Below are positions 1 to 48,064 of a DNA stretch of 48,064 bases, piece after piece; position 1 is the first letter of the stretch; each line of letters starts with the position of its first letter. The notes under the pieces are model-generated. The model ran no database searches, had not been told where the DNA came from, and saw only the letters and a program-made list of their open reading frames with translations. This stretch comes from Prevotella sp. (GTDB lineage: Bacteria > Bacteroidota > Bacteroidia > Bacteroidales > Bacteroidaceae), in assembly GCA_017395215.1 (NCBI GenBank), contig JAFPVW010000204.1, positions 1 to 48,064 of the forward strand, in the 5' to 3' direction. A program made the translations under genes and the position numbers.

Positions 1-115
1 AGATCTGTGTGACATATTATCGTTTCGAAAGAAAGAAGAATCTGTGGGATCAGTGGGATCTGTGTGACATTATATTGACTGGAAAGAAATTATGAGAAAT
101 TGGGGGGAAATTAAC
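1..115 (+). repeat. GATCTGTG-family repeat copy at the contig edge
   Basis: This stretch is nearly identical to 6400-6512, differing by a few substitutions and small indels. It contains a 30-base unit at 39-68 built from degenerate GATCTGTGGG decamers and the end of another unit at 1-13, followed by a shared A-rich tail that reads ATTATGAGAAAT. The window begins inside the repeat, which is typical of an assembly break at a multi-copy sequence. No ORF is supported here. Confidence 0.85.
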
Positions 116-340
116 TGACCTGTGCGGTTGAAACATCATATTGAAAAGAAACAGGAAAATACGGTTTGTCTTGGAAACAAATTGTGACTAATTAAAACTA
201 ATTTTACTCACGACTTTAAATTAATTACCAGGCGAAGGCCACATTTGTGGCCACGATTAGAGCAAAATAAGTTAATTCGTTTCCAAATAAGGATCGTTAT
301 TCCCTATCCGTCGACTGTTTCCCTTCAACCGCGCAGGTCG
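116..340. repeat. Imperfect fold-back (inverted repeat) region
   Basis: The outer arms GACCTGTGCGGTTGAA (116-131) and its near reverse complement (325-340) match at all but one base. Inner arms at 171-183 and 274-286 match 12 of 13. A central hairpin lies at 237-252 (GGCCACA, TT, TGTGGCC). The left half is about 33 bases longer. The nesting suggests a degenerate palindromic element or old non-autonomous transposon, but no target duplication is clear. There is no convincing gene in 1-529. Confidence 0.5.
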
Positions 341-400
341 GAATTAACTGACTGAGCAGCCCCCGGAACGGTTAATTGTTCTTAAAAAAACCGCAACAAA

Positions 401-433
401 TTGTGCATAATAATGAAAGAGGTATTAATTTTG
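401..433 (+). promoter_or_regulatory. Probable promoter and structured leader of the 1672-aa protein gene
   Basis: TTG (401-403) and TAATTTTG (426-433) resemble the Bacteroidetes -33 and -7 boxes, with a 22-base spacer that is slightly long. The leader to the ATG at 530 carries a 7-bp hairpin (447-453 with 460-466) and a GGCTATAGCC palindrome (478-487), which may shape or protect the mRNA 5' end. Confidence 0.5.
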
Positions 434-529
434 CAGCGCCATGTCAGCTCGCCACCGCCGGCGAGCCTATGTTATATGGCTATAGCCTAATAGTTTCACT
501 TTTTCGTATTAACAATAAAGATTACAATA

Positions 530-3500
530 ATGAGAACAAAACTTGTCTATTTATTGATGCTCCTTGCCGTGATGATGGTCATGCCGCAAGGGGTGAAAGC
601 TCAAAGTGTTGATGGTCTTACTGCAAACCAGACTTTTGACTTTGCTTCACTTGCCCAACAATCAACAACCATTAATTGGGGAGACGATTATACAGGGTTT
701 ACCGACAATAGCCCCAAATACATGGGCGACATCAATGGAACCTCTTTGGAAGGCCGTTTCGCTACAGGAACCAAAAGTGGTCAAGGCTGGTTTCTTAGGA
801 CAGATAAAACACCAATTGGTTTATGGGGCCGTAAAAAGTTGGCGTTCTGCGGCATGTGGAATGGCGACAGAGTTAGGGTAACTCTTGCACAAGGTGGCAT
901 AAAGTTTCTTGAAGCCAACTCTGCCAAGATGAACGGAAGTCTTGTTACTGAGGGTCAGACTGTCAATGCCGGCACTTTTGTCTTTGCTGCTGCCAGAAAT
1001 GGGGATGTCATTATAGAATGTACTGACAACTACACTACAATCACTAAAGTTGAATTCTACAATGCATATAATGGTAGTGATAATAACTTTTCTGTTTCGT
1101 TTAACAACCCTCCCACCGAGATGAACGTGGGTGATACTTACATCGGCAACAACGCTAACATCACCCCGTCGTATGTCACACCGACATTCACATCGAGCAA
1201 CGAGGCAGTAGCCAGTGTCAATGAGTATGGCGTGGTGACTGCACTCAAGCGGGGAACTACCACGATAACAGCCAAGTTAGACGTAGGCCCTGAAGGTGCC
1301 ACATACTCACAGCATAAGTCCGCGCAGTTCGACGTCAAAGTGAACAATCCAAATCCTCAGCCTAAGTACGCGTACGACCCTGCCATTGAGGTTTACGATC
1401 TGACGGGGCACTCTACTTGGAACATTTCTGAAGGGGAGAATGCTGGCTATTCTTTCTATAATTATGATGCGAAGTACATCTCTAATCCTTATGGCTATGA
1501 GCTGAACAATCGTATTGCCATACAATCGGGATTGTCAGGGGCATGGTCAAATAGCAACGGACTGCACAATAATAGTGGCAGCGGCTGGAGACTCATTGGT
1601 ATTTCGAACCTTAGAGACGGCGACCGTGTTAGGATTACTTTCACTGGCGACGTGCGTTTTTCAAGCGACCACAATGAATCGGGGACTACGTTCAACGCCG
1701 CAGGAAAAGTGTTTTATGATATAGATAATGACGGCGCTCAAGATTGTGAAGAGGATGTCAGCATCAATCAAGCTTGGACTAATGTTGAGAGCGACGCATG
1801 GTACACCATGTTGGAGGCAGGACATTTGGACATTGCTCTATCGCGCTACAACACCACCATCACCAAGATAGAGATCTACTCCGACCGCAAGGCGGCCTAC
1901 ATTGACACCGACAAAGGCAACGGCAGGCATACGTTGACGTTCGACGGCACTGGTCAGCTGTTAGAAAAGACGGCCTACATCCCAGGCTTGAAGATAGAGT
2001 TCAGTGATGCTAATTCACAAACGGAGTATATCCACATCACCCAATCAGACAATGGACCTGTCGCCTGCGGTGAAGACCCCAAAGGTTTCAAAATGGTTTT
2101 ACAAAACGAAAACAAAATACCTTCTACTGGCACGTTCTATAAGTTTATACCAGAGGTTAATGGCACGCTAAATATTGAGTTCAAAGCATTAAGCGTTAAA
2201 TATGGTAATAAAATATGGGATTATGACTCATCAGAAGAAACTGTCACAAGCGACCAATGCTATTATGTCATGCTGGACGTATTTGAAAATGATATCTATG
2301 TAAGAGCTAATATCCTAAAAGGAAATGGCAATTACGTTCAAAACTTTAATAACGGCTTCAATCTAGTCAAAGGCCATACTTACTATTTCTATGGATGGTG
2401 GGCCCACAGCACGGACGGATTAAACGTCGATTATGAACAGATAAACGGAAGCTGTGGCGTTGCAAAACTCATCAGCGCCACCTACCAGCCAGCCTTCCAG
2501 ATGCCTGTGCTGGCTGCTGTCGGCACAAACGGCATGACATCGTTCAACGGCAGTGCGTGCTCGCCACAGGTGACCATCTCGGGCAACCCGACGAACCTCA
2601 GTTTTGAGGTGAAGCGGACATCGAGGAACATCTCGGTCAACGACGACGACATCTCGTTAGACAACGGCTGCCTGAAAATCAGTTCTATAACCTACAACGA
2701 CCCGAACAAGGACAAGGCAGGCGTCATTCTGGTGAAGGCAACAGCCGCCGAGGGCGAGCATGTGTTTGCACTGACCATTCCCTATTCTGCTGCCTATAAC
2801 ACTGATGCCAACGGTAACAGCGAAGGCCACACTTGGAATTTCACTGACCAGCCTTTGGAGATTGGCAACTACTTCAGTGACTTCTACGCCATCGCTGGCA
2901 TCAGCGACAAGCAGAAACCTACAGACGCGGTTCTGGCTGCAGCGGGTAAGAACACGAGTTCCACCCTATACCAGGAAATCAACAAGGCCGACGGCACCAC
3001 CGACTGGACCTACACCTACCGTCAGGTGGGCACCAACGGTACGTTCAAAGACCCAATGTTCCAGAACGTATATAGCATGGAGGGCGATAACGCCAACATG
3101 ATCTGGGAGACAGAAGGTCTTTGGTTTGACACGCCGTCGAACAAGAGTGCTATCATGAACGAGACGCTCGGTGCTGCCAACCACTCATCGGAGGTCGATC
3201 CCGACCGCTACGTGGCCATTCTGCCCGATGCCAGCGGAAAAAGCTCGTTCACCATCCCCGGCTTGAAGCAGGACGACCGCGTACGCATCTACATGGGCAG
3301 TGGCGACGGCAGCAGCACCGATGCCTGCTTCTTTAACATCACGAACGCCCGCGATGCCGTCTATCGCGAGATTAGCGAGAGCGACGTCTACAAGGCCGGC
3401 GGTTCGTATTGGGACTTGTCGGGCACCAGCTATGACTATTATGCCGCCTATCACTTCTTTGCCAAGGCAGACGGCCCGATGACCTTCAAGATGATTGGCG

Positions 3501-5548
3501 GCTCGATGACAAAGATTTACAAGATTGAGATTTACCGTGGAGCACGCCGAAACAACAATGGCGTACTGGGCACGCGCGAATATTTCCATTCTACGGGTGA
3601 CGGCACCAGCAGTCAGATGTATATGCACCTGCACCACCGCGGCAAGGGCGAGACCCTTGCCAACGGTACAAATGTGTCGAACGAAATGATGGCAGCATCA
3701 GGCAATATCAGTTCAAGCAACATCACGCTGACCACTAACGGCAACGACTTGATCTGGACGGTTGCCGAGGGTACTTTCGGCGTGGCGAAGATGCGCCTGA
3801 AGTGCATGGAGTACAACCAGAAGTACGTTACCGACTACGCCGACTTCAACGTCACTGTCGGCTACAAGGAGAAGGTGAACTATCCTAAAACATGGGACTT
3901 CACTGACATGAAGACTTACTCTGAGACGGATCTCAACACCGAGGACACCAAATATCCGGTTAATGCCACCAACATACCGTGGTGGGACGATGCCGCATCT
4001 TACGACCTGTCGATGTGGGACGCTAACAGGAAGATGGTTCTCAGGACTCCCGGTGCCGACAACACTCAGGAGATTTTCCATCAGAACAAGAACGGATATG
4101 GCAACCAGCTTTATGCCAACGATAAGATAATTCCCGACACGAAGGGCCTCTGGTTCTACTTCGACAACAACGACGATGCCTACAACGGGTGCATGCAGAT
4201 AGCAGCCGACGGCCTGCATCTGGCGAATGCAAGTTATGAAAATGGAGCGACATGCGAGGTAGGAGTGTCCATGCGGCGAGGCTGGTGGAACTACAAGATG
4301 GTTGTTCCCGATGTACCCAGCGGCGCTGCCGTCTATCTGCGCATGGCCCGAGACGAGAGCGTCAAAGAGGGCGACGTAACATTCCGTCCCTGGAGTACTA
4401 CTTACAACAAGTATGATGATGTAACCGAGCCTTTCTTCTACAAGAAATTCCAGTTCGGCTGGATGGAAACCAAGGCCGAGATAGGTACTGAGCAGACCGA
4501 CATCTGTAAGTACTATCAGGCATCGGACGGAACAGGCGACTACATCGTAGCAATCAAAAACACCGGCGAGCAGAGCCACCTGACCTTCACGCTGAACGGC
4601 TGGACGCTGAAGAAGCTGGCCGTCTCTGAAGACGCGAAGACGGTGAACAAATACGGCTGGAACACTGAAAGCCGCGAGCGTGACATTGACCCGTCGCTGA
4701 CGGCCTACATGACGGGCAAGGACTTCCGCACGTATATTGTGACGGCTGCCGACAAGGAAGCTAACACCGTGACGCTGACTCGTATCGACGGCGGAAGCGG
4801 TAACGACGGCAGCAAAACTGACGCTACTAATTCTAATATGAAACTGATTGTGCCGGCAGCTACAAAGACTGTAGATGGAAATGTCGTCAACGACGACGGT
4901 AGCAAGAATGCCTGCATCATCCGCTACATGAACGCTGAGGGCGTAGGCGAGGCCATCGACATCTTCGGGGCGGGCGACGGTTTCCACCTCTTCGTACCCG
5001 ACATGCATGAAGCTGCCGCCTCAATGCCTTCGAGCAACCTGCTGAAAGCTCAGCTGAGCAACACAAGTAAGACTGATAAAAAGGTGCCTCGCGACGAAAC
5101 CGTAGACGGCAACACCTATAACAACTATGCCTTCACGTTTAAGTACAAGAAGGTGAACGACGACGGCACGCCGTACACTGGCCCAATCGAGGGCAAGCAG
5201 GCCTTCTACCGTATCGTCTTGGGCGGTGCGTCGAGTGGTGGCCACCAGGGCTATCTTTCTATAGCACCCACCGCGACGGACGGCTCACGTGCCGCCGTGC
5301 GCTACGCCGCTGCGGCCTCAGCGCCTGAGAGCTACAACATCGTGTTCCTGGAGTGGGACAACATTGAGCAGATGAAGGGCGACGTGAACGCCGACGGCCG
5401 GTTCAACAAGCTGGATGTCAACGCCACAGCCGACCACCTTGCCGGTCGCCCGGCAGGCATCTTCAGGGGCCTTGCCGACATGAACGGCGACGGAAAGGTT
5501 GACGTCACCGACCTTACGCTGATGATCAAGAAGATTACCAACGAGTGA
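530..5548 (+). CDS. Large secreted modular protein with Big_2 domain and C-terminal dockerin-like repeats
   Basis: A 1672-residue protein with a clear signal peptide (residues 1-24, ending VKAQ). A Big_2 immunoglobulin-like domain covers about 195-275, with the typical SSNEAVASVNEYGVVTALK segment. Related beta-rich modules recur at about 26-178, 285-450, 766-1004 and 1120-1300. Their shared marks are W-N/D-F-T-D near the start, GLW, DRVR-I/V in the middle and a T-K-I-x-K-I/V-E-I/F-Y strand near the end. Residues 1617-1672 are two DxNxDG calcium-binding loops of dockerin type. I recognise no catalytic domain. The architecture fits a cell-surface or extracellular glycan-binding or adhesion protein, which is inference. 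It is followed after 47 bases by a 58-codon gene on the same strand. Confidence 0.85.
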   Translation: MRTKLVYLLMLLAVMMVMPQGVKAQSVDGLTANQTFDFASLAQQSTTINWGDDYTGFTDNSPKYMGDINGTSLEGRFATGTKSGQGWFLRTDKTPIGLWGRKKLAFCGMWNGDRVRVTLAQGGIKFLEANSAKMNGSLVTEGQTVNAGTFVFAAARNGDVIIECTDNYTTITKVEFYNAYNGSDNNFSVSFNNPPTEMNVGDTYIGNNANITPSYVTPTFTSSNEAVASVNEYGVVTALKRGTTTITAKLDVGPEGATYSQHKSAQFDVKVNNPNPQPKYAYDPAIEVYDLTGHSTWNISEGENAGYSFYNYDAKYISNPYGYELNNRIAIQSGLSGAWSNSNGLHNNSGSGWRLIGISNLRDGDRVRITFTGDVRFSSDHNESGTTFNAAGKVFYDIDNDGAQDCEEDVSINQAWTNVESDAWYTMLEAGHLDIALSRYNTTITKIEIYSDRKAAYIDTDKGNGRHTLTFDGTGQLLEKTAYIPGLKIEFSDANSQTEYIHITQSDNGPVACGEDPKGFKMVLQNENKIPSTGTFYKFIPEVNGTLNIEFKALSVKYGNKIWDYDSSEETVTSDQCYYVMLDVFENDIYVRANILKGNGNYVQNFNNGFNLVKGHTYYFYGWWAHSTDGLNVDYEQINGSCGVAKLISATYQPAFQMPVLAAVGTNGMTSFNGSACSPQVTISGNPTNLSFEVKRTSRNISVNDDDISLDNGCLKISSITYNDPNKDKAGVILVKATAAEGEHVFALTIPYSAAYNTDANGNSEGHTWNFTDQPLEIGNYFSDFYAIAGISDKQKPTDAVLAAAGKNTSSTLYQEINKADGTTDWTYTYRQVGTNGTFKDPMFQNVYSMEGDNANMIWETEGLWFDTPSNKSAIMNETLGAANHSSEVDPDRYVAILPDASGKSSFTIPGLKQDDRVRIYMGSGDGSSTDACFFNITNARDAVYREISESDVYKAGGSYWDLSGTSYDYYAAYHFFAKADGPMTFKMIGGSMTKIYKIEIYRGARRNNNGVLGTREYFHSTGDGTSSQMYMHLHHRGKGETLANGTNVSNEMMAASGNISSSNITLTTNGNDLIWTVAEGTFGVAKMRLKCMEYNQKYVTDYADFNVTVGYKEKVNYPKTWDFTDMKTYSETDLNTEDTKYPVNATNIPWWDDAASYDLSMWDANRKMVLRTPGADNTQEIFHQNKNGYGNQLYANDKIIPDTKGLWFYFDNNDDAYNGCMQIAADGLHLANASYENGATCEVGVSMRRGWWNYKMVVPDVPSGAAVYLRMARDESVKEGDVTFRPWSTTYNKYDDVTEPFFYKKFQFGWMETKAEIGTEQTDICKYYQASDGTGDYIVAIKNTGEQSHLTFTLNGWTLKKLAVSEDAKTVNKYGWNTESRERDIDPSLTAYMTGKDFRTYIVTAADKEANTVTLTRIDGGSGNDGSKTDATNSNMKLIVPAATKTVDGNVVNDDGSKNACIIRYMNAEGVGEAIDIFGAGDGFHLFVPDMHEAAASMPSSNLLKAQLSNTSKTDKKVPRDETVDGNTYNNYAFTFKYKKVNDDGTPYTGPIEGKQAFYRIVLGGASSGGHQGYLSIAPTATDGSRAAVRYAAAASAPESYNIVFLEWDNIEQMKGDVNADGRFNKLDVNATADHLAGRPAGIFRGLADMNGDGKVDVTDLTLMIKKITNE

Positions 5549-5595
5549 ATATGAGTAATAGGTAACTAATAGGTAAAAAAAGGAGCGAGAAGAAA

Positions 5596-5772
5596 ATGAA
5601 AAAACCGTATATTCAACCGGAATCCGGCATCGTCGTTGTCAGGCTCTTTAGCTCAGTTCTGGACACTGTGGTCGGCTTCGGTACAGCCAGTCAGGGTGCC
5701 GACGAACTGTCGCGCGAGATGAAGGACGACCGCTTCACTGAGGACACCGACGAAACGTGGGATTGGGAATAA
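5596..5772 (+). CDS. Small MKKxYxxPE-type peptide with acidic WDWE tail
   Basis: A 58-codon ORF starting ATGAAAAAACCG. The peptide begins MKKPYIQPESGIVVVRL, has a short central segment with small residues, then an acidic C-terminus ending DETWDWE. This layout (basic start, Tyr-x-x-Pro, hydrophobic VV stretch, acidic Trp-rich tail) resembles short uncharacterised peptides common in Prevotella genomes. It has no signal peptide or membrane helix. Its position 47 bases after the large secreted protein gene suggests co-transcription. The function is unknown. Candidates include a regulatory peptide, a processed peptide or a secretion accessory. Confidence 0.6.
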   Translation: MKKPYIQPESGIVVVRLFSSVLDTVVGFGTASQGADELSREMKDDRFTEDTDETWDWE

Positions 5773-5918
5773 CCCCCCAGCCCCGCCCTCTCAATGGGAC
5801 GGGAAAACCGAACCAGCCGCCGACCACGCCGCCGCGTGGTCGGCGGCTGACGGTAGGAGCGCCTGGGGAGTTGTCGCCCCCCGTTGTCCGTGCCGTCGCT
5901 TTTTTCTTTCCCTAAGAT
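5773..5918. other. Intergenic region with a strong 15-bp hairpin
   Basis: Bases 5814-5828 (CAGCCGCCGACCACG) pair perfectly with 5835-5849 around a 6-base loop. There is no T-run directly after it, so it is not a textbook intrinsic terminator, though a T-rich stretch occurs at 5901-5909. The sequence before it (5773-5803) has the CCCCAGCCCC and GGGACGGG look of a degraded GC-rich REP arm like those at 19.1 and 32.8 kb. No gene was seen. Confidence 0.55.
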
Positions 5919-5949
5919 TTGGCGGTTCGGGAAAATGTTCGTATCTTTG
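5919..5949 (+). promoter_or_regulatory. Promoter of the antitoxin gene
   Basis: TTG at 5919-5921, a 20-base spacer and TATCTTTG at 5942-5949 match the Bacteroidetes primary sigma factor consensus. The -7 box sits 23 bases before the ATG at 5973, which argues against the longer upstream reading frame and supports that start. Confidence 0.75.
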
Positions 5950-5972
5950 CAGCGGTGTTAAAACTGAGAGTT

Positions 5973-6224
5973 ATGACGGCTATACAACTGAATGCGGCAT
6001 TATTCCGTGAATTAAACGTTATCGTTACAGACGAGGAGCTGATGGGAAAAACCATCAAGGCCCTTCGTCGCATTACATCCAAAAGACGGCGCGTGATGTC
6101 AGCCAGAAAGTCGGAAGAAGCTATTGATTTGCCAGCTGACTTCCTGGACTTACGGGGGTGTGTCTCACTCACGCCCGACGAAATTGCATCTGATGACAGA
6201 CTGGCTTATTTGCACCGTAAATGA
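5973..6224 (+). CDS. Antitoxin-like protein of a PIN-toxin pair
   Basis: An 83-residue protein starting MTAIQLNAALFRELNVIV. It has a basic helical middle (KALRRITSKRRR) and a C-terminus with LRGCVSLTPDEIASDDRLAYL, a pattern I associate with Bacteroidetes antitoxins encoded just before PIN toxins. Its TGA overlaps the ATG of the next frame (ATGA, 6221-6224), the usual coupling of antitoxin and toxin. The start was chosen because the promoter -7 box lies inside the longer frame. The partner toxin is broken, so this is probably an orphan that may still bind DNA or a toxin encoded elsewhere. The assignment rests on context plus pattern. Confidence 0.6.
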   Translation: MTAIQLNAALFRELNVIVTDEELMGKTIKALRRITSKRRRVMSARKSEEAIDLPADFLDLRGCVSLTPDEIASDDRLAYLHRK

Positions 6225-6268
6225 AGAACGTATTTCTTGACACCAATATTTTTAGAGGGAAATTTTAA
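6221..6268 (+). pseudogene. PIN-domain toxin remnant (15 codons)
   Basis: The frame reads MKNVFLDTNIF and stops after 15 codons at TAA 6266-6268. MKNVFLDTNI is the characteristic first strand of PIN-domain ribonucleases, with the first catalytic Asp (D7) and the following Asn. A full PIN toxin is about 130-150 residues, and nothing resembling its remainder follows. A GATCTGTG-family repeat in inverse orientation begins at 6272. The gene appears to have been cut at or near the repeat. Confidence 0.7.
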
Positions 6269-6271
6269 AGG

Positions 6272-6650
6272 GCACACGGATCTCACGGATCTCACAGATG
6301 ATTTCAGCGGTCACGGCTTCTATATAACTGAGGTTACTATTCATATCTGCTTTCGTTTTCCGAAAACTTTGCAGCAAAGAAGAATCTGTGGGATCTGTGA
6401 GATCTGTGTGACATATTATCGTTTGGAAAGAAAGAAGAATCTGTGGAATCTGTGAGATCTGTGTGACATTATATTGACTGGAAAGAAATTATGAGAAATG
6501 GGGGGAAATTATGAAGGTCACACAGATCTCACGGATCTCACAGATGGAATGGAGCGGTAATGGCTGCAAAGGAAAATCTGTGGGATCTGTGGGATCTGTG
6601 TGACATATTATCGTTTGGAAAGAAAGAGGAATCTGTGAGATCTGTGTGAC
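6272..6650. repeat. GATCTGTG repeat array in both orientations
   Basis: Forward 30-base units lie at 6383-6412, 6438-6467 and 6575-6604, with a 21-base unit at 6630-6650. Inverse units lie at 6272-6299 and 6517-6545. Each unit is made of two or three GATCTGTGRG decamers ending GTGTGAC. Unit pairs enclose A-rich spacers that also repeat (ATTATCGTTTGGAAAGAAAG). The 6400-6512 part repeats 1-115. Opposed units could fold into long stem-loops. No coding gene lies between 6269 and 6735. Confidence 0.85.
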
Positions 6651-6672
6651 ATATATTTCAGCGAAGTTTTTC

Positions 6673-6703
6673 TTGCACAAGTGAAAGGAAAACCGTAACT
6701 TTG
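6673..6703 (+). promoter_or_regulatory. Promoter of the secreted EEP-family gene
   Basis: TTG (6673-6675), a 20-base spacer and TAACTTTG (6696-6703) match the Bacteroidetes consensus closely. The ATG at 6736 lies 32 bases downstream. The promoter begins just after the repeat array ends. Confidence 0.75.
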
Positions 6704-6735
6704 CAGCGCAGTAACAGACTAACCGACAAGTGGTG

Positions 6736-7887
6736 ATGAAGAGTACGCGAATCTTGCTGGCAGTCATGAGCATGGTATGCCTGGCCAGCAGCGCCGCCGG
6801 GCAGCCGCTCACGGTGGCAACCCTCAACGTGGACGGGCTGCCGGAGAAGATAGTCGGAATCCGTCTCAACAGCGACGGTCCGGGTAAGAACGGCACAAAG
6901 CGGGCGAGCAGCTACCTGGCTGCGAAGGGCTACGACTTCGTCGGCGTGCAAGAGGACTTCTACTACCACGACGAGCTGTGGTCAGAACTCAGCGGCGGCT
7001 ACTACAGGGGCGAGTGGCAGGGCATCAGCTGGGGCAGCCTTCCCTGGTTTTATCTTGACGGGCTGAAGTTCGACACTGACGGACTGTGCGAGTTCTGGCT
7101 GAAGCGGCACCAATGCCTGAGCGAGGACGCGGTGACGTGGAACGACGCCTACGGACGGCGCGACCATGCCAACGACGCACTCTGCAACAAGGGCTTCAGG
7201 CGGCTTGAGATGCGACTTGCCAGCGGCCGCCAGCTGGTGGTCTACAACATGCACATGGACGCCAGCGAGGATGCCGACGAGAAATCGGGCAACGACATGG
7301 GCGACAAGAGGGCGCGCTGGAACCAGTGGCGGCAGCTTCGCAACCACGTGCTCACACGGCTCGACGACCGTCCGGTCATCGTGATGGGCGACATGAACAG
7401 CTACTACACCCGCGACAGCATCATCGCGCTCTTCATCAGGCCCATCGAGGCGACGGGGCGCTACCGGGTGAGCGACTGCTGGGTGGAGCACAACCGCCAA
7501 GGGCGCTATCCTGCCATCGGCAACATGCAGCTGGCTCCGAAGATATACGGCTACCAGCAGGGCGAGATACTCGACAAGATTCTCTACATCATACCCGTCA
7601 ACGGACCGCGCTTAGAGCTGCTCGACTACTGGGTGGAGATGGACTACACGTGGGACGACGGCTCACAGCTGGGCGACCACCGCCCGGTGACGGCGCGATT
7701 CCGCTACGTCGAGAAGGGCGATGCCAACGGCGACGGGGTGGTCGACGGTGCCGATGCCGGCTGCGTTGCCCGTCATGTGGCCGGGCTGCCCTCGACGGCT
7801 TTCTCGTCGTGGGCTGCCGACGTCAACGGCGACGGCAGGGTCAACATCATCGACGTGGTGAGCATCATCTCGATGTTAACGAAATAA
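6736..7887 (+). CDS. Secreted endonuclease/exonuclease/phosphatase-family protein with dockerin-like tail
   Basis: A 383-residue protein. It has a signal peptide (residues 1-22, ending SSAAGQ), then an EEP-fold domain with family motifs: ATLNVDG at the N-terminus, GVQEDF with metal-binding Glu73, NMHMDA, GDMN with Asp219 and Asn221, DKILY, and GDHRPV with catalytic His315. Such enzymes cut phosphodiesters or phosphate esters (DNA, inositol phosphates, sphingomyelin); the substrate here is not predictable. Residues about 329-383 form two DxNGDG dockerin-type loops. Two GTG codons precede the ATG at 6736, which is preferred as the ordinary start. It probably acts outside the cell. Confidence 0.85.
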   Translation: MKSTRILLAVMSMVCLASSAAGQPLTVATLNVDGLPEKIVGIRLNSDGPGKNGTKRASSYLAAKGYDFVGVQEDFYYHDELWSELSGGYYRGEWQGISWGSLPWFYLDGLKFDTDGLCEFWLKRHQCLSEDAVTWNDAYGRRDHANDALCNKGFRRLEMRLASGRQLVVYNMHMDASEDADEKSGNDMGDKRARWNQWRQLRNHVLTRLDDRPVIVMGDMNSYYTRDSIIALFIRPIEATGRYRVSDCWVEHNRQGRYPAIGNMQLAPKIYGYQQGEILDKILYIIPVNGPRLELLDYWVEMDYTWDDGSQLGDHRPVTARFRYVEKGDANGDGVVDGADAGCVARHVAGLPSTAFSSWAADVNGDGRVNIIDVVSIISMLTK

Positions 7888-7920
7888 CCTTGGCCCAAAC
7901 GAAGAAATAGGGCTGATAAT

Positions 7921-7951
7921 TTGGCGGTTTTGGAATTTGTTTGTATCTTTG
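7921..7951 (+). promoter_or_regulatory. Promoter of the Rpn-family nuclease gene
   Basis: TTG (7921-7923), a 20-base spacer and TATCTTTG (7944-7951) form a near-perfect Bacteroidetes promoter. The -7 box falls inside the upstream extension of the reading frame (from 7937), so translation should begin at 7979 or 7985. Confidence 0.8.
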
Positions 7952-7984
7952 CAGCCGTATGAGAGAAGAAAGAAAGGAATGACT

Positions 7985-8947
7985 ATGGCTAACAACAACG
8001 ACTATATCCGCTTTGACTGGGCCATCAAGCGCATACTGCGCGACAAGGCCAACTTCGGTGTGCTCGAAGGGCTGATGACGGTGCTTCTTGGGCAGCAAAT
8101 CACCATCGTCGAGATATTAGAGAGTGAGAGCAACCGCGACTCCCGCGAAGACAAGTCGAACCGTGTGGACGTGAAGGCAAGGACCGGCGACGGCGAGATT
8201 ATCATCGTTGAGGTGCAGCTGGCACGCGAGGCCCACTTCATGCAGCGCATCCTTTATGGGACATCGAAGGCGGTGATTGAACAGCTGGAGATTGGCCAGG
8301 ACTATGAGAACATCAAGAAGGTGTACTCCATCAGCGTGCTCTATTTCGACCTGGGCAGCGGCGAAGACTATGTATACCACGGTGTAACAAGCTTTAAGGG
8401 CATGACCAAGCCCGACTCGGTGTTGCAGTTTACAACCAAGGAGGAGAACTTCGTTAAGAGTTCTACACCTCTGGTGGTGTCGCCGGAGGAGGTTTTTCCT
8501 GAGTATTTCCTGCTGCGTGTCAACCAGTTTAATGCCGTGGCAAAGACACCCATTGAGGACTGGATGGCCTACTTGAAGGACGGCGTCATACGTGAAGACA
8601 CGGAGACGCCCGGTTTGCAGGAAGCCCGCAAGAAGCTGAACTACATGAGCATGACTCGCGAGGAACGCCGCGACTACGAGGACTATATGGTCAGCGTCCA
8701 TGCCGCCAAGGACGTCTACGATACGGCAGTAGCCGAAGGAAGAGCCGAAGGAAGAGCCGAAGGAAGAGCCGAAGGAAGAGCCGAAGGAAGAGCCGAAGGA
8801 AGGGCTGAAGGAAGGGCTGAAGGAAGAGCCGAAGGAAGAGCCGAAGGAAGAGCTGAAGTTGCCAAGGCGATGAAGGAATCGGGCATCAGCCTTGCAGACA
8901 TCGTAAAATTCACCGGATTAGACGAAGAGGAGGTCAGACAGCTATAA
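7985..8947 (+). CDS. Rpn family recombination-promoting nuclease / putative transposase (PD-(D/E)XK)
   Basis: A 320-residue protein of the Rpn/PDDEXK_2 family, whose members act as RecA-independent recombination-promoting DNases. It starts MANNNDYIRFDWAIKRIL, typical of the family. The nuclease core has Asp62 (RVDVKA) and Glu76-Val-Gln78 (IVEVQ), matching the D...ExQ motif, and is followed by HFMQRILYGTSKA. A helical C-terminal part contains ten AEGR tetrapeptides (residues about 251-290) and ends with a helix-turn-helix-like GISLADIVKFTGLDEEEV. ATG 7979 is an alternative start two codons upstream. GH53 begins 4 bases downstream, though functional linkage is doubtful. Confidence 0.88.
   Translation: MANNNDYIRFDWAIKRILRDKANFGVLEGLMTVLLGQQITIVEILESESNRDSREDKSNRVDVKARTGDGEIIIVEVQLAREAHFMQRILYGTSKAVIEQLEIGQDYENIKKVYSISVLYFDLGSGEDYVYHGVTSFKGMTKPDSVLQFTTKEENFVKSSTPLVVSPEEVFPEYFLLRVNQFNAVAKTPIEDWMAYLKDGVIREDTETPGLQEARKKLNYMSMTREERRDYEDYMVSVHAAKDVYDTAVAEGRAEGRAEGRAEGRAEGRAEGRAEGRAEGRAEGRAEGRAEVAKAMKESGISLADIVKFTGLDEEEVRQL
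8735..8854 (+). repeat. 12-bp tandem repeat, ten units, coding for AEGR
   Basis: Ten consecutive copies of GAAGGAAGAGCC lie inside the Rpn-family gene. Units 6, 7 and 10 carry single-base changes (AGGGCT, AGAGCT) that are nearly all synonymous. Because the period is a multiple of three, slippage changes the number of EGRA tetrapeptides without shifting the frame. The repeat should encode a variable-length charged helix between nuclease core and C-terminal domain. Confidence 0.95.
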
Positions 8948-8951
8948 AATC

Positions 8952-10253
8952 ATGAACAAGCAACAATTACGACTTTGTATGAAGTTAATGACTATTGTCC
9001 TCGGAATGCTGGCCTGCGCAGCTCCGAAGCATCTACAGGCACAGGAGTTTTTTGCAGGCGGCGACATCAGCGTGCTGCAGAGCTATGAGGACCTGGGCGT
9101 GGCCTATTACGACCAGCAAGGCGCAAAGATTGACGACGTGCTGAAATACATGGGGAGCAACGCCGTGGGCTGGAACGCCCAGCGCGTGCGCCTCTTCGTA
9201 AACCCCAACCGCAAGGCACCCGACGGCTCTACCGATGCGCAGGTCTGCCAGGACCTCGACTATGTGGTGCGCCTCGGCAGCCGTATCAAGGCCGAGGGCT
9301 TCGCCTTCATGCTCGACTTCCACTACAGCGACACATGGGCCGACCCGTCGAACCAGTGGACACCCGCCGACTGGCAGTCGCTGAACGACGACGGGCTGAA
9401 GACGAGGATCTATGAATACACGAAGGAGTGCCTGGAGCAGCTGGTGGAGGCAGGAGCCACGCCCGACTTCATCCAGACGGGCAACGAGATAAGCTACGGC
9501 ATGCTGTGGGGAGCATACGGTTCGAAACAGAACCGGTGCTATACGTCGGCCGACGCCAACTGGAGCCGTTTCGTCGGTCTGCTGCAGCAGGCATCGAAGG
9601 CTTGCCGCGAGGTGTGTCCGCAGGCCAAGGTCATTATCCACACGGAGCGGGCCGGACAGTCAGGCGTGGTGACCGACATCTACCGGCGGCTGGCCGACGT
9701 CGACTATGACATCATCGGACTGAGCTACTACCCCTTCTGGCACGGTTCGCTGGCCACGCTCGGCGGCACGCTGCGACAGCTGGCTAAGGTCTTTCCCGAG
9801 AAGAAGGTGCAGATAGTGGAGACCGCCTACTACTACCAGTGGCAACCGGCGCAGAGCAGTACGTTCACGGATTTTTCGAAGACGTGGGCCGTATCGCCCG
9901 ACGGGCAGGCGGCCTACCTGAAGTCGCTGATAGCCGAACTGAAGCAGCACGACAACGTCAACGGGCTGTACTGGTGGTTCCCCGAGGAGAACGGCAACGG
10001 CCCCGGCAGCAAGGTGCTGACGAACTGGGTAAACCGCGGACTATGGGACAACAGCACGCACCGCGCACTTCCCGGACTGTATGTACTGAAAGAATTTCTG
10101 AACCGCCCCGGTACGGGCATTCGCATGATGCGCGATGACAGGAACGACGACCAGTACTGGTACGACCTGCGGGGCATGCAGCTTGACAGCCGTCCGCAGC
10201 GTCACGGTCTTTATATCCACAGAGGTAAGAAGATTGCCGTCAAAGTACCATGA
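8952..10253 (+). CDS. GH53 endo-beta-1,4-galactanase
   Basis: A 433-residue glycoside hydrolase of family 53, which cleaves beta-1,4-galactan side chains of pectin or type I arabinogalactan. Family marks are GGDISVLQ near the N-terminus, DFHYSDTWADPSNQWTPADW, and the catalytic pair Glu179 (TGNEISYGMLW, acid/base) and Glu290 (VETAYYY, nucleophile). The N-terminus is a signal peptide, probably cut after LQAQ near residue 31. A Cys at 22 does not sit in a good lipobox. Unlike the two upstream secreted proteins it lacks a dockerin tail. The stop is only 4 bases from the convergent glsB stop. Confidence 0.92.
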   Translation: MNKQQLRLCMKLMTIVLGMLACAAPKHLQAQEFFAGGDISVLQSYEDLGVAYYDQQGAKIDDVLKYMGSNAVGWNAQRVRLFVNPNRKAPDGSTDAQVCQDLDYVVRLGSRIKAEGFAFMLDFHYSDTWADPSNQWTPADWQSLNDDGLKTRIYEYTKECLEQLVEAGATPDFIQTGNEISYGMLWGAYGSKQNRCYTSADANWSRFVGLLQQASKACREVCPQAKVIIHTERAGQSGVVTDIYRRLADVDYDIIGLSYYPFWHGSLATLGGTLRQLAKVFPEKKVQIVETAYYYQWQPAQSSTFTDFSKTWAVSPDGQAAYLKSLIAELKQHDNVNGLYWWFPEENGNGPGSKVLTNWVNRGLWDNSTHRALPGLYVLKEFLNRPGTGIRMMRDDRNDDQYWYDLRGMQLDSRPQRHGLYIHRGKKIAVKVP

Positions 10254-10257
10254 AGAG

Positions 10258-11247
10258 TCACTGCTCCTTATAGATAATGTTGTTGGCACCGCTGGTGATT
10301 TTCAGTGCCTCGGGGTGCTGGCGGATGAAGGAGTCGATGTGGCGCACGCGCTTCTGCTCGAAGATTTCCTCCATAGCAATGAGGATGCCCGTCTCTTCGA
10401 CATCGCCAAAGCCATAGTTGATGGCTGTGCCGAAGAGCTTCATCGTTGGCGAGAGATTCATGTAGGCATTCACCAACGGTGGAATGTTGTAGCCTAACTT
10501 TCGGATTTCGCGGTTCAGGATGCGGTAGTCCTCGTTAAAGTTCTTGCCTGAGAACAGCTGTTCGAGTTCTGCGGGGTCAGAATCAATTTTCAGCGGTTTC
10601 ATCGGCAAAATCAGCTTTTCCTTGTCGTCGAAATACTTCTTGAGGAAGAAGAGAATCATGTCGCGCCCCTTACGGATATAGGAGGGGTACATGGTCATCT
10701 TGCCGAAGAAGTACTTCACGTTGGGCTTGATGACAGTGAGTGCGCCCAGTCCGTCCCAGAGATTGTCGAGCGCAAAGAGACTCTTGGCTCCCATGCGCGA
10801 GCTCTGGTAGGGCAGGCTTACGAACGAGCGTCCCAGCTCGATGGTGTAGGGCATGTAGTCCTTTAGGAATTTCTCGCTGAAGTGGAACATGTGGCTGGTG
10901 GCCAGTATGGGCTGCCCGCTGGCGTCGAGTTCCCAGTCGGTACCGGCAAGATAGCGGTAGCCGCCGATTATCTCCTGCTGCTCGGGGTTCCAGACGATGA
11001 GCTGCTTGTAACAGTTCTCACAGGTATCGAACTCGTCGATGTCGCAGTCCTTGCCCGTTCCTCCTCCGGCCTCGCGGAAGGCAATCTCGCGCAGTCGGCC
11101 TATTTCACGCATCACGTTGGGAGCGTTATGCGCAGTAACGATGTAAATTTCGTTGTTGCTCTTGTTGGTCAGGCGTAACTGGAGGTCGGCTGTCAGTTCG
11201 CTGCATAGCACTTCCTTGGGGATGGGGGCGATAATTGGTTGGTCCAT
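10258..11247 (-). CDS. glsB: GlsB-like N-acyltransferase (glycine lipid synthesis)
   Basis: A 329-residue acyltransferase with the hemolysin/GNAT-like N-acyltransferase fold (RLREIAFREAGGGTG, then IIGGYRYL). In Bacteroides, GlsB N-acylates glycine with a beta-hydroxy fatty acid and the neighbouring GlsA adds the second, ester-linked chain, giving membrane glycine lipids. Pairing with the next upstream gene in the same order supports this function. The two genes are 43 bases apart on the minus strand and share the promoter ahead of glsA. Ornithine-lipid synthesis (OlsB-like) is the alternative. It ends convergent with the GH53 gene. Confidence 0.75.
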   Translation of the reverse strand: MDQPIIAPIPKEVLCSELTADLQLRLTNKSNNEIYIVTAHNAPNVMREIGRLREIAFREAGGGTGKDCDIDEFDTCENCYKQLIVWNPEQQEIIGGYRYLAGTDWELDASGQPILATSHMFHFSEKFLKDYMPYTIELGRSFVSLPYQSSRMGAKSLFALDNLWDGLGALTVIKPNVKYFFGKMTMYPSYIRKGRDMILFFLKKYFDDKEKLILPMKPLKIDSDPAELEQLFSGKNFNEDYRILNREIRKLGYNIPPLVNAYMNLSPTMKLFGTAINYGFGDVEETGILIAMEEIFEQKRVRHIDSFIRQHPEALKITSGANNIIYKEQ

Positions 11248-11290
11248 TGTCTTTTAGGGTAGGAGTTTGGGAGTTTAGTGTTTGGGGGTA

Positions 11291-12115
11291 TTATAGTTCG
11301 TAAACCAGGTCTTTCACCCATTGGGCCCATTCGTTAGGCTTGCGACTCTTGTCGAAGGTCTGCCAGGGTATGGGTTTTCCGATGGCCACGCGGAAGGTCT
11401 TGTGCACATTTTTATACATTTCATCGACCAAGAAGAGCATGGCGAAGTTGAAGGGCAGAAAACGGTCGGAGAAGTTTGCCAGTCGGTAGAAGAAGTTGGA
11501 GTTCTGACCGCCAAAGTGTATGGGTACGACGTCGCGCTTGTATTCGACGCTCTTGGCGATGAAGGTTTTCTTCCAGTCGATGTCGCGCACCACGCCATTC
11601 TTTCGCCGCGAGCACAGACCGGCGGGGAACATGAGCATGTGGTTGTCGCTCTGGAAGCCGGCCTCGACCATCTTAGGGAAGTCGCGCCCCTGCTTGCCGG
11701 TCTTGTTGATGGGTATGCTGACGGGAGCCAGTCCGGGCAGGTTCATCAGCAGGTCGTTGACGAGGTAACGGAACCGTCCGTCGTAGTGGCGACCGATAAT
11801 GGCTCCAAGGGCGACGCCGTCCTCGCCACCGAGAGGATGGTTTGAGACGAAGGTGTAGAGCCGGCCGTCGTCCTTCGGTGGCAGGTTCTCCTCGCCGACG
11901 ATGTTGAGCGTGGCATCCAGGTAGCGCACACATTCCTCAAGCCACTCCGTGCCTACGACTCCGCGGCTTTCCCACAGGAATCTGTTCACCTCGTCCTGAT
12001 GGACGATATGCTTGAGCCATGAGACCAGCGGCCGTGGCACGAACTTGGCCTTGCCGCCCATCTTGGCTTTCAGGATGCTGTCGATGTCTACAGTTTTCTC
12101 GTTTACCGTGACCAT
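11291..12115 (-). CDS. glsA: GlsA-like O-acyltransferase (PlsC-type, glycine lipid synthesis)
   Basis: A 274-residue acyltransferase of the PlsC-like superfamily. The catalytic block is NHPLGGEDG with His93 and Asp99 (H-x5-D, the spacing seen in this hemolysin-related branch). A later block MFPAGLCSRR corresponds to the acyl-acceptor motif, and SIPINKTGKQGRDF lies between them. It is the first gene of a two-gene operon with glsB and likely acts at the inner membrane. It is divergent from mraZ. Confidence 0.75.
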   Translation of the reverse strand: MVTVNEKTVDIDSILKAKMGGKAKFVPRPLVSWLKHIVHQDEVNRFLWESRGVVGTEWLEECVRYLDATLNIVGEENLPPKDDGRLYTFVSNHPLGGEDGVALGAIIGRHYDGRFRYLVNDLLMNLPGLAPVSIPINKTGKQGRDFPKMVEAGFQSDNHMLMFPAGLCSRRKNGVVRDIDWKKTFIAKSVEYKRDVVPIHFGGQNSNFFYRLANFSDRFLPFNFAMLFLVDEMYKNVHKTFRVAIGKPIPWQTFDKSRKPNEWAQWVKDLVYEL

Positions 12116-12143
12116 TTTCTGCTAATCGTTTCTTATCGAGTTG

Positions 12144-12151
12144 CAAAAGTA
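12144..12151 (-). promoter_or_regulatory. Promoter -7 box of glsAB
   Basis: On the minus strand the sequence reads TACTTTTG, a TAnnTTTG box 29 bases before the glsA ATG. No clear -33 TTG was identified. The 229-base gap 12116-12344 carries this box and the mraZ box in divergent orientation, and no other gene. Confidence 0.6.
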
Positions 12152-12308
12152 ACACAATTCTTTGAAATAAGAGACATTTTTTCCGGAAAAAGTTCAAAAG
12201 ATGCCCCAGAATGTAGCAAGACATAGGACAAAAACGCCGAAAATCAAGAAATTTAAGCAAAAAATGAAAAAAAATGGGGGAAAGTGGTGGATTGTGGGGG
12301 AAAATGCG

Positions 12309-12316
12309 TATCTTTG
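12309..12316 (+). promoter_or_regulatory. Promoter -7 box of the dcw cluster
   Basis: TATCTTTG at 12309-12316 lies 29 bases before the mraZ ATG. A -33 box at the right spacing is not obvious. This is the only clear promoter motif noted ahead of the 13-gene cluster, so it may drive most of it. Confidence 0.65.
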
Positions 12317-12344
12317 TAGCAGAATTCATCATCATAGAATACGT

Positions 12345-12812
12345 ATGCAATTTTTGGGTAACATTGAAGCCAAGACTGATGCGAAGGGAAGAGCCTTTCT
12401 GCCAGCCGTTTTCCGCAAGGTGCTCCAGGCATCGGGCAGCGAGACGCTGATACTGCGGAAAGACATTTTCCAGCCCTGTCTTGTGCTGTACCCAGAAAGC
12501 GTATGGAACGAGCAGCAGGCCACACTCCGCCGACGGCTGAACAGGTATAATGCCCAGCATCAGCAGATTTTCCGCCAGTTTGTCTCAGAAGTGGAAATGG
12601 TGACACTCGACGGCAATGGCCGCTTCCTGATACCGAAGCGTTATCTCCAGATGGCGGGCATCCAGCAGGACGTGAAGTTCATCGGCATGGACGACACCAT
12701 TGAGATTTGGGCTAACGACAAGGTAGAGACGGCTATGATGAGCAGTGAAGACTTTGGAAAAGCACTCGAAAGCATTATGGGTCAGGAGGCATCTCCTGCA
12801 GAAACATACTGA
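12345..12812 (+). CDS. mraZ: MraZ transcriptional regulator
   Basis: A 155-residue protein with two AbrB-like MraZ/SpoVT domains: MQFLGNIEAKTDAKGRAFLP at the start and VTLDGNGRFLIPKRYL in the second half. MraZ binds direct repeats ahead of its own gene and represses the dcw cluster in other bacteria. The start at 12345 was chosen because it matches the family N-terminus and lies after the promoter box; the reading frame stays open upstream to 12201. rsmH follows after 4 bases. Confidence 0.93.
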   Translation: MQFLGNIEAKTDAKGRAFLPAVFRKVLQASGSETLILRKDIFQPCLVLYPESVWNEQQATLRRRLNRYNAQHQQIFRQFVSEVEMVTLDGNGRFLIPKRYLQMAGIQQDVKFIGMDDTIEIWANDKVETAMMSSEDFGKALESIMGQEASPAETY

Positions 12813-12816
12813 ACAG

Positions 12817-13731
12817 ATGATTGTCTCGGAGGAGAAATACCACGTACCAGTGCTTCTCATGGAGAGCATTGACGGGTTGGCTATCCAACCCGGTGGCATC
12901 TACGCCGACATGACTTACGGCGGCGGCGGCCACAGCCGCGAGATACTGCGCCGCCTTGGCCGCGATGGCCACGTCTATGGTTTCGACCAGGACGCCGACG
13001 CTGAGAAGAACATTGTCGGCGACGACAGGTTCACCTTCGTCCGCAGCAATTTCAGGTATGTGAAGCAGTGGATGCGCTACTTCGGCATCGAGAAGCTCGA
13101 CGGCATATTGGCCGACCTCGGCGTGTCGAGCCACCACTTCGACGACGAGACGCGCGGCTTCTCATTCCGCTTCGACGCACCGCTTGACATGCGGATGAAC
13201 CGCCGGGCAGGACTGACGGCCGCCGACGTGGTGAACGGCTACAGCGAAGAGCAGCTTGCCGACCTATTATATATATATGGTGAGCTGAAGCAAGCCCGGC
13301 GGCTGGCGGCGCTCATCGTGAAAGCCCGGGCGCAGCGTCGCATAGAGACCACCGGCGAACTGCTGCAGACAGTGGGCGGCCTGCTCAGGCCCGAGCGCGA
13401 GAAGAAAGAGACGGCCCAGCTGTTTCAGGCGCTCCGCATAGAGGTGAACCACGAGTTGGAGGCACTGAAGGAGATGCTTAACGGAGCCACAGAGGTGCTG
13501 AGGGAGGGTGGCCGGTTGTCGGTCATCACGTACCACTCTCTGGAGGACCGCATCGTGAAGAACTACATGAAGGCCGGCAATGCCGAAGGGCGGGTCGAAC
13601 AGGACTTCTTCGGACGGACAGCGTCGCCGTTCCGCGCGGTGAACAACAAGGTCATCGTACCTACCGACGACGAGCTGCAGCGCAACCCGCGCAGCCGCAG
13701 CGCCAAGTTGAGAATTGCAGAACGAATATAA
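12817..13731 (+). CDS. rsmH: 16S rRNA (cytosine-1402-N4)-methyltransferase
   Basis: A 304-residue RsmH (MraW), which methylates N4 of C1402 in 16S rRNA. It starts MIVSEEKYHVPVLLMES. The SAM-binding motif is YADMTYGGGGHSREIL, followed by FDQDADA, LADLGVSSHHFD and the C-terminal YHSLEDRIVKNYM block, all standard. The frame is open upstream into mraZ (from 12745), but the conserved HVPVLL start and the position 4 bases after the mraZ stop support 12817. Confidence 0.95.
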   Translation: MIVSEEKYHVPVLLMESIDGLAIQPGGIYADMTYGGGGHSREILRRLGRDGHVYGFDQDADAEKNIVGDDRFTFVRSNFRYVKQWMRYFGIEKLDGILADLGVSSHHFDDETRGFSFRFDAPLDMRMNRRAGLTAADVVNGYSEEQLADLLYIYGELKQARRLAALIVKARAQRRIETTGELLQTVGGLLRPEREKKETAQLFQALRIEVNHELEALKEMLNGATEVLREGGRLSVITYHSLEDRIVKNYMKAGNAEGRVEQDFFGRTASPFRAVNNKVIVPTDDELQRNPRSRSAKLRIAERI

Positions 13732-13735
13732 ATAC

Positions 13736-14200
13736 ATGGCTGAAGAGAAAAGTGACATCCAGGAAGAGCTCAAGGCGAAAGAGCAAAACGCCTTGGAGAA
13801 GCTGAAGGAGATCGAGAAGAACGTGAGCGAAGACGACACCCTGCCTGTGGGAACGCTCACGCTCCGCAAGATTCTTGGCGGCGACATCCTGTCGGCCAAC
13901 CTGGTTCGTCGCAACATCTGGACGCTGGTGCTCATCGTGTTTTTCACGGTGGTCTACGTGGCCTTCCGCTACCAGTGCCAGCAGGACATGATTATGATTG
14001 ACAAGATGGAACGTGAGCTGAAGGACGCCAAATACAAGGCCCTGTCGAGTTCGAGCACGCTGACCGAGCGCTGCCGCGAGAGTCAGGTGCTGCGCGTGCT
14101 GAGAGCGAACCACGACTCGCTGCTGCACGCCAGTCCGCAGCCACCTTATATAATAAATATACCCGAACGAGGATTTTTAAGCGGAAACGGAAATGAGTAA
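13736..14200 (+). CDS. ftsL: FtsL-like division protein
   Basis: A 154-residue bitopic membrane protein: a charged cytoplasmic part (1-60), one membrane segment at about 61-79 (IWTLVLIVFFTVVYVAF), then a short periplasmic heptad-rich segment (MIDKMERELKDAKYKAL). FtsL diverges strongly, so identity rests on topology and position between rsmH and ftsI. It would bridge FtsB and FtsI/FtsW in the divisome. The start MAEEKS is 4 bases after rsmH. The last 8 bases overlap ftsI. Confidence 0.75.
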   Translation: MAEEKSDIQEELKAKEQNALEKLKEIEKNVSEDDTLPVGTLTLRKILGGDILSANLVRRNIWTLVLIVFFTVVYVAFRYQCQQDMIMIDKMERELKDAKYKALSSSSTLTERCRESQVLRVLRANHDSLLHASPQPPYIINIPERGFLSGNGNE

Positions 14201-16343
14201 GTTCAACAGTAATAAGGTCATGCCGCGCTACTTCGCCATTGTGCTGACGTTGACGGTTATCGGAATTGCCATCATCGGCAAGGCCCTCTACATCATGACT
14301 GTCCAGAAGGACTACTGGGGGGCAGTCCAGCAGCAGCTGAAGCACGACTCCATTCCCGTGAAGCCCAACCGCGGCAACATCCTGAGCTGCGATGGTCAGC
14401 TGATGGCCAGCTCCATTCCCGAGTACAAGGTGTTCGTGGACTTCCAGCCCGGCCGTCAGAAGAACATCCCGTGGGACACCGCCGCCATCAACAGGGTCAA
14501 CCGGCTTTGGGACGAGAAGATTGACAGCCTCTGCATTGGCCTGAACGACATCTTCCCCCAGCAGTCGGTCAGCGAGTTCAAGGCCTATCTGCAAGAGGGG
14601 CGCAATAAGGTGAACCGCGACGGCACCGTCGGTGCCCGCCACTGGCCGGTATGGAAACACCGTATTGACTACAACACGTTCGCCCTGCTCAAGAAGTTGC
14701 CCATCTTCAACCTGTCGGTAGGCAAGGGCGGCTTCCACTGGGACGAGTTCAACGCCCGCAACCGCCCCTTCGGCTCGCTGGCCCAGCGCACGGTGGGTGT
14801 CATGTTCGGCGAGATCGACTCCGCCCGCTGCGGTCTGGAGCTGTCGTTCGACTCGACGCTGCGCGGCAAGAACGGTCTGGTACACCGCCAGAAGGTGCTC
14901 AACAGGATTATGAACATCACCGAGATGCCACCTGTCGACGGTGCCGACATCGTGACTACCATCGACGTGAACATGCAGGACCTGGCCGAGCGCGCCCTCA
15001 TCGATGAGATGAAGCTGCCCGAGGTGAATGCCGACCTCGGCGTGGCCATCCTGATGGAGGTGGAGACGGGCGACGTGAAGGCCATTGTCAACATGATGCG
15101 CATGCCCGACGGCCAGTATGCCGAGGCCATCAACTCGGCCATCAGCTACCGCTGCGAGCCGGGGTCGGTGTTCAAGGTGGCCTCGCTGCTCGTGGCACTT
15201 GACGACGGCGTGATACCTAACGACACAAGCTATATCATACATACGGGCAGCGGCGTGGTCGATATGCACGGCCGCTGGATGAAGGACCACAACTGGCGCC
15301 GCGGCGGCTACCAGGACATCAACGTGGCCCGCACGCTGGAAGTCAGCTCGAACGTCGGCACGAGCCACGTCATCGACCGGTTCTACGGCAGCCATCCCGA
15401 GAAGTATGTGCAGGGTCTCTACCGCGTTGGCATCCACGAAGACCTGAAGCTGCCCATCGAGGGCTACCGTCCGCCCATCATCCGCATGCCCGACACGAAG
15501 ACCACCGACCGCTCGAAGTACTGGAGTAAGACGACACTGCCCTGGATGTCGATAGGCTACGAGACGCAGATTGCGCCCATCAACACGCTGGCCTTCTACA
15601 ACGCCATCGCCAACGACGGACGAATGATGCAGCCGAGGTTTGTCAAACGGCTGGTGAAGGACGGCGAGACCATTCAGGAATACCCGCCCGTGGTGCTGAA
15701 AGAGCGCATCGCCAAGCCTGAGACCATCACCATGATGCAGACCATCCTGGAGCACGTCGTCAGCCAGGGCCTGGGCCGCAAGGCAGCCCCGCTGTCGCGG
15801 TCGTTTAAGGTGGCCGGCAAGACGGGTACCGCCCAGATAGCCGACGAGCACGGCGGCTACCACTCGGGCGTGACGCGCTACTGGCTCAGCTTTGCGGGTT
15901 TCTTCCCCGCCGACGCCCCGCGCTACTCGTGCATCGTCTGTCTGCGCAAGCGCGGCCTGCCTGCCTCGGGTGGCGGCATGAGCGGCGTCGTGTTCCGCCA
16001 CATCGCCGAGGGCGTGATGGCACAGAACGTGAAGCGGCTGGTCGACGACGTCCGCGACTCCACGTCGAACTTCACGCCGGGCGTGAAGGGCGGCGACGAA
16101 GGCTCTGCCGCCTACGTGCTCAGCCGCCTGGGCTTGAAGAGTGATGCCCCGAAGATGGCGAAGGTAAACCAGGGAACAGTTCCCGACGTGACGGGAATGG
16201 GTGCCCGCGATGCCGTCTACGAGCTGGAGCGCCGGGGCATGAAGGTGGCCCTCGTCGGTCGGGGCAAGGTGAAGTCGCAAAGCATAGCGGCAGGTAAGGC
16301 CGTGACCCCTGGAACGGTGTGTGAACTACATTTGGAGATATAA
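14193..16343 (+). CDS. ftsI: Penicillin-binding protein FtsI (septal transpeptidase) with PASTA domain
   Basis: A 716-residue class B PBP that crosslinks septal peptidoglycan. One N-terminal membrane anchor (about 12-34), a dimerisation/pedestal domain with [15 protein letters not shown], then the transpeptidase domain with Ser325-x-x-Lys328 (GSVFK), Ser385-Ser-Asn387 and Lys543-Thr-Gly-Thr. The C-terminal segment from [17 protein letters not shown] to the end is one PASTA domain. It overlaps ftsL by 8 bases, so translation is probably coupled. Length is normal for Bacteroidetes FtsI with PASTA. Confidence 0.95.
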
Positions 16344-16360
16344 CAAATAGAATATTTACA

Positions 16361-17815
16361 ATGATGAATTTGAGAGAAATTCTGAAGAACGTCAGGCCGC
16401 TGACCATCGTTGGCAACGCCGACACAGACATTGCCGGAGTCAAGATTGACTCACGGCAGGTTAAGCCTGGCTATTTGTTCGTAGCCATGAAAGGAACACA
16501 GGTCGATGGCCACCAGTTTATTGCGCGAGCAGTCGAACTGGGGGCATCGGCCATTTTATGCGAAGACATGCCCGAGACGACGGCCGACGGCGTCACCTAC
16601 GTACAGGTGGAGTCGACCGAAGACGCCGTAGGGCCGGTGGCCACGCTCTTCCACGGCGACCCGACGTCACACCTCAAGCTGGTTGGCGTGACGGGCACCA
16701 ACGGCAAGACGACCATCGCCACCTTATTATATAATATGTTCCGTCAGATGGGCCACAAGTGCGGCCTGCTCTCGACGGTGTGTAACTACATCGACGGCGA
16801 GGCCGTGGCCGCCACCCACACCACGCCCGACGCCATTGAGCTGAACGAGCTGTTGGAGCGCATGGTGCAGGCCGGCTGCGAATACGTGTTCATGGAGTGC
16901 TCAAGCCACGCCATCGCCCAGAAGCGCATCGGCGGTCTGAAGTTCGCCGGCGGACTCTTTACCAACCTGACCCGCGACCACCTGGACTACCACAAGACCG
17001 TTGAGAACTACCGCAACGCCAAGAAGATGTTCTTCGACCAGCTGCCGAAGGGCGCCTTCGCCATTACCAATGCCGACGACAAGAACGGCCTGTTCATGGT
17101 GCAGAACACGAAGGCGCAGGTGAAGACCTACAGCATCCGCCAGATGGCCGACTTCCGTGCCCGTATCATCGAGTGCCACTTCGAGGGCATGTACCTCGAG
17201 ATCGACGGCCGCGAGGTGGGCGTGCAGTTCATCGGACGCTTCAACGTCTCGAACCTGCTCTGCGTCTACGGTGCCGCCGTGATGCTGGGCAAGCAGCCCG
17301 AGGACATTCTCGTCACGATGAGCACACTGAAGAGCGTCAACGGGCGCCTCGACCCCATCCGCTCGCCAGAGGGCTTTACCGCCGTCGTCGACTACGCCCA
17401 CACGCCCGACGCCCTTGAGAATGTGCTGAAGGCCATCCATGAGGTGCTCGAGGGAAAGGGCAAGGTTATTACCGTCTGCGGCGCAGGCGGCAACCGCGAC
17501 AAGGGCAAGCGTCCGCTCATGGCCCAGGAGGCCGTGCGCCAGAGCGACCGCGTCATCATCACGAGCGACAACCCCCGCTTCGAGGAGCCGCAGGACATCA
17601 TCAACGACATGCTGGCCGGTCTGGATGCGAAGCAGATGAAGAAGGTCATAAGCATAGTCGACCGCCGCGAGGCCATCCGCACGGCCTGCATGATGGCCGA
17701 GCGTGGCGACGTCATCCTCATTGCCGGCAAGGGTCACGAGGACTATCAGGAAATCAAGGGCGTGAAGCACCACTTCGACGACCATGAGGTTGTCCGCGAG
17801 TGCTTTGCCAAATAG
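16361..17815 (+). CDS. murE: UDP-MurNAc-tripeptide synthetase (meso-diaminopimelate adding)
   Basis: A 484-residue Mur ligase. The ATP-binding loop is [10 protein letters not shown] (Lys116). Asp403-Asn-Pro-Arg406 (SDNPRFEEP) is the signature of enzymes that add meso-diaminopimelate rather than lysine. A terminal [10 protein letters not shown] block is present. It acts in the cytoplasm on UDP-MurNAc-L-Ala-D-Glu. A second Met follows the first directly, so 16364 is equally possible. murF, the next ligase, is absent from the cluster, as is usual in this phylum. Confidence 0.96.
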
Positions 17816-17850
17816 TAAATAGAAAATCCGTAAATCGAAAATAGAAGAAG

Positions 17851-19122
17851 ATGCTATACTATCTGTTCAGATTCTTGGAGCAATACAACATACCGGGCAG
17901 CCACATGTGGTCGTACGTCTCGTTCCGGTCGCTGCTGACGCTCATCCTGGCGCTGCTCATCTCGGCGTGGTTCGGCGAGTACTTCATCAAGTACATGCGG
18001 CGCAAGAAGATCTACGAGACCGAGCGCGACCCAGCCATCGACCCCTTTGGCGTCGAGAAGAAGGGCGTGCCCACCATGGGCGGCATCATCATCATCGTGT
18101 CCATCCTCGTCCCCGTGCTGCTCTTCGCCCGCATCCGCAATATCTACATCATCCTGATGCTGATGACCACTGTCTGGCTCGGCTTCTTAGGCTTTCTCGA
18201 CGACTACATCAAGATCTTCCGCCAGAAGAAGGAGGGTCTGAAGGGCAAGTATAAGATTGTGGGACAAATCAGCATTGGCTTCATCGTAGGCCTGACGCTC
18301 TGGCTCAGTCCCGATGCCGTCGTGCGCGAGAATGTCAGCGTGCAGCAGCAGAACAAGGAGGTCGTGGTGAAGCACAAGACCGAAGCGGTGAAGTCGCTGA
18401 AGACCACCATCCCCTTCGTGAAGAATCACAACCTGAACTACTCCGAGGTGCTGAGCTTCCTTGGCAACCATAAGGTGGCCGCCGGCTGGGTGCTCTTTGT
18501 ACTGATGACCATTCTCGTGGTGACGGCCGTGTCCAACGGTGCCAACCTGAACGACGGCATGGACGGCATGTGTGCGGGCAACTCGGCCGTCATCGGCGTG
18601 GCCCTGCTCATCCTGGCCTACGTGTCGGGCCACATCGTCTACGCCGCCTACTTCGACCTGATGTATATTCCCCACGCTGAGGAGCTGGTGGTGTTCCTCT
18701 GTGCCTTCGTGGGAGCCATGATCGGTTTCCTGTGGTACAATGCCTACCCCGCCCAGGTGTTCATGGGCGACACGGGGTCGCTCACCATCGGCGGCATCAT
18801 CGGCGTCTGTGCCGTCATCATCCACAAGGAGCTGCTGCTGCCCATCCTCTGCGGCATCTTCTTCATCGAGAGTCTGAGCGTCATCATCCAGACGCAGTGG
18901 TTCAAGCTGATGAAGAAGAAGGGCAAGCGCGTCCGCGTGTTCCGGGCCACGCCCATCCACGACAATTTCCGCCGTCTGGACTCGCAGCTCGACCCGACGT
19001 CGCACTACGTCCTGCGCGGCTGGCCGAAGCGCCAGTTCCATGAGTCGAAGATTACGTTCCGCTTCTGGATTATCACTATCATCCTGGCGGCACTGACCAT
19101 TATAACGTTGAAGATAAGATAA
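17851..19122 (+). CDS. mraY: Phospho-N-acetylmuramoyl-pentapeptide transferase
   Basis: A 423-residue polytopic membrane enzyme that makes lipid I from UDP-MurNAc-pentapeptide and undecaprenyl phosphate. Family blocks are GVPTMGGI, LGFLDDYIK (catalytic Asp pair), NGANLNDGMDGM, VFMGDTGSL and TPIHDNF. It is longer than the E. coli enzyme by about 60 residues because of a loop near residues 150-205 (a hydrophilic segment after LWLSPDAVV), common in Bacteroidetes. The 68-base gap to murD holds one arm of a palindromic element. Confidence 0.96.
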   Translation: MLYYLFRFLEQYNIPGSHMWSYVSFRSLLTLILALLISAWFGEYFIKYMRRKKIYETERDPAIDPFGVEKKGVPTMGGIIIIVSILVPVLLFARIRNIYIILMLMTTVWLGFLGFLDDYIKIFRQKKEGLKGKYKIVGQISIGFIVGLTLWLSPDAVVRENVSVQQQNKEVVVKHKTEAVKSLKTTIPFVKNHNLNYSEVLSFLGNHKVAAGWVLFVLMTILVVTAVSNGANLNDGMDGMCAGNSAVIGVALLILAYVSGHIVYAAYFDLMYIPHAEELVVFLCAFVGAMIGFLWYNAYPAQVFMGDTGSLTIGGIIGVCAVIIHKELLLPILCGIFFIESLSVIIQTQWFKLMKKKGKRVRVFRATPIHDNFRRLDSQLDPTSHYVLRGWPKRQFHESKITFRFWIITIILAALTIITLKIR

Positions 19123-19129
19123 AAAAGAG

Positions 19130-19260
19130 GACCCACCCCCCTGCCCCTCCCTGGAGGGAGGGGAGTGGTCAGATAAGAAAGAAAAAGAAAATGGAAGAAA
19201 CAAGAACCGATAGCCGAGTAGCCACTCCCCTCCCCCAAAGGGAGGGGCCGGGGGTGGGTC
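19130..19260. repeat. REP-like palindrome pair overlapping the murD start
   Basis: Arms of 40 bases at 19130-19169 and 19221-19260 are inverted copies of each other with few mismatches. Each arm is itself a hairpin (CCCCTCCC with GGGAGGGG). The outer ends read GACCCAC and GTGGGTC. The 51-base spacer contains the murD ATG. The right arm is translated in frame. The layout matches the elements in parE (32778-32882) and the GH3 gene (45678-45750). Confidence 0.85.
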
Positions 19261-20585
19261 TCATAGTTATATTAGGAGCCGGCGAGAGCGGAGCAGGAGC
19301 TGCCGTGCTGGCCAAGAAGCAAGGCTTCGACGTGTTTGTATCAGACATGTCGAAGATTGCCGACCGTTACAAGAAACTGCTCGACGACCACGGCATTGCG
19401 TGGGAGGAAGGCCAGCACACCGAAGAAAAAATCCTCTCGGCCGACGAGATTATCAAGTCGCCGGGCATCCCCGACACGGCGCCGATGGTCAGCAAGGCCA
19501 TCGAGAAGGGCATCCACATCATCAGCGAGATAGAGTTCGCAGGCCGCTACACCCAGTCGAAGATGATCTGCATCACCGGCTCCAACGGCAAGACTACGAC
19601 CACCTCGCTCATCTACCATATCTTCCGCCAGGCAGGCTACGACGCCGGTCTGGCCGGCAACATCGGCCACTCGCTGGCCCTGCAGGTGGCCGAGGAGCCC
19701 CACGAGTACTACATCATCGAGCTGTCGTCGTTTCAGCTCGACAACATGTACGACTTCCGGGCCAACATCGCCATCCTGCTGAACATCACGCCCGACCATC
19801 TGGACCGCTACGACAACTCCATGCAGAAGTACACCGACGCCAAGATGCGCATCATCCAGAACCAGACGCCGCAGGACGCCTTCATCTACTGGGCCGACGA
19901 CCCTGTCATTGCCAAGGAGCTGAAGAAGTACGACATCAAGGCCGTGCAGTGTCCGTTCTCCGACATCAAGAAGAGCGGCGTCATCGGCTACATCGAGGAG
20001 GGACAGTACAAGCTGGAATACCCGACGCCCTTCAACATGGAGCAGGAGGAGCTGAGCCTCTCTGGGCGCCACAACGTCTACAACTCACTGGCCGCCGGAC
20101 TGGCCGCCAACATCGCCGGCATCAAGAAGGAGTCCATCCGCAAGTCGCTGAGCGACTTCCCCGGTGTGGAGCACCGCTTGGAGAAGGTCTGCGACGTGCG
20201 CGGCGTCCACTACGTCAACGACTCGAAGGCCACCAACGTCGATGCCTGCTGGTACGCGCTGGAGTCGATGAAGACCCGCGTGGTACTCATCATCGGCGGC
20301 AAGGACAAGGGCAACGACTACGAGCCCATCAAGCCACTCATCCGCGAGAAGTGCTCGGCACTGGTCTACCTCGGTGCCGACAATGCCAAGCTCCACCAGA
20401 ACTTCGACGCGCTGGGCATCCCCGTGCGCGACACCCACTCCATGCGCGAGTGCATGGAGGCCTGCTACGAGCTGGCCAAGCCCGGCGAGACGGTGCTCCT
20501 CTCGCCCTGCTGCGCCTCCTTCGACCTGTTCAAGAACATGGAGGACCGCGGCGAGCAGTTCAAGGCCATAGCCCGCTCCCTCTAA
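19191..20585 (+). CDS. murD: UDP-MurNAc-L-alanine:D-glutamate ligase with element-derived N-terminus
   Basis: A 464-residue Mur ligase that adds D-glutamate to UDP-MurNAc-L-Ala in the cytoplasm. The conserved body starts LIVILGAGESGAGAAVLAKK, with ATP loop GSNGKTTTTS (Lys134), LNITPDHLDRY and NDSKATNVDA. The first 23 residues (through TPLPQREGPGVG) come from the right arm of a palindromic element and its spacer and are absent from normal MurD, which begins almost directly with the VILG strand. No ATG lies between the element and the conserved body, so translation must start upstream, at 19191, or at a GTG (19254) inside the arm. Confidence 0.93.
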   Translation: MEETRTDSRVATPLPQREGPGVGLIVILGAGESGAGAAVLAKKQGFDVFVSDMSKIADRYKKLLDDHGIAWEEGQHTEEKILSADEIIKSPGIPDTAPMVSKAIEKGIHIISEIEFAGRYTQSKMICITGSNGKTTTTSLIYHIFRQAGYDAGLAGNIGHSLALQVAEEPHEYYIIELSSFQLDNMYDFRANIAILLNITPDHLDRYDNSMQKYTDAKMRIIQNQTPQDAFIYWADDPVIAKELKKYDIKAVQCPFSDIKKSGVIGYIEEGQYKLEYPTPFNMEQEELSLSGRHNVYNSLAAGLAANIAGIKKESIRKSLSDFPGVEHRLEKVCDVRGVHYVNDSKATNVDACWYALESMKTRVVLIIGGKDKGNDYEPIKPLIREKCSALVYLGADNAKLHQNFDALGIPVRDTHSMRECMEACYELAKPGETVLLSPCCASFDLFKNMEDRGEQFKAIARSL

Positions 20586-20624
20586 CTCGTCAATCGAAAA
20601 TTCTGTAAATCGTAAATACTCAAG

Positions 20625-21890
20625 GTGAACAAGAAAATAGGCAATATCTTCAAAGGCGACAAGGTCATCTGGATGGTGTTCTTCTTCCTCTGCATGATCA
20701 GCATCATCGAAGTCTTCTCGGCTTCGAGCAACCTGACGTACAAGACGCAGAACTACATGGGTCCCATTGTCTACCATGCGGCCATGATAGTCGCCGGCGT
20801 CATCGTGGCCGTGGTGACGCTCAACGTCCCCTGCCGCTACTTCAAGCTGATGACGCCCTTCCTGCTGGTCATCACAACAATCACGCTGCTGTGGGTACTC
20901 ATAGGCGGCGAGAGCATCAACGGTGCCAACCGCGTCATCTCGCTGATGGGCTTCACCTTCCAGCCGTCGGAGATTGCCAAGGGCACGATGGTGCTCGTTA
21001 CGGCCCAGATTCTCAGTGCCATGCAGCGCGAGACGGGTGCCGACCGCAAGGCGTTCAAGTACATCCTGCTCATCCTGTTGCCCACGACGTTCCTGATCGG
21101 TATCGAGAACCTGTCGACGGCGGCCCTGCTCTTTGCCGTCATCTTCCTGATGATGTTCATCGGCCATGTGCCGATGTCGCAGATGGGCAAGCTGGCCGCC
21201 TTCCTTGCCGTGGGTGCAGCCGCCTTCCTGGTGCTGGTCCTGACGCTGGGCAGCATCGAGGAGAAGCGCACCGAGGAGAACCACATGACCGAGGTCGTCA
21301 ACGCCGCTGGCGAGGAGAGCGTCGACAAGGATGCCATCAAGGGCGGCGGCGTGTTCCACCGATTCTACACCTGGCGCAACCGCATCCTGAAGCATTTCAA
21401 CAGCGAGGAGGTGCCTGCCGAGGAGTACAAGATTGACGAGAACTTCCAGGTGGGCCACGCCAACATCGCCATCGCCTCGTCGGGCATCATCGGCAAGGGC
21501 CCGGGCAACTCCACCGAGCGCGACTACCTGCCGCAGGCGTTCTCCGACTTCATCTATGCCATCATCATCGAGGAGATGGGCATCTTCGGCGCCGCCTTCG
21601 TGGTGTTCCTGTATATCGTGCTGCTCTACCGTGCCGCCCGCATCGCCACACGGTGCGAGAACAACTTCCCGGCCTTCCTCATCATGGGTCTGGCTCTGCT
21701 GCTGGTCATCCAGGCCACGTTCAACATGATGGTGGCCGTGGGTCTGGCACCCGTCACGGGACAGCCGCTGCCTCTCATCTCGAAAGGCGGCACGTCGACC
21801 ATCATCAACTGTGCCTACATCGGAGCCATCCTGAGCATCAGCCGGTCGGCAAAGATGCGGACAGAAAAAGTTAGTATTGAAAAGATATGA
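20625..21890 (+). CDS. ftsW: FtsW lipid II polymerase (SEDS family)
   Basis: A 421-residue SEDS-family membrane protein, the septal glycosyltransferase partner of FtsI. Family blocks are FQPSEIAKG, the DYLPQAFSDFIYAIIIEEMGIFG segment and PLPLISKGGTS near the end. A hydrophilic region at about 205-275 separates two membrane halves. It begins with GTG; the first in-frame ATG would remove the start of the first membrane segment. It overlaps murG by 4 bases (ATGA). Confidence 0.94.
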   Translation: MNKKIGNIFKGDKVIWMVFFFLCMISIIEVFSASSNLTYKTQNYMGPIVYHAAMIVAGVIVAVVTLNVPCRYFKLMTPFLLVITTITLLWVLIGGESINGANRVISLMGFTFQPSEIAKGTMVLVTAQILSAMQRETGADRKAFKYILLILLPTTFLIGIENLSTAALLFAVIFLMMFIGHVPMSQMGKLAAFLAVGAAAFLVLVLTLGSIEEKRTEENHMTEVVNAAGEESVDKDAIKGGGVFHRFYTWRNRILKHFNSEEVPAEEYKIDENFQVGHANIAIASSGIIGKGPGNSTERDYLPQAFSDFIYAIIIEEMGIFGAAFVVFLYIVLLYRAARIATRCENNFPAFLIMGLALLLVIQATFNMMVAVGLAPVTGQPLPLISKGGTSTIINCAYIGAILSISRSAKMRTEKVSIEKI

Positions 21891-23008
21891 ATAAAGAGCT
21901 AAGAGTCATTGTCAGCGGTGGCGGCACCGGAGGCCACATCTTCCCCGCCGTCTCGATAGCCAACGCCGTGCGCCGCCTGCGCCCCGACGCCAAGATACTG
22001 TTCATCGGCGCACAGGGCCGCATGGAGATGCAGCGCGTGCCGGCGGCGGGCTACGAAATCAAGGGGCTGCCCATCCGCGGCTTCTACCGCCCGCTGTGGA
22101 AACCCGCCAACATCGGCGTGGCCTTCGACTACCTGCGCAGCAAGTGGCAGGCCAAGAAAATCCTGCGTGAGTTCCGGCCCGACGTGGCCGTCGGCGTGGG
22201 CGGCTATGCCAGCAGTGCCGCTCTCGGCGCTGCCAACAGCATGGGCATCCCGACGCTGATACAGGAGCAGAACAGCTACGCCGGCCTGGCCAACAAGCAG
22301 CTGGCCGCCAAGGCCCGCAAGATATGCGTGGCCTACGAGGGCATGGAGCGCTTCTTCCCCGCCGACAAGATCATGCTGACGGGCAACCCCGTGCGCCAGG
22401 CCCTGCTCGAGACCACCCTCTCGCGCGAGGATGCCGTCCGCAGCTTAGGCTTCGACCCTGAACGCAAGACCATCCTGCTCGTCGGCGGCTCGCTCGGCGC
22501 CCGCACCATCAACGAGAGCGTCATGCAGCACCTCGACCTCGTCGCCGCGAGCGGCGTGCAGTTCCTCTGGCAGACGGGCAAGTACTACTATGCCGACATC
22601 AAGTCGAAGCTCGAGAGCCGCCAGTCGAAAATGCCCAACCTGAAGGTCACCGACTTCATCACCGACATGGGCGCCGCCTACCGTGCCGCCGACCTCGTCA
22701 TCAGCCGTGCCGGCGCCAGCAGCATCAGCGAGTTCTGCCTCATCGGCAAGCCCGTCATCCTCGTGCCCAGTCCCAACGTGGCCGAGGACCACCAGACGAA
22801 GAACGCCCTGGCCCTGGCCAACCGCGACGCCGCCATCTACGTGAAGGATGCCGACGCCCCGGCCACGCTCCTGAAGCTGGCCATCGAGACCGTCAGCGAC
22901 GAGGCGAAGCTCCGCTCACTCAGCGAGAACGTGCTGAAGCTGGCCCTGCCCGACTCCGCCGAAATCATCGCCAAGGAAGTCATCAAACTCGCCCAAAATG
23001 CCCAATAA
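21887..23008 (+). CDS. murG: UDP-GlcNAc:lipid I N-acetylglucosaminyltransferase
   Basis: A 373-residue peripheral membrane glycosyltransferase (GT28) that makes lipid II. It has the N-terminal GGGTGGHIFPAVSIA loop, VGVGGYASSAALGAA, and a C-terminal UDP-GlcNAc site with LVGGSLGARTINE, ISRAGASSISE and PSPNVAEDHQ. It is translationally coupled to ftsW by ATGA. The last codons run into the tandem repeat that forms the murC start. Confidence 0.96.
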   Translation: MNKELRVIVSGGGTGGHIFPAVSIANAVRRLRPDAKILFIGAQGRMEMQRVPAAGYEIKGLPIRGFYRPLWKPANIGVAFDYLRSKWQAKKILREFRPDVAVGVGGYASSAALGAANSMGIPTLIQEQNSYAGLANKQLAAKARKICVAYEGMERFFPADKIMLTGNPVRQALLETTLSREDAVRSLGFDPERKTILLVGGSLGARTINESVMQHLDLVAASGVQFLWQTGKYYYADIKSKLESRQSKMPNLKVTDFITDMGAAYRAADLVISRAGASSISEFCLIGKPVILVPSPNVAEDHQTKNALALANRDAAIYVKDADAPATLLKLAIETVSDEAKLRSLSENVLKLALPDSAEIIAKEVIKLAQNAQ

Positions 23009-24425
23009 CCCCATCATGCCCACTAAGCCCATCATGCCCATCAACCCCATCATGAACACCAAAGATATCAAAGCCGTCTATTTCGTTGGCGCCGGCGGCA
23101 TCGGCATGAGCGCCATCGCCCGATACTTCATCAGGCGTGGCCTCGTCGTGGCCGGCTACGACAAGACGCCCAGCGACCTCACCCGCCGGCTGGAGCGCGA
23201 GGGCATGCTCATACACTACGAGGAGAACACCGACGAGATTCCCCACGCCTGCCGCCAGCCGCAGTCGTGCCTCGTCGTCTACACGCCCGCCATTCCCGCC
23301 GACCACAAGGAGCTGGTGTACTTCCGCGAGCACGGCTTCGACATCCAGAAGCGCGCACAGGTGCTCGGCACCATCACCCGGCAGATGAAGGGTCTCTGCG
23401 TGGCCGGTACGCACGGCAAGACAACCACCTCGACCATGTGCGCCCACATCATGCACCAGGCCTCGATGGACTGTAACGCCTTCCTCGGCGGTATCTCGAA
23501 GAACTACGGCACGAACTACATCCTCAGCGACTCCGACTTTGTCGTCATCGAGGCCGACGAGTTCGACCGCTCCTTCCACTGGCTGAGTCCCTGGATGACG
23601 GTCATCACCTCGACCGACCCCGACCACCTCGACATCTACGGCACGAAGGAGGCCTATCTTGAGAGCTTCCGTCACTACACGACGCTCATACAGCCCGGCG
23701 GCGCTCTCATCATCCATCGCGGACTCGAGATGCAGGAAGCGCTGCAGGAGGGCGTGCGACGCTACGACTACGCCCTCAGCGAGGGCGACTTCCACGCCGA
23801 GAACATCCGCATCGAGAACGGCGGCATCACCTTCGACTTCGTCTCGCCCATAGAACCGGTCAAGGACATCGTGCTCGGACAGCCCATACCTATTAACATA
23901 GAGAACGGCATCGCCGCCATGGCCATGGCCCAGCTGAACGGCTGCACCGCCGAGGAGCTGCGCTACGGCATGCGCACCTACGGGGGCGTGGACCGCCGCT
24001 TCGATTTCAAGATCAAGACCGACCGGCTCGTCTTCCTCAGCGACTACGCCCACCACCCGAAGGAAATCTACCAGAGCGCGCGCAGCATACGCCAGCTCTA
24101 CCACGACCGCCACATCACGGCCATCTTCCAGCCCCACCTCTACACCCGCACCCGCGACTTCTACCGCGAGTTTGCCGAGGCACTGAGCCAGCTCGACGAG
24201 GTGGTGCTGACCGAGATCTACCCCGCCCGCGAAGAGCCCATCGAGGGCGTCACGTCGCAGCTCATCTACGACAACCTCGCCCCCGGCGTCGAGAAGCGGC
24301 TGATACAGAAGGCCGACGTGCTCGACTTCGTCAAGAGCCGCGAGTTCGACGTACTCGTCGTGCTCGGTGCCGGCGACCTCGACAACCAAGTGCCCCAGAT
24401 AACCAAGATATTAGAAAAGAAGTAA
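22998..24425 (+). CDS. murC: UDP-MurNAc:L-alanine ligase with repeated start codons
   Basis: A 475-residue Mur ligase that adds L-alanine to UDP-MurNAc. Blocks include VYFVGAGGIGMSAIA, GTHGKTTTSTM, EADEFDRSF and DYAHHPKE. The family N-terminus corresponds to MNTKDIKAVYF at 23052. Upstream are three 18-base repeats (22998, 23016, 23034), each beginning with ATG and encoding MPxxPI, so four in-frame starts exist. The outermost overlaps murG by 11 bases and is listed here; 23052 is the likely ancestral start. The stop abuts the ftsQ ATG with no gap. Confidence 0.93.
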   Translation: MPNNPIMPTKPIMPINPIMNTKDIKAVYFVGAGGIGMSAIARYFIRRGLVVAGYDKTPSDLTRRLEREGMLIHYEENTDEIPHACRQPQSCLVVYTPAIPADHKELVYFREHGFDIQKRAQVLGTITRQMKGLCVAGTHGKTTTSTMCAHIMHQASMDCNAFLGGISKNYGTNYILSDSDFVVIEADEFDRSFHWLSPWMTVITSTDPDHLDIYGTKEAYLESFRHYTTLIQPGGALIIHRGLEMQEALQEGVRRYDYALSEGDFHAENIRIENGGITFDFVSPIEPVKDIVLGQPIPINIENGIAAMAMAQLNGCTAEELRYGMRTYGGVDRRFDFKIKTDRLVFLSDYAHHPKEIYQSARSIRQLYHDRHITAIFQPHLYTRTRDFYREFAEALSQLDEVVLTEIYPAREEPIEGVTSQLIYDNLAPGVEKRLIQKADVLDFVKSREFDVLVVLGAGDLDNQVPQITKILEKK

Positions 24426-25175
24426 ATGACCGTCAACTGGAAGAAAACCATCGTCATCCTGCTGGACATAGCCATCGCCGTCTACCTGCTGCTGGCCATC
24501 ACCGTGTTCAACCAACCCGAGGACAAGGCCACCGTGTGTACCGAGGTGAACATCCACATTGCCGACGAGCAGACGCGAGGCCTGCTCACGCCGGCCGAGG
24601 TGAAGCGGCTGCTCGAGAAGGAGCGCAAGTACCCCCTGGCTCAGCCCATGCAGTTTGTCAGCACGCGCCAGATGGAGGAGGTGCTGCAGAAGAGTCCCTA
24701 CGTCGACGCCGTGGAGTGCTATAAGACGCAGAACGGCCACGTCAGCATCAACCTGACGCAGCGCCAGCCCGTGCTACACGTCATGACGGCCGGCGGCGAG
24801 CAGTACTACGTCGACGAGCGTGGCGACATCCTGCCCCACAGCCGGCTGGGCGGCAACCTCCTGGTGGCCACCGGCAGCTTCAGCCATAAGTACGCGCAGA
24901 AGCGGCTGGCGCCAGTGGCCATGCAGATTCAGGCCGACAACTTCTGGCAGCACCAGGCCGAACAGCTGAACGTGCTCAGCGACGGCACGCTTGAGCTGGT
25001 GCCGCGCGTCGGCGACCACATCGTCTATCTCGGCGCGCCAAGCGAGGTGCCCAAGAAGCTGGAGCGCCTGCGCAAGTTCTACAAGTACGGGCTCAGCCAC
25101 GCCGGCTGGGACCGCTACGAGCGCATCAGCGTAGAGTTCGACAACCAGATAATATGCAAGAAGCGTAATTCATAA
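24426..25175 (+). CDS. ftsQ: FtsQ-like cell division protein
   Basis: A 249-residue bitopic protein: short cytoplasmic start, one membrane segment (about residues 7-25, IVILLDIAIAVYLLLAITVF), then a periplasmic POTRA-like region (VNIHIADEQTRGLLTPAEVKRLL, then SPYVDAVECYKTQNGHVSINLTQRQP) and a beta domain. It starts on the base after the murC stop. Position between murC and ftsA and the topology support FtsQ, a divisome scaffold that recruits FtsB and FtsL. Confidence 0.88.
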   Translation: MTVNWKKTIVILLDIAIAVYLLLAITVFNQPEDKATVCTEVNIHIADEQTRGLLTPAEVKRLLEKERKYPLAQPMQFVSTRQMEEVLQKSPYVDAVECYKTQNGHVSINLTQRQPVLHVMTAGGEQYYVDERGDILPHSRLGGNLLVATGSFSHKYAQKRLAPVAMQIQADNFWQHQAEQLNVLSDGTLELVPRVGDHIVYLGAPSEVPKKLERLRKFYKYGLSHAGWDRYERISVEFDNQIICKKRNS

Positions 25176-25214
25176 TACCGTAATATCGTTATAACGTTAT
25201 ATCGACAAAGAAGT

Positions 25215-26678
25215 ATGGCAGCAAAGGAATTTATAGTAGCAATCGAAATCGGCTCATCGAAGATGACCGGTATTGCGGGACAGAAGAACCTCGACGGCAG
25301 CATATCGGTGCTGGCCGTTGCCAAGGAAGACTCTTCGGCATTCATCCGCAAGGGAGTGGTTTACAACATCGACAAGACCGCCCAGTGCCTGCAGGGTATC
25401 GTCAAGAAGATGGAAGCCCAGTTGAAGACCCAGATCAAGAAGGTCTATGTAGGCGTGGGAGGACAGTCGATACGCGGAGTACGCAACGTCGTCGCCAAGG
25501 ACCTGCCCGCAGGAACCATCGTCACCGACGCCTTGGTCGACGAGCTCGTCGATGCCAACCGCAACATGAACTACCCTGACCAGGAAATCCTCGACACAGC
25601 CGTCCAGGAATACAAGGTCGACTCACAATACCAGCAGGACCCCGTGGGCATACAGTGTACGCACCTCGAGGGTAACTACCTCAACATCCTGCAGCGCAAG
25701 GCATTCTATAAAAACTTCAATAAGTGCTTCGAAGTGGCCGGCATCGCCATTGCCGAGATGCTTAACGCACCTCTGGCATTGGCAGATGCTGTGCTGACCG
25801 AAGCCGAGCGCCGCTCAGGCTGCGCCCTCATCGACATCGGGGCCGACACGACCACCGTCTCCGTCTACACGAAGAACATCCTGCGCCACCTCGCAGTGAT
25901 TCCGCTTGGCGGTTCGAACATCAGCAAGGACATTGCCACGCTGCAGATGGAGGAGAGCGATGCAGAGAAGATGAAGCTCAAATATGCCTCTGCCTATACT
26001 GACAACAACGAAATCGACAATAACCTGAAGTACTCCATCGACCAGGACCGCCAGGTAGAGAGCCGCCGCTTCATCGAGATCGTGGAAGGACGTCTCGAGG
26101 AAATCGTCGAGAACGCCTGGTACCAGGTGCCCTCGGAGTACTGCGACAAGCTGCTCGGAGGCATCATCCTCACCGGTGGCGGCGCCAACATGAAGAACAT
26201 CGAGCGGGCCTTCCAGAACCACACGCACATCGACAAGATTCGCGTCGCCAAGTTCCCCGTACACACCATCACCGGCGGCACAGACGACATCAAGTCGCGC
26301 AACGGCATGATGAACACCGTGCTCGGACTGCTGGCCAAGGGCGACATCAACTGCGCCGGCGTGCCCATCGACCCCAACGGCGACCTCTTCGGCGGGCAGG
26401 TAACGGCAGCCGCTTCAGCCACCGGCACCGACGACCAGCGCCCCGCCCGCAAGCCCGGCGAGGTGCCTGCCGGCGTCGTGCGCACAGAGGCCGAGAAGCA
26501 GAAGGCTGAGGAGGAGGCCCGCATCCAGCGCGAGAAGGAAGAGCGCGAGGCCCGCGAGAAGGCGGAAGCCGAGGCTGCCGAGGCCGCCCGCATCAAGCGC
26601 GAGAACTCCAAGTGGAACAAATTCAAGAAGGGCATCGTCAACTTCGGCCGCACCATCATCGGCCCCGAGGACGAGTAA
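25215..26678 (+). CDS. ftsA: FtsA, actin-like FtsZ membrane anchor
   Basis: A 487-residue actin-family ATPase that tethers FtsZ to the membrane. N-terminal FIVAIEIGSSKMTGIAG is phosphate loop 1, ALIDIGADTTTVSVY is loop 2, and GGIILTGGGANMKNIE is the adenosine motif. The tail is unusual in detail: residues about 395-465 are a Pro/Ala linker followed by a highly charged run of EKQKAEEEARIQREKEE type that should be a single helix. It ends with KKGIVNFGRTIIG, an amphipathic membrane-binding helix. ftsZ starts 51 bases downstream. Confidence 0.95.
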   Translation: MAAKEFIVAIEIGSSKMTGIAGQKNLDGSISVLAVAKEDSSAFIRKGVVYNIDKTAQCLQGIVKKMEAQLKTQIKKVYVGVGGQSIRGVRNVVAKDLPAGTIVTDALVDELVDANRNMNYPDQEILDTAVQEYKVDSQYQQDPVGIQCTHLEGNYLNILQRKAFYKNFNKCFEVAGIAIAEMLNAPLALADAVLTEAERRSGCALIDIGADTTTVSVYTKNILRHLAVIPLGGSNISKDIATLQMEESDAEKMKLKYASAYTDNNEIDNNLKYSIDQDRQVESRRFIEIVEGRLEEIVENAWYQVPSEYCDKLLGGIILTGGGANMKNIERAFQNHTHIDKIRVAKFPVHTITGGTDDIKSRNGMMNTVLGLLAKGDINCAGVPIDPNGDLFGGQVTAAASATGTDDQRPARKPGEVPAGVVRTEAEKQKAEEEARIQREKEEREAREKAEAEAAEAARIKRENSKWNKFKKGIVNFGRTIIGPEDE

Positions 26679-26729
26679 GAACGAGATAACGAGAAGAAGT
26701 AATAACGAAAAAGAAAGGAACAAACAACT

Positions 26730-28061
26730 ATGGCAGACAACAATATCATCGACATCCTCGACTTCGGCGAACCCGACAAGGAGGGCAGCAGCTACATCAA
26801 GGTCATCGGCGTCGGAGGCGGCGGCGGCAATGCCGTCAACCACATGTACCGCGAGGGCATTCACGACGTCACGTTCGTACTCTGTAACACCGATGCTCAG
26901 GCACTCAACGACTCGCCAGTGCCCGTTCACCTACAGCTCGGCTCCGAGGGTCTCGGTGCCGGCAACAAGCCCGAGCGCGCACGCCAGGCCGCCGAGGAGA
27001 GCTCGGACGACATCAAGAACATGCTCAGCGACGGCACGCGCATGGCCTTCATCACCGCAGGCATGGGCGGCGGCACCGGCACCGGTGCCGCACCCGTCAT
27101 CGCCCGCATCTCGAAGGAGATGGGCATTCTGACCGTCGGCATCGTCACCATCCCCTTCCGCTTCGAGGGTGCCCGCAAGATTGACCAGGCCCTCGACGGC
27201 GTCGAGGAGATGTCGAAGCACGTCGACGCACTGCTCGTCATCAACAACGAGCGCCTGCGCGAAATCTATCCCGACCTGTCGCTGACGGCCGCCTTCGGCA
27301 AGGCCGACGACACGCTGTCGGTCGCAGCCAAGTCGATTGCCGAGATCATCACCGTCCACGGACTCATCAACCTCGACTTCAACGACGTGAAGACCGTGCT
27401 CAAGGACGGTGGCGTCGCCATCATGTCGACCGGCTACGGCGAGGGCGAGGACCGTGTGAAGAAGGCCATCGAGGACGCCCTCCACTCGCCGCTGCTCAAC
27501 GACAACGACGTGTTCAACTCAAAGAAGATCCTGCTCTCAATCGCCTTCAACGAGGAGAAGGGCGGCAACGACAACTTCATGATGGAGGAGATGAACTACG
27601 TCAACGACTTCATGGACAAGTTCGGCGACTTCGAAATCAAGTGGGGCGTCGCCATCGACCCCGAACTGGGCAAGAAGGTGAAGGTCACCATCCTCGCCAC
27701 CGGCTTCGGCATCACCAACGTCGACGGCATGGAGGCCCGCCTGAAGAAGCACTCTCAGGAGGAGGCCAACCGCATTGCCGAGGAGCAGGAGAAGGCCGCC
27801 GCACGCGAGGAGCGTCGCGGACGCTACTACGGCGGCACCGACGGTGTGCGCCGCTACAAGCGCCGTCCGCACATCTACCTCTTCCGGCCCGAGGACCTCG
27901 ACAACGACGACGTCATCTCAGCCGTTGAGTCAACAGCCACCTACAAGCGCACCCGCGAGATTCTCGACAGCATCCACTCGCAGGCCACCGGCGACTATCT
28001 CAACGACACCAAGGACGGTACGCCGCAAGAGCCTCAGCAGGGTGTCATCAGCTTTGTATGA
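26730..28061 (+). CDS. ftsZ: FtsZ tubulin-like division GTPase
   Basis: A 443-residue FtsZ, which polymerises into the division ring. The nucleotide loop GMGGGTGTGAAP is near residues 110-121, with VIGVGGGGGNAVNHM at the start and NLDFNDVKTVL, the catalytic T7 loop, near 210-220. The variable C-terminal part from about 340 is charged and ends GVISFV. It is the last gene of the cluster. The terminal inverted repeat of a 250-bp element begins on the last base of its stop codon. Confidence 0.97.
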   Translation: MADNNIIDILDFGEPDKEGSSYIKVIGVGGGGGNAVNHMYREGIHDVTFVLCNTDAQALNDSPVPVHLQLGSEGLGAGNKPERARQAAEESSDDIKNMLSDGTRMAFITAGMGGGTGTGAAPVIARISKEMGILTVGIVTIPFRFEGARKIDQALDGVEEMSKHVDALLVINNERLREIYPDLSLTAAFGKADDTLSVAAKSIAEIITVHGLINLDFNDVKTVLKDGGVAIMSTGYGEGEDRVKKAIEDALHSPLLNDNDVFNSKKILLSIAFNEEKGGNDNFMMEEMNYVNDFMDKFGDFEIKWGVAIDPELGKKVKVTILATGFGITNVDGMEARLKKHSQEEANRIAEEQEKAAAREERRGRYYGGTDGVRRYKRRPHIYLFRPEDLDNDDVISAVESTATYKRTREILDSIHSQATGDYLNDTKDGTPQEPQQGVISFV

Positions 28062-28310
28062 TTGTCAATCACAGGTTTTATCCAACACTTCCTACACTTC
28101 CTACACCTAATAATATTGAACAGTCTCTTTGGCCAAGTGTAGCATCAGGTGTTGGTTCTTGAACGAAAGGCGCCGGGTTTTTGACAAAAGGCGCCGGGTT
28201 TTGCGCAAAACCCGGCGCCTTTTATTTGTTCCATGGCGTGGAACAAATCCCAGCATGGTTGCAGGTGCAGGAAGTGTAGGAAGTGTTGGATAAAACCTGT
28301 GATTCGCAAT
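28061..28310. mobile_element. MITE-like element with 48-bp terminal inverted repeats
   Basis: Bases 28061-28108 and 28263-28310 are inverted copies matching at 45 of 48 positions; the core reads TTTTATCCAACACTTCCTAC outward to inward. The element fills almost the whole gap between ftsZ and the convergent BNR_4 gene. A partial copy of the repeat motif (AAGTGTAG...GTGTTGG) occurs at 28135-28155. It has no ORF of its own and contains a strong terminator-like hairpin. It is a candidate non-autonomous transposon. Confidence 0.75.
28186..28223. terminator. Bidirectional terminator-like perfect palindrome
   Basis: A perfect 38-base palindrome: AAAAGGCGCCGGGTTTT, central GCGC, then its complement ending TTTT. 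The GC-rich stem flanked by A-run and T-run can terminate transcription from both sides, serving ftsZ (plus) and the BNR_4 gene (minus). The half motif AAAGGCGCCGGGTTTT also occurs just upstream at 28166-28181. A second hairpin follows at 28224-28248 (10-bp stem, 5-base loop). Confidence 0.75.
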
Positions 28311-28317
28311 CAGGGGC

Positions 28318-30879
28318 TTACCTAAGAATACTGTCAATGATGGCGACGGCATCGTCGATGCCCACCCTCCCGTCGTCATTGGCATCGGCGGCTTTAGCAT
28401 CGAAGGGTTCAGGCTTGAGGCCGAGGAGGTAGGCGACGACGTTCTGGACATCGGCCAGTTCGAGGCGCCCGTTGCCGTCAGCATCGCCGAAGAGCAGGAG
28501 GGTATTGAGACTGACGTTGTCGAAGCCGATGATCTTCTCGGTGCCGTTGTTGTTGTGCATGGCGACGAGGGCGACGGTGGTTGAGGAGCGTCCGTCGCTC
28601 TTGAAGGTGACGCTCATCTGCTGCCACTTCTCACCGTTTTCGACGGTGGGTGCCTGACTGGTGGGGCCGTCCTGGGTGATGGCCTGGAGGTAGGCATCGC
28701 CGCCCAGTCCGCTCTTCCAGACGTCGGCGGTCAGCGAGTAGCGGCCTGCGGGGAGGAGGAGCTCCTGGCGGAGGGTGATGGTGGAGGCGCCCCAGTTCTG
28801 GCGTACCCAGTAGGTCTGCTTACTGTCGGCAGACGGGCTGGGGCGTGATGCGAAAAAACGGTCGAAGTAGAGGTCGCCGGCCTTGAAGGCGGTGAGGTCG
28901 TTCTCGTTGCGCCCGACGTAGTCGATGGTCCAGCCCTCGGGGAGGTAGATGGCCCGGTCGGCGGTGACGCCGCTGCCGGGCATGGGGGCGTAGGAGCCCT
29001 CGAAGTCGGGATTCTGCAGGGTGGCGGGCAGGCTGGCGTTAAGCTGGGCCTTCATGGCGTTGCGGGTGGCGGTGACGGCCTGCCTGACCTCCTGGGGCGT
29101 GGCGATGAGGCCGAAGCTGAGGGCTATGGCCTTGGCGGGGAGGGCTCCGAGGGTGACGCTGAGACCGCTGACGGGGACGACCTGGTCGACGAGGCCGTTA
29201 CGGTAGGCGGTGAGGGTCTGGCCGTCGTAGGTAAGGGTGAGCACCCAGGTGGTGAGCTTGGTGGGGTGGTTGTCGCCGCTGGTGCCGGTGGAGCCGTTGG
29301 CCCAGGCGTCGCTGGTGAGCAGGCGGTTCTGACTGCGGTAGGTGGTGCCGCCGATGGTCAGGACGGGGTACTGCTGGGCGTTGAGGGCGTAGCTGAACTG
29401 GCTGTCGGCCGATTTTAGCAGCGTGCCGCCGTAATTGTCGGCATCCATGAGGAAGGCGACGCTGAGCGTCTGGCCGGCCTTGATGGTGAGGACGCCGTCG
29501 GCAGCGGGGGTGAGGGTGCGCTGGGGCTCCTGCCAGTCGCAGTCGGCGAGGATGGCGGTGGGGTAGCCCTTGGGGTAGTTCTTGTTGACCATCCAGTAGT
29601 AGTAGTCGCCCTGCATCCAGACGAGGCGGAGGGGGGAGTTCTTCGAGCCGGGGATGACGTAGGGCCGGGCATTGTTCTTCGGGGAGTTCTTGGTGAGCTG
29701 CTCGGAGCCGGCGACCTTGCCCTGGTCGTCGATGGTGTAGCGCCAGATTTCGTAGACGCCGTCCTTGTTGTACTGGCCGTCCTTGGTGGGGATGCTGAGG
29801 TAGAGGTGGTTGATATTGTCAGGGTCGAGGGCCATGCCGCCGCTGTAGCAGCGCTCGGTCTGGTTCCAGTTGTGGTGGAAGGCGTGGCCGCCGTACTGCA
29901 CCCAGGTGTTCTTCCACTCCGAGCCGTTCCAGCGGGCGTACCAGTAGACGTGGGTGGTCTTGGCGTCATCGATGTGGGGATAGACGATGACGGGGTGCTC
30001 ATCCTTGTCGAGGGCTATCTGCCACACCCAGTTGCGGATGTTGGCCGTGCGGTCGACGATGGTGGCGGGGTAGCTGTTGGCGTAGCTGTCGGTTTTGTTG
30101 ACGTTGAATACGCCATTGTTGATGACGGAGAGCTGCTTACCATTCAGGTCGCGCAAGATGGGGCCGTTGCCCTTGTTGATGTCGATGACGTTGAAGTAGA
30201 GCCAGTCGGGCTTCTCGTTGTCGGGGTGGCCGGTGGTGTAGCTGACGTAGATCTTGTCCTTGCCGTTGGACTGGTACTTGGCGTAGGGGCGGGCACCGGT
30301 GGACTGGACGATCTGCTTGGGGCCGAAGTCGAACTGGCAGTCGCCGTTCTTGTCGGGCATGGTGAGGCGGGCGATGGTGGGGTGCCAGTTGATGCCTCGC
30401 CAGCAGAGGTAGATGTGGTCAGGGTCGTCACTTAATATAAAAGGTGAGGGATAGGTGGTGTTGTTTTCCGTGGCCAGGTACTTCTCCTCGCCGAGTGCGG
30501 TGATGTCGCCGGGCTTCTGCGATATGCGGTACCAGATGCGGGGCTCATCGGTGTGGCGGGTGTAGAAGATCATGACGCGCTCGTCGGGGAGGACGAGGAA
30601 GGTGGGGTTGTTGTGGTCGTCGGGCTGGAAGTAGGAGCGGATGAGGACGTCGGTCTTGCGGTGGGTGAGCCAGTCGTACTGGGTGGCCTTGACGTTGCCG
30701 TGGACGTCGATGTAGCCGATGTAGGTGGCGTTAATGGTGCCGGCGGCGTTCTCGTAGTGGAGGGCGCGGGGGTCGGCAAACCAGCACCAGGCGCCTTCGT
30801 CGGCGACGACGGTGGAGGCTGCGGCGGCGCCGCAGCACAGCAGACAGGAGGGGAGGAGGGTTAGGAGTTTTGTAGTCAT
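28318..30879 (-). CDS. Secreted BNR_4 beta-propeller protein with LamG-like/CBM-like part and dockerin-like tail
   Basis: An 853-residue secreted protein. A signal peptide (about 1-21) precedes a BNR_4 propeller opening with GAWCWFADPRALHY and running through repeated DPDNINHLYLS and PVIVYPHIDD blades to about residue 450. Then come a beta-sandwich segment (TYDGQTLTAYRNGLVDQ), a galactose-binding-like module (NPDFEGSYAP, LRQELLLPAGRYSL, GFDNVSLNTL), and a dockerin-like tail at about 797-853. BNR_4 proteins include polysaccharide lyases and rhamnosyl-glucuronate enzymes (former GH145/PL42) that act on arabinogalactan, so a sugar-active role is likely; no catalytic residue is asserted. It is the last gene of a minus-strand run, 22 bases after the S41 protease. 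Confidence 0.8.
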   Translation of the reverse strand: MTTKLLTLLPSCLLCCGAAAASTVVADEGAWCWFADPRALHYENAAGTINATYIGYIDVHGNVKATQYDWLTHRKTDVLIRSYFQPDDHNNPTFLVLPDERVMIFYTRHTDEPRIWYRISQKPGDITALGEEKYLATENNTTYPSPFILSDDPDHIYLCWRGINWHPTIARLTMPDKNGDCQFDFGPKQIVQSTGARPYAKYQSNGKDKIYVSYTTGHPDNEKPDWLYFNVIDINKGNGPILRDLNGKQLSVINNGVFNVNKTDSYANSYPATIVDRTANIRNWVWQIALDKDEHPVIVYPHIDDAKTTHVYWYARWNGSEWKNTWVQYGGHAFHHNWNQTERCYSGGMALDPDNINHLYLSIPTKDGQYNKDGVYEIWRYTIDDQGKVAGSEQLTKNSPKNNARPYVIPGSKNSPLRLVWMQGDYYYWMVNKNYPKGYPTAILADCDWQEPQRTLTPAADGVLTIKAGQTLSVAFLMDADNYGGTLLKSADSQFSYALNAQQYPVLTIGGTTYRSQNRLLTSDAWANGSTGTSGDNHPTKLTTWVLTLTYDGQTLTAYRNGLVDQVVPVSGLSVTLGALPAKAIALSFGLIATPQEVRQAVTATRNAMKAQLNASLPATLQNPDFEGSYAPMPGSGVTADRAIYLPEGWTIDYVGRNENDLTAFKAGDLYFDRFFASRPSPSADSKQTYWVRQNWGASTITLRQELLLPAGRYSLTADVWKSGLGGDAYLQAITQDGPTSQAPTVENGEKWQQMSVTFKSDGRSSTTVALVAMHNNNGTEKIIGFDNVSLNTLLLFGDADGNGRLELADVQNVVAYLLGLKPEPFDAKAADANDDGRVGIDDAVAIIDSILR

Positions 30880-30901
30880 TGTAGTTATGGGTTTGGGGAG
30901 G

Positions 30902-32485
30902 TTATTGAATGATTTCGAGGGCCTTGCGGACGATGGCGTTCTCCTCGTTGAAAACGGAGAAATACTCGCTCATGTCCCAGAGGTCGCGGGCGATGAGGGC
31001 CTTGAGCTGGAGGCGGAGGTAGGGCAGGGTGCGCTGTAGCTCGGCGTCGTCCTTGGGCTCAATCTTCTGCTTCCGGCCTTCGGCGAGGATGTCGTCGACG
31101 AGCGACTGGGGCACCTCGAACTGCTGCTTGAAGAGGGCGAAGTCGGGGTAGCGCTTCTTCAGCTCACGGCGGTGGTTGTCGACATAGCGCAGGTTCTGCT
31201 GGATGACGACGCTCTTGGCGGCGAGCTGGCGGTGGAAGGGCGTGTAGCGGGTGGTGTCGAGGGGCACGAAGTAGTCGGGCATGATGCCGCCGCCACCATA
31301 GACGGTGCGCTGCTTGTGGAGGGTCTGGAAGCGTAGCGAGTCAGCGAAGTGGATGCTGTCCTGATTGGTGAGCTCACCCTTCTTCAGGCGGTTGTAGACG
31401 TCCATGGCGTAATCCTTCTGGTTGCCCTTCTCGTAGGGCTTCTGTATACAGCGGCCCGAGGGGGTGTAATAGTGGGCGATGGTGAGGCGTATCATCGAGC
31501 CGTCGGGGAGGTCGATGGGGCGCTGGACGAGGCCCTTGCCGAAGGAGCGGCGGCCGACGACAAAGCCGCGGTCCTGGTCCTGGACGGCGCCGGTGACAAT
31601 CTCGGCGGCCGAGGCGGTGTACTCGTCGATGAGCACGACGATCTTGCCCTTGGTGAAGAGGCCGTTGCCCTGGGCGCGGTATTCCTGACGGGGCACTCGG
31701 CGGCCCTCGGTGTAGACGATGAGCTCGTCGCGGGCGAGCAGCTCGTTGGCTATCTGGACGGCTGCCTGGAGGTAGCCGCCGCCATTCTCCTGGAGGTCGA
31801 GGACGAGGCTCTCCATGCCGCTGGCCTGGAGGCGCTGGACGGCCTCGCGGAACTCGTCGTGGGTGGTGGCGCCGAAGTTGCCGATGCGGATGTATCCGAC
31901 GGCGGGACGGATGATGTAAGCGGCGTCGATGGAGTGGACCGGAATCTTATCGCGCTCGACGGTGAACGTGAGGCGGTCCTTGATGCCCGTGCGGACGACG
32001 CCGAGGACGACCTTCGTGCCCTTGGGACCGCGCAGGCGGCGCATGATCTCCTCCTTCGACATCTTGACGCCGGCAATGGCGGAGTCGTTGACGGAGACGA
32101 TGCGGTCGCCGGCAATGATGCCCACCTTCTCAGAGGGGCCGTTGGTGACGGGCTGGATGACCATCAGCGTGTCGTCGATCATGTTGAACTGCACGCCGAT
32201 GCCCTCGAAGTTGCCGTTCAGCGGCTCGTTCATCTGCTTCACCTCCTTGGCGGTGGCGTACTGGGAGTGGGGGTCGAGCTTCTCGAGCATACCGCAGATG
32301 GCGTCCTCAACGAGCTTCTGCTCATCGACGGAGTCGACGTAGAGGTTGGCGGTGGCTACTTCGGCCATCTGTAACTTACGGAGGGGGGAGTTCTCGCCCA
32401 TATTGATGCGCAATTGGGCGAAAGAAATGAGGGCTGGCAGCTGTAATACAGCTGCAAACAGGACTATTTTTGCGATTCTATTCAT
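30902..32485 (-). CDS. S41 family C-terminal processing protease (CtpA-like)
   Basis: A 527-residue exported serine protease. Signal peptide (1-23), an N-terminal helical segment, a PDZ domain at about 92-180 ([32 protein letters not shown]), then the S41 core with Ser292 (EYTASAAEI) and Lys317 (SFGKGLVQ) as catalytic dyad, and [14 protein letters not shown] after it. Such proteases trim C-termini or degrade periplasmic proteins. Its start overlaps the parE stop by 8 bases. A second copy of the [12 protein letters not shown] block lies at the far end of the window. Confidence 0.93.
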
Positions 32486-34493
32486 ACTGGTTTTCCTCGG
32501 GGCGGTCTTCCTCGATGACGAGGTTGTCGATGATGAAGTTCTGGCGCTCCATCGTGTTCTTGCCCATGTAATATTCTAACAGTTTCTGTACTTGGTCGGT
32601 CTTGTGGAGCGTGACCTGCTCGAGGCGGATGTCGGGACCGATGAAGCCGGCAAACTCCTCGGGACTGATCTCGCCGAGACCCTTGAAGCGGGTGATCTCG
32701 GGGTCGGGACCGAGGTCGGCGATGGCCTTCAGGCGCTCCTCCTCGCTGTAGCAATAGCGCACGACATAGTCGGACTTAGCCCCAGCCCCTCCCGCTGAGG
32801 GGAGGGGAGTAGTTACATTCTTCCCGTCACTCAGTGCTTGTGGGTGATTACTCCCCTCCCCTCTGTGGGAGGGGTTGGGGCTTTTCTTCTTGATTTTGGC
32901 CCGCTTGTTCCTTACGCGGAACAGGGGGGTCTGGAGGACGTAGACGTGGCCCTTCTTGATGAGCTCGGGGAAGAACTGCAGGAAGAAGGTGATGATGAGC
33001 AGGCGGATGTGCATGCCGTCGACATCGGCATCGGTGGCGACGATGACCTTGTTGTAGCGCAGGGTGTCGAGACCGTCCTCAATGTCGAGGGCTGCCTGCA
33101 GCAGGTTGAACTCCTCGTTCTCGTAGACCACCTTCTTGGTGAGGCCGAACGTGTTGAGGGGCTTCCCCCGCAGCGAGAAGACCGCCTGGGTGTTGACGTC
33201 GCGGCTCTTGGTGATGCTGCCGCTGGCAGAGTCGCCCTCGGTGATGAAGATACACGACTCCTCCTTGCGGTCGTCCTTGGCGTCGTTGAAGTGGATAAGG
33301 CAGTCGCGCAGCTTGCGGTTGTGGAGGTTGGCCTTCTTGGCACGCTCGCGTGCCAGCTTGGTGATGCCGGCCATGGCCTTGCGGTCGCGCTCGCTCTCCT
33401 TGACCTTGTTCTCGATGGCCTCGGCCACGTCGCCGTGGATGTGAAGGTAGTTGTCGACCTCCTGCTTGATGAAGTCGCCGACGTACTTGTTGATGCTGAC
33501 GCCGTCGGGGGCCATGGTCAGCGAGCCGAGCTTGATCTTCGTCTGGCTCTCGAACATCGGCTCCTCGACGTTGATGGCGATGGCTGCGACGATACCCGTG
33601 CGGATGTCGCCGTACTCGTACTTGCCGAAGAACTCCTTGATGGTGCGGGCGATGTGCTCCTTGAAGGCGCTCTGGTGGGTGCCGCCCTGCGTGGTGTGCT
33701 GGCCGTTGACGAAGGAGTGGTACTCCTCGCCGTACTGGTTGGCGTGGGTGAAGGCAATCTCGATGTCGTCGCCCTGCAGGTGGATGATGGGATAGAGCGG
33801 CTCAGTGGTCATGCGGTCCTTGAGCAGGTCCTCCAGGCCGTGGCGCGAGAGGATGCGGCGACCGTTGTACATGATGGTGAGGCCGGTGTTCAGATAGGTA
33901 TAGTTGCGGAGCATATTCTCCACAATCTCATCGTGGAACTGATAGTTCAGAAACTTCGTGTCGTCGGGCTCGAAGTAGATGTACGTACCGTTCTCATCGC
34001 TCGACGGCTCCGTCACGTCGTTCTTCAGCTCGCCGTACTCAAAGGTGGCACGGCGCACCTTGCCATCGCGGTAGCTGTGTACCTCGAAATGCCTGCTCAG
34101 CGCATTGACAGCCTTCACACCCACACCATTCAGGCCGATGGACTTCTTGAAAGCCTTCGAGTCGAACTTGCCGCTGGTGTTGAGGATGCTCACCGACTCG
34201 ATGAGCTTGCCCTGGGGGATGCCGCGACCATAGTCACGCACAGATATGCGCAGCCCGTCCTCGACGGTTACCTCAATGCGGTCGCCGGCATGCATCTTGA
34301 ACTCGTCGATGGAGTTGTCGAACACCTCCTTCAACAGCACGTAGATGCCGTCCTCAGCCGACGAGCCGTCGCCCAGACGGCCAATATACATGCCGGGACG
34401 CAGACGGATATGCTCCAAACCGGTCAAAGTCTGGATATTATTCTCGTCGTACTCGATGTTTTCCTGTGGTTTGTTATTGATATCTTCGTTCAT
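32478..34493 (-). CDS. parE: DNA topoisomerase IV subunit B with in-frame palindrome insertion
   Basis: A 671-residue type IIA topoisomerase ATPase subunit. The GHKL domain has [31 protein letters not shown] and [12 protein letters not shown]. The Toprim domain has TEGDSASGS and the metal-binding [10 protein letters not shown]. Overall fit is closer to ParE than GyrB. Residues 538-572 are not native: they are exactly the 105-bp element at 32778-32882, placed between [12 protein letters not shown] and [13 protein letters not shown] in the Toprim region. The start MNEDINN is 8 bases after the upstream GNAT stop; the frame stays open much further upstream but without family similarity. Confidence 0.93.
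32778..32882. repeat. REP-like palindrome pair inside parE
   Basis: Arms of 36 bases (32778-32813 and 32847-32882) are inverted copies with about four mismatches around a 33-base spacer. Each arm is a hairpin (CCCCTCCC with GGGAGGGG type). Total length is 105 bases, exactly codons 538-572 of parE, with both ends on codon boundaries. The translated peptide is Pro/Ser/Gly rich ([10 protein letters not shown] at its start, [12 protein letters not shown] at its end). Confidence 0.92.
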
Positions 34494-34501
34494 AGGGTCT
34501 G

Positions 34502-35656
34502 TTAAAGGGTTTTCTTGTAGCAGCGGCGGCGCTTGTGCTGTTCGTTCTCCAGATACTGCCACTGAGCCTGAACGGCGGTGTTCGACTCCATGTGGACGTG
34601 GGTCTCGCCCCACTTGAAGCCGTACTTCTGGTAGATGGGTATAAGCGTATAAAACAGCAGGGCGTTGGCACCCTTCGAGCGGTACTCGGGCAGCACGCCG
34701 ATGAGCAGGCAGTCGACGATATCGGTCTTTTTCAGATAGAGCGCACGGAACAGGTGCCACCAGCCGAAGGGCAGCAGGCGGCCCTTGCGGCACTTCTGCA
34801 GCGCACGGGTGAGCGAGGGTATCGAGATGCCCACGCCGACGACCTGATGGTCGGGGGTGTTCCAGTCCTCGATGACGCAGAGCATATCCATCGAGAAGAA
34901 CTTGAAGTACTCCTTGACGTAGGTGTCGATCTGGCGGTCGGTCATCTGCGAGTAGCCGTAGAGGTTGCCAAACGTCTTGTTGACCACCTCGAGCACCTTG
35001 CGGCCGTAGCCCTCGGGGCCGAACACCTGGCTACGCTTGAGCTGCGGACAATGCAGGTTGTAGCGCTTCTGGACCATCTGGGCCACCTTCGAGAACTTCT
35101 CGGGCATGTCGCCCTTGGGCACGAAGGCCTTGTATTCTACGTAGTCGTTGTCCTTCTCGTAGCCCTTCATCTGCTCCATCAGGCGCGGGTAGTACTCGTA
35201 GTTATAGATGGTGGCCATGGTGCCCAGCTGGTCGAAGCCCTCGATGAGCATGCCCTCGGGGTCCATGTCGGTAAAGCCGAGCGGGCCTATGATCTCGGTC
35301 ATGCCCTTCTGGCGACCGTAATTCTCGACAGCCTCCAGCAGCGCCTTCATCACGTCGAGGTCGTCGATGAGGTCGATCCAGCCGAAGCGCACGGCCTGGC
35401 GCTGCCACTGCTCGTTGTAGCGGTGGTTGATGATGGCTGCCACGCGACCGACGAGCCGGCCGTCCTTATAGGCCAGGTAATACTCGGCCTCGCAGAATTC
35501 AAAGGCCGGATTGTGGTCTCTGCTCAGCGTGTTGAGTTCGTCGCTGTAGAGATTGGGCGCATCGTACGCGTTTCCCTTGTATAACTCGTAGTGCAACTCG
35601 ATGAAGTCCTTCAAATCCTTCTTTGTTTCAACTTTTTTTATTACTACCGATGTCAT
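34502..35656 (-). CDS. GNAT-family acetyltransferase-like protein
   Basis: A 384-residue protein conserved in Bacteroidetes with a GNAT-like fold. It has a first half with [21 protein letters not shown] and [15 protein letters not shown], and a second half with [21 protein letters not shown], an acetyl-CoA-loop-like segment (R/Q-x-x-G-A equivalent RSKGAN). The substrate is unknown. The start at 35656 (MTSVVIKK) was chosen because the promoter -7 box at 35698-35705 leaves no room for the longer frame. It is the first gene of the minus-strand run with parE, the S41 protease and the BNR_4 protein. Confidence 0.75.
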
Positions 35657-35697
35657 CTTATTTAGCTTAATAATGTTGTTTCCGTACAAATATGTGG

Positions 35698-35705
35698 CAA
35701 AGTTA
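35698..35705 (-). promoter_or_regulatory. Promoter -7 box of the GNAT-parE run
   Basis: On the minus strand this reads TAACTTTG, 41 bases before the ATG at 35656. A matching TTG at 20 bases was not found. It faces away from the ompA-like gene promoter. Confidence 0.6.
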
Positions 35706-35735
35706 CACCTTTTTTTTCAAAAAATAAAAGAAAAA

Positions 35736-35767
35736 TTTGGATTTTTCAATAAGTTAAACTACTTTTG
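35736..35767 (+). promoter_or_regulatory. Promoter of the OmpA-like gene
   Basis: TTTG (35736-35739), a 20-base spacer and TACTTTTG (35760-35767) match the Bacteroidetes consensus in both boxes. The A/T-rich run upstream (35709-35735) may act as an UP-like element. The leader to the ATG is about 40 bases. Confidence 0.8.
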
Positions 35768-35811
35768 CAAGCAAAAGCAGAAAAAACAACAATTACTAAT
35801 CGCTATTAAGT

Positions 35812-37008
35812 ATGAAAAAACTATTATCGCTTGCAGCTCTTTCGCTGCTGTTAACCAACACCGTGACGGCACAGGATCACTGCAAAAACGGTCCGAAGCT
35901 GAAGTCTTACAACTACGTCGAAGTGCAGGGCGGTATGGAGTGGACGACTACCAATGCTAAGATTGACAAGCTGCTCTCGCCCATCGGGGCCGTGTCGTTC
36001 GGCCATTACTTCTCGCCCGTCGTGGGTGCACGTCTGCACGTCTCGGGACTGCAGGCCAAGGGTCGTTTCGAGAGCCTGGACAAGGACTACAAGTGGAACT
36101 TCATCACCACTGACGCCGACCTGATGCTGAACCTCAGCAACCTCTTCAGCTGCTGCAACTACAGCCACCCGGTGAACGTCATCCTCGTGGGAGGTATCGG
36201 TCTGGCCAACGCCTGGAAGAACGACGACATGAAGGCCCTCGTACAGACCAATCCCGGTCTGGCCCCCCTGGCCTGGACCAGCGACAACCGCCTGAGCCAC
36301 AACCTGCGCGCCGGTCTGCGCTTAGAGACCAACGTGACGAAGCCCCTGGGCCTCTCGTTAGAGATTGACGCCAACAGCATGGACGACCGCTTCAACTCGA
36401 AGGTCAACGACGCCGACGACTGGATGATCAGCGGCATGCTTGGCCTGAGCTACCGTTTCGGCTACAAGAACACCAAGCCCCGCCAGGTGGTTCGCCAGGT
36501 CGAGGAGGAAGTTTGGGTTGACGTTCCCGACACCATCACTGTCAAGGAGAAGCGCCCCATCGTGAAAGAGGAGCAGAAGAAGATTAATGAGGTTATTTTC
36601 TTCGAGATCCGCGAGAGCGACGCCAACGCCGCCCAGGGCACTGAGAAGGCCATCAAGGACGTGGCCGACCTGATGAAGACCTCGGAAGACGCCAAGTTCA
36701 CCGTTACCGGTTACGCTGACAAGGGCACCGGCAACCCCAAACTGAACAAGATGTACGCTCAGAAGCGTGCTGAAGACGTTACCAACAAACTCATCAACGA
36801 GCACGGTATCGACGCCTCACGCATCCAGAGCGACTCGAAAGGTGACACCGTACAGCCGTTCGAGGAGAACGACAAGAACCGCTGCGTCATCATTACCGGT
36901 GAGGGAACATTCAAGGTGACGACCTACGAGGAGTACGACACCCAGAAGGTGACCACCAAGAAGGTGAAGAAGACGGTGACCCGCGACGTGATAGAGGAAG
37001 TGTACTAA
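35812..37008 (+). CDS. OmpA-family outer membrane protein
   Basis: A 398-residue outer membrane protein. Signal peptide (1-20, TVTAQ), an eight-stranded beta-barrel-like part (YVEVQGGMEW, SFGHYFSPVVGARLHV, GMLGLSYRFGY) to about 222, then a linker and a C-terminal OmpA peptidoglycan-binding domain (VIFFEIRESDANAA, YADKGTGNPKLNKMYAQKRAEDV). The tail is Thr/Lys-rich (EYDTQKVTTKKVKKTVTRDV). It should anchor the outer membrane to peptidoglycan. Its stop overlaps the convergent methyltransferase stop by 3 bases. Confidence 0.9.
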   Translation: MKKLLSLAALSLLLTNTVTAQDHCKNGPKLKSYNYVEVQGGMEWTTTNAKIDKLLSPIGAVSFGHYFSPVVGARLHVSGLQAKGRFESLDKDYKWNFITTDADLMLNLSNLFSCCNYSHPVNVILVGGIGLANAWKNDDMKALVQTNPGLAPLAWTSDNRLSHNLRAGLRLETNVTKPLGLSLEIDANSMDDRFNSKVNDADDWMISGMLGLSYRFGYKNTKPRQVVRQVEEEVWVDVPDTITVKEKRPIVKEEQKKINEVIFFEIRESDANAAQGTEKAIKDVADLMKTSEDAKFTVTGYADKGTGNPKLNKMYAQKRAEDVTNKLINEHGIDASRIQSDSKGDTVQPFEENDKNRCVIITGEGTFKVTTYEEYDTQKVTTKKVKKTVTRDVIEEVY

Positions 37009-38147
37009 ACAACCTTATGGCAGACGAACAGTCGTCTGTCGCCAGTGGCGAGGGTGGTAGCAAAAATATAAGTGCTGCCACCCTCGCTTAGTTTCAGGCG
37101 GCGGCGCAGCTCGGCTACCGAAAGGGGGAAGTTGCGCACGGTGATGTTGGCCTGCGTCAGCCCCTGCAGCGTCTCCTTCAAGTCGCGCTTGTTCATGGTT
37201 GTGACGGCGTCAATTTGGAAAGAGCGGCCGGGGAAACCGCTGACGTGGTCGGCCGAGACGAAGAGGTGGCTGTCGTGGGCGATGGGGACCACACCGTAAA
37301 GCTGCGACAGCTCGGTAAAGCAGCCGGCCTTCATAATCGAGGCGTTGGGCTCGTAGAGGTAATGGGGAGAATGGGCGGTTTGGGGTGCTTGGGCGATTTG
37401 GGCGGTGGGTTCAAACACTTGGTCGTCGTTTACGCAGAGCAGGCGCTGGCCGCTGCCGCTGCCCAAAAGCAGCAGCAACTCCTTACACTCGTTGCCTACC
37501 GAGACGATATGCACCTCGTGGACGTATTGCTCGCCAAGGTCGCTGACGGCCTTGCGCCAGTCGAGCATCGGCGAGAGTTTCAGGAGCACTTGTCTGGCCT
37601 TTGACAGAAGCAGGTCGCGCAGGGCCAGCACGTCGGGCGTGCAGTCGCTGATGCCGTAGGTCCGGGCGCCGTGATTGTCGCGTCGGGCGGGGTCGGCGTA
37701 GATGACGTCAACCGGGGACATCGCCTGAAGATAGTCCGTACTGTCGCCACAGACCACTTCGGCCTGGCTGAGTCCCAACAGCCGGAAGTTCTCGCGGGCA
37801 ATGGCGCAGAGCTGCTCCTGGCACTCCACATAGACGGCACGCTGAAAGCCACGCGCCAGGAACGAGAAGTCGACGCCGAAGCCGCCGGTCAGGTCGACCA
37901 TCGTGCCGCCGGAGCCAATAAGGCTGGCCTTGTAGCGCGCTGTCTGCTCGCTGGAACACTGCTCCATCGAGAGGTGCGGCGGATAGACGATGCCATCGAT
38001 GGCTGCCCACGACGGCAGCTTATGCCGCGCCGTCTGCCTGCCCGCTATCTGGTCGAGGGCGAACGGCAGGTCAACCTCGGGGTCTTTCGTTCCCCGAAGC
38101 GCCAGTTGCCGCACGTCGGCATCAGCATTTTGGCGGATAAACGCCAT
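37005..38147 (-). CDS. Class I SAM methyltransferase, THUMP-like / PG_1098 type
   Basis: A 380-residue protein. The SAM-binding strand-loop is MVDLTGGFGVD (residues 83-93), followed by AVYVECQEQLCAIARENF and VIYADPARRD. The C-terminus (FPLSVAELRRRLKLSEGGSTYIFATTL) is the THUMP-like domain seen with PG_1098 proteins, pointing to an RNA or tRNA substrate. A low-complexity stretch (TAQIAQAPQTAHSP) from the repeat at 37361-37408 sits in a loop. Start 38147 (MAFIRQ) is preferred over a GTG at 38165 that lies in a repetitive spacer. Confidence 0.8.
   Translation of the reverse strand: MAFIRQNADADVRQLALRGTKDPEVDLPFALDQIAGRQTARHKLPSWAAIDGIVYPPHLSMEQCSSEQTARYKASLIGSGGTMVDLTGGFGVDFSFLARGFQRAVYVECQEQLCAIARENFRLLGLSQAEVVCGDSTDYLQAMSPVDVIYADPARRDNHGARTYGISDCTPDVLALRDLLLSKARQVLLKLSPMLDWRKAVSDLGEQYVHEVHIVSVGNECKELLLLLGSGSGQRLLCVNDDQVFEPTAQIAQAPQTAHSPHYLYEPNASIMKAGCFTELSQLYGVVPIAHDSHLFVSADHVSGFPGRSFQIDAVTTMNKRDLKETLQGLTQANITVRNFPLSVAELRRRLKLSEGGSTYIFATTLATGDRRLFVCHKVV
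37361..37408. repeat. Low-complexity GCCCAA-type repeat inside the methyltransferase gene
   Basis: On the minus strand the sequence is a run of about five units of 8-10 bases resembling ACCGCCCAAA, giving an Ala/Gln/Pro-rich peptide between the QVFEP and YLYEPNAS segments. The related unit CATGCCCAA occurs at the murC start. Confidence 0.6.
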
Positions 38148-38168
38148 TGTCGCCTCACTATTCACTCT

Positions 38169-38954
38169 TCACTTTTCACTTTTCACTTCTTCAAGCAAAT
38201 CCTGATGGATAACGCCGTTAGTAGCAACGACGCAGTTGCCCTGCGTAAAGTCGGCCTGACCGTCATAGTCGGTCACGCAGCCGCTGGCCTCCTGCACAAT
38301 CAGTGCCCCAGCCATGTAGTCCCAACGGCCGATGTACTTCTCGACATAGCCGTCAAGCCGGCCTGCCGCCACATAACACAGCGCAAGCGCCGCCGAGCCA
38401 ATCATGCGTACACTGGCTGCACGACCGTAGAAGGCGTCAATCAGACGGTGGATGACAGGGCGGTAGGCGTCGCTGTTATAGGGCAGTTGCAGACAAAGCA
38501 GCGCCTCGCCGATGGCGTGGTTGCTGACGTGCAGCGGCCGGTCGCCGAGCCACGCTCCCCCACCCTGCCAAGCGTAATAACACTCGCCGGAGGTCACCTC
38601 ATAGACGACGCCGAGCAGAATCTCATGGCCACGGCAGAGGGCTATGCTGACACAGTAGGACGGATACTCATGGATGAAGTTCGTCGTGCCGTCGAGCGGG
38701 TCGACTACCCAGCAGTACTGCTCGTCGTGATAGACGGCCGACCCTTCCTCGGTGACGAAGCCCGCCTCGGGCAGCAGTTCGCGCAGAGCCTCGACGATGA
38801 GCCGCTCAGAGCCTTTGTCGACGTACGACACGTAGTCGTGGGCGTGCTTGCGCTCCACCTTTTCTTCCTGAAACTTCCTGCGCTCCTCAGCAATATAGGC
38901 CCCGGCCCGCCGCGCCACATCGCAGACGGAACGGGTAAGCTGTTCCAACTCCAT
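38169..38954 (-). CDS. Inositol monophosphatase-family phosphatase (SuhB/CysQ-like)
   Basis: A 261-residue metal-dependent phosphatase. Motifs are EEG (about residues 69-71), the metal-binding DPLDGTTNFIH (Asp85, Asp88) and WDYMAGALIVQEASG near the C-terminus, all standard for IMPase, fructose-1,6-bisphosphatase class IV and CysQ. The exact substrate cannot be assigned. The last codons (EEVKSEK) fall in an AAAGTGAA repeat that continues into the intergenic gap. Its ATG overlaps the upstream DUF3237 stop (TGATG). A GTG directly before the ATG is an unlikely start. Confidence 0.87.
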   Translation of the reverse strand: MELEQLTRSVCDVARRAGAYIAEERRKFQEEKVERKHAHDYVSYVDKGSERLIVEALRELLPEAGFVTEEGSAVYHDEQYCWVVDPLDGTTNFIHEYPSYCVSIALCRGHEILLGVVYEVTSGECYYAWQGGGAWLGDRPLHVSNHAIGEALLCLQLPYNSDAYRPVIHRLIDAFYGRAASVRMIGSAALALCYVAAGRLDGYVEKYIGRWDYMAGALIVQEASGCVTDYDGQADFTQGNCVVATNGVIHQDLLEEVKSEK

Positions 38955-39466
38955 CACTTGACCCTCCAGACGTTGAGCACGATGCCGTTGAAACCTTGCG
39001 AGAAGCTGGGGGCACAGAGGAAGAGCGAGTTGTTCAGCCAGCCGTACTTGCTGTCGGCGGGAGCCTCAAACTGGGGCGCACAGCGGAAGTAGAACGACGG
39101 GCGGCCCTGCTCGTCCTTCGTGTTACAGATAATGCCGCGGTTGCGCACATGGATATACACGCCGTCGTCGGTCTTGATGCAGTAGATGGCCTCAAGCTCC
39201 GTGCGGCCGTCGGCATTTGCCAGCTGGTAGTCAGCACCGCCGTTGATGATGGTGCCCTTCAGCTGCGGGCCCTCGAAGGTGCCGCCGGTGATGGGGATGA
39301 CGGTGCGGCGCCCGTGCTGGGTGTTGTTGATGGAAAACGCCTCGCCGAGCGTCACTTTCAGCTGCAGGGCAAACTCCAGCTGGGGAGCCTCAGGCTGTTG
39401 GTTGTTCTGTGCACCGACGGTCAGCGTGGCGACCGCCACCAGGATGGCAAAAAGTAGTCTTTTCAT
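38954..39466 (-). CDS. Secreted DUF3237-domain protein
   Basis: A 170-residue protein with signal peptide (1-19, LTVGAQ) and a DUF3237 beta-barrel-like domain (ITGGTFEGPQLKGTIINGGADYQL, ELEAIYCIKTDDGVYIHVRNRGI). The biochemical role is not established. The start MKRLLFAIL at 39466 is chosen because the longer frame lacks a signal peptide and crosses the promoter at 39501-39508. It is coupled to the phosphatase gene by a TGATG overlap. Confidence 0.8.
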   Translation of the reverse strand: MKRLLFAILVAVATLTVGAQNNQQPEAPQLEFALQLKVTLGEAFSINNTQHGRRTVIPITGGTFEGPQLKGTIINGGADYQLANADGRTELEAIYCIKTDDGVYIHVRNRGIICNTKDEQGRPSFYFRCAPQFEAPADSKYGWLNNSLFLCAPSFSQGFNGIVLNVWRVK

Positions 39467-39500
39467 AATGCGTTCTTTGATAATGAATAGATAGCGAGTG

Positions 39501-39508
39501 CAAAAATA
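39501..39508 (-). promoter_or_regulatory. Promoter -7 box of the DUF3237 operon
   Basis: The minus strand reads TATTTTTG, with a TTG 20 bases upstream of it (plus coordinates 39529-39531). It precedes the DUF3237 start by 34 bases and would drive DUF3237, IMPase and methyltransferase genes. Confidence 0.6.
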
Positions 39509-39552
39509 GTAAAAACTTGTCAACGGCGCAACAAAAAGTGAGAAAATATGCT

Positions 39553-39560
39553 TACCTTTG
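39553..39560 (+). promoter_or_regulatory. Promoter -7 box of the LD-carboxypeptidase operon
   Basis: TACCTTTG lies 38 bases before the ATG at 39599. The -33 box is not clear. It is divergent from the DUF3237 promoter, within a 132-base gap. Confidence 0.6.
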
Positions 39561-39598
39561 CAATCAAATAACATTTTTACCTTTTACACCCGAGAAAG

Positions 39599-40603
39599 AT
39601 GCGAGCCGTTCTACTCCTGCTGCTGTCGGCATGCCTGGGACTGACCACGACGGCACAGCGCCCGATGGTCATGCCGCCCGCCCTGAAGGCCGGCGACACG
39701 ATAGCCGTGCTGTCGCCCTCGAGCACGCCCGATGCCGAGACGGTGGAGAAAGGCTGCGACGCCCTGCGCGAGTGGGGCTATGTGCCCGTCGTCGGCCCGC
39801 ACGCCCTCAGCCGCTTTCACGGCTTTGCCGGCACGCCCCATCAGCGCACCTCCGACCTGCTCTGGGCCCTGCAGGACTCTACGATACGCGCCATCATGTG
39901 TACACGCGGCGGCGACGGGGCTGTTCAGGTGCTGCGCCGCATACCGTTGGACGTCTTTGCCCGGCATCCGAAGTGGATCATCGGCTTCAGCGACGTGACG
40001 GCACTCCACAGCGCCGAGGTAGCGGCGGGCGTGATGAGCATCCATGGCTCCATGTGCGACGGCATCGCCGCCCGTGGCGAGCGCGACTCCGTGAACGCCA
40101 TCATGCAGCGGCTGCTGCAGGGCGAACTGCCCAGCTATTCGGTTCCCGCCCATCCGCTCAACCAGCACGGCGAGGCTACCGGCCGGCTGGTTGGCGGCAA
40201 TATGTCGGTTTTCTGCGGACTGGCCGGCTCTGACTACGACTTCCTGAACCGCGCAGACGAGGGGCTGATTCTCTTCATCGAGGACACGCAGGAGTCGATG
40301 ACGAAGGTCGACCGCATGCTCCACCTCATCGAGATACGTGGCATCCTGCCGAAGCTGAAGGGCATCATCGTGGGCCATTTCTCGAAGTATAAAAGTCCGG
40401 AGAACGGCTTTGCCGATATGTACGACATGCTACACGAGTACCTGCAGTACTACCCGATACCCGTCTGCTACGACTTCCCCGTCGGCCACCACAGCGGCTA
40501 TAACTTCCCGATGATTGAAGGCTGCCGCGTCAGCCTGAAGGTTGACGGGAACGGAACCCGGATTGTATTTGAACCAGAAACAACAATAGAACACAGACTA
40601 TGA
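39599..40603 (+). CDS. S66 family LD-carboxypeptidase
   Basis: A 334-residue exported peptidase related to LdcA, which removes the terminal D-Ala from murein tetrapeptides during recycling or trimming. Signal peptide (1-19, TTTAQ), GDTIAVLSPSS, TRGGDG, the catalytic serine motif GFSDVTALH, the glutamate in LFIEDTQESM and the histidine in PVGHHSGYNFP are all in place. It overlaps the M64 gene by 4 bases (ATGA), suggesting coupled translation. Export rather than cytoplasmic location suggests a role on periplasmic murein. Confidence 0.9.
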   Translation: MRAVLLLLLSACLGLTTTAQRPMVMPPALKAGDTIAVLSPSSTPDAETVEKGCDALREWGYVPVVGPHALSRFHGFAGTPHQRTSDLLWALQDSTIRAIMCTRGGDGAVQVLRRIPLDVFARHPKWIIGFSDVTALHSAEVAAGVMSIHGSMCDGIAARGERDSVNAIMQRLLQGELPSYSVPAHPLNQHGEATGRLVGGNMSVFCGLAGSDYDFLNRADEGLILFIEDTQESMTKVDRMLHLIEIRGILPKLKGIIVGHFSKYKSPENGFADMYDMLHEYLQYYPIPVCYDFPVGHHSGYNFPMIEGCRVSLKVDGNGTRIVFEPETTIEHRL

Positions 40604-41871
40604 GGAAACTTCTATTTGTCATCATGCTGATGACCGCCGGCAAGGCATTCGCACAAGGCAGCATCGCCTTCGACGACTACTTCGAGGACCGCACGCTGAG
40701 ACTCGACTACGTGTTTGCCGGCAACAACCGCGAGCAGCACATCTTCTTCGAACAGGCCTATGTGACGCCGCGCTGGGCAGGCCGCCGCAGCCGACTGGCC
40801 GATATGCCGCTGCGCGGCAACGGACAGGTGAAGGTAAACGACCCCGCCACGGGCCAGCTGCTCTACGTCCACACATTCTCGACGCTCTTCCAGGAGTGGC
40901 AGGTCACCGAAGAGGCCACGAAGGTGCAGAAGGCTTTTGAGACGAGCTACAACGTGCCCTTCCCCAAGCAGCCGGTCGACATCACCATCACCCTCACCAA
41001 CGTCCACGGCCAGGTGGTGGGCCAACTGACCCACACTATCAACCCTGCCGACATCCTCATACGCCCCATCGGCGACAACGGCATCGCCCACCGTTATATA
41101 TGGTCGCCCGACAGCGTGCCCGACCTGACGCGCTGCATCGACCTGGCCATCGTAGCCGAGGGCTACACCGAGGCCGAGACCGACAAGTTCTACAACGACT
41201 GCCAGCGGGCCGTCGACGCACTGTTTGCCCACGAGCCGTTCACGACGCTGAAGAGCCGATTCAACGTCGTTGCCGTCGCCCCGACATCGCTCGACGGCGG
41301 TGCCAGCGTGCCGCGCAACCACAAGTGGAGCCGCACACCCGTCGGCACCCATTACGACACGTTCTACAGCGACCGCTACCTGATGACGCAGGACATCCAC
41401 CGGCTGTACGACGTGCTGTCGTGCGTGCCCTTCGAGCATATCATCGTGCTGGTGAACAGCAGTACCTACGGCGGCGGAGGCATCTACAACCAAGTGCTCG
41501 TCTCCACCTCCGACCACCCGACGTTCCGTCAGGTGCTGGTCCATGAATTCGGCCACAGCTACGCCGGTCTGGGCGACGAGTATTTCTACGACGACGCCTA
41601 CGAGACCTCCTACCCTGCCGACACTGAGCCGTGGGAACCGAACCTGACGACGAAGGTGGATTTTGAGCACAAGTGGGCTGACATGCTGCCTGACCCGACC
41701 GGCCGCGTGGGACTCTTCGAGGGCGGCGGCTACCAGTCGAAGGGCGTCTGGCGCCCGTCGAAGGACTGCCGCATGAAGACCAACGAGGCCGAGCTTTTCT
41801 GTCCCGTCTGCGACCGCGCCATCCGCCGTATCACCGATTTCTATACCAGTGGTGCCAGCCCAGAGGATTAA
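40600..41871 (+). CDS. M64 (IgA peptidase-like) metallopeptidase
   Basis: A 423-residue secreted metallopeptidase. Signal peptide (1-19, KAFAQ), an N-terminal beta domain (about 20-165), then the catalytic domain with AIVAEGYTEAE and the zinc site His315-Glu-Phe-Gly-His319 (VHEFGHSYAGLGDEY). The family is named for the Clostridium ramosum IgA protease, but most Bacteroidetes members have unknown targets. A CPVCDRAI motif near the C-terminus may be structural. Coupled to the LD-carboxypeptidase by ATGA. Confidence 0.9.
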   Translation: MRKLLFVIMLMTAGKAFAQGSIAFDDYFEDRTLRLDYVFAGNNREQHIFFEQAYVTPRWAGRRSRLADMPLRGNGQVKVNDPATGQLLYVHTFSTLFQEWQVTEEATKVQKAFETSYNVPFPKQPVDITITLTNVHGQVVGQLTHTINPADILIRPIGDNGIAHRYIWSPDSVPDLTRCIDLAIVAEGYTEAETDKFYNDCQRAVDALFAHEPFTTLKSRFNVVAVAPTSLDGGASVPRNHKWSRTPVGTHYDTFYSDRYLMTQDIHRLYDVLSCVPFEHIIVLVNSSTYGGGGIYNQVLVSTSDHPTFRQVLVHEFGHSYAGLGDEYFYDDAYETSYPADTEPWEPNLTTKVDFEHKWADMLPDPTGRVGLFEGGGYQSKGVWRPSKDCRMKTNEAELFCPVCDRAIRRITDFYTSGASPED

Positions 41872-41910
41872 ACACATCTATTCACGTTACCAAAACATGC
41901 AAAACCATAT

Positions 41911-43458
41911 ATGTTAGCAAAGACATACACTGCTGCCGTCAACGGTCTGAATGCCATCACGATAACCGTCGAAGTGAACGTGACCAGAGGAGTCATGTTT
42001 CACATGTCAGGACTGCCCGACACCGCCGTCAAAGAAAGCTATGATCGCATCAAGGCTGCACTTCAGAATTCCGGCTTCAAGTTCCCAACAGCAGAAATTA
42101 CCGTCAACATGGCTCCCGCCGACATCAAGAAGGAGGGTTCGGGTTACGACCTGCCTTTGGCCGTAGCCATTCTGGCCACCGGCAACACGGTTGACAACAC
42201 GCGCCTGCCCAGTGTCATGATGGTGGGCGAGTTGGGACTCGACGGTCGGCTACAGCCCATCCGCGGCGCTTTGCCTATAGCGATCCGTGCCCGTGCCGAG
42301 CACTATCAGGCGCTGATAGTACCGCTGCAGAACGTCCGCGAGGCTGCCGTTGTGAACAATATCAACGTGTTTGGCATGGAGAGTCTGACAGACGTCGTCA
42401 ACTTCCTGAACGGCGACACTTCCTACCAGCCAACGCTCATCGACACCCGCCGCGAGTTCTACGAACAGCAGAACCAATACGACCTTGACTTCAGCGACGT
42501 CTGCGGACAAGAGAATGTCAAGCGCGCCCTTGAAGTGGCAGCTGCTGGCAGCCACAACCTGATTATGATAGGACCTCCAGGGTCAGGAAAGTCAATGATG
42601 GCCAAGCGCTTACCCTCCATTCTGCCCCCGCTGTCGCTGGCCGAGAGCTTAGAGACCACACAGATTCACTCCGTGGCCGGCAAGCTCCCGCGCGGCACCA
42701 GCCTCATCTCGCAGCGCCCTTTCCGCGCTCCCCATCACACCATCTCACAAGTGGCTCTTGTCGGCGGCGGACAGAATCCGCAGCCTGGTGAAATCAGTCT
42801 GGCCCACAACGGCGTCCTCTTCCTCGACGAACTGCCAGAGCTGTCGCGCTCGGTCCTTGAAGTGCTACGCCAGCCCTTGGAAGACCGCAAGATTACCATC
42901 AGCCGTGCCAAGTACAATGTGGAGTACCCTTGTTCGTTTATGATGATTGCCTCGATGAACCCCTGTCCCTGCGGCTACTACGGCGACCCCACCCACCACT
43001 GCGTCTGCACCCCCGGCCAGATTCAGCGGTATATGAACAAAATCTCTGGTCCGCTGCTCGACCGTATCGACATCCACTGCGAGATACAGGCCGTGCCGTT
43101 TGCGCAGTTGTCGCAGATGAAGCCCGGCGAGCCGTCGGCCAACATCCGCGAGCGTGTCATCGCCGCCCGCAAAATCCAGGAAGAGCGATTCAAGCCTTTC
43201 AAGGGAGTCCACTGCAATGCCATGATGACCGAGCGCATGCTCCACGAGTTTGCCGAGCCCGATGCCGCCTCTCTCGACATGCTCCGCATGGCCATGGAGC
43301 GCCTGAAGCTCTCTGCCCGTGCCTACAGCCGCATCCTCAAGGTCGCCCGCACCATTGCCGACCTTGCCGGCAGCGAGAAGGTCCAGTCCATGCACATTGC
43401 CGAAGCCATCGGGTACAGGAACTTGGATAGAGGCGACTGGGCGGAGAGGGGACTATAA
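41911..43458 (+). CDS. YifB/ComM-family AAA+ protein (Mg-chelatase-like)
   Basis: A 515-residue protein. The N-terminal Lon-protease-like fold (residues 1-170, MLAKTYTAAVNGLNA) is followed by the AAA+ module with Walker A GPPGSGKS (221-228), Walker B LFLDELPEL, and NPCPCGYYGDP, then a C-terminal Mg_chelatase_C domain (LSARAYSRILKVARTIADL). ComM members act as branch-migration helicases in natural transformation; that role here is inference. The end overlaps the convergent regulator gene by 6 bases. Confidence 0.93.
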   Translation: MLAKTYTAAVNGLNAITITVEVNVTRGVMFHMSGLPDTAVKESYDRIKAALQNSGFKFPTAEITVNMAPADIKKEGSGYDLPLAVAILATGNTVDNTRLPSVMMVGELGLDGRLQPIRGALPIAIRARAEHYQALIVPLQNVREAAVVNNINVFGMESLTDVVNFLNGDTSYQPTLIDTRREFYEQQNQYDLDFSDVCGQENVKRALEVAAAGSHNLIMIGPPGSGKSMMAKRLPSILPPLSLAESLETTQIHSVAGKLPRGTSLISQRPFRAPHHTISQVALVGGGQNPQPGEISLAHNGVLFLDELPELSRSVLEVLRQPLEDRKITISRAKYNVEYPCSFMMIASMNPCPCGYYGDPTHHCVCTPGQIQRYMNKISGPLLDRIDIHCEIQAVPFAQLSQMKPGEPSANIRERVIAARKIQEERFKPFKGVHCNAMMTERMLHEFAEPDAASLDMLRMAMERLKLSARAYSRILKVARTIADLAGSEKVQSMHIAEAIGYRNLDRGDWAERGL

Positions 43459-44295
43459 GACTTGTTGTCTGGGCTCTAACCGGCTGAGGTCAAGTTTCTT
43501 GCCCAGACGGCTTTTCGTTGAGCGCAGTGCCTGCTCCGTACAGCAGAAGCACTGCGCTTTCTGCTGTTCGGTCTTGCCGTAGTACCGCATGATGCAATAG
43601 AAAGTCTCCTTGGGCGTCAGTTCAACCGAACTGAGGATGCCGGCCAAGGTGGGGTCAACGATGTGCAGCGTCTCGGTAACGGCCAGCTGCTCGCGCTTGC
43701 CCATCTGCGAGATGTTCTCGTTGTGGAGGATGGCGTAGAGCACGTCGACGCCCTGTTTCGTGCGGACGATGTCGGCACGGATGGCGGCAGGCTGTTCCGG
43801 TTCGTCGGTCTCGACAGCCATGCTCTCCATCAGCTCGTCCACCTTCCGCTCGAAAGCCGCCTTGCGCCGTCGGCTCCACCACAGGCCGCCACCTATGACA
43901 GCCAGTAAAAGTGCGATGAAACCGCCGAAAATGAAGCGGTCGTGACTGCGTCCCTGCTCGTTGGCCGCCTGCTGCAGGCGCACAAACTCCACGGTCTGGC
44001 CCTCCGGCAGCACCGCCATCACCATCTCGGCCTGCTCCTTCTTGTCCTCCAGGATAAAGACCAGCGAGAGCATAGTCAGGGCGTCGGCCATCTCGGCCGA
44101 GTCAGCCGACAGGATGGCAGCGCTGTAGGCCCGCTGCTCCGCCGTCCGCAGGTCGTGGTCGCCCACGGCCTCCATGGCCTCGTTTATCAGCTGTTCAGTG
44201 TCCGATGTCCGGGGCGCATTTTCCGTACAAGCCGCCGCTAAAAGCAGGGCTGCGCATAAAAAGGCTGTGTCAAAGAGCCGTCTAAGAGTTCTCAT
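43453..44295 (-). CDS. Membrane-anchored regulator with C-terminal LuxR-like HTH
   Basis: A 280-residue protein. An N-terminal signal with possible lipobox (LLLAAAC, Cys23) is followed by a helical TPR-like part (QRAYSAAILSADSAEMADALTML), a membrane segment at about 121-140 (FIFGGFIALLLAVIGGGLWW), and a cytoplasmic C-terminal HTH-like region at about 225-275 (ELTPKETFYCIMRYYGKTEQQKA). This topology matches Bacteroidetes TPR-transmembrane-HTH regulators. The start MRTLRR at 44295 gives the best signal sequence. It is convergent with yifB. Confidence 0.7.
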   Translation of the reverse strand: MRTLRRLFDTAFLCAALLLAAACTENAPRTSDTEQLINEAMEAVGDHDLRTAEQRAYSAAILSADSAEMADALTMLSLVFILEDKKEQAEMVMAVLPEGQTVEFVRLQQAANEQGRSHDRFIFGGFIALLLAVIGGGLWWSRRRKAAFERKVDELMESMAVETDEPEQPAAIRADIVRTKQGVDVLYAILHNENISQMGKREQLAVTETLHIVDPTLAGILSSVELTPKETFYCIMRYYGKTEQQKAQCFCCTEQALRSTKSRLGKKLDLSRLEPRQQVL

Positions 44296-44353
44296 AACTA
44301 ATTGGTTTTCAATATGTCCGTCTTCGCAAAGCGTGTCAGTCGACTTAGCCCTA

Positions 44354-44384
44354 TTGCAGAAGCCGCCAAAAAGCACTATCTTTG
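44354..44384 (+). promoter_or_regulatory. Orphan promoter reading into the GH3 3' end
   Basis: TTG (44354-44356), a 20-base spacer and TATCTTTG (44377-44384) form a full consensus promoter. It does not precede a recognised gene. It is followed by ATG 44402, which opens a 63-residue frame (MSTANQRQRGGQIRTGRR at its start) that runs antisense into the GH3 gene from 44464. The product may be an antisense RNA or the remnant of a lost gene. Confidence 0.6.
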
Positions 44385-44463
44385 CACCGACATACTTACC
44401 AATGTCAACTGCAAACCAACGTCAGCGCGGCGGCCAGATTAGGACTGGTCGCCGCTCGTCGTA

Positions 44464-46848
44464 TTATTGTTTCAAGAGGTTCAGCTTCACTTTCGGGGCG
44501 AGGGCGTTGGAGACCTTCTCCGTGTACTGCCCGACCTTGGCGGTGGCGGTGCAGCGGATGTCGCGGCTCGACGCACCGATGTTGAAAGTATAGTTGCCGC
44601 CTTCCGTGAGCCACTGCGAGCCAGCCTCGTCGAACGAGGCGAGCATGCGGACGGGAATCTGCATCGTCAGCGTCTCGCTCTCGCCGGGCTTCAGCTCGCG
44701 CGTCTTGGCAAAGGCCTTCAGTTCCTGGGCGGACTTCTCTATCTGGCCCTTCGGGGCGGTGACGTAGACTTGGGCCACCTCCTTGCCGGCAACCTTGCCG
44801 GTGTTCTTGACGGTGACTGAAACGGTGACGTTATTGCCACTCACCTTGACCGCAGGCTTGCTGTAGGCAAACGTGGTATAGCTGAGGCCGAAGCCGAAAG
44901 GATAGGACACCTCTTTATTAAAGGTGTCGAAGTAGCGGTAGCCCACGTAGATGTCCTCCTCGTGATTGGTGAAGTCGTAGTTGGCCAACTTTCTTTCGCC
45001 TGTCCGCGCCACCTGGTAGGTGTAGAAGTCGACCAGGCCCGGGAAGTTGCGGGTCGAGGGATGGTCGGTGGCGGCGAGGGGCCACGTCATCGTCAGTTTG
45101 CCGGAGGGGCACACCTTGCCCGTCAGAATGTCGGCAACCGAATTGCCGCCCTCCTCGCCGGGCTGCCAGGCACAGACGATGGCATCGGGATAGCTGTTCC
45201 AGGAGGCCGTCTCGATGACCGAGCCACTGTTGATGATGACCACCACGGGCTTTCCGGCAGCGTGGAAGGCCTGACAGACGTCGATGATGAGCTGGCGCTC
45301 CTCGGGGATGAGGTTGAACTCCGTCTCAAGGTCGCGGTCGATGCCCTCGCCGGCCTGACGGCCGATGGTTACAATGGCAGCGTCGGCGCCCTGCACCTCC
45401 TTGCCGATGGCAATGGCGTTGACGGCAATCTCAGGATATTTCTGCGGTCCCATCTCCTCAGTCTGGAACCACTTGGCGGGATGGCGCTCGTACTGGAACT
45501 TCACGCGGGCATAGTCAACATACTTGCGGTAGATGTCGGTCAGCGACTCCGACGACTTGATACCGGCATTCTTCAGACCCTCCACCATATCGACCACGTA
45601 AGGCGTATGAACACAGCCGGAGCCTACGCCGCCGGGCAGGAAGTTGTAGCTGTTCTCGCCGAAGAGGGCGACGGTAAGTCCCCCTCCGCCTCCCCCGAGG
45701 GGGAGCGTCAGCCGTGGCTCACCTCCCCTCGGGGAGGCTGGGTGGGGGCCATTCTTCAGCAGCACGATGCCCTCGCAGGCCGTCTGGCGGGTGATGGCGG
45801 CGTGGCCCTTCAGGTCAGGCTTGTTCGTGGCGGGGTACTTATGGAAACTCGGTGTCTTGACGATGTATTCCAGCATACGGCGCACGTTGCGGTCGACGTC
45901 GGCCATCGAGAGCTTGCCACTCTTCACGCCCTCAATAATCTCGTTTACCTGAGCGGGCTGTCCCGGTTCCATCAGGTCGTTGCCGGCCTGCACCTCGGTG
46001 ATGGTGGGCAGTCCCTGACGGATGCCTATCCAGTCGGTCATGACGATGCCCTTGTAGCCCCAGTCGTCGCGCAGGATGCTGGTCAGCAGGTCGCGGTTTC
46101 CCATGGAGTACTGGCCGTTCACCTGGTTATACGACGACATGATGGTCCAGGGCTGGCTCTCGCGGACGGCAATCTCGAAGCCGCGCAGGTAGAGTTCGCG
46201 GAGAGCGCGCTGGCTCACCCGCTCGTCGACGCTGGTGCGCTCGGTCTCCTGAGAGTTCACGGCGAAGTGCTTGGCCGACACGCCGGCGCCCTGACTCTGC
46301 ACACCGTTGATGTAGGCGGCACCGATCTTGCCCGTCACAAACGGATCCTCAGAGTAGTACTCGAAGTTGCGCCCGCAGAGCGGCGAGCGGTGCAGGTTCA
46401 TGCCCGGACCGAGGATGACGTCGCAGCGGTACTCCTTGGTCTCGTTGCCGATGGCCTCGCCCACCTTTCCTACCAGCTCCGTGTTCCACGTCGAGGCCAG
46501 ACAGGTGCCTATGGGAAATCCCGTGGCGTAGTACGTCTGGCTGTCACCCTTACGGGTTGGGTCGATGCGTACGCCGGCAGGGCCGTCGGTGAGCACCGTG
46601 GCCGGAATGCCCAAGCGGGCAATCTCGGGCGACGTTCCGGCCGCGCCGGCCACCAGTGTGGCTTCGCCGCCAACGACGGCCTGGTCGCCGAAGAAGTTGT
46701 TGGCACCGCCGACGAGCAGTCGGGCTTTCTCTTCGAGTGTCATGGCCTGGAGCACCTCGTCGATGTTTGTGGCCGAGAGTTTGGGCTGTCCGTTCATTGT
46801 CATCATGCAAGTTGTGGCCGCAAGGGCCGTCAGAATAGTTTTTTTCAT
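44464..46848 (-). CDS. GH3 beta-glucosidase-type enzyme with in-frame palindrome insertion
   Basis: A 794-residue secreted glycoside hydrolase family 3 enzyme. Signal peptide (1-20), N-terminal TIM barrel with DGPAGVRI, KHFAVNSQE and the nucleophile Asp272 (VMTDWIG), a second domain with VALFGENSYNF and VTIGRQAGEG, and a C-terminal fibronectin III-like domain (GKEVAQVYVTAPKG). Residues about 367-391, between IVLLKN and TVALFG in the linker joining the domains, come from the palindromic element at 45678-45750. The likely substrate is a beta-glucoside or xyloside; specificity is not predictable. Confidence 0.92.
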   Translation of the reverse strand: MKKTILTALAATTCMMTMNGQPKLSATNIDEVLQAMTLEEKARLLVGGANNFFGDQAVVGGEATLVAGAAGTSPEIARLGIPATVLTDGPAGVRIDPTRKGDSQTYYATGFPIGTCLASTWNTELVGKVGEAIGNETKEYRCDVILGPGMNLHRSPLCGRNFEYYSEDPFVTGKIGAAYINGVQSQGAGVSAKHFAVNSQETERTSVDERVSQRALRELYLRGFEIAVRESQPWTIMSSYNQVNGQYSMGNRDLLTSILRDDWGYKGIVMTDWIGIRQGLPTITEVQAGNDLMEPGQPAQVNEIIEGVKSGKLSMADVDRNVRRMLEYIVKTPSFHKYPATNKPDLKGHAAITRQTACEGIVLLKNGPHPASPRGGEPRLTLPLGGGGGGLTVALFGENSYNFLPGGVGSGCVHTPYVVDMVEGLKNAGIKSSESLTDIYRKYVDYARVKFQYERHPAKWFQTEEMGPQKYPEIAVNAIAIGKEVQGADAAIVTIGRQAGEGIDRDLETEFNLIPEERQLIIDVCQAFHAAGKPVVVIINSGSVIETASWNSYPDAIVCAWQPGEEGGNSVADILTGKVCPSGKLTMTWPLAATDHPSTRNFPGLVDFYTYQVARTGERKLANYDFTNHEEDIYVGYRYFDTFNKEVSYPFGFGLSYTTFAYSKPAVKVSGNNVTVSVTVKNTGKVAGKEVAQVYVTAPKGQIEKSAQELKAFAKTRELKPGESETLTMQIPVRMLASFDEAGSQWLTEGGNYTFNIGASSRDIRCTATAKVGQYTEKVSNALAPKVKLNLLKQ
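45678..45750. repeat. REP-like palindrome pair inside the GH3 gene
   Basis: Two GC-rich hairpins in opposite orientation, 45678-45708 and 45716-45750, are separated by only 7 bases. Hairpin cores are CTCCCCC-GA-GGGGGAG type and CCTCCCC with GGGGAGG. Outer ends carry CCCACCC-like sequence as in the murD copy. It is translated in frame as a Pro/Arg/Gly-rich peptide ending in a Gly run. Confidence 0.8.
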
Positions 46849-46880
46849 TTTATGTTAGTATATTATTGGTTTCGCGTGTG

Positions 46881-46888
46881 CAAAGATA
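46881..46888 (-). promoter_or_regulatory. Promoter -7 box of the GH3 gene
   Basis: The minus strand reads TATCTTTG, 32 bases before the GH3 ATG. It lies 13 bases from the oppositely oriented gpmI -7 box, so the two promoters overlap and could interfere with each other. Confidence 0.65.
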
Positions 46889-46901
46889 CAAAAAAAATTC
46901 G

Positions 46902-46909
46902 TACCTTTG
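46902..46909 (+). promoter_or_regulatory. Promoter -7 box of gpmI
   Basis: TACCTTTG lies 41 bases before the gpmI ATG. No clear -33 TTG was found at the usual spacing. The 102-base gap 46849-46950 holds only these divergent promoters and leaders. Confidence 0.65.
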
Positions 46910-46950
46910 CAGCCTGAAAGGAAAATAACAAGTAAATACATTAAAAAACT

Positions 46951-48018
46951 ATGGCAAAGAAAGCACTATTGATGATTCTCGACGGATGGGGAATCGGTAA
47001 GCATGGTAAGGGCGACGTCATCTTTAATACGCCGACCCCGTATCTCGATTTGTTAACAGCCACCAGCGCACACTCGCAGCTGGCAGCCTCGGGCGAGGAT
47101 GTCGGTCTGCCCGACGGACAGATGGGTAACTCCGAGGTGGGCCACCTCAACATCGGCGCCGGCCGCATCGTCTACCAGGACCTGGTGAAGATCAACCGCG
47201 CCTGCAAGGACGGCAGCATCATGGAGAACCCGCAGGTGAAGGCCGCCTACAGCTATGCCAAGGAGCAGGGTAAGAAGCTCCACCTGATGGGCCTCTGCTC
47301 TGACGGCGGCGTACACTCCAGCCTCGACCACCTGTTCAAGCTCATCGAAATCGGCAAGGCCTACGGTCTGAAGAACCAGGTCTTCGTACACTGCTATATG
47401 GACGGCCGCGACACCGATCCCCGCTCGGGCAAGGGCTTCATCCAGCAGGTCAGCGACGTCTGCGCCGCCAACGATGCCGCCATCGCCAGCATCGTGGGCC
47501 GCTTCTACGCCATGGACCGCGACAAGCGCTGGGAGCGCGTCAAGGAGGGCTACGACCTGATCGTCAACGGCACCGGCAAGCAGGCCACCGACATGGTGCA
47601 GGCTATGCAGGAGTCGTACGACGAGGGCGTGACCGACGAGTTCATCAAGCCAATCCACAACGCCGGCGTGAACGGCTGCATCGAGGAGGGCGACGTCGTC
47701 ATCTTCATCAACTTCCGCAACGACCGCGCCAAGGAGATGACCATCGCCCTGACGCAGGAGGACATGCCTGAGCAGGGCATGAAGACTATCCCCGGCCTGC
47801 AGTACTACTGCATGACGCCGTACGATGCCAACTTCAAGGGTGTACACATCCTCTTCCCGAAGGAGAACGTGGAGGACACCCTGGGCGAATACATCAGCCG
47901 TCAGGGCCTGAAGCAGCTGCACACGGCCGAGACGGAGAAATATGCCCACGTGACCTTCTTCTTCAACGGCGGACGCGAGGCTCCCTACGAAGGTGAGGAG
48001 CGCATCTCATTGCCCTGA
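46951..48018 (+). CDS. gpmI: Cofactor-independent phosphoglycerate mutase, truncated at its 3' end
   Basis: iPGM interconverts 3- and 2-phosphoglycerate in glycolysis. The first 350 residues are normal: MILDGWGIG with metal-binding Asp11, [12 protein letters not shown] with catalytic Ser61, the phosphatase-insert domain ([13 protein letters not shown]) and [16 protein letters not shown]. The family length is about 505-515 residues, but here the frame stops at 355 with ISLP, losing the second metal-binding DHGN region. An enzyme of this length should be inactive. The following 44 bases belong to another gene in antisense, so this is either a rearranged gene or an assembly join at the contig end. 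Confidence 0.85.
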
Positions 48019-48020
48019 TG

Positions 48021-48064
48021 GATGGGCACGAAATAGTCGGGCATGATGCCGCCTCCACCATACA
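48021..48064 (-). pseudogene. Fragment of a second S41 protease gene
   Basis: On the minus strand the bases read [14 protein letters not shown], the block that follows the catalytic dyad in S41 proteases. It differs from the intact S41 gene (31258-31301) at about three of 42 bases. Toward the gpmI stop the frame loses similarity immediately, so only this internal piece is visible. It could be part of a paralogue that continues past the window or a chimeric contig tip. Confidence 0.6.

Follow-up and report, generated by a model that had tools for sequence, protein, structure and literature searches.

Rickettsia palindromic elements (RPE) are described as short palindromes of 105-146 bp that carry an open frame and are fused in frame into conserved genes, with further copies in intergenic regions (PMC2229807, PMC10969869). 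ERIC, Yersinia YPAL and other bacterial MITEs are presented as non-autonomous units of about 100-200 bp, with inverted repeats in most, for which in-frame ORF fusions have been reported (PMC2229807). REP sequences of the CGTC type have stems of 8-9 bp and loops of 4-5 nt, form head-to-head dimers and, in the account given of them, come without a dedicated transposase; in-gene copies of GTAG/CGTC REP dimers mostly encode 20-30 aa (Di Nocera 2013, PMC3733652).

A palindrome family comparable to these was found in a 48,064-nt stretch of DNA (the window; contig JAFPVW010000204.1, assembly GCA_017395215.1) from a Prevotella sp., whose genome is a Prevotella-type MAG, 85% complete. The hairpin CCCCTCCC-N3-12-GGGAGGGG occurred 4 times in the window and 0 times in 100 shuffles, and a similar pattern 77 times in the genome, 0 when read backwards. 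The genome-wide arm-profile search proposed in a preliminary description of this DNA (arm model R1) recovered at least 141 arms of one family, grouped in 97 clusters. Arms formed head-to-head pairs in 41 of the 43 multi-arm clusters (the other two were ++- and -+). The complete element was about 115 bp long, with two inverted 43-bp arms, each a GC-rich hairpin by itself, flanking an asymmetric, partly conserved 27-nt spacer that was recognizably related across many copies. It encoded no transposase and, by size, inverted arms and copy number, corresponded to a MITE. Aligned arms (n=72) had a sequence resembling GACCCACCCCCRG on the 5' side of the stem, and the opposite strand began near GTAWCTAC. 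One relative (G016) carried six arms downstream of murD as a direct array rather than head-to-head. No match was obtained in Rfam for positions 18000-48064 of the window, nor to the element in plasmid and phage records; four viral contigs matched exactly, two of them near-identical and holding one arm, the other two of proteobacterial appearance.

Hairpin arms had been noticed within murD, parE and a GH3 gene, and all three loci were recovered close to where they had been placed. At the start of murD, the element (19130..19262, + strand; R1 48.7 and 57.9 bits, R2 62.1 bits on +) was resolved by profile search into arm 1 (19131-19172, +), an A-rich spacer (19173-19217) and arm 2 (19218-19260, -). 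The murD gene (19191..20585, +) encoded a 24-residue N-terminal extension, as MurD N-terminal Pfam domains began at residue 25, and about half of this extension was encoded by arm 2 (MEETRTDSRVATPLPQREGPGVGL joined to IVILGAGES). Since the ATG (19191) sits within the spacer, only arm 2 is likely translated and arm 1 would remain untranslated; no ATG was seen within arm 1, although the frame stays open back through it. None of the 26 relatives compared had an arm at the start of murD, the junction being inspected by eye in 22 of them, and no clear target-site duplication was visible by eye at the empty site.

The parE element (32773..32887, - strand) consisted of arms at 32773-32816 (+) and 32844-32887 (-), and its model sense strand was the coding strand (R2 74.1 bits on - versus 52.5 on +). 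It added 36 residues in frame to a ParE-type topoisomerase subunit (32478..34493, -; start MNEDINNK picked by homology), between the Toprim and GyrB_C domains. Of 30 loci retrieved, counting the one studied here, 25 had a short loop at this site, and the element was missing from all 48 loci parsed out of 80, the two sets overlapping in some records. In an AlphaFold2 model of ParE that was poor overall (mean pLDDT 47), the insert (537-573) followed strand 525-530, preceded strand 576-581 and ranked with the stretches of lowest confidence (block means 25-28). The GH3 copy (about 45678..45750, - strand; GPHPASPRGGEPRLTLPLGGGGGGL) lies right after EGIVLLKN, in frame and spanned by the GH3_C match (361-657). 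It scored weakly against the arm model (19.4 bits, E 0.37) and is a member of a diverged subfamily. The frame was open through the parE and GH3 copies as proposed, while at murD translation would probably be confined to arm 2. A second GH3 gene of the same genome (31% identity) carried a typical copy at the same loop.

The parE loop varies naturally in length, as would be expected if such stretches were ancestral low-complexity Pro/Gly linkers, palindromic by chance and unrelated to mobile DNA. This reading is contradicted by the sharing of nucleotide spacer and arms: the same DNA unit recurred within unrelated genes as well as outside genes, with its arms read in different frames, and the murD site was empty in close relatives. 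It is therefore considered extremely improbable.

Codon scoring placed 34 of the 97 clusters within genes, in frame and free of stops, confirming a multiplied repeat family inserted in frame into unrelated genes, normally essential ones included. No frameshifted gene, which would have spoken for copies ignoring the frame, was found among the 97 clusters. A single Pfam alignment passed through the insert in 10 of the 34 in-gene clusters, and in another 6 the Pfam family was matched in two stretches (the place of the second not being displayed). Across 11 genomes including this one, 108 full pairs comprised 49 in frame, 32 at gene junctions and 27 others. Most of the genomes compared look like MAGs, and copies from relatives were drawn from score-ranked lists rather than as a random sample. 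A palindrome with an open frame, lying in frame within unrelated conserved genes, is the arrangement that characterizes RPE.

In-gene copies were biased in orientation. Among 30 of the 49 in-frame pairs (spans of 112-120 only, L043 removed by hand, some copies orthologous), clear cases gave 19 sense and 1 antisense; of all 30 spans, for 6 of them the coding direction had the lower score, labels being uncertain where spacers had drifted, and the 13 training spacers included one copy scored in frame by codon scoring (L126:75). An earlier script count among full pairs (margin of at least 10) gave 22 sense and 4 antisense. The bias was taken from the 30-span test because the four antisense calls had other explanations: two were split matches on the other strand (L136, L061), one belonged to another subfamily (L022) and one looks like a start-site copy (L043). 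A second peptide type (..GRGVDTSSADNSGEKGNYSPPSQGG..) had at first been taken as antisense copies, for which the spacer profile gave mixed results. The antisense consensus was closed in all three frames and the sense consensus in one of three, so the previously suggested selection for in-frame tolerance requires no more than purifying selection.

Open frames, together with codon usage and homology, suggest that internal inserts would be translated; they may be neutral. In two older internal inserts the peptides drifted while the frame was kept. Differences between CarA-CarB inserts fell on codon positions 1/2/3 as 9/10/9, against 6/5/42 in the flanks. Conservation of the internal copies in OEP and GH2 was slightly above that of their flanks (p 0.03-0.04). 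In three species, one internal copy appears to connect CarA and CarB into one continuous reading frame.

Copies at gene starts showed a different layout. A further 18 of the 97 clusters, lying between same-strand coding flanks, were read as gene junctions; the downstream start codon fell in or beside the spacer in at least 13 of them, with arm 2 becoming the N-terminus, and in or beside the element in 10 of 16 junctions of relatives. In each of the 10 N-terminal extensions scanned, the best-matching domain began no earlier than the extension ended. That the spacer is simply the native start region was not borne out for murD and rnhB against relatives, the rnhB comparison being based on a single close relative (G167) out of 4 loci from relatives.

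These positions raise the possibility that copies at gene starts have been domesticated to initiate translation and are preserved by selection instead of being merely tolerated, the start codon lying in the loop part of an RNA hairpin of 37-45 bp. Consistent with this, start-site elements were more conserved than both flanking genes in 3 of 7 comparisons (MeaB, a carbohydrate kinase and an efflux-protein gene, the unique spacer being counted within the element), with 2 of 132 differences at MeaB versus 99 of 600 in its flanks, and five folded elements reached z -7.3 to -11.1. Yet junction spacers were merely 48-62% identical at S4, LeuC and LpxA-like genes, the ABC junction was mixed, and the OEP and GH2 copies exceeded their flanks without being at a start. 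Strong hairpins close to a start normally lower initiation. Selection for such a function thus appears possible but rather unlikely. A related, equally tentative reading sees portable start-of-gene modules along with passengers: some modules would be domesticated and outconserve the genes they precede, internal copies would be neutral, and CarA and CarB would be linked by one. Here the palindrome would end the upstream gene, present a start codon within the A-rich loop that a long RNA hairpin forms, and provide the following gene with a new N-terminus.

Mobilization by a resident RAYT (TnpA_REP), as in classical REP/REPIN families, had been proposed earlier. Hairpins in inverted pairs fit this origin, a subclass of RAYTs whose REPs are atypical has been described from Bacteroidota (PMC6006769), and Y1_Tnp was present in eight element-bearing genomes (this one, with 2 genes with open frames, and G011, G014, G016, G050, G083, G161, G167). 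However, Y1_Tnp (PF01797, E<=0.001) was absent from the element-rich genomes G003 (99% complete), G048 (97%), G173 (93%) and G019 (91%), as well as from the likewise element-rich G212, G204, G072 and G023, and was present in G010, G004 and G104, where neither model found element copies; co-occurrence over 41 distinct genomes was mixed. Surroundings of Y1 matches (40 stretches) displayed no flanking arms, and the single arm that reached E<=0.01 lay at a distance of 1.1 kb; in this genome, two weak arm matches (22.6 and 16.6 bits) both lay more than 2 kb from a Y1 gene. No GTAG/GTRG/GTGG tag was seen at the 5' foot of the stem, GTAG occurring only 3' in part of the 72 arms, and neither a CGTC 5' end nor a CCA-like tail adjoined the stem on either strand by eye. 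Because several near-complete, element-rich genomes lack the transposase, RAYT mobilization is not supported, and a classical REP origin appears improbable. Among the R1 matches in this 85% complete genome, judged by their coordinates, no arm pair 1-3 kb apart, as in a parent transposon, was seen.

The elements are most probably non-autonomous, MITE- or REPIN-like coding palindromes, copied in trans and surviving where genes keep working. An enzyme acting in trans would copy the element to many sites, and landings compatible with a working gene would persist. Survivors within genes would mostly have the one orientation and frame that encode a linker rich in Pro, Gly, Ser and Arg, about 25 to 50 residues long, in places like the variable loop of ParE. 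Where a gene begins, arm 1 would lie in or beside the end of the upstream gene, a longer A-rich spacer would contribute the new start codon, and the new N-terminus would come from arm 2. Some copies were shared between species and others were lineage-specific with empty counterparts, so sites do differ between species, as the suggestion of an active family implied; transposition itself would be the likely cause.

With such elements, coding palindromes, whose best-known examples are those of Rickettsia, would also be represented in Prevotella, one of the major groups of gut and rumen. Each genome would offer dozens of naturally occurring in-frame insertions in conserved enzymes, and thereby a collection of loops that tolerate them, an experiment run by nature on the origin of new linkers and N-termini, and a testable case of a start codon carried by a mobile element. 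For annotation, many Prevotella proteins may hold element-encoded stretches, e.g., THPQPLPVREGS...STPLPHREGQGVGL.

Compared with ERIC, YPAL and other MITEs, the Prevotella copies have different hosts and, as far as PMC2229807 describes them, different ends, and they occupy conserved enzymes and start codons. GTAG/CGTC REP dimers share the stem and loop size (CGTC type), the head-to-head arrangement and in-gene copies, but the Prevotella element has neither a GTAG nor a CGTC tag on the 5' side of its stem; its outer heads are GACCCACCCCC, its spacer is asymmetric and partly conserved, and the unit measures about 115 bp. The resemblance to RPE already pointed out in the preliminary description holds for function alone, the host belonging to a different phylum. 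Unlike RPE, the Prevotella element is a head-to-head pair of hairpin arms around a 27-nt spacer, its spacer ATG frequently serves as gene start, and different subtypes have inserted at the same loop in different species. As a short coding palindrome found in frame within conserved genes and also between genes, it nevertheless appears to be a good functional analogue of RPE.

The palindromes at the murD start and in the interiors of parE and GH3 were present as the preliminary description had claimed, and they belong to a large family. Four occurrences of the hairpin were counted in the window against none in 100 shuffled versions, and a similar pattern matched 77 times in the source genome (G000; 3.6 Mb, 211 contigs, 85% complete, 5.9% contamination) and never when read backwards. 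The proposed genome-wide search with an arm profile, run as a covariance model built from 72 arms, recovered at least 141 arms in G000 (E<=0.01), a lower bound because scoring covered 150 of the 1074 first-look candidates. At least ten copies lay close to a contig end (within ~100 bases), which is what a repeat that interrupts assembly would be expected to produce. Arms followed the layout GACCCACCCCCRG - CCCCTCCC - short loop - GGGAGGGG - AGTARWTAC, with a loop mostly of 3-6 nt and several loop/head subfamilies. Of the 97 clusters into which they fell, 41 were head-to-head pairs and 54 single hits, with one ++- and one -+; a permissive scan displayed weak partner arms for several singles. In many pairs, from G000 and relatives alike, the arms were equally spaced and the spacer was recognisably related, close to TCTCAAGACGGAGATGCAGCGGAAGGA, so that the unit measures about 115 bp. 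The element consensus encoded two open sense frames, one being THPQPLPVREGSIYSQDGDAAEGLSTPLPHREGLGVG, and no open antisense frame. Five elements folded as RNA each gave one long hairpin (z -7.3 to -11.1).

The window harbored other repeats. A second inverted-repeat element (28059-28312) followed ftsZ, with 50-nt arms (94% complementary), an internal terminator-like hairpin between them and a left arm overlapping the ftsZ stop codon. GGGATCTGTGAGATCTGTGTGACAT-type blocks were repeated at 1-109, 6400-6508 and 6592-6700 (identity of the latter two to the first block, 94% and 62%), and 6514-6545 held an inverted copy. A twelve-base tandem repeat, AGCCGAAGGAAG, occupied 8707-8886 in about ten copies.

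Based on codon scoring of 180-nt flanks, 34 of the 97 G000 clusters were in frame and stop-free, which provides the count of intragenic copies and their frame suggested at the outset. Same-strand flanks in different frames accounted for 12 clusters, the same frame with a stop for 6, a single coding flank for 27 and non-coding surroundings for 10, while 8 at contig ends were not classifiable. All 18 shift or stop clusters look like junctions between two same-strand genes. Copies ignoring the reading frame, named in the preliminary description as speaking against its reading, did not emerge: no in-gene frameshift was seen among the clusters scored, of which the 18 shift or stop cases were all read. 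One Pfam alignment spanned the insert in 10 of the 34 in-frame ORFs (CN-hydrolase, MnmA, DUF6057, HAD, LacZ barrel, RND pump, NAD epimerase, Tex, DUF6055 and DUF5107), and six more matched their family in two stretches, the location of the second not being given (alanine racemase, RND, two OEP, MATE and DapF). The remaining ORFs were linkers or proteins without a family spanning the insert, so codon usage is the basis for calling them in frame. Where gene names go further than Pfam assignments, they are what we take the sequences to be. A gene for the large subunit of glutamate synthase (L061, G000:C206) carried several arms of the element within a single open frame.

A spacer profile from 13 copies classed as non-intragenic scored higher in the coding direction in 24 of 30 in-frame copies, some of them orthologues, and clear cases comprised 19 sense and 1 antisense. 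Purifying selection on genes would suffice to explain this bias, because no frame of the antisense consensus is open.

The start codon of the downstream gene lay in or beside the element's spacer in at least 13 of the 18 G000 junctions, where arm 2 or a lone arm formed the N-terminal extension (window murD, sufD, rnhB, bamA-like, lolC-like, meaB, carbohydrate kinase, S4 protein, AMP-binding enzyme, two ABC genes, efflux OMF and one more). In 10 of these proteins the best Pfam match did not begin before the extension had ended. In the five other junctions (L116, L133, L127, L048:3433, L114) we took the start to be placed after the hit; L127, with a further arm downstream in the permissive scan, may belong with the 13. 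Among 108 full-length pairs from G000 and ten relatives, drawn from score-ranked lists, 49 were in frame (one of which, L043, we judge to be a start-site copy), 32 were junctions and 27 other. The relatives' 16 junctions, whose sequences were read, were all taken as such, and 10 had the start inside the element.

Arms at E<=0.001 were found in 15 of 40 genomes searched, all belonging to the genus of the window: 15 of its 24 genomes had them (six with a single match), and the 16 drawn from the order's other families had none. The full-element model scored weakly in G003, G016, G019 and others, which seem to carry other element subfamilies; hit counts from this model include both strands at many places. 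G016 displayed six arms in direct order, ~66 nt apart, right after the murD match (L295 2900-3269), which differs from the head-to-head pairs elsewhere.

In the comparison with empty sites, also suggested beforehand, the arm model (E<=0.1) detected nothing where murD begins in any of 26 relatives. The junction was read by eye in 22 of them, with native ATG AAG AGA/ATA GTT in G212 versus AAGAG[element]TC/ATA GTT in G000. At the rnhB junction of G167 the two genes were only 3 nt apart, so the start codon in the G000 spacer is probably not native. Among 30 fetched parE loci, 25 had a short loop; pairs were recognisable in G000 and G161, inserts in G204 and G050 had diverged, and G072 had another tandem repeat. 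An overlapping survey (e.g., RUG742 is G067 and UBA4341 is G072) of 80 named ParE loci, including Prevotella, Xylanibacter and Segatella, yielded arms in 3 (E<=0.01) and no element at the parE insertion site in 48 parsable loci. RUG742 and one other MAG carried a pair with a spacer ATG at the parE start, and a methyltransferase-like gene of RUG742 contained an in-frame insert that was missing from its window counterpart (37005-38165). A nine-base tandem repeat encoding MPNNPIMPTKPIMPINPIM stood at the murC start (22991-23062), and a comparable CCAACACC repeat filled the parE loop of G072 (L192, Prevotella sp. UBA4341).

Some sites were common to species, namely an outer-membrane efflux gene (G000/G048), GH2 (G000/G167) and the MeaB, kinase, S4 and OMF junctions. 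Different element types occupied the same loop in an Mfd-like gene (G022/G072/G161), an ABC transporter (G000/G167/G173), DUF5107, an HD protein, ParE and two G000 GH3 genes. In G000, G050 and G083 a single open frame ran from CarA through an element into CarB; L366 (G050) displayed three separate palindrome-type inserts in one such frame, all in frame. Differences by codon position between G000 and G050 were 9/10/9 in the CarA-CarB insert and 6/5/42 in its flanks, and between G000 and G161 18/18/16 in the ParE insert and 11/5/38 in its flanks; in these two diverged internal inserts the peptide is lost and the frame kept. The other six insert pairs showed too few or unbiased changes. Start-site elements of MeaB (2/132 versus 99/600 differences, p about 1e-7), kinase (5/154 versus 105/600) and OMF (6/135 versus 99/597) were more conserved than both flanks, the flank counts being rebuilt from rounded percentages. 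Greater conservation than flanks was not found in the other four start-region pairs, S4, LeuC and LpxA-like having unlike spacers and ABC (G167/G173) giving a mixed result. Internal OEP and GH2 copies were slightly more conserved than flanks (p 0.04 and 0.03).

The element is a dispersed unit with inverted arms and lineage-specific sites, which would be copied in trans by an enzyme and land at many sites, harmless landings surviving. RAYT, the mover first proposed, failed a co-occurrence test over 41 genomes. Although enzyme gene and element were both present in G000, G011, G014, G016, G050, G083, G161 and G167, and several genomes lacked both, the Y1_Tnp domain (PF01797) was not found at E<=0.001 in arm-rich G003, G019, G048, G173, G212, G204, G072 and G023, while G010, G004 and G104 had RAYT-type genes and no element copies. 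A single arm (E<=0.01) turned up in forty stretches around Y1 matches; it belonged to G083 and lay 1.1 kb away from the Y1 match.

No report of such a palindrome family in Prevotella was found in the literature searched, most subscription papers being outside its scope. Coding palindromes and MITE-ORF fusions are already known, in the form of RPE (PMC2229807, PMC10969869) and of intragenic REPs (PMC3733652).
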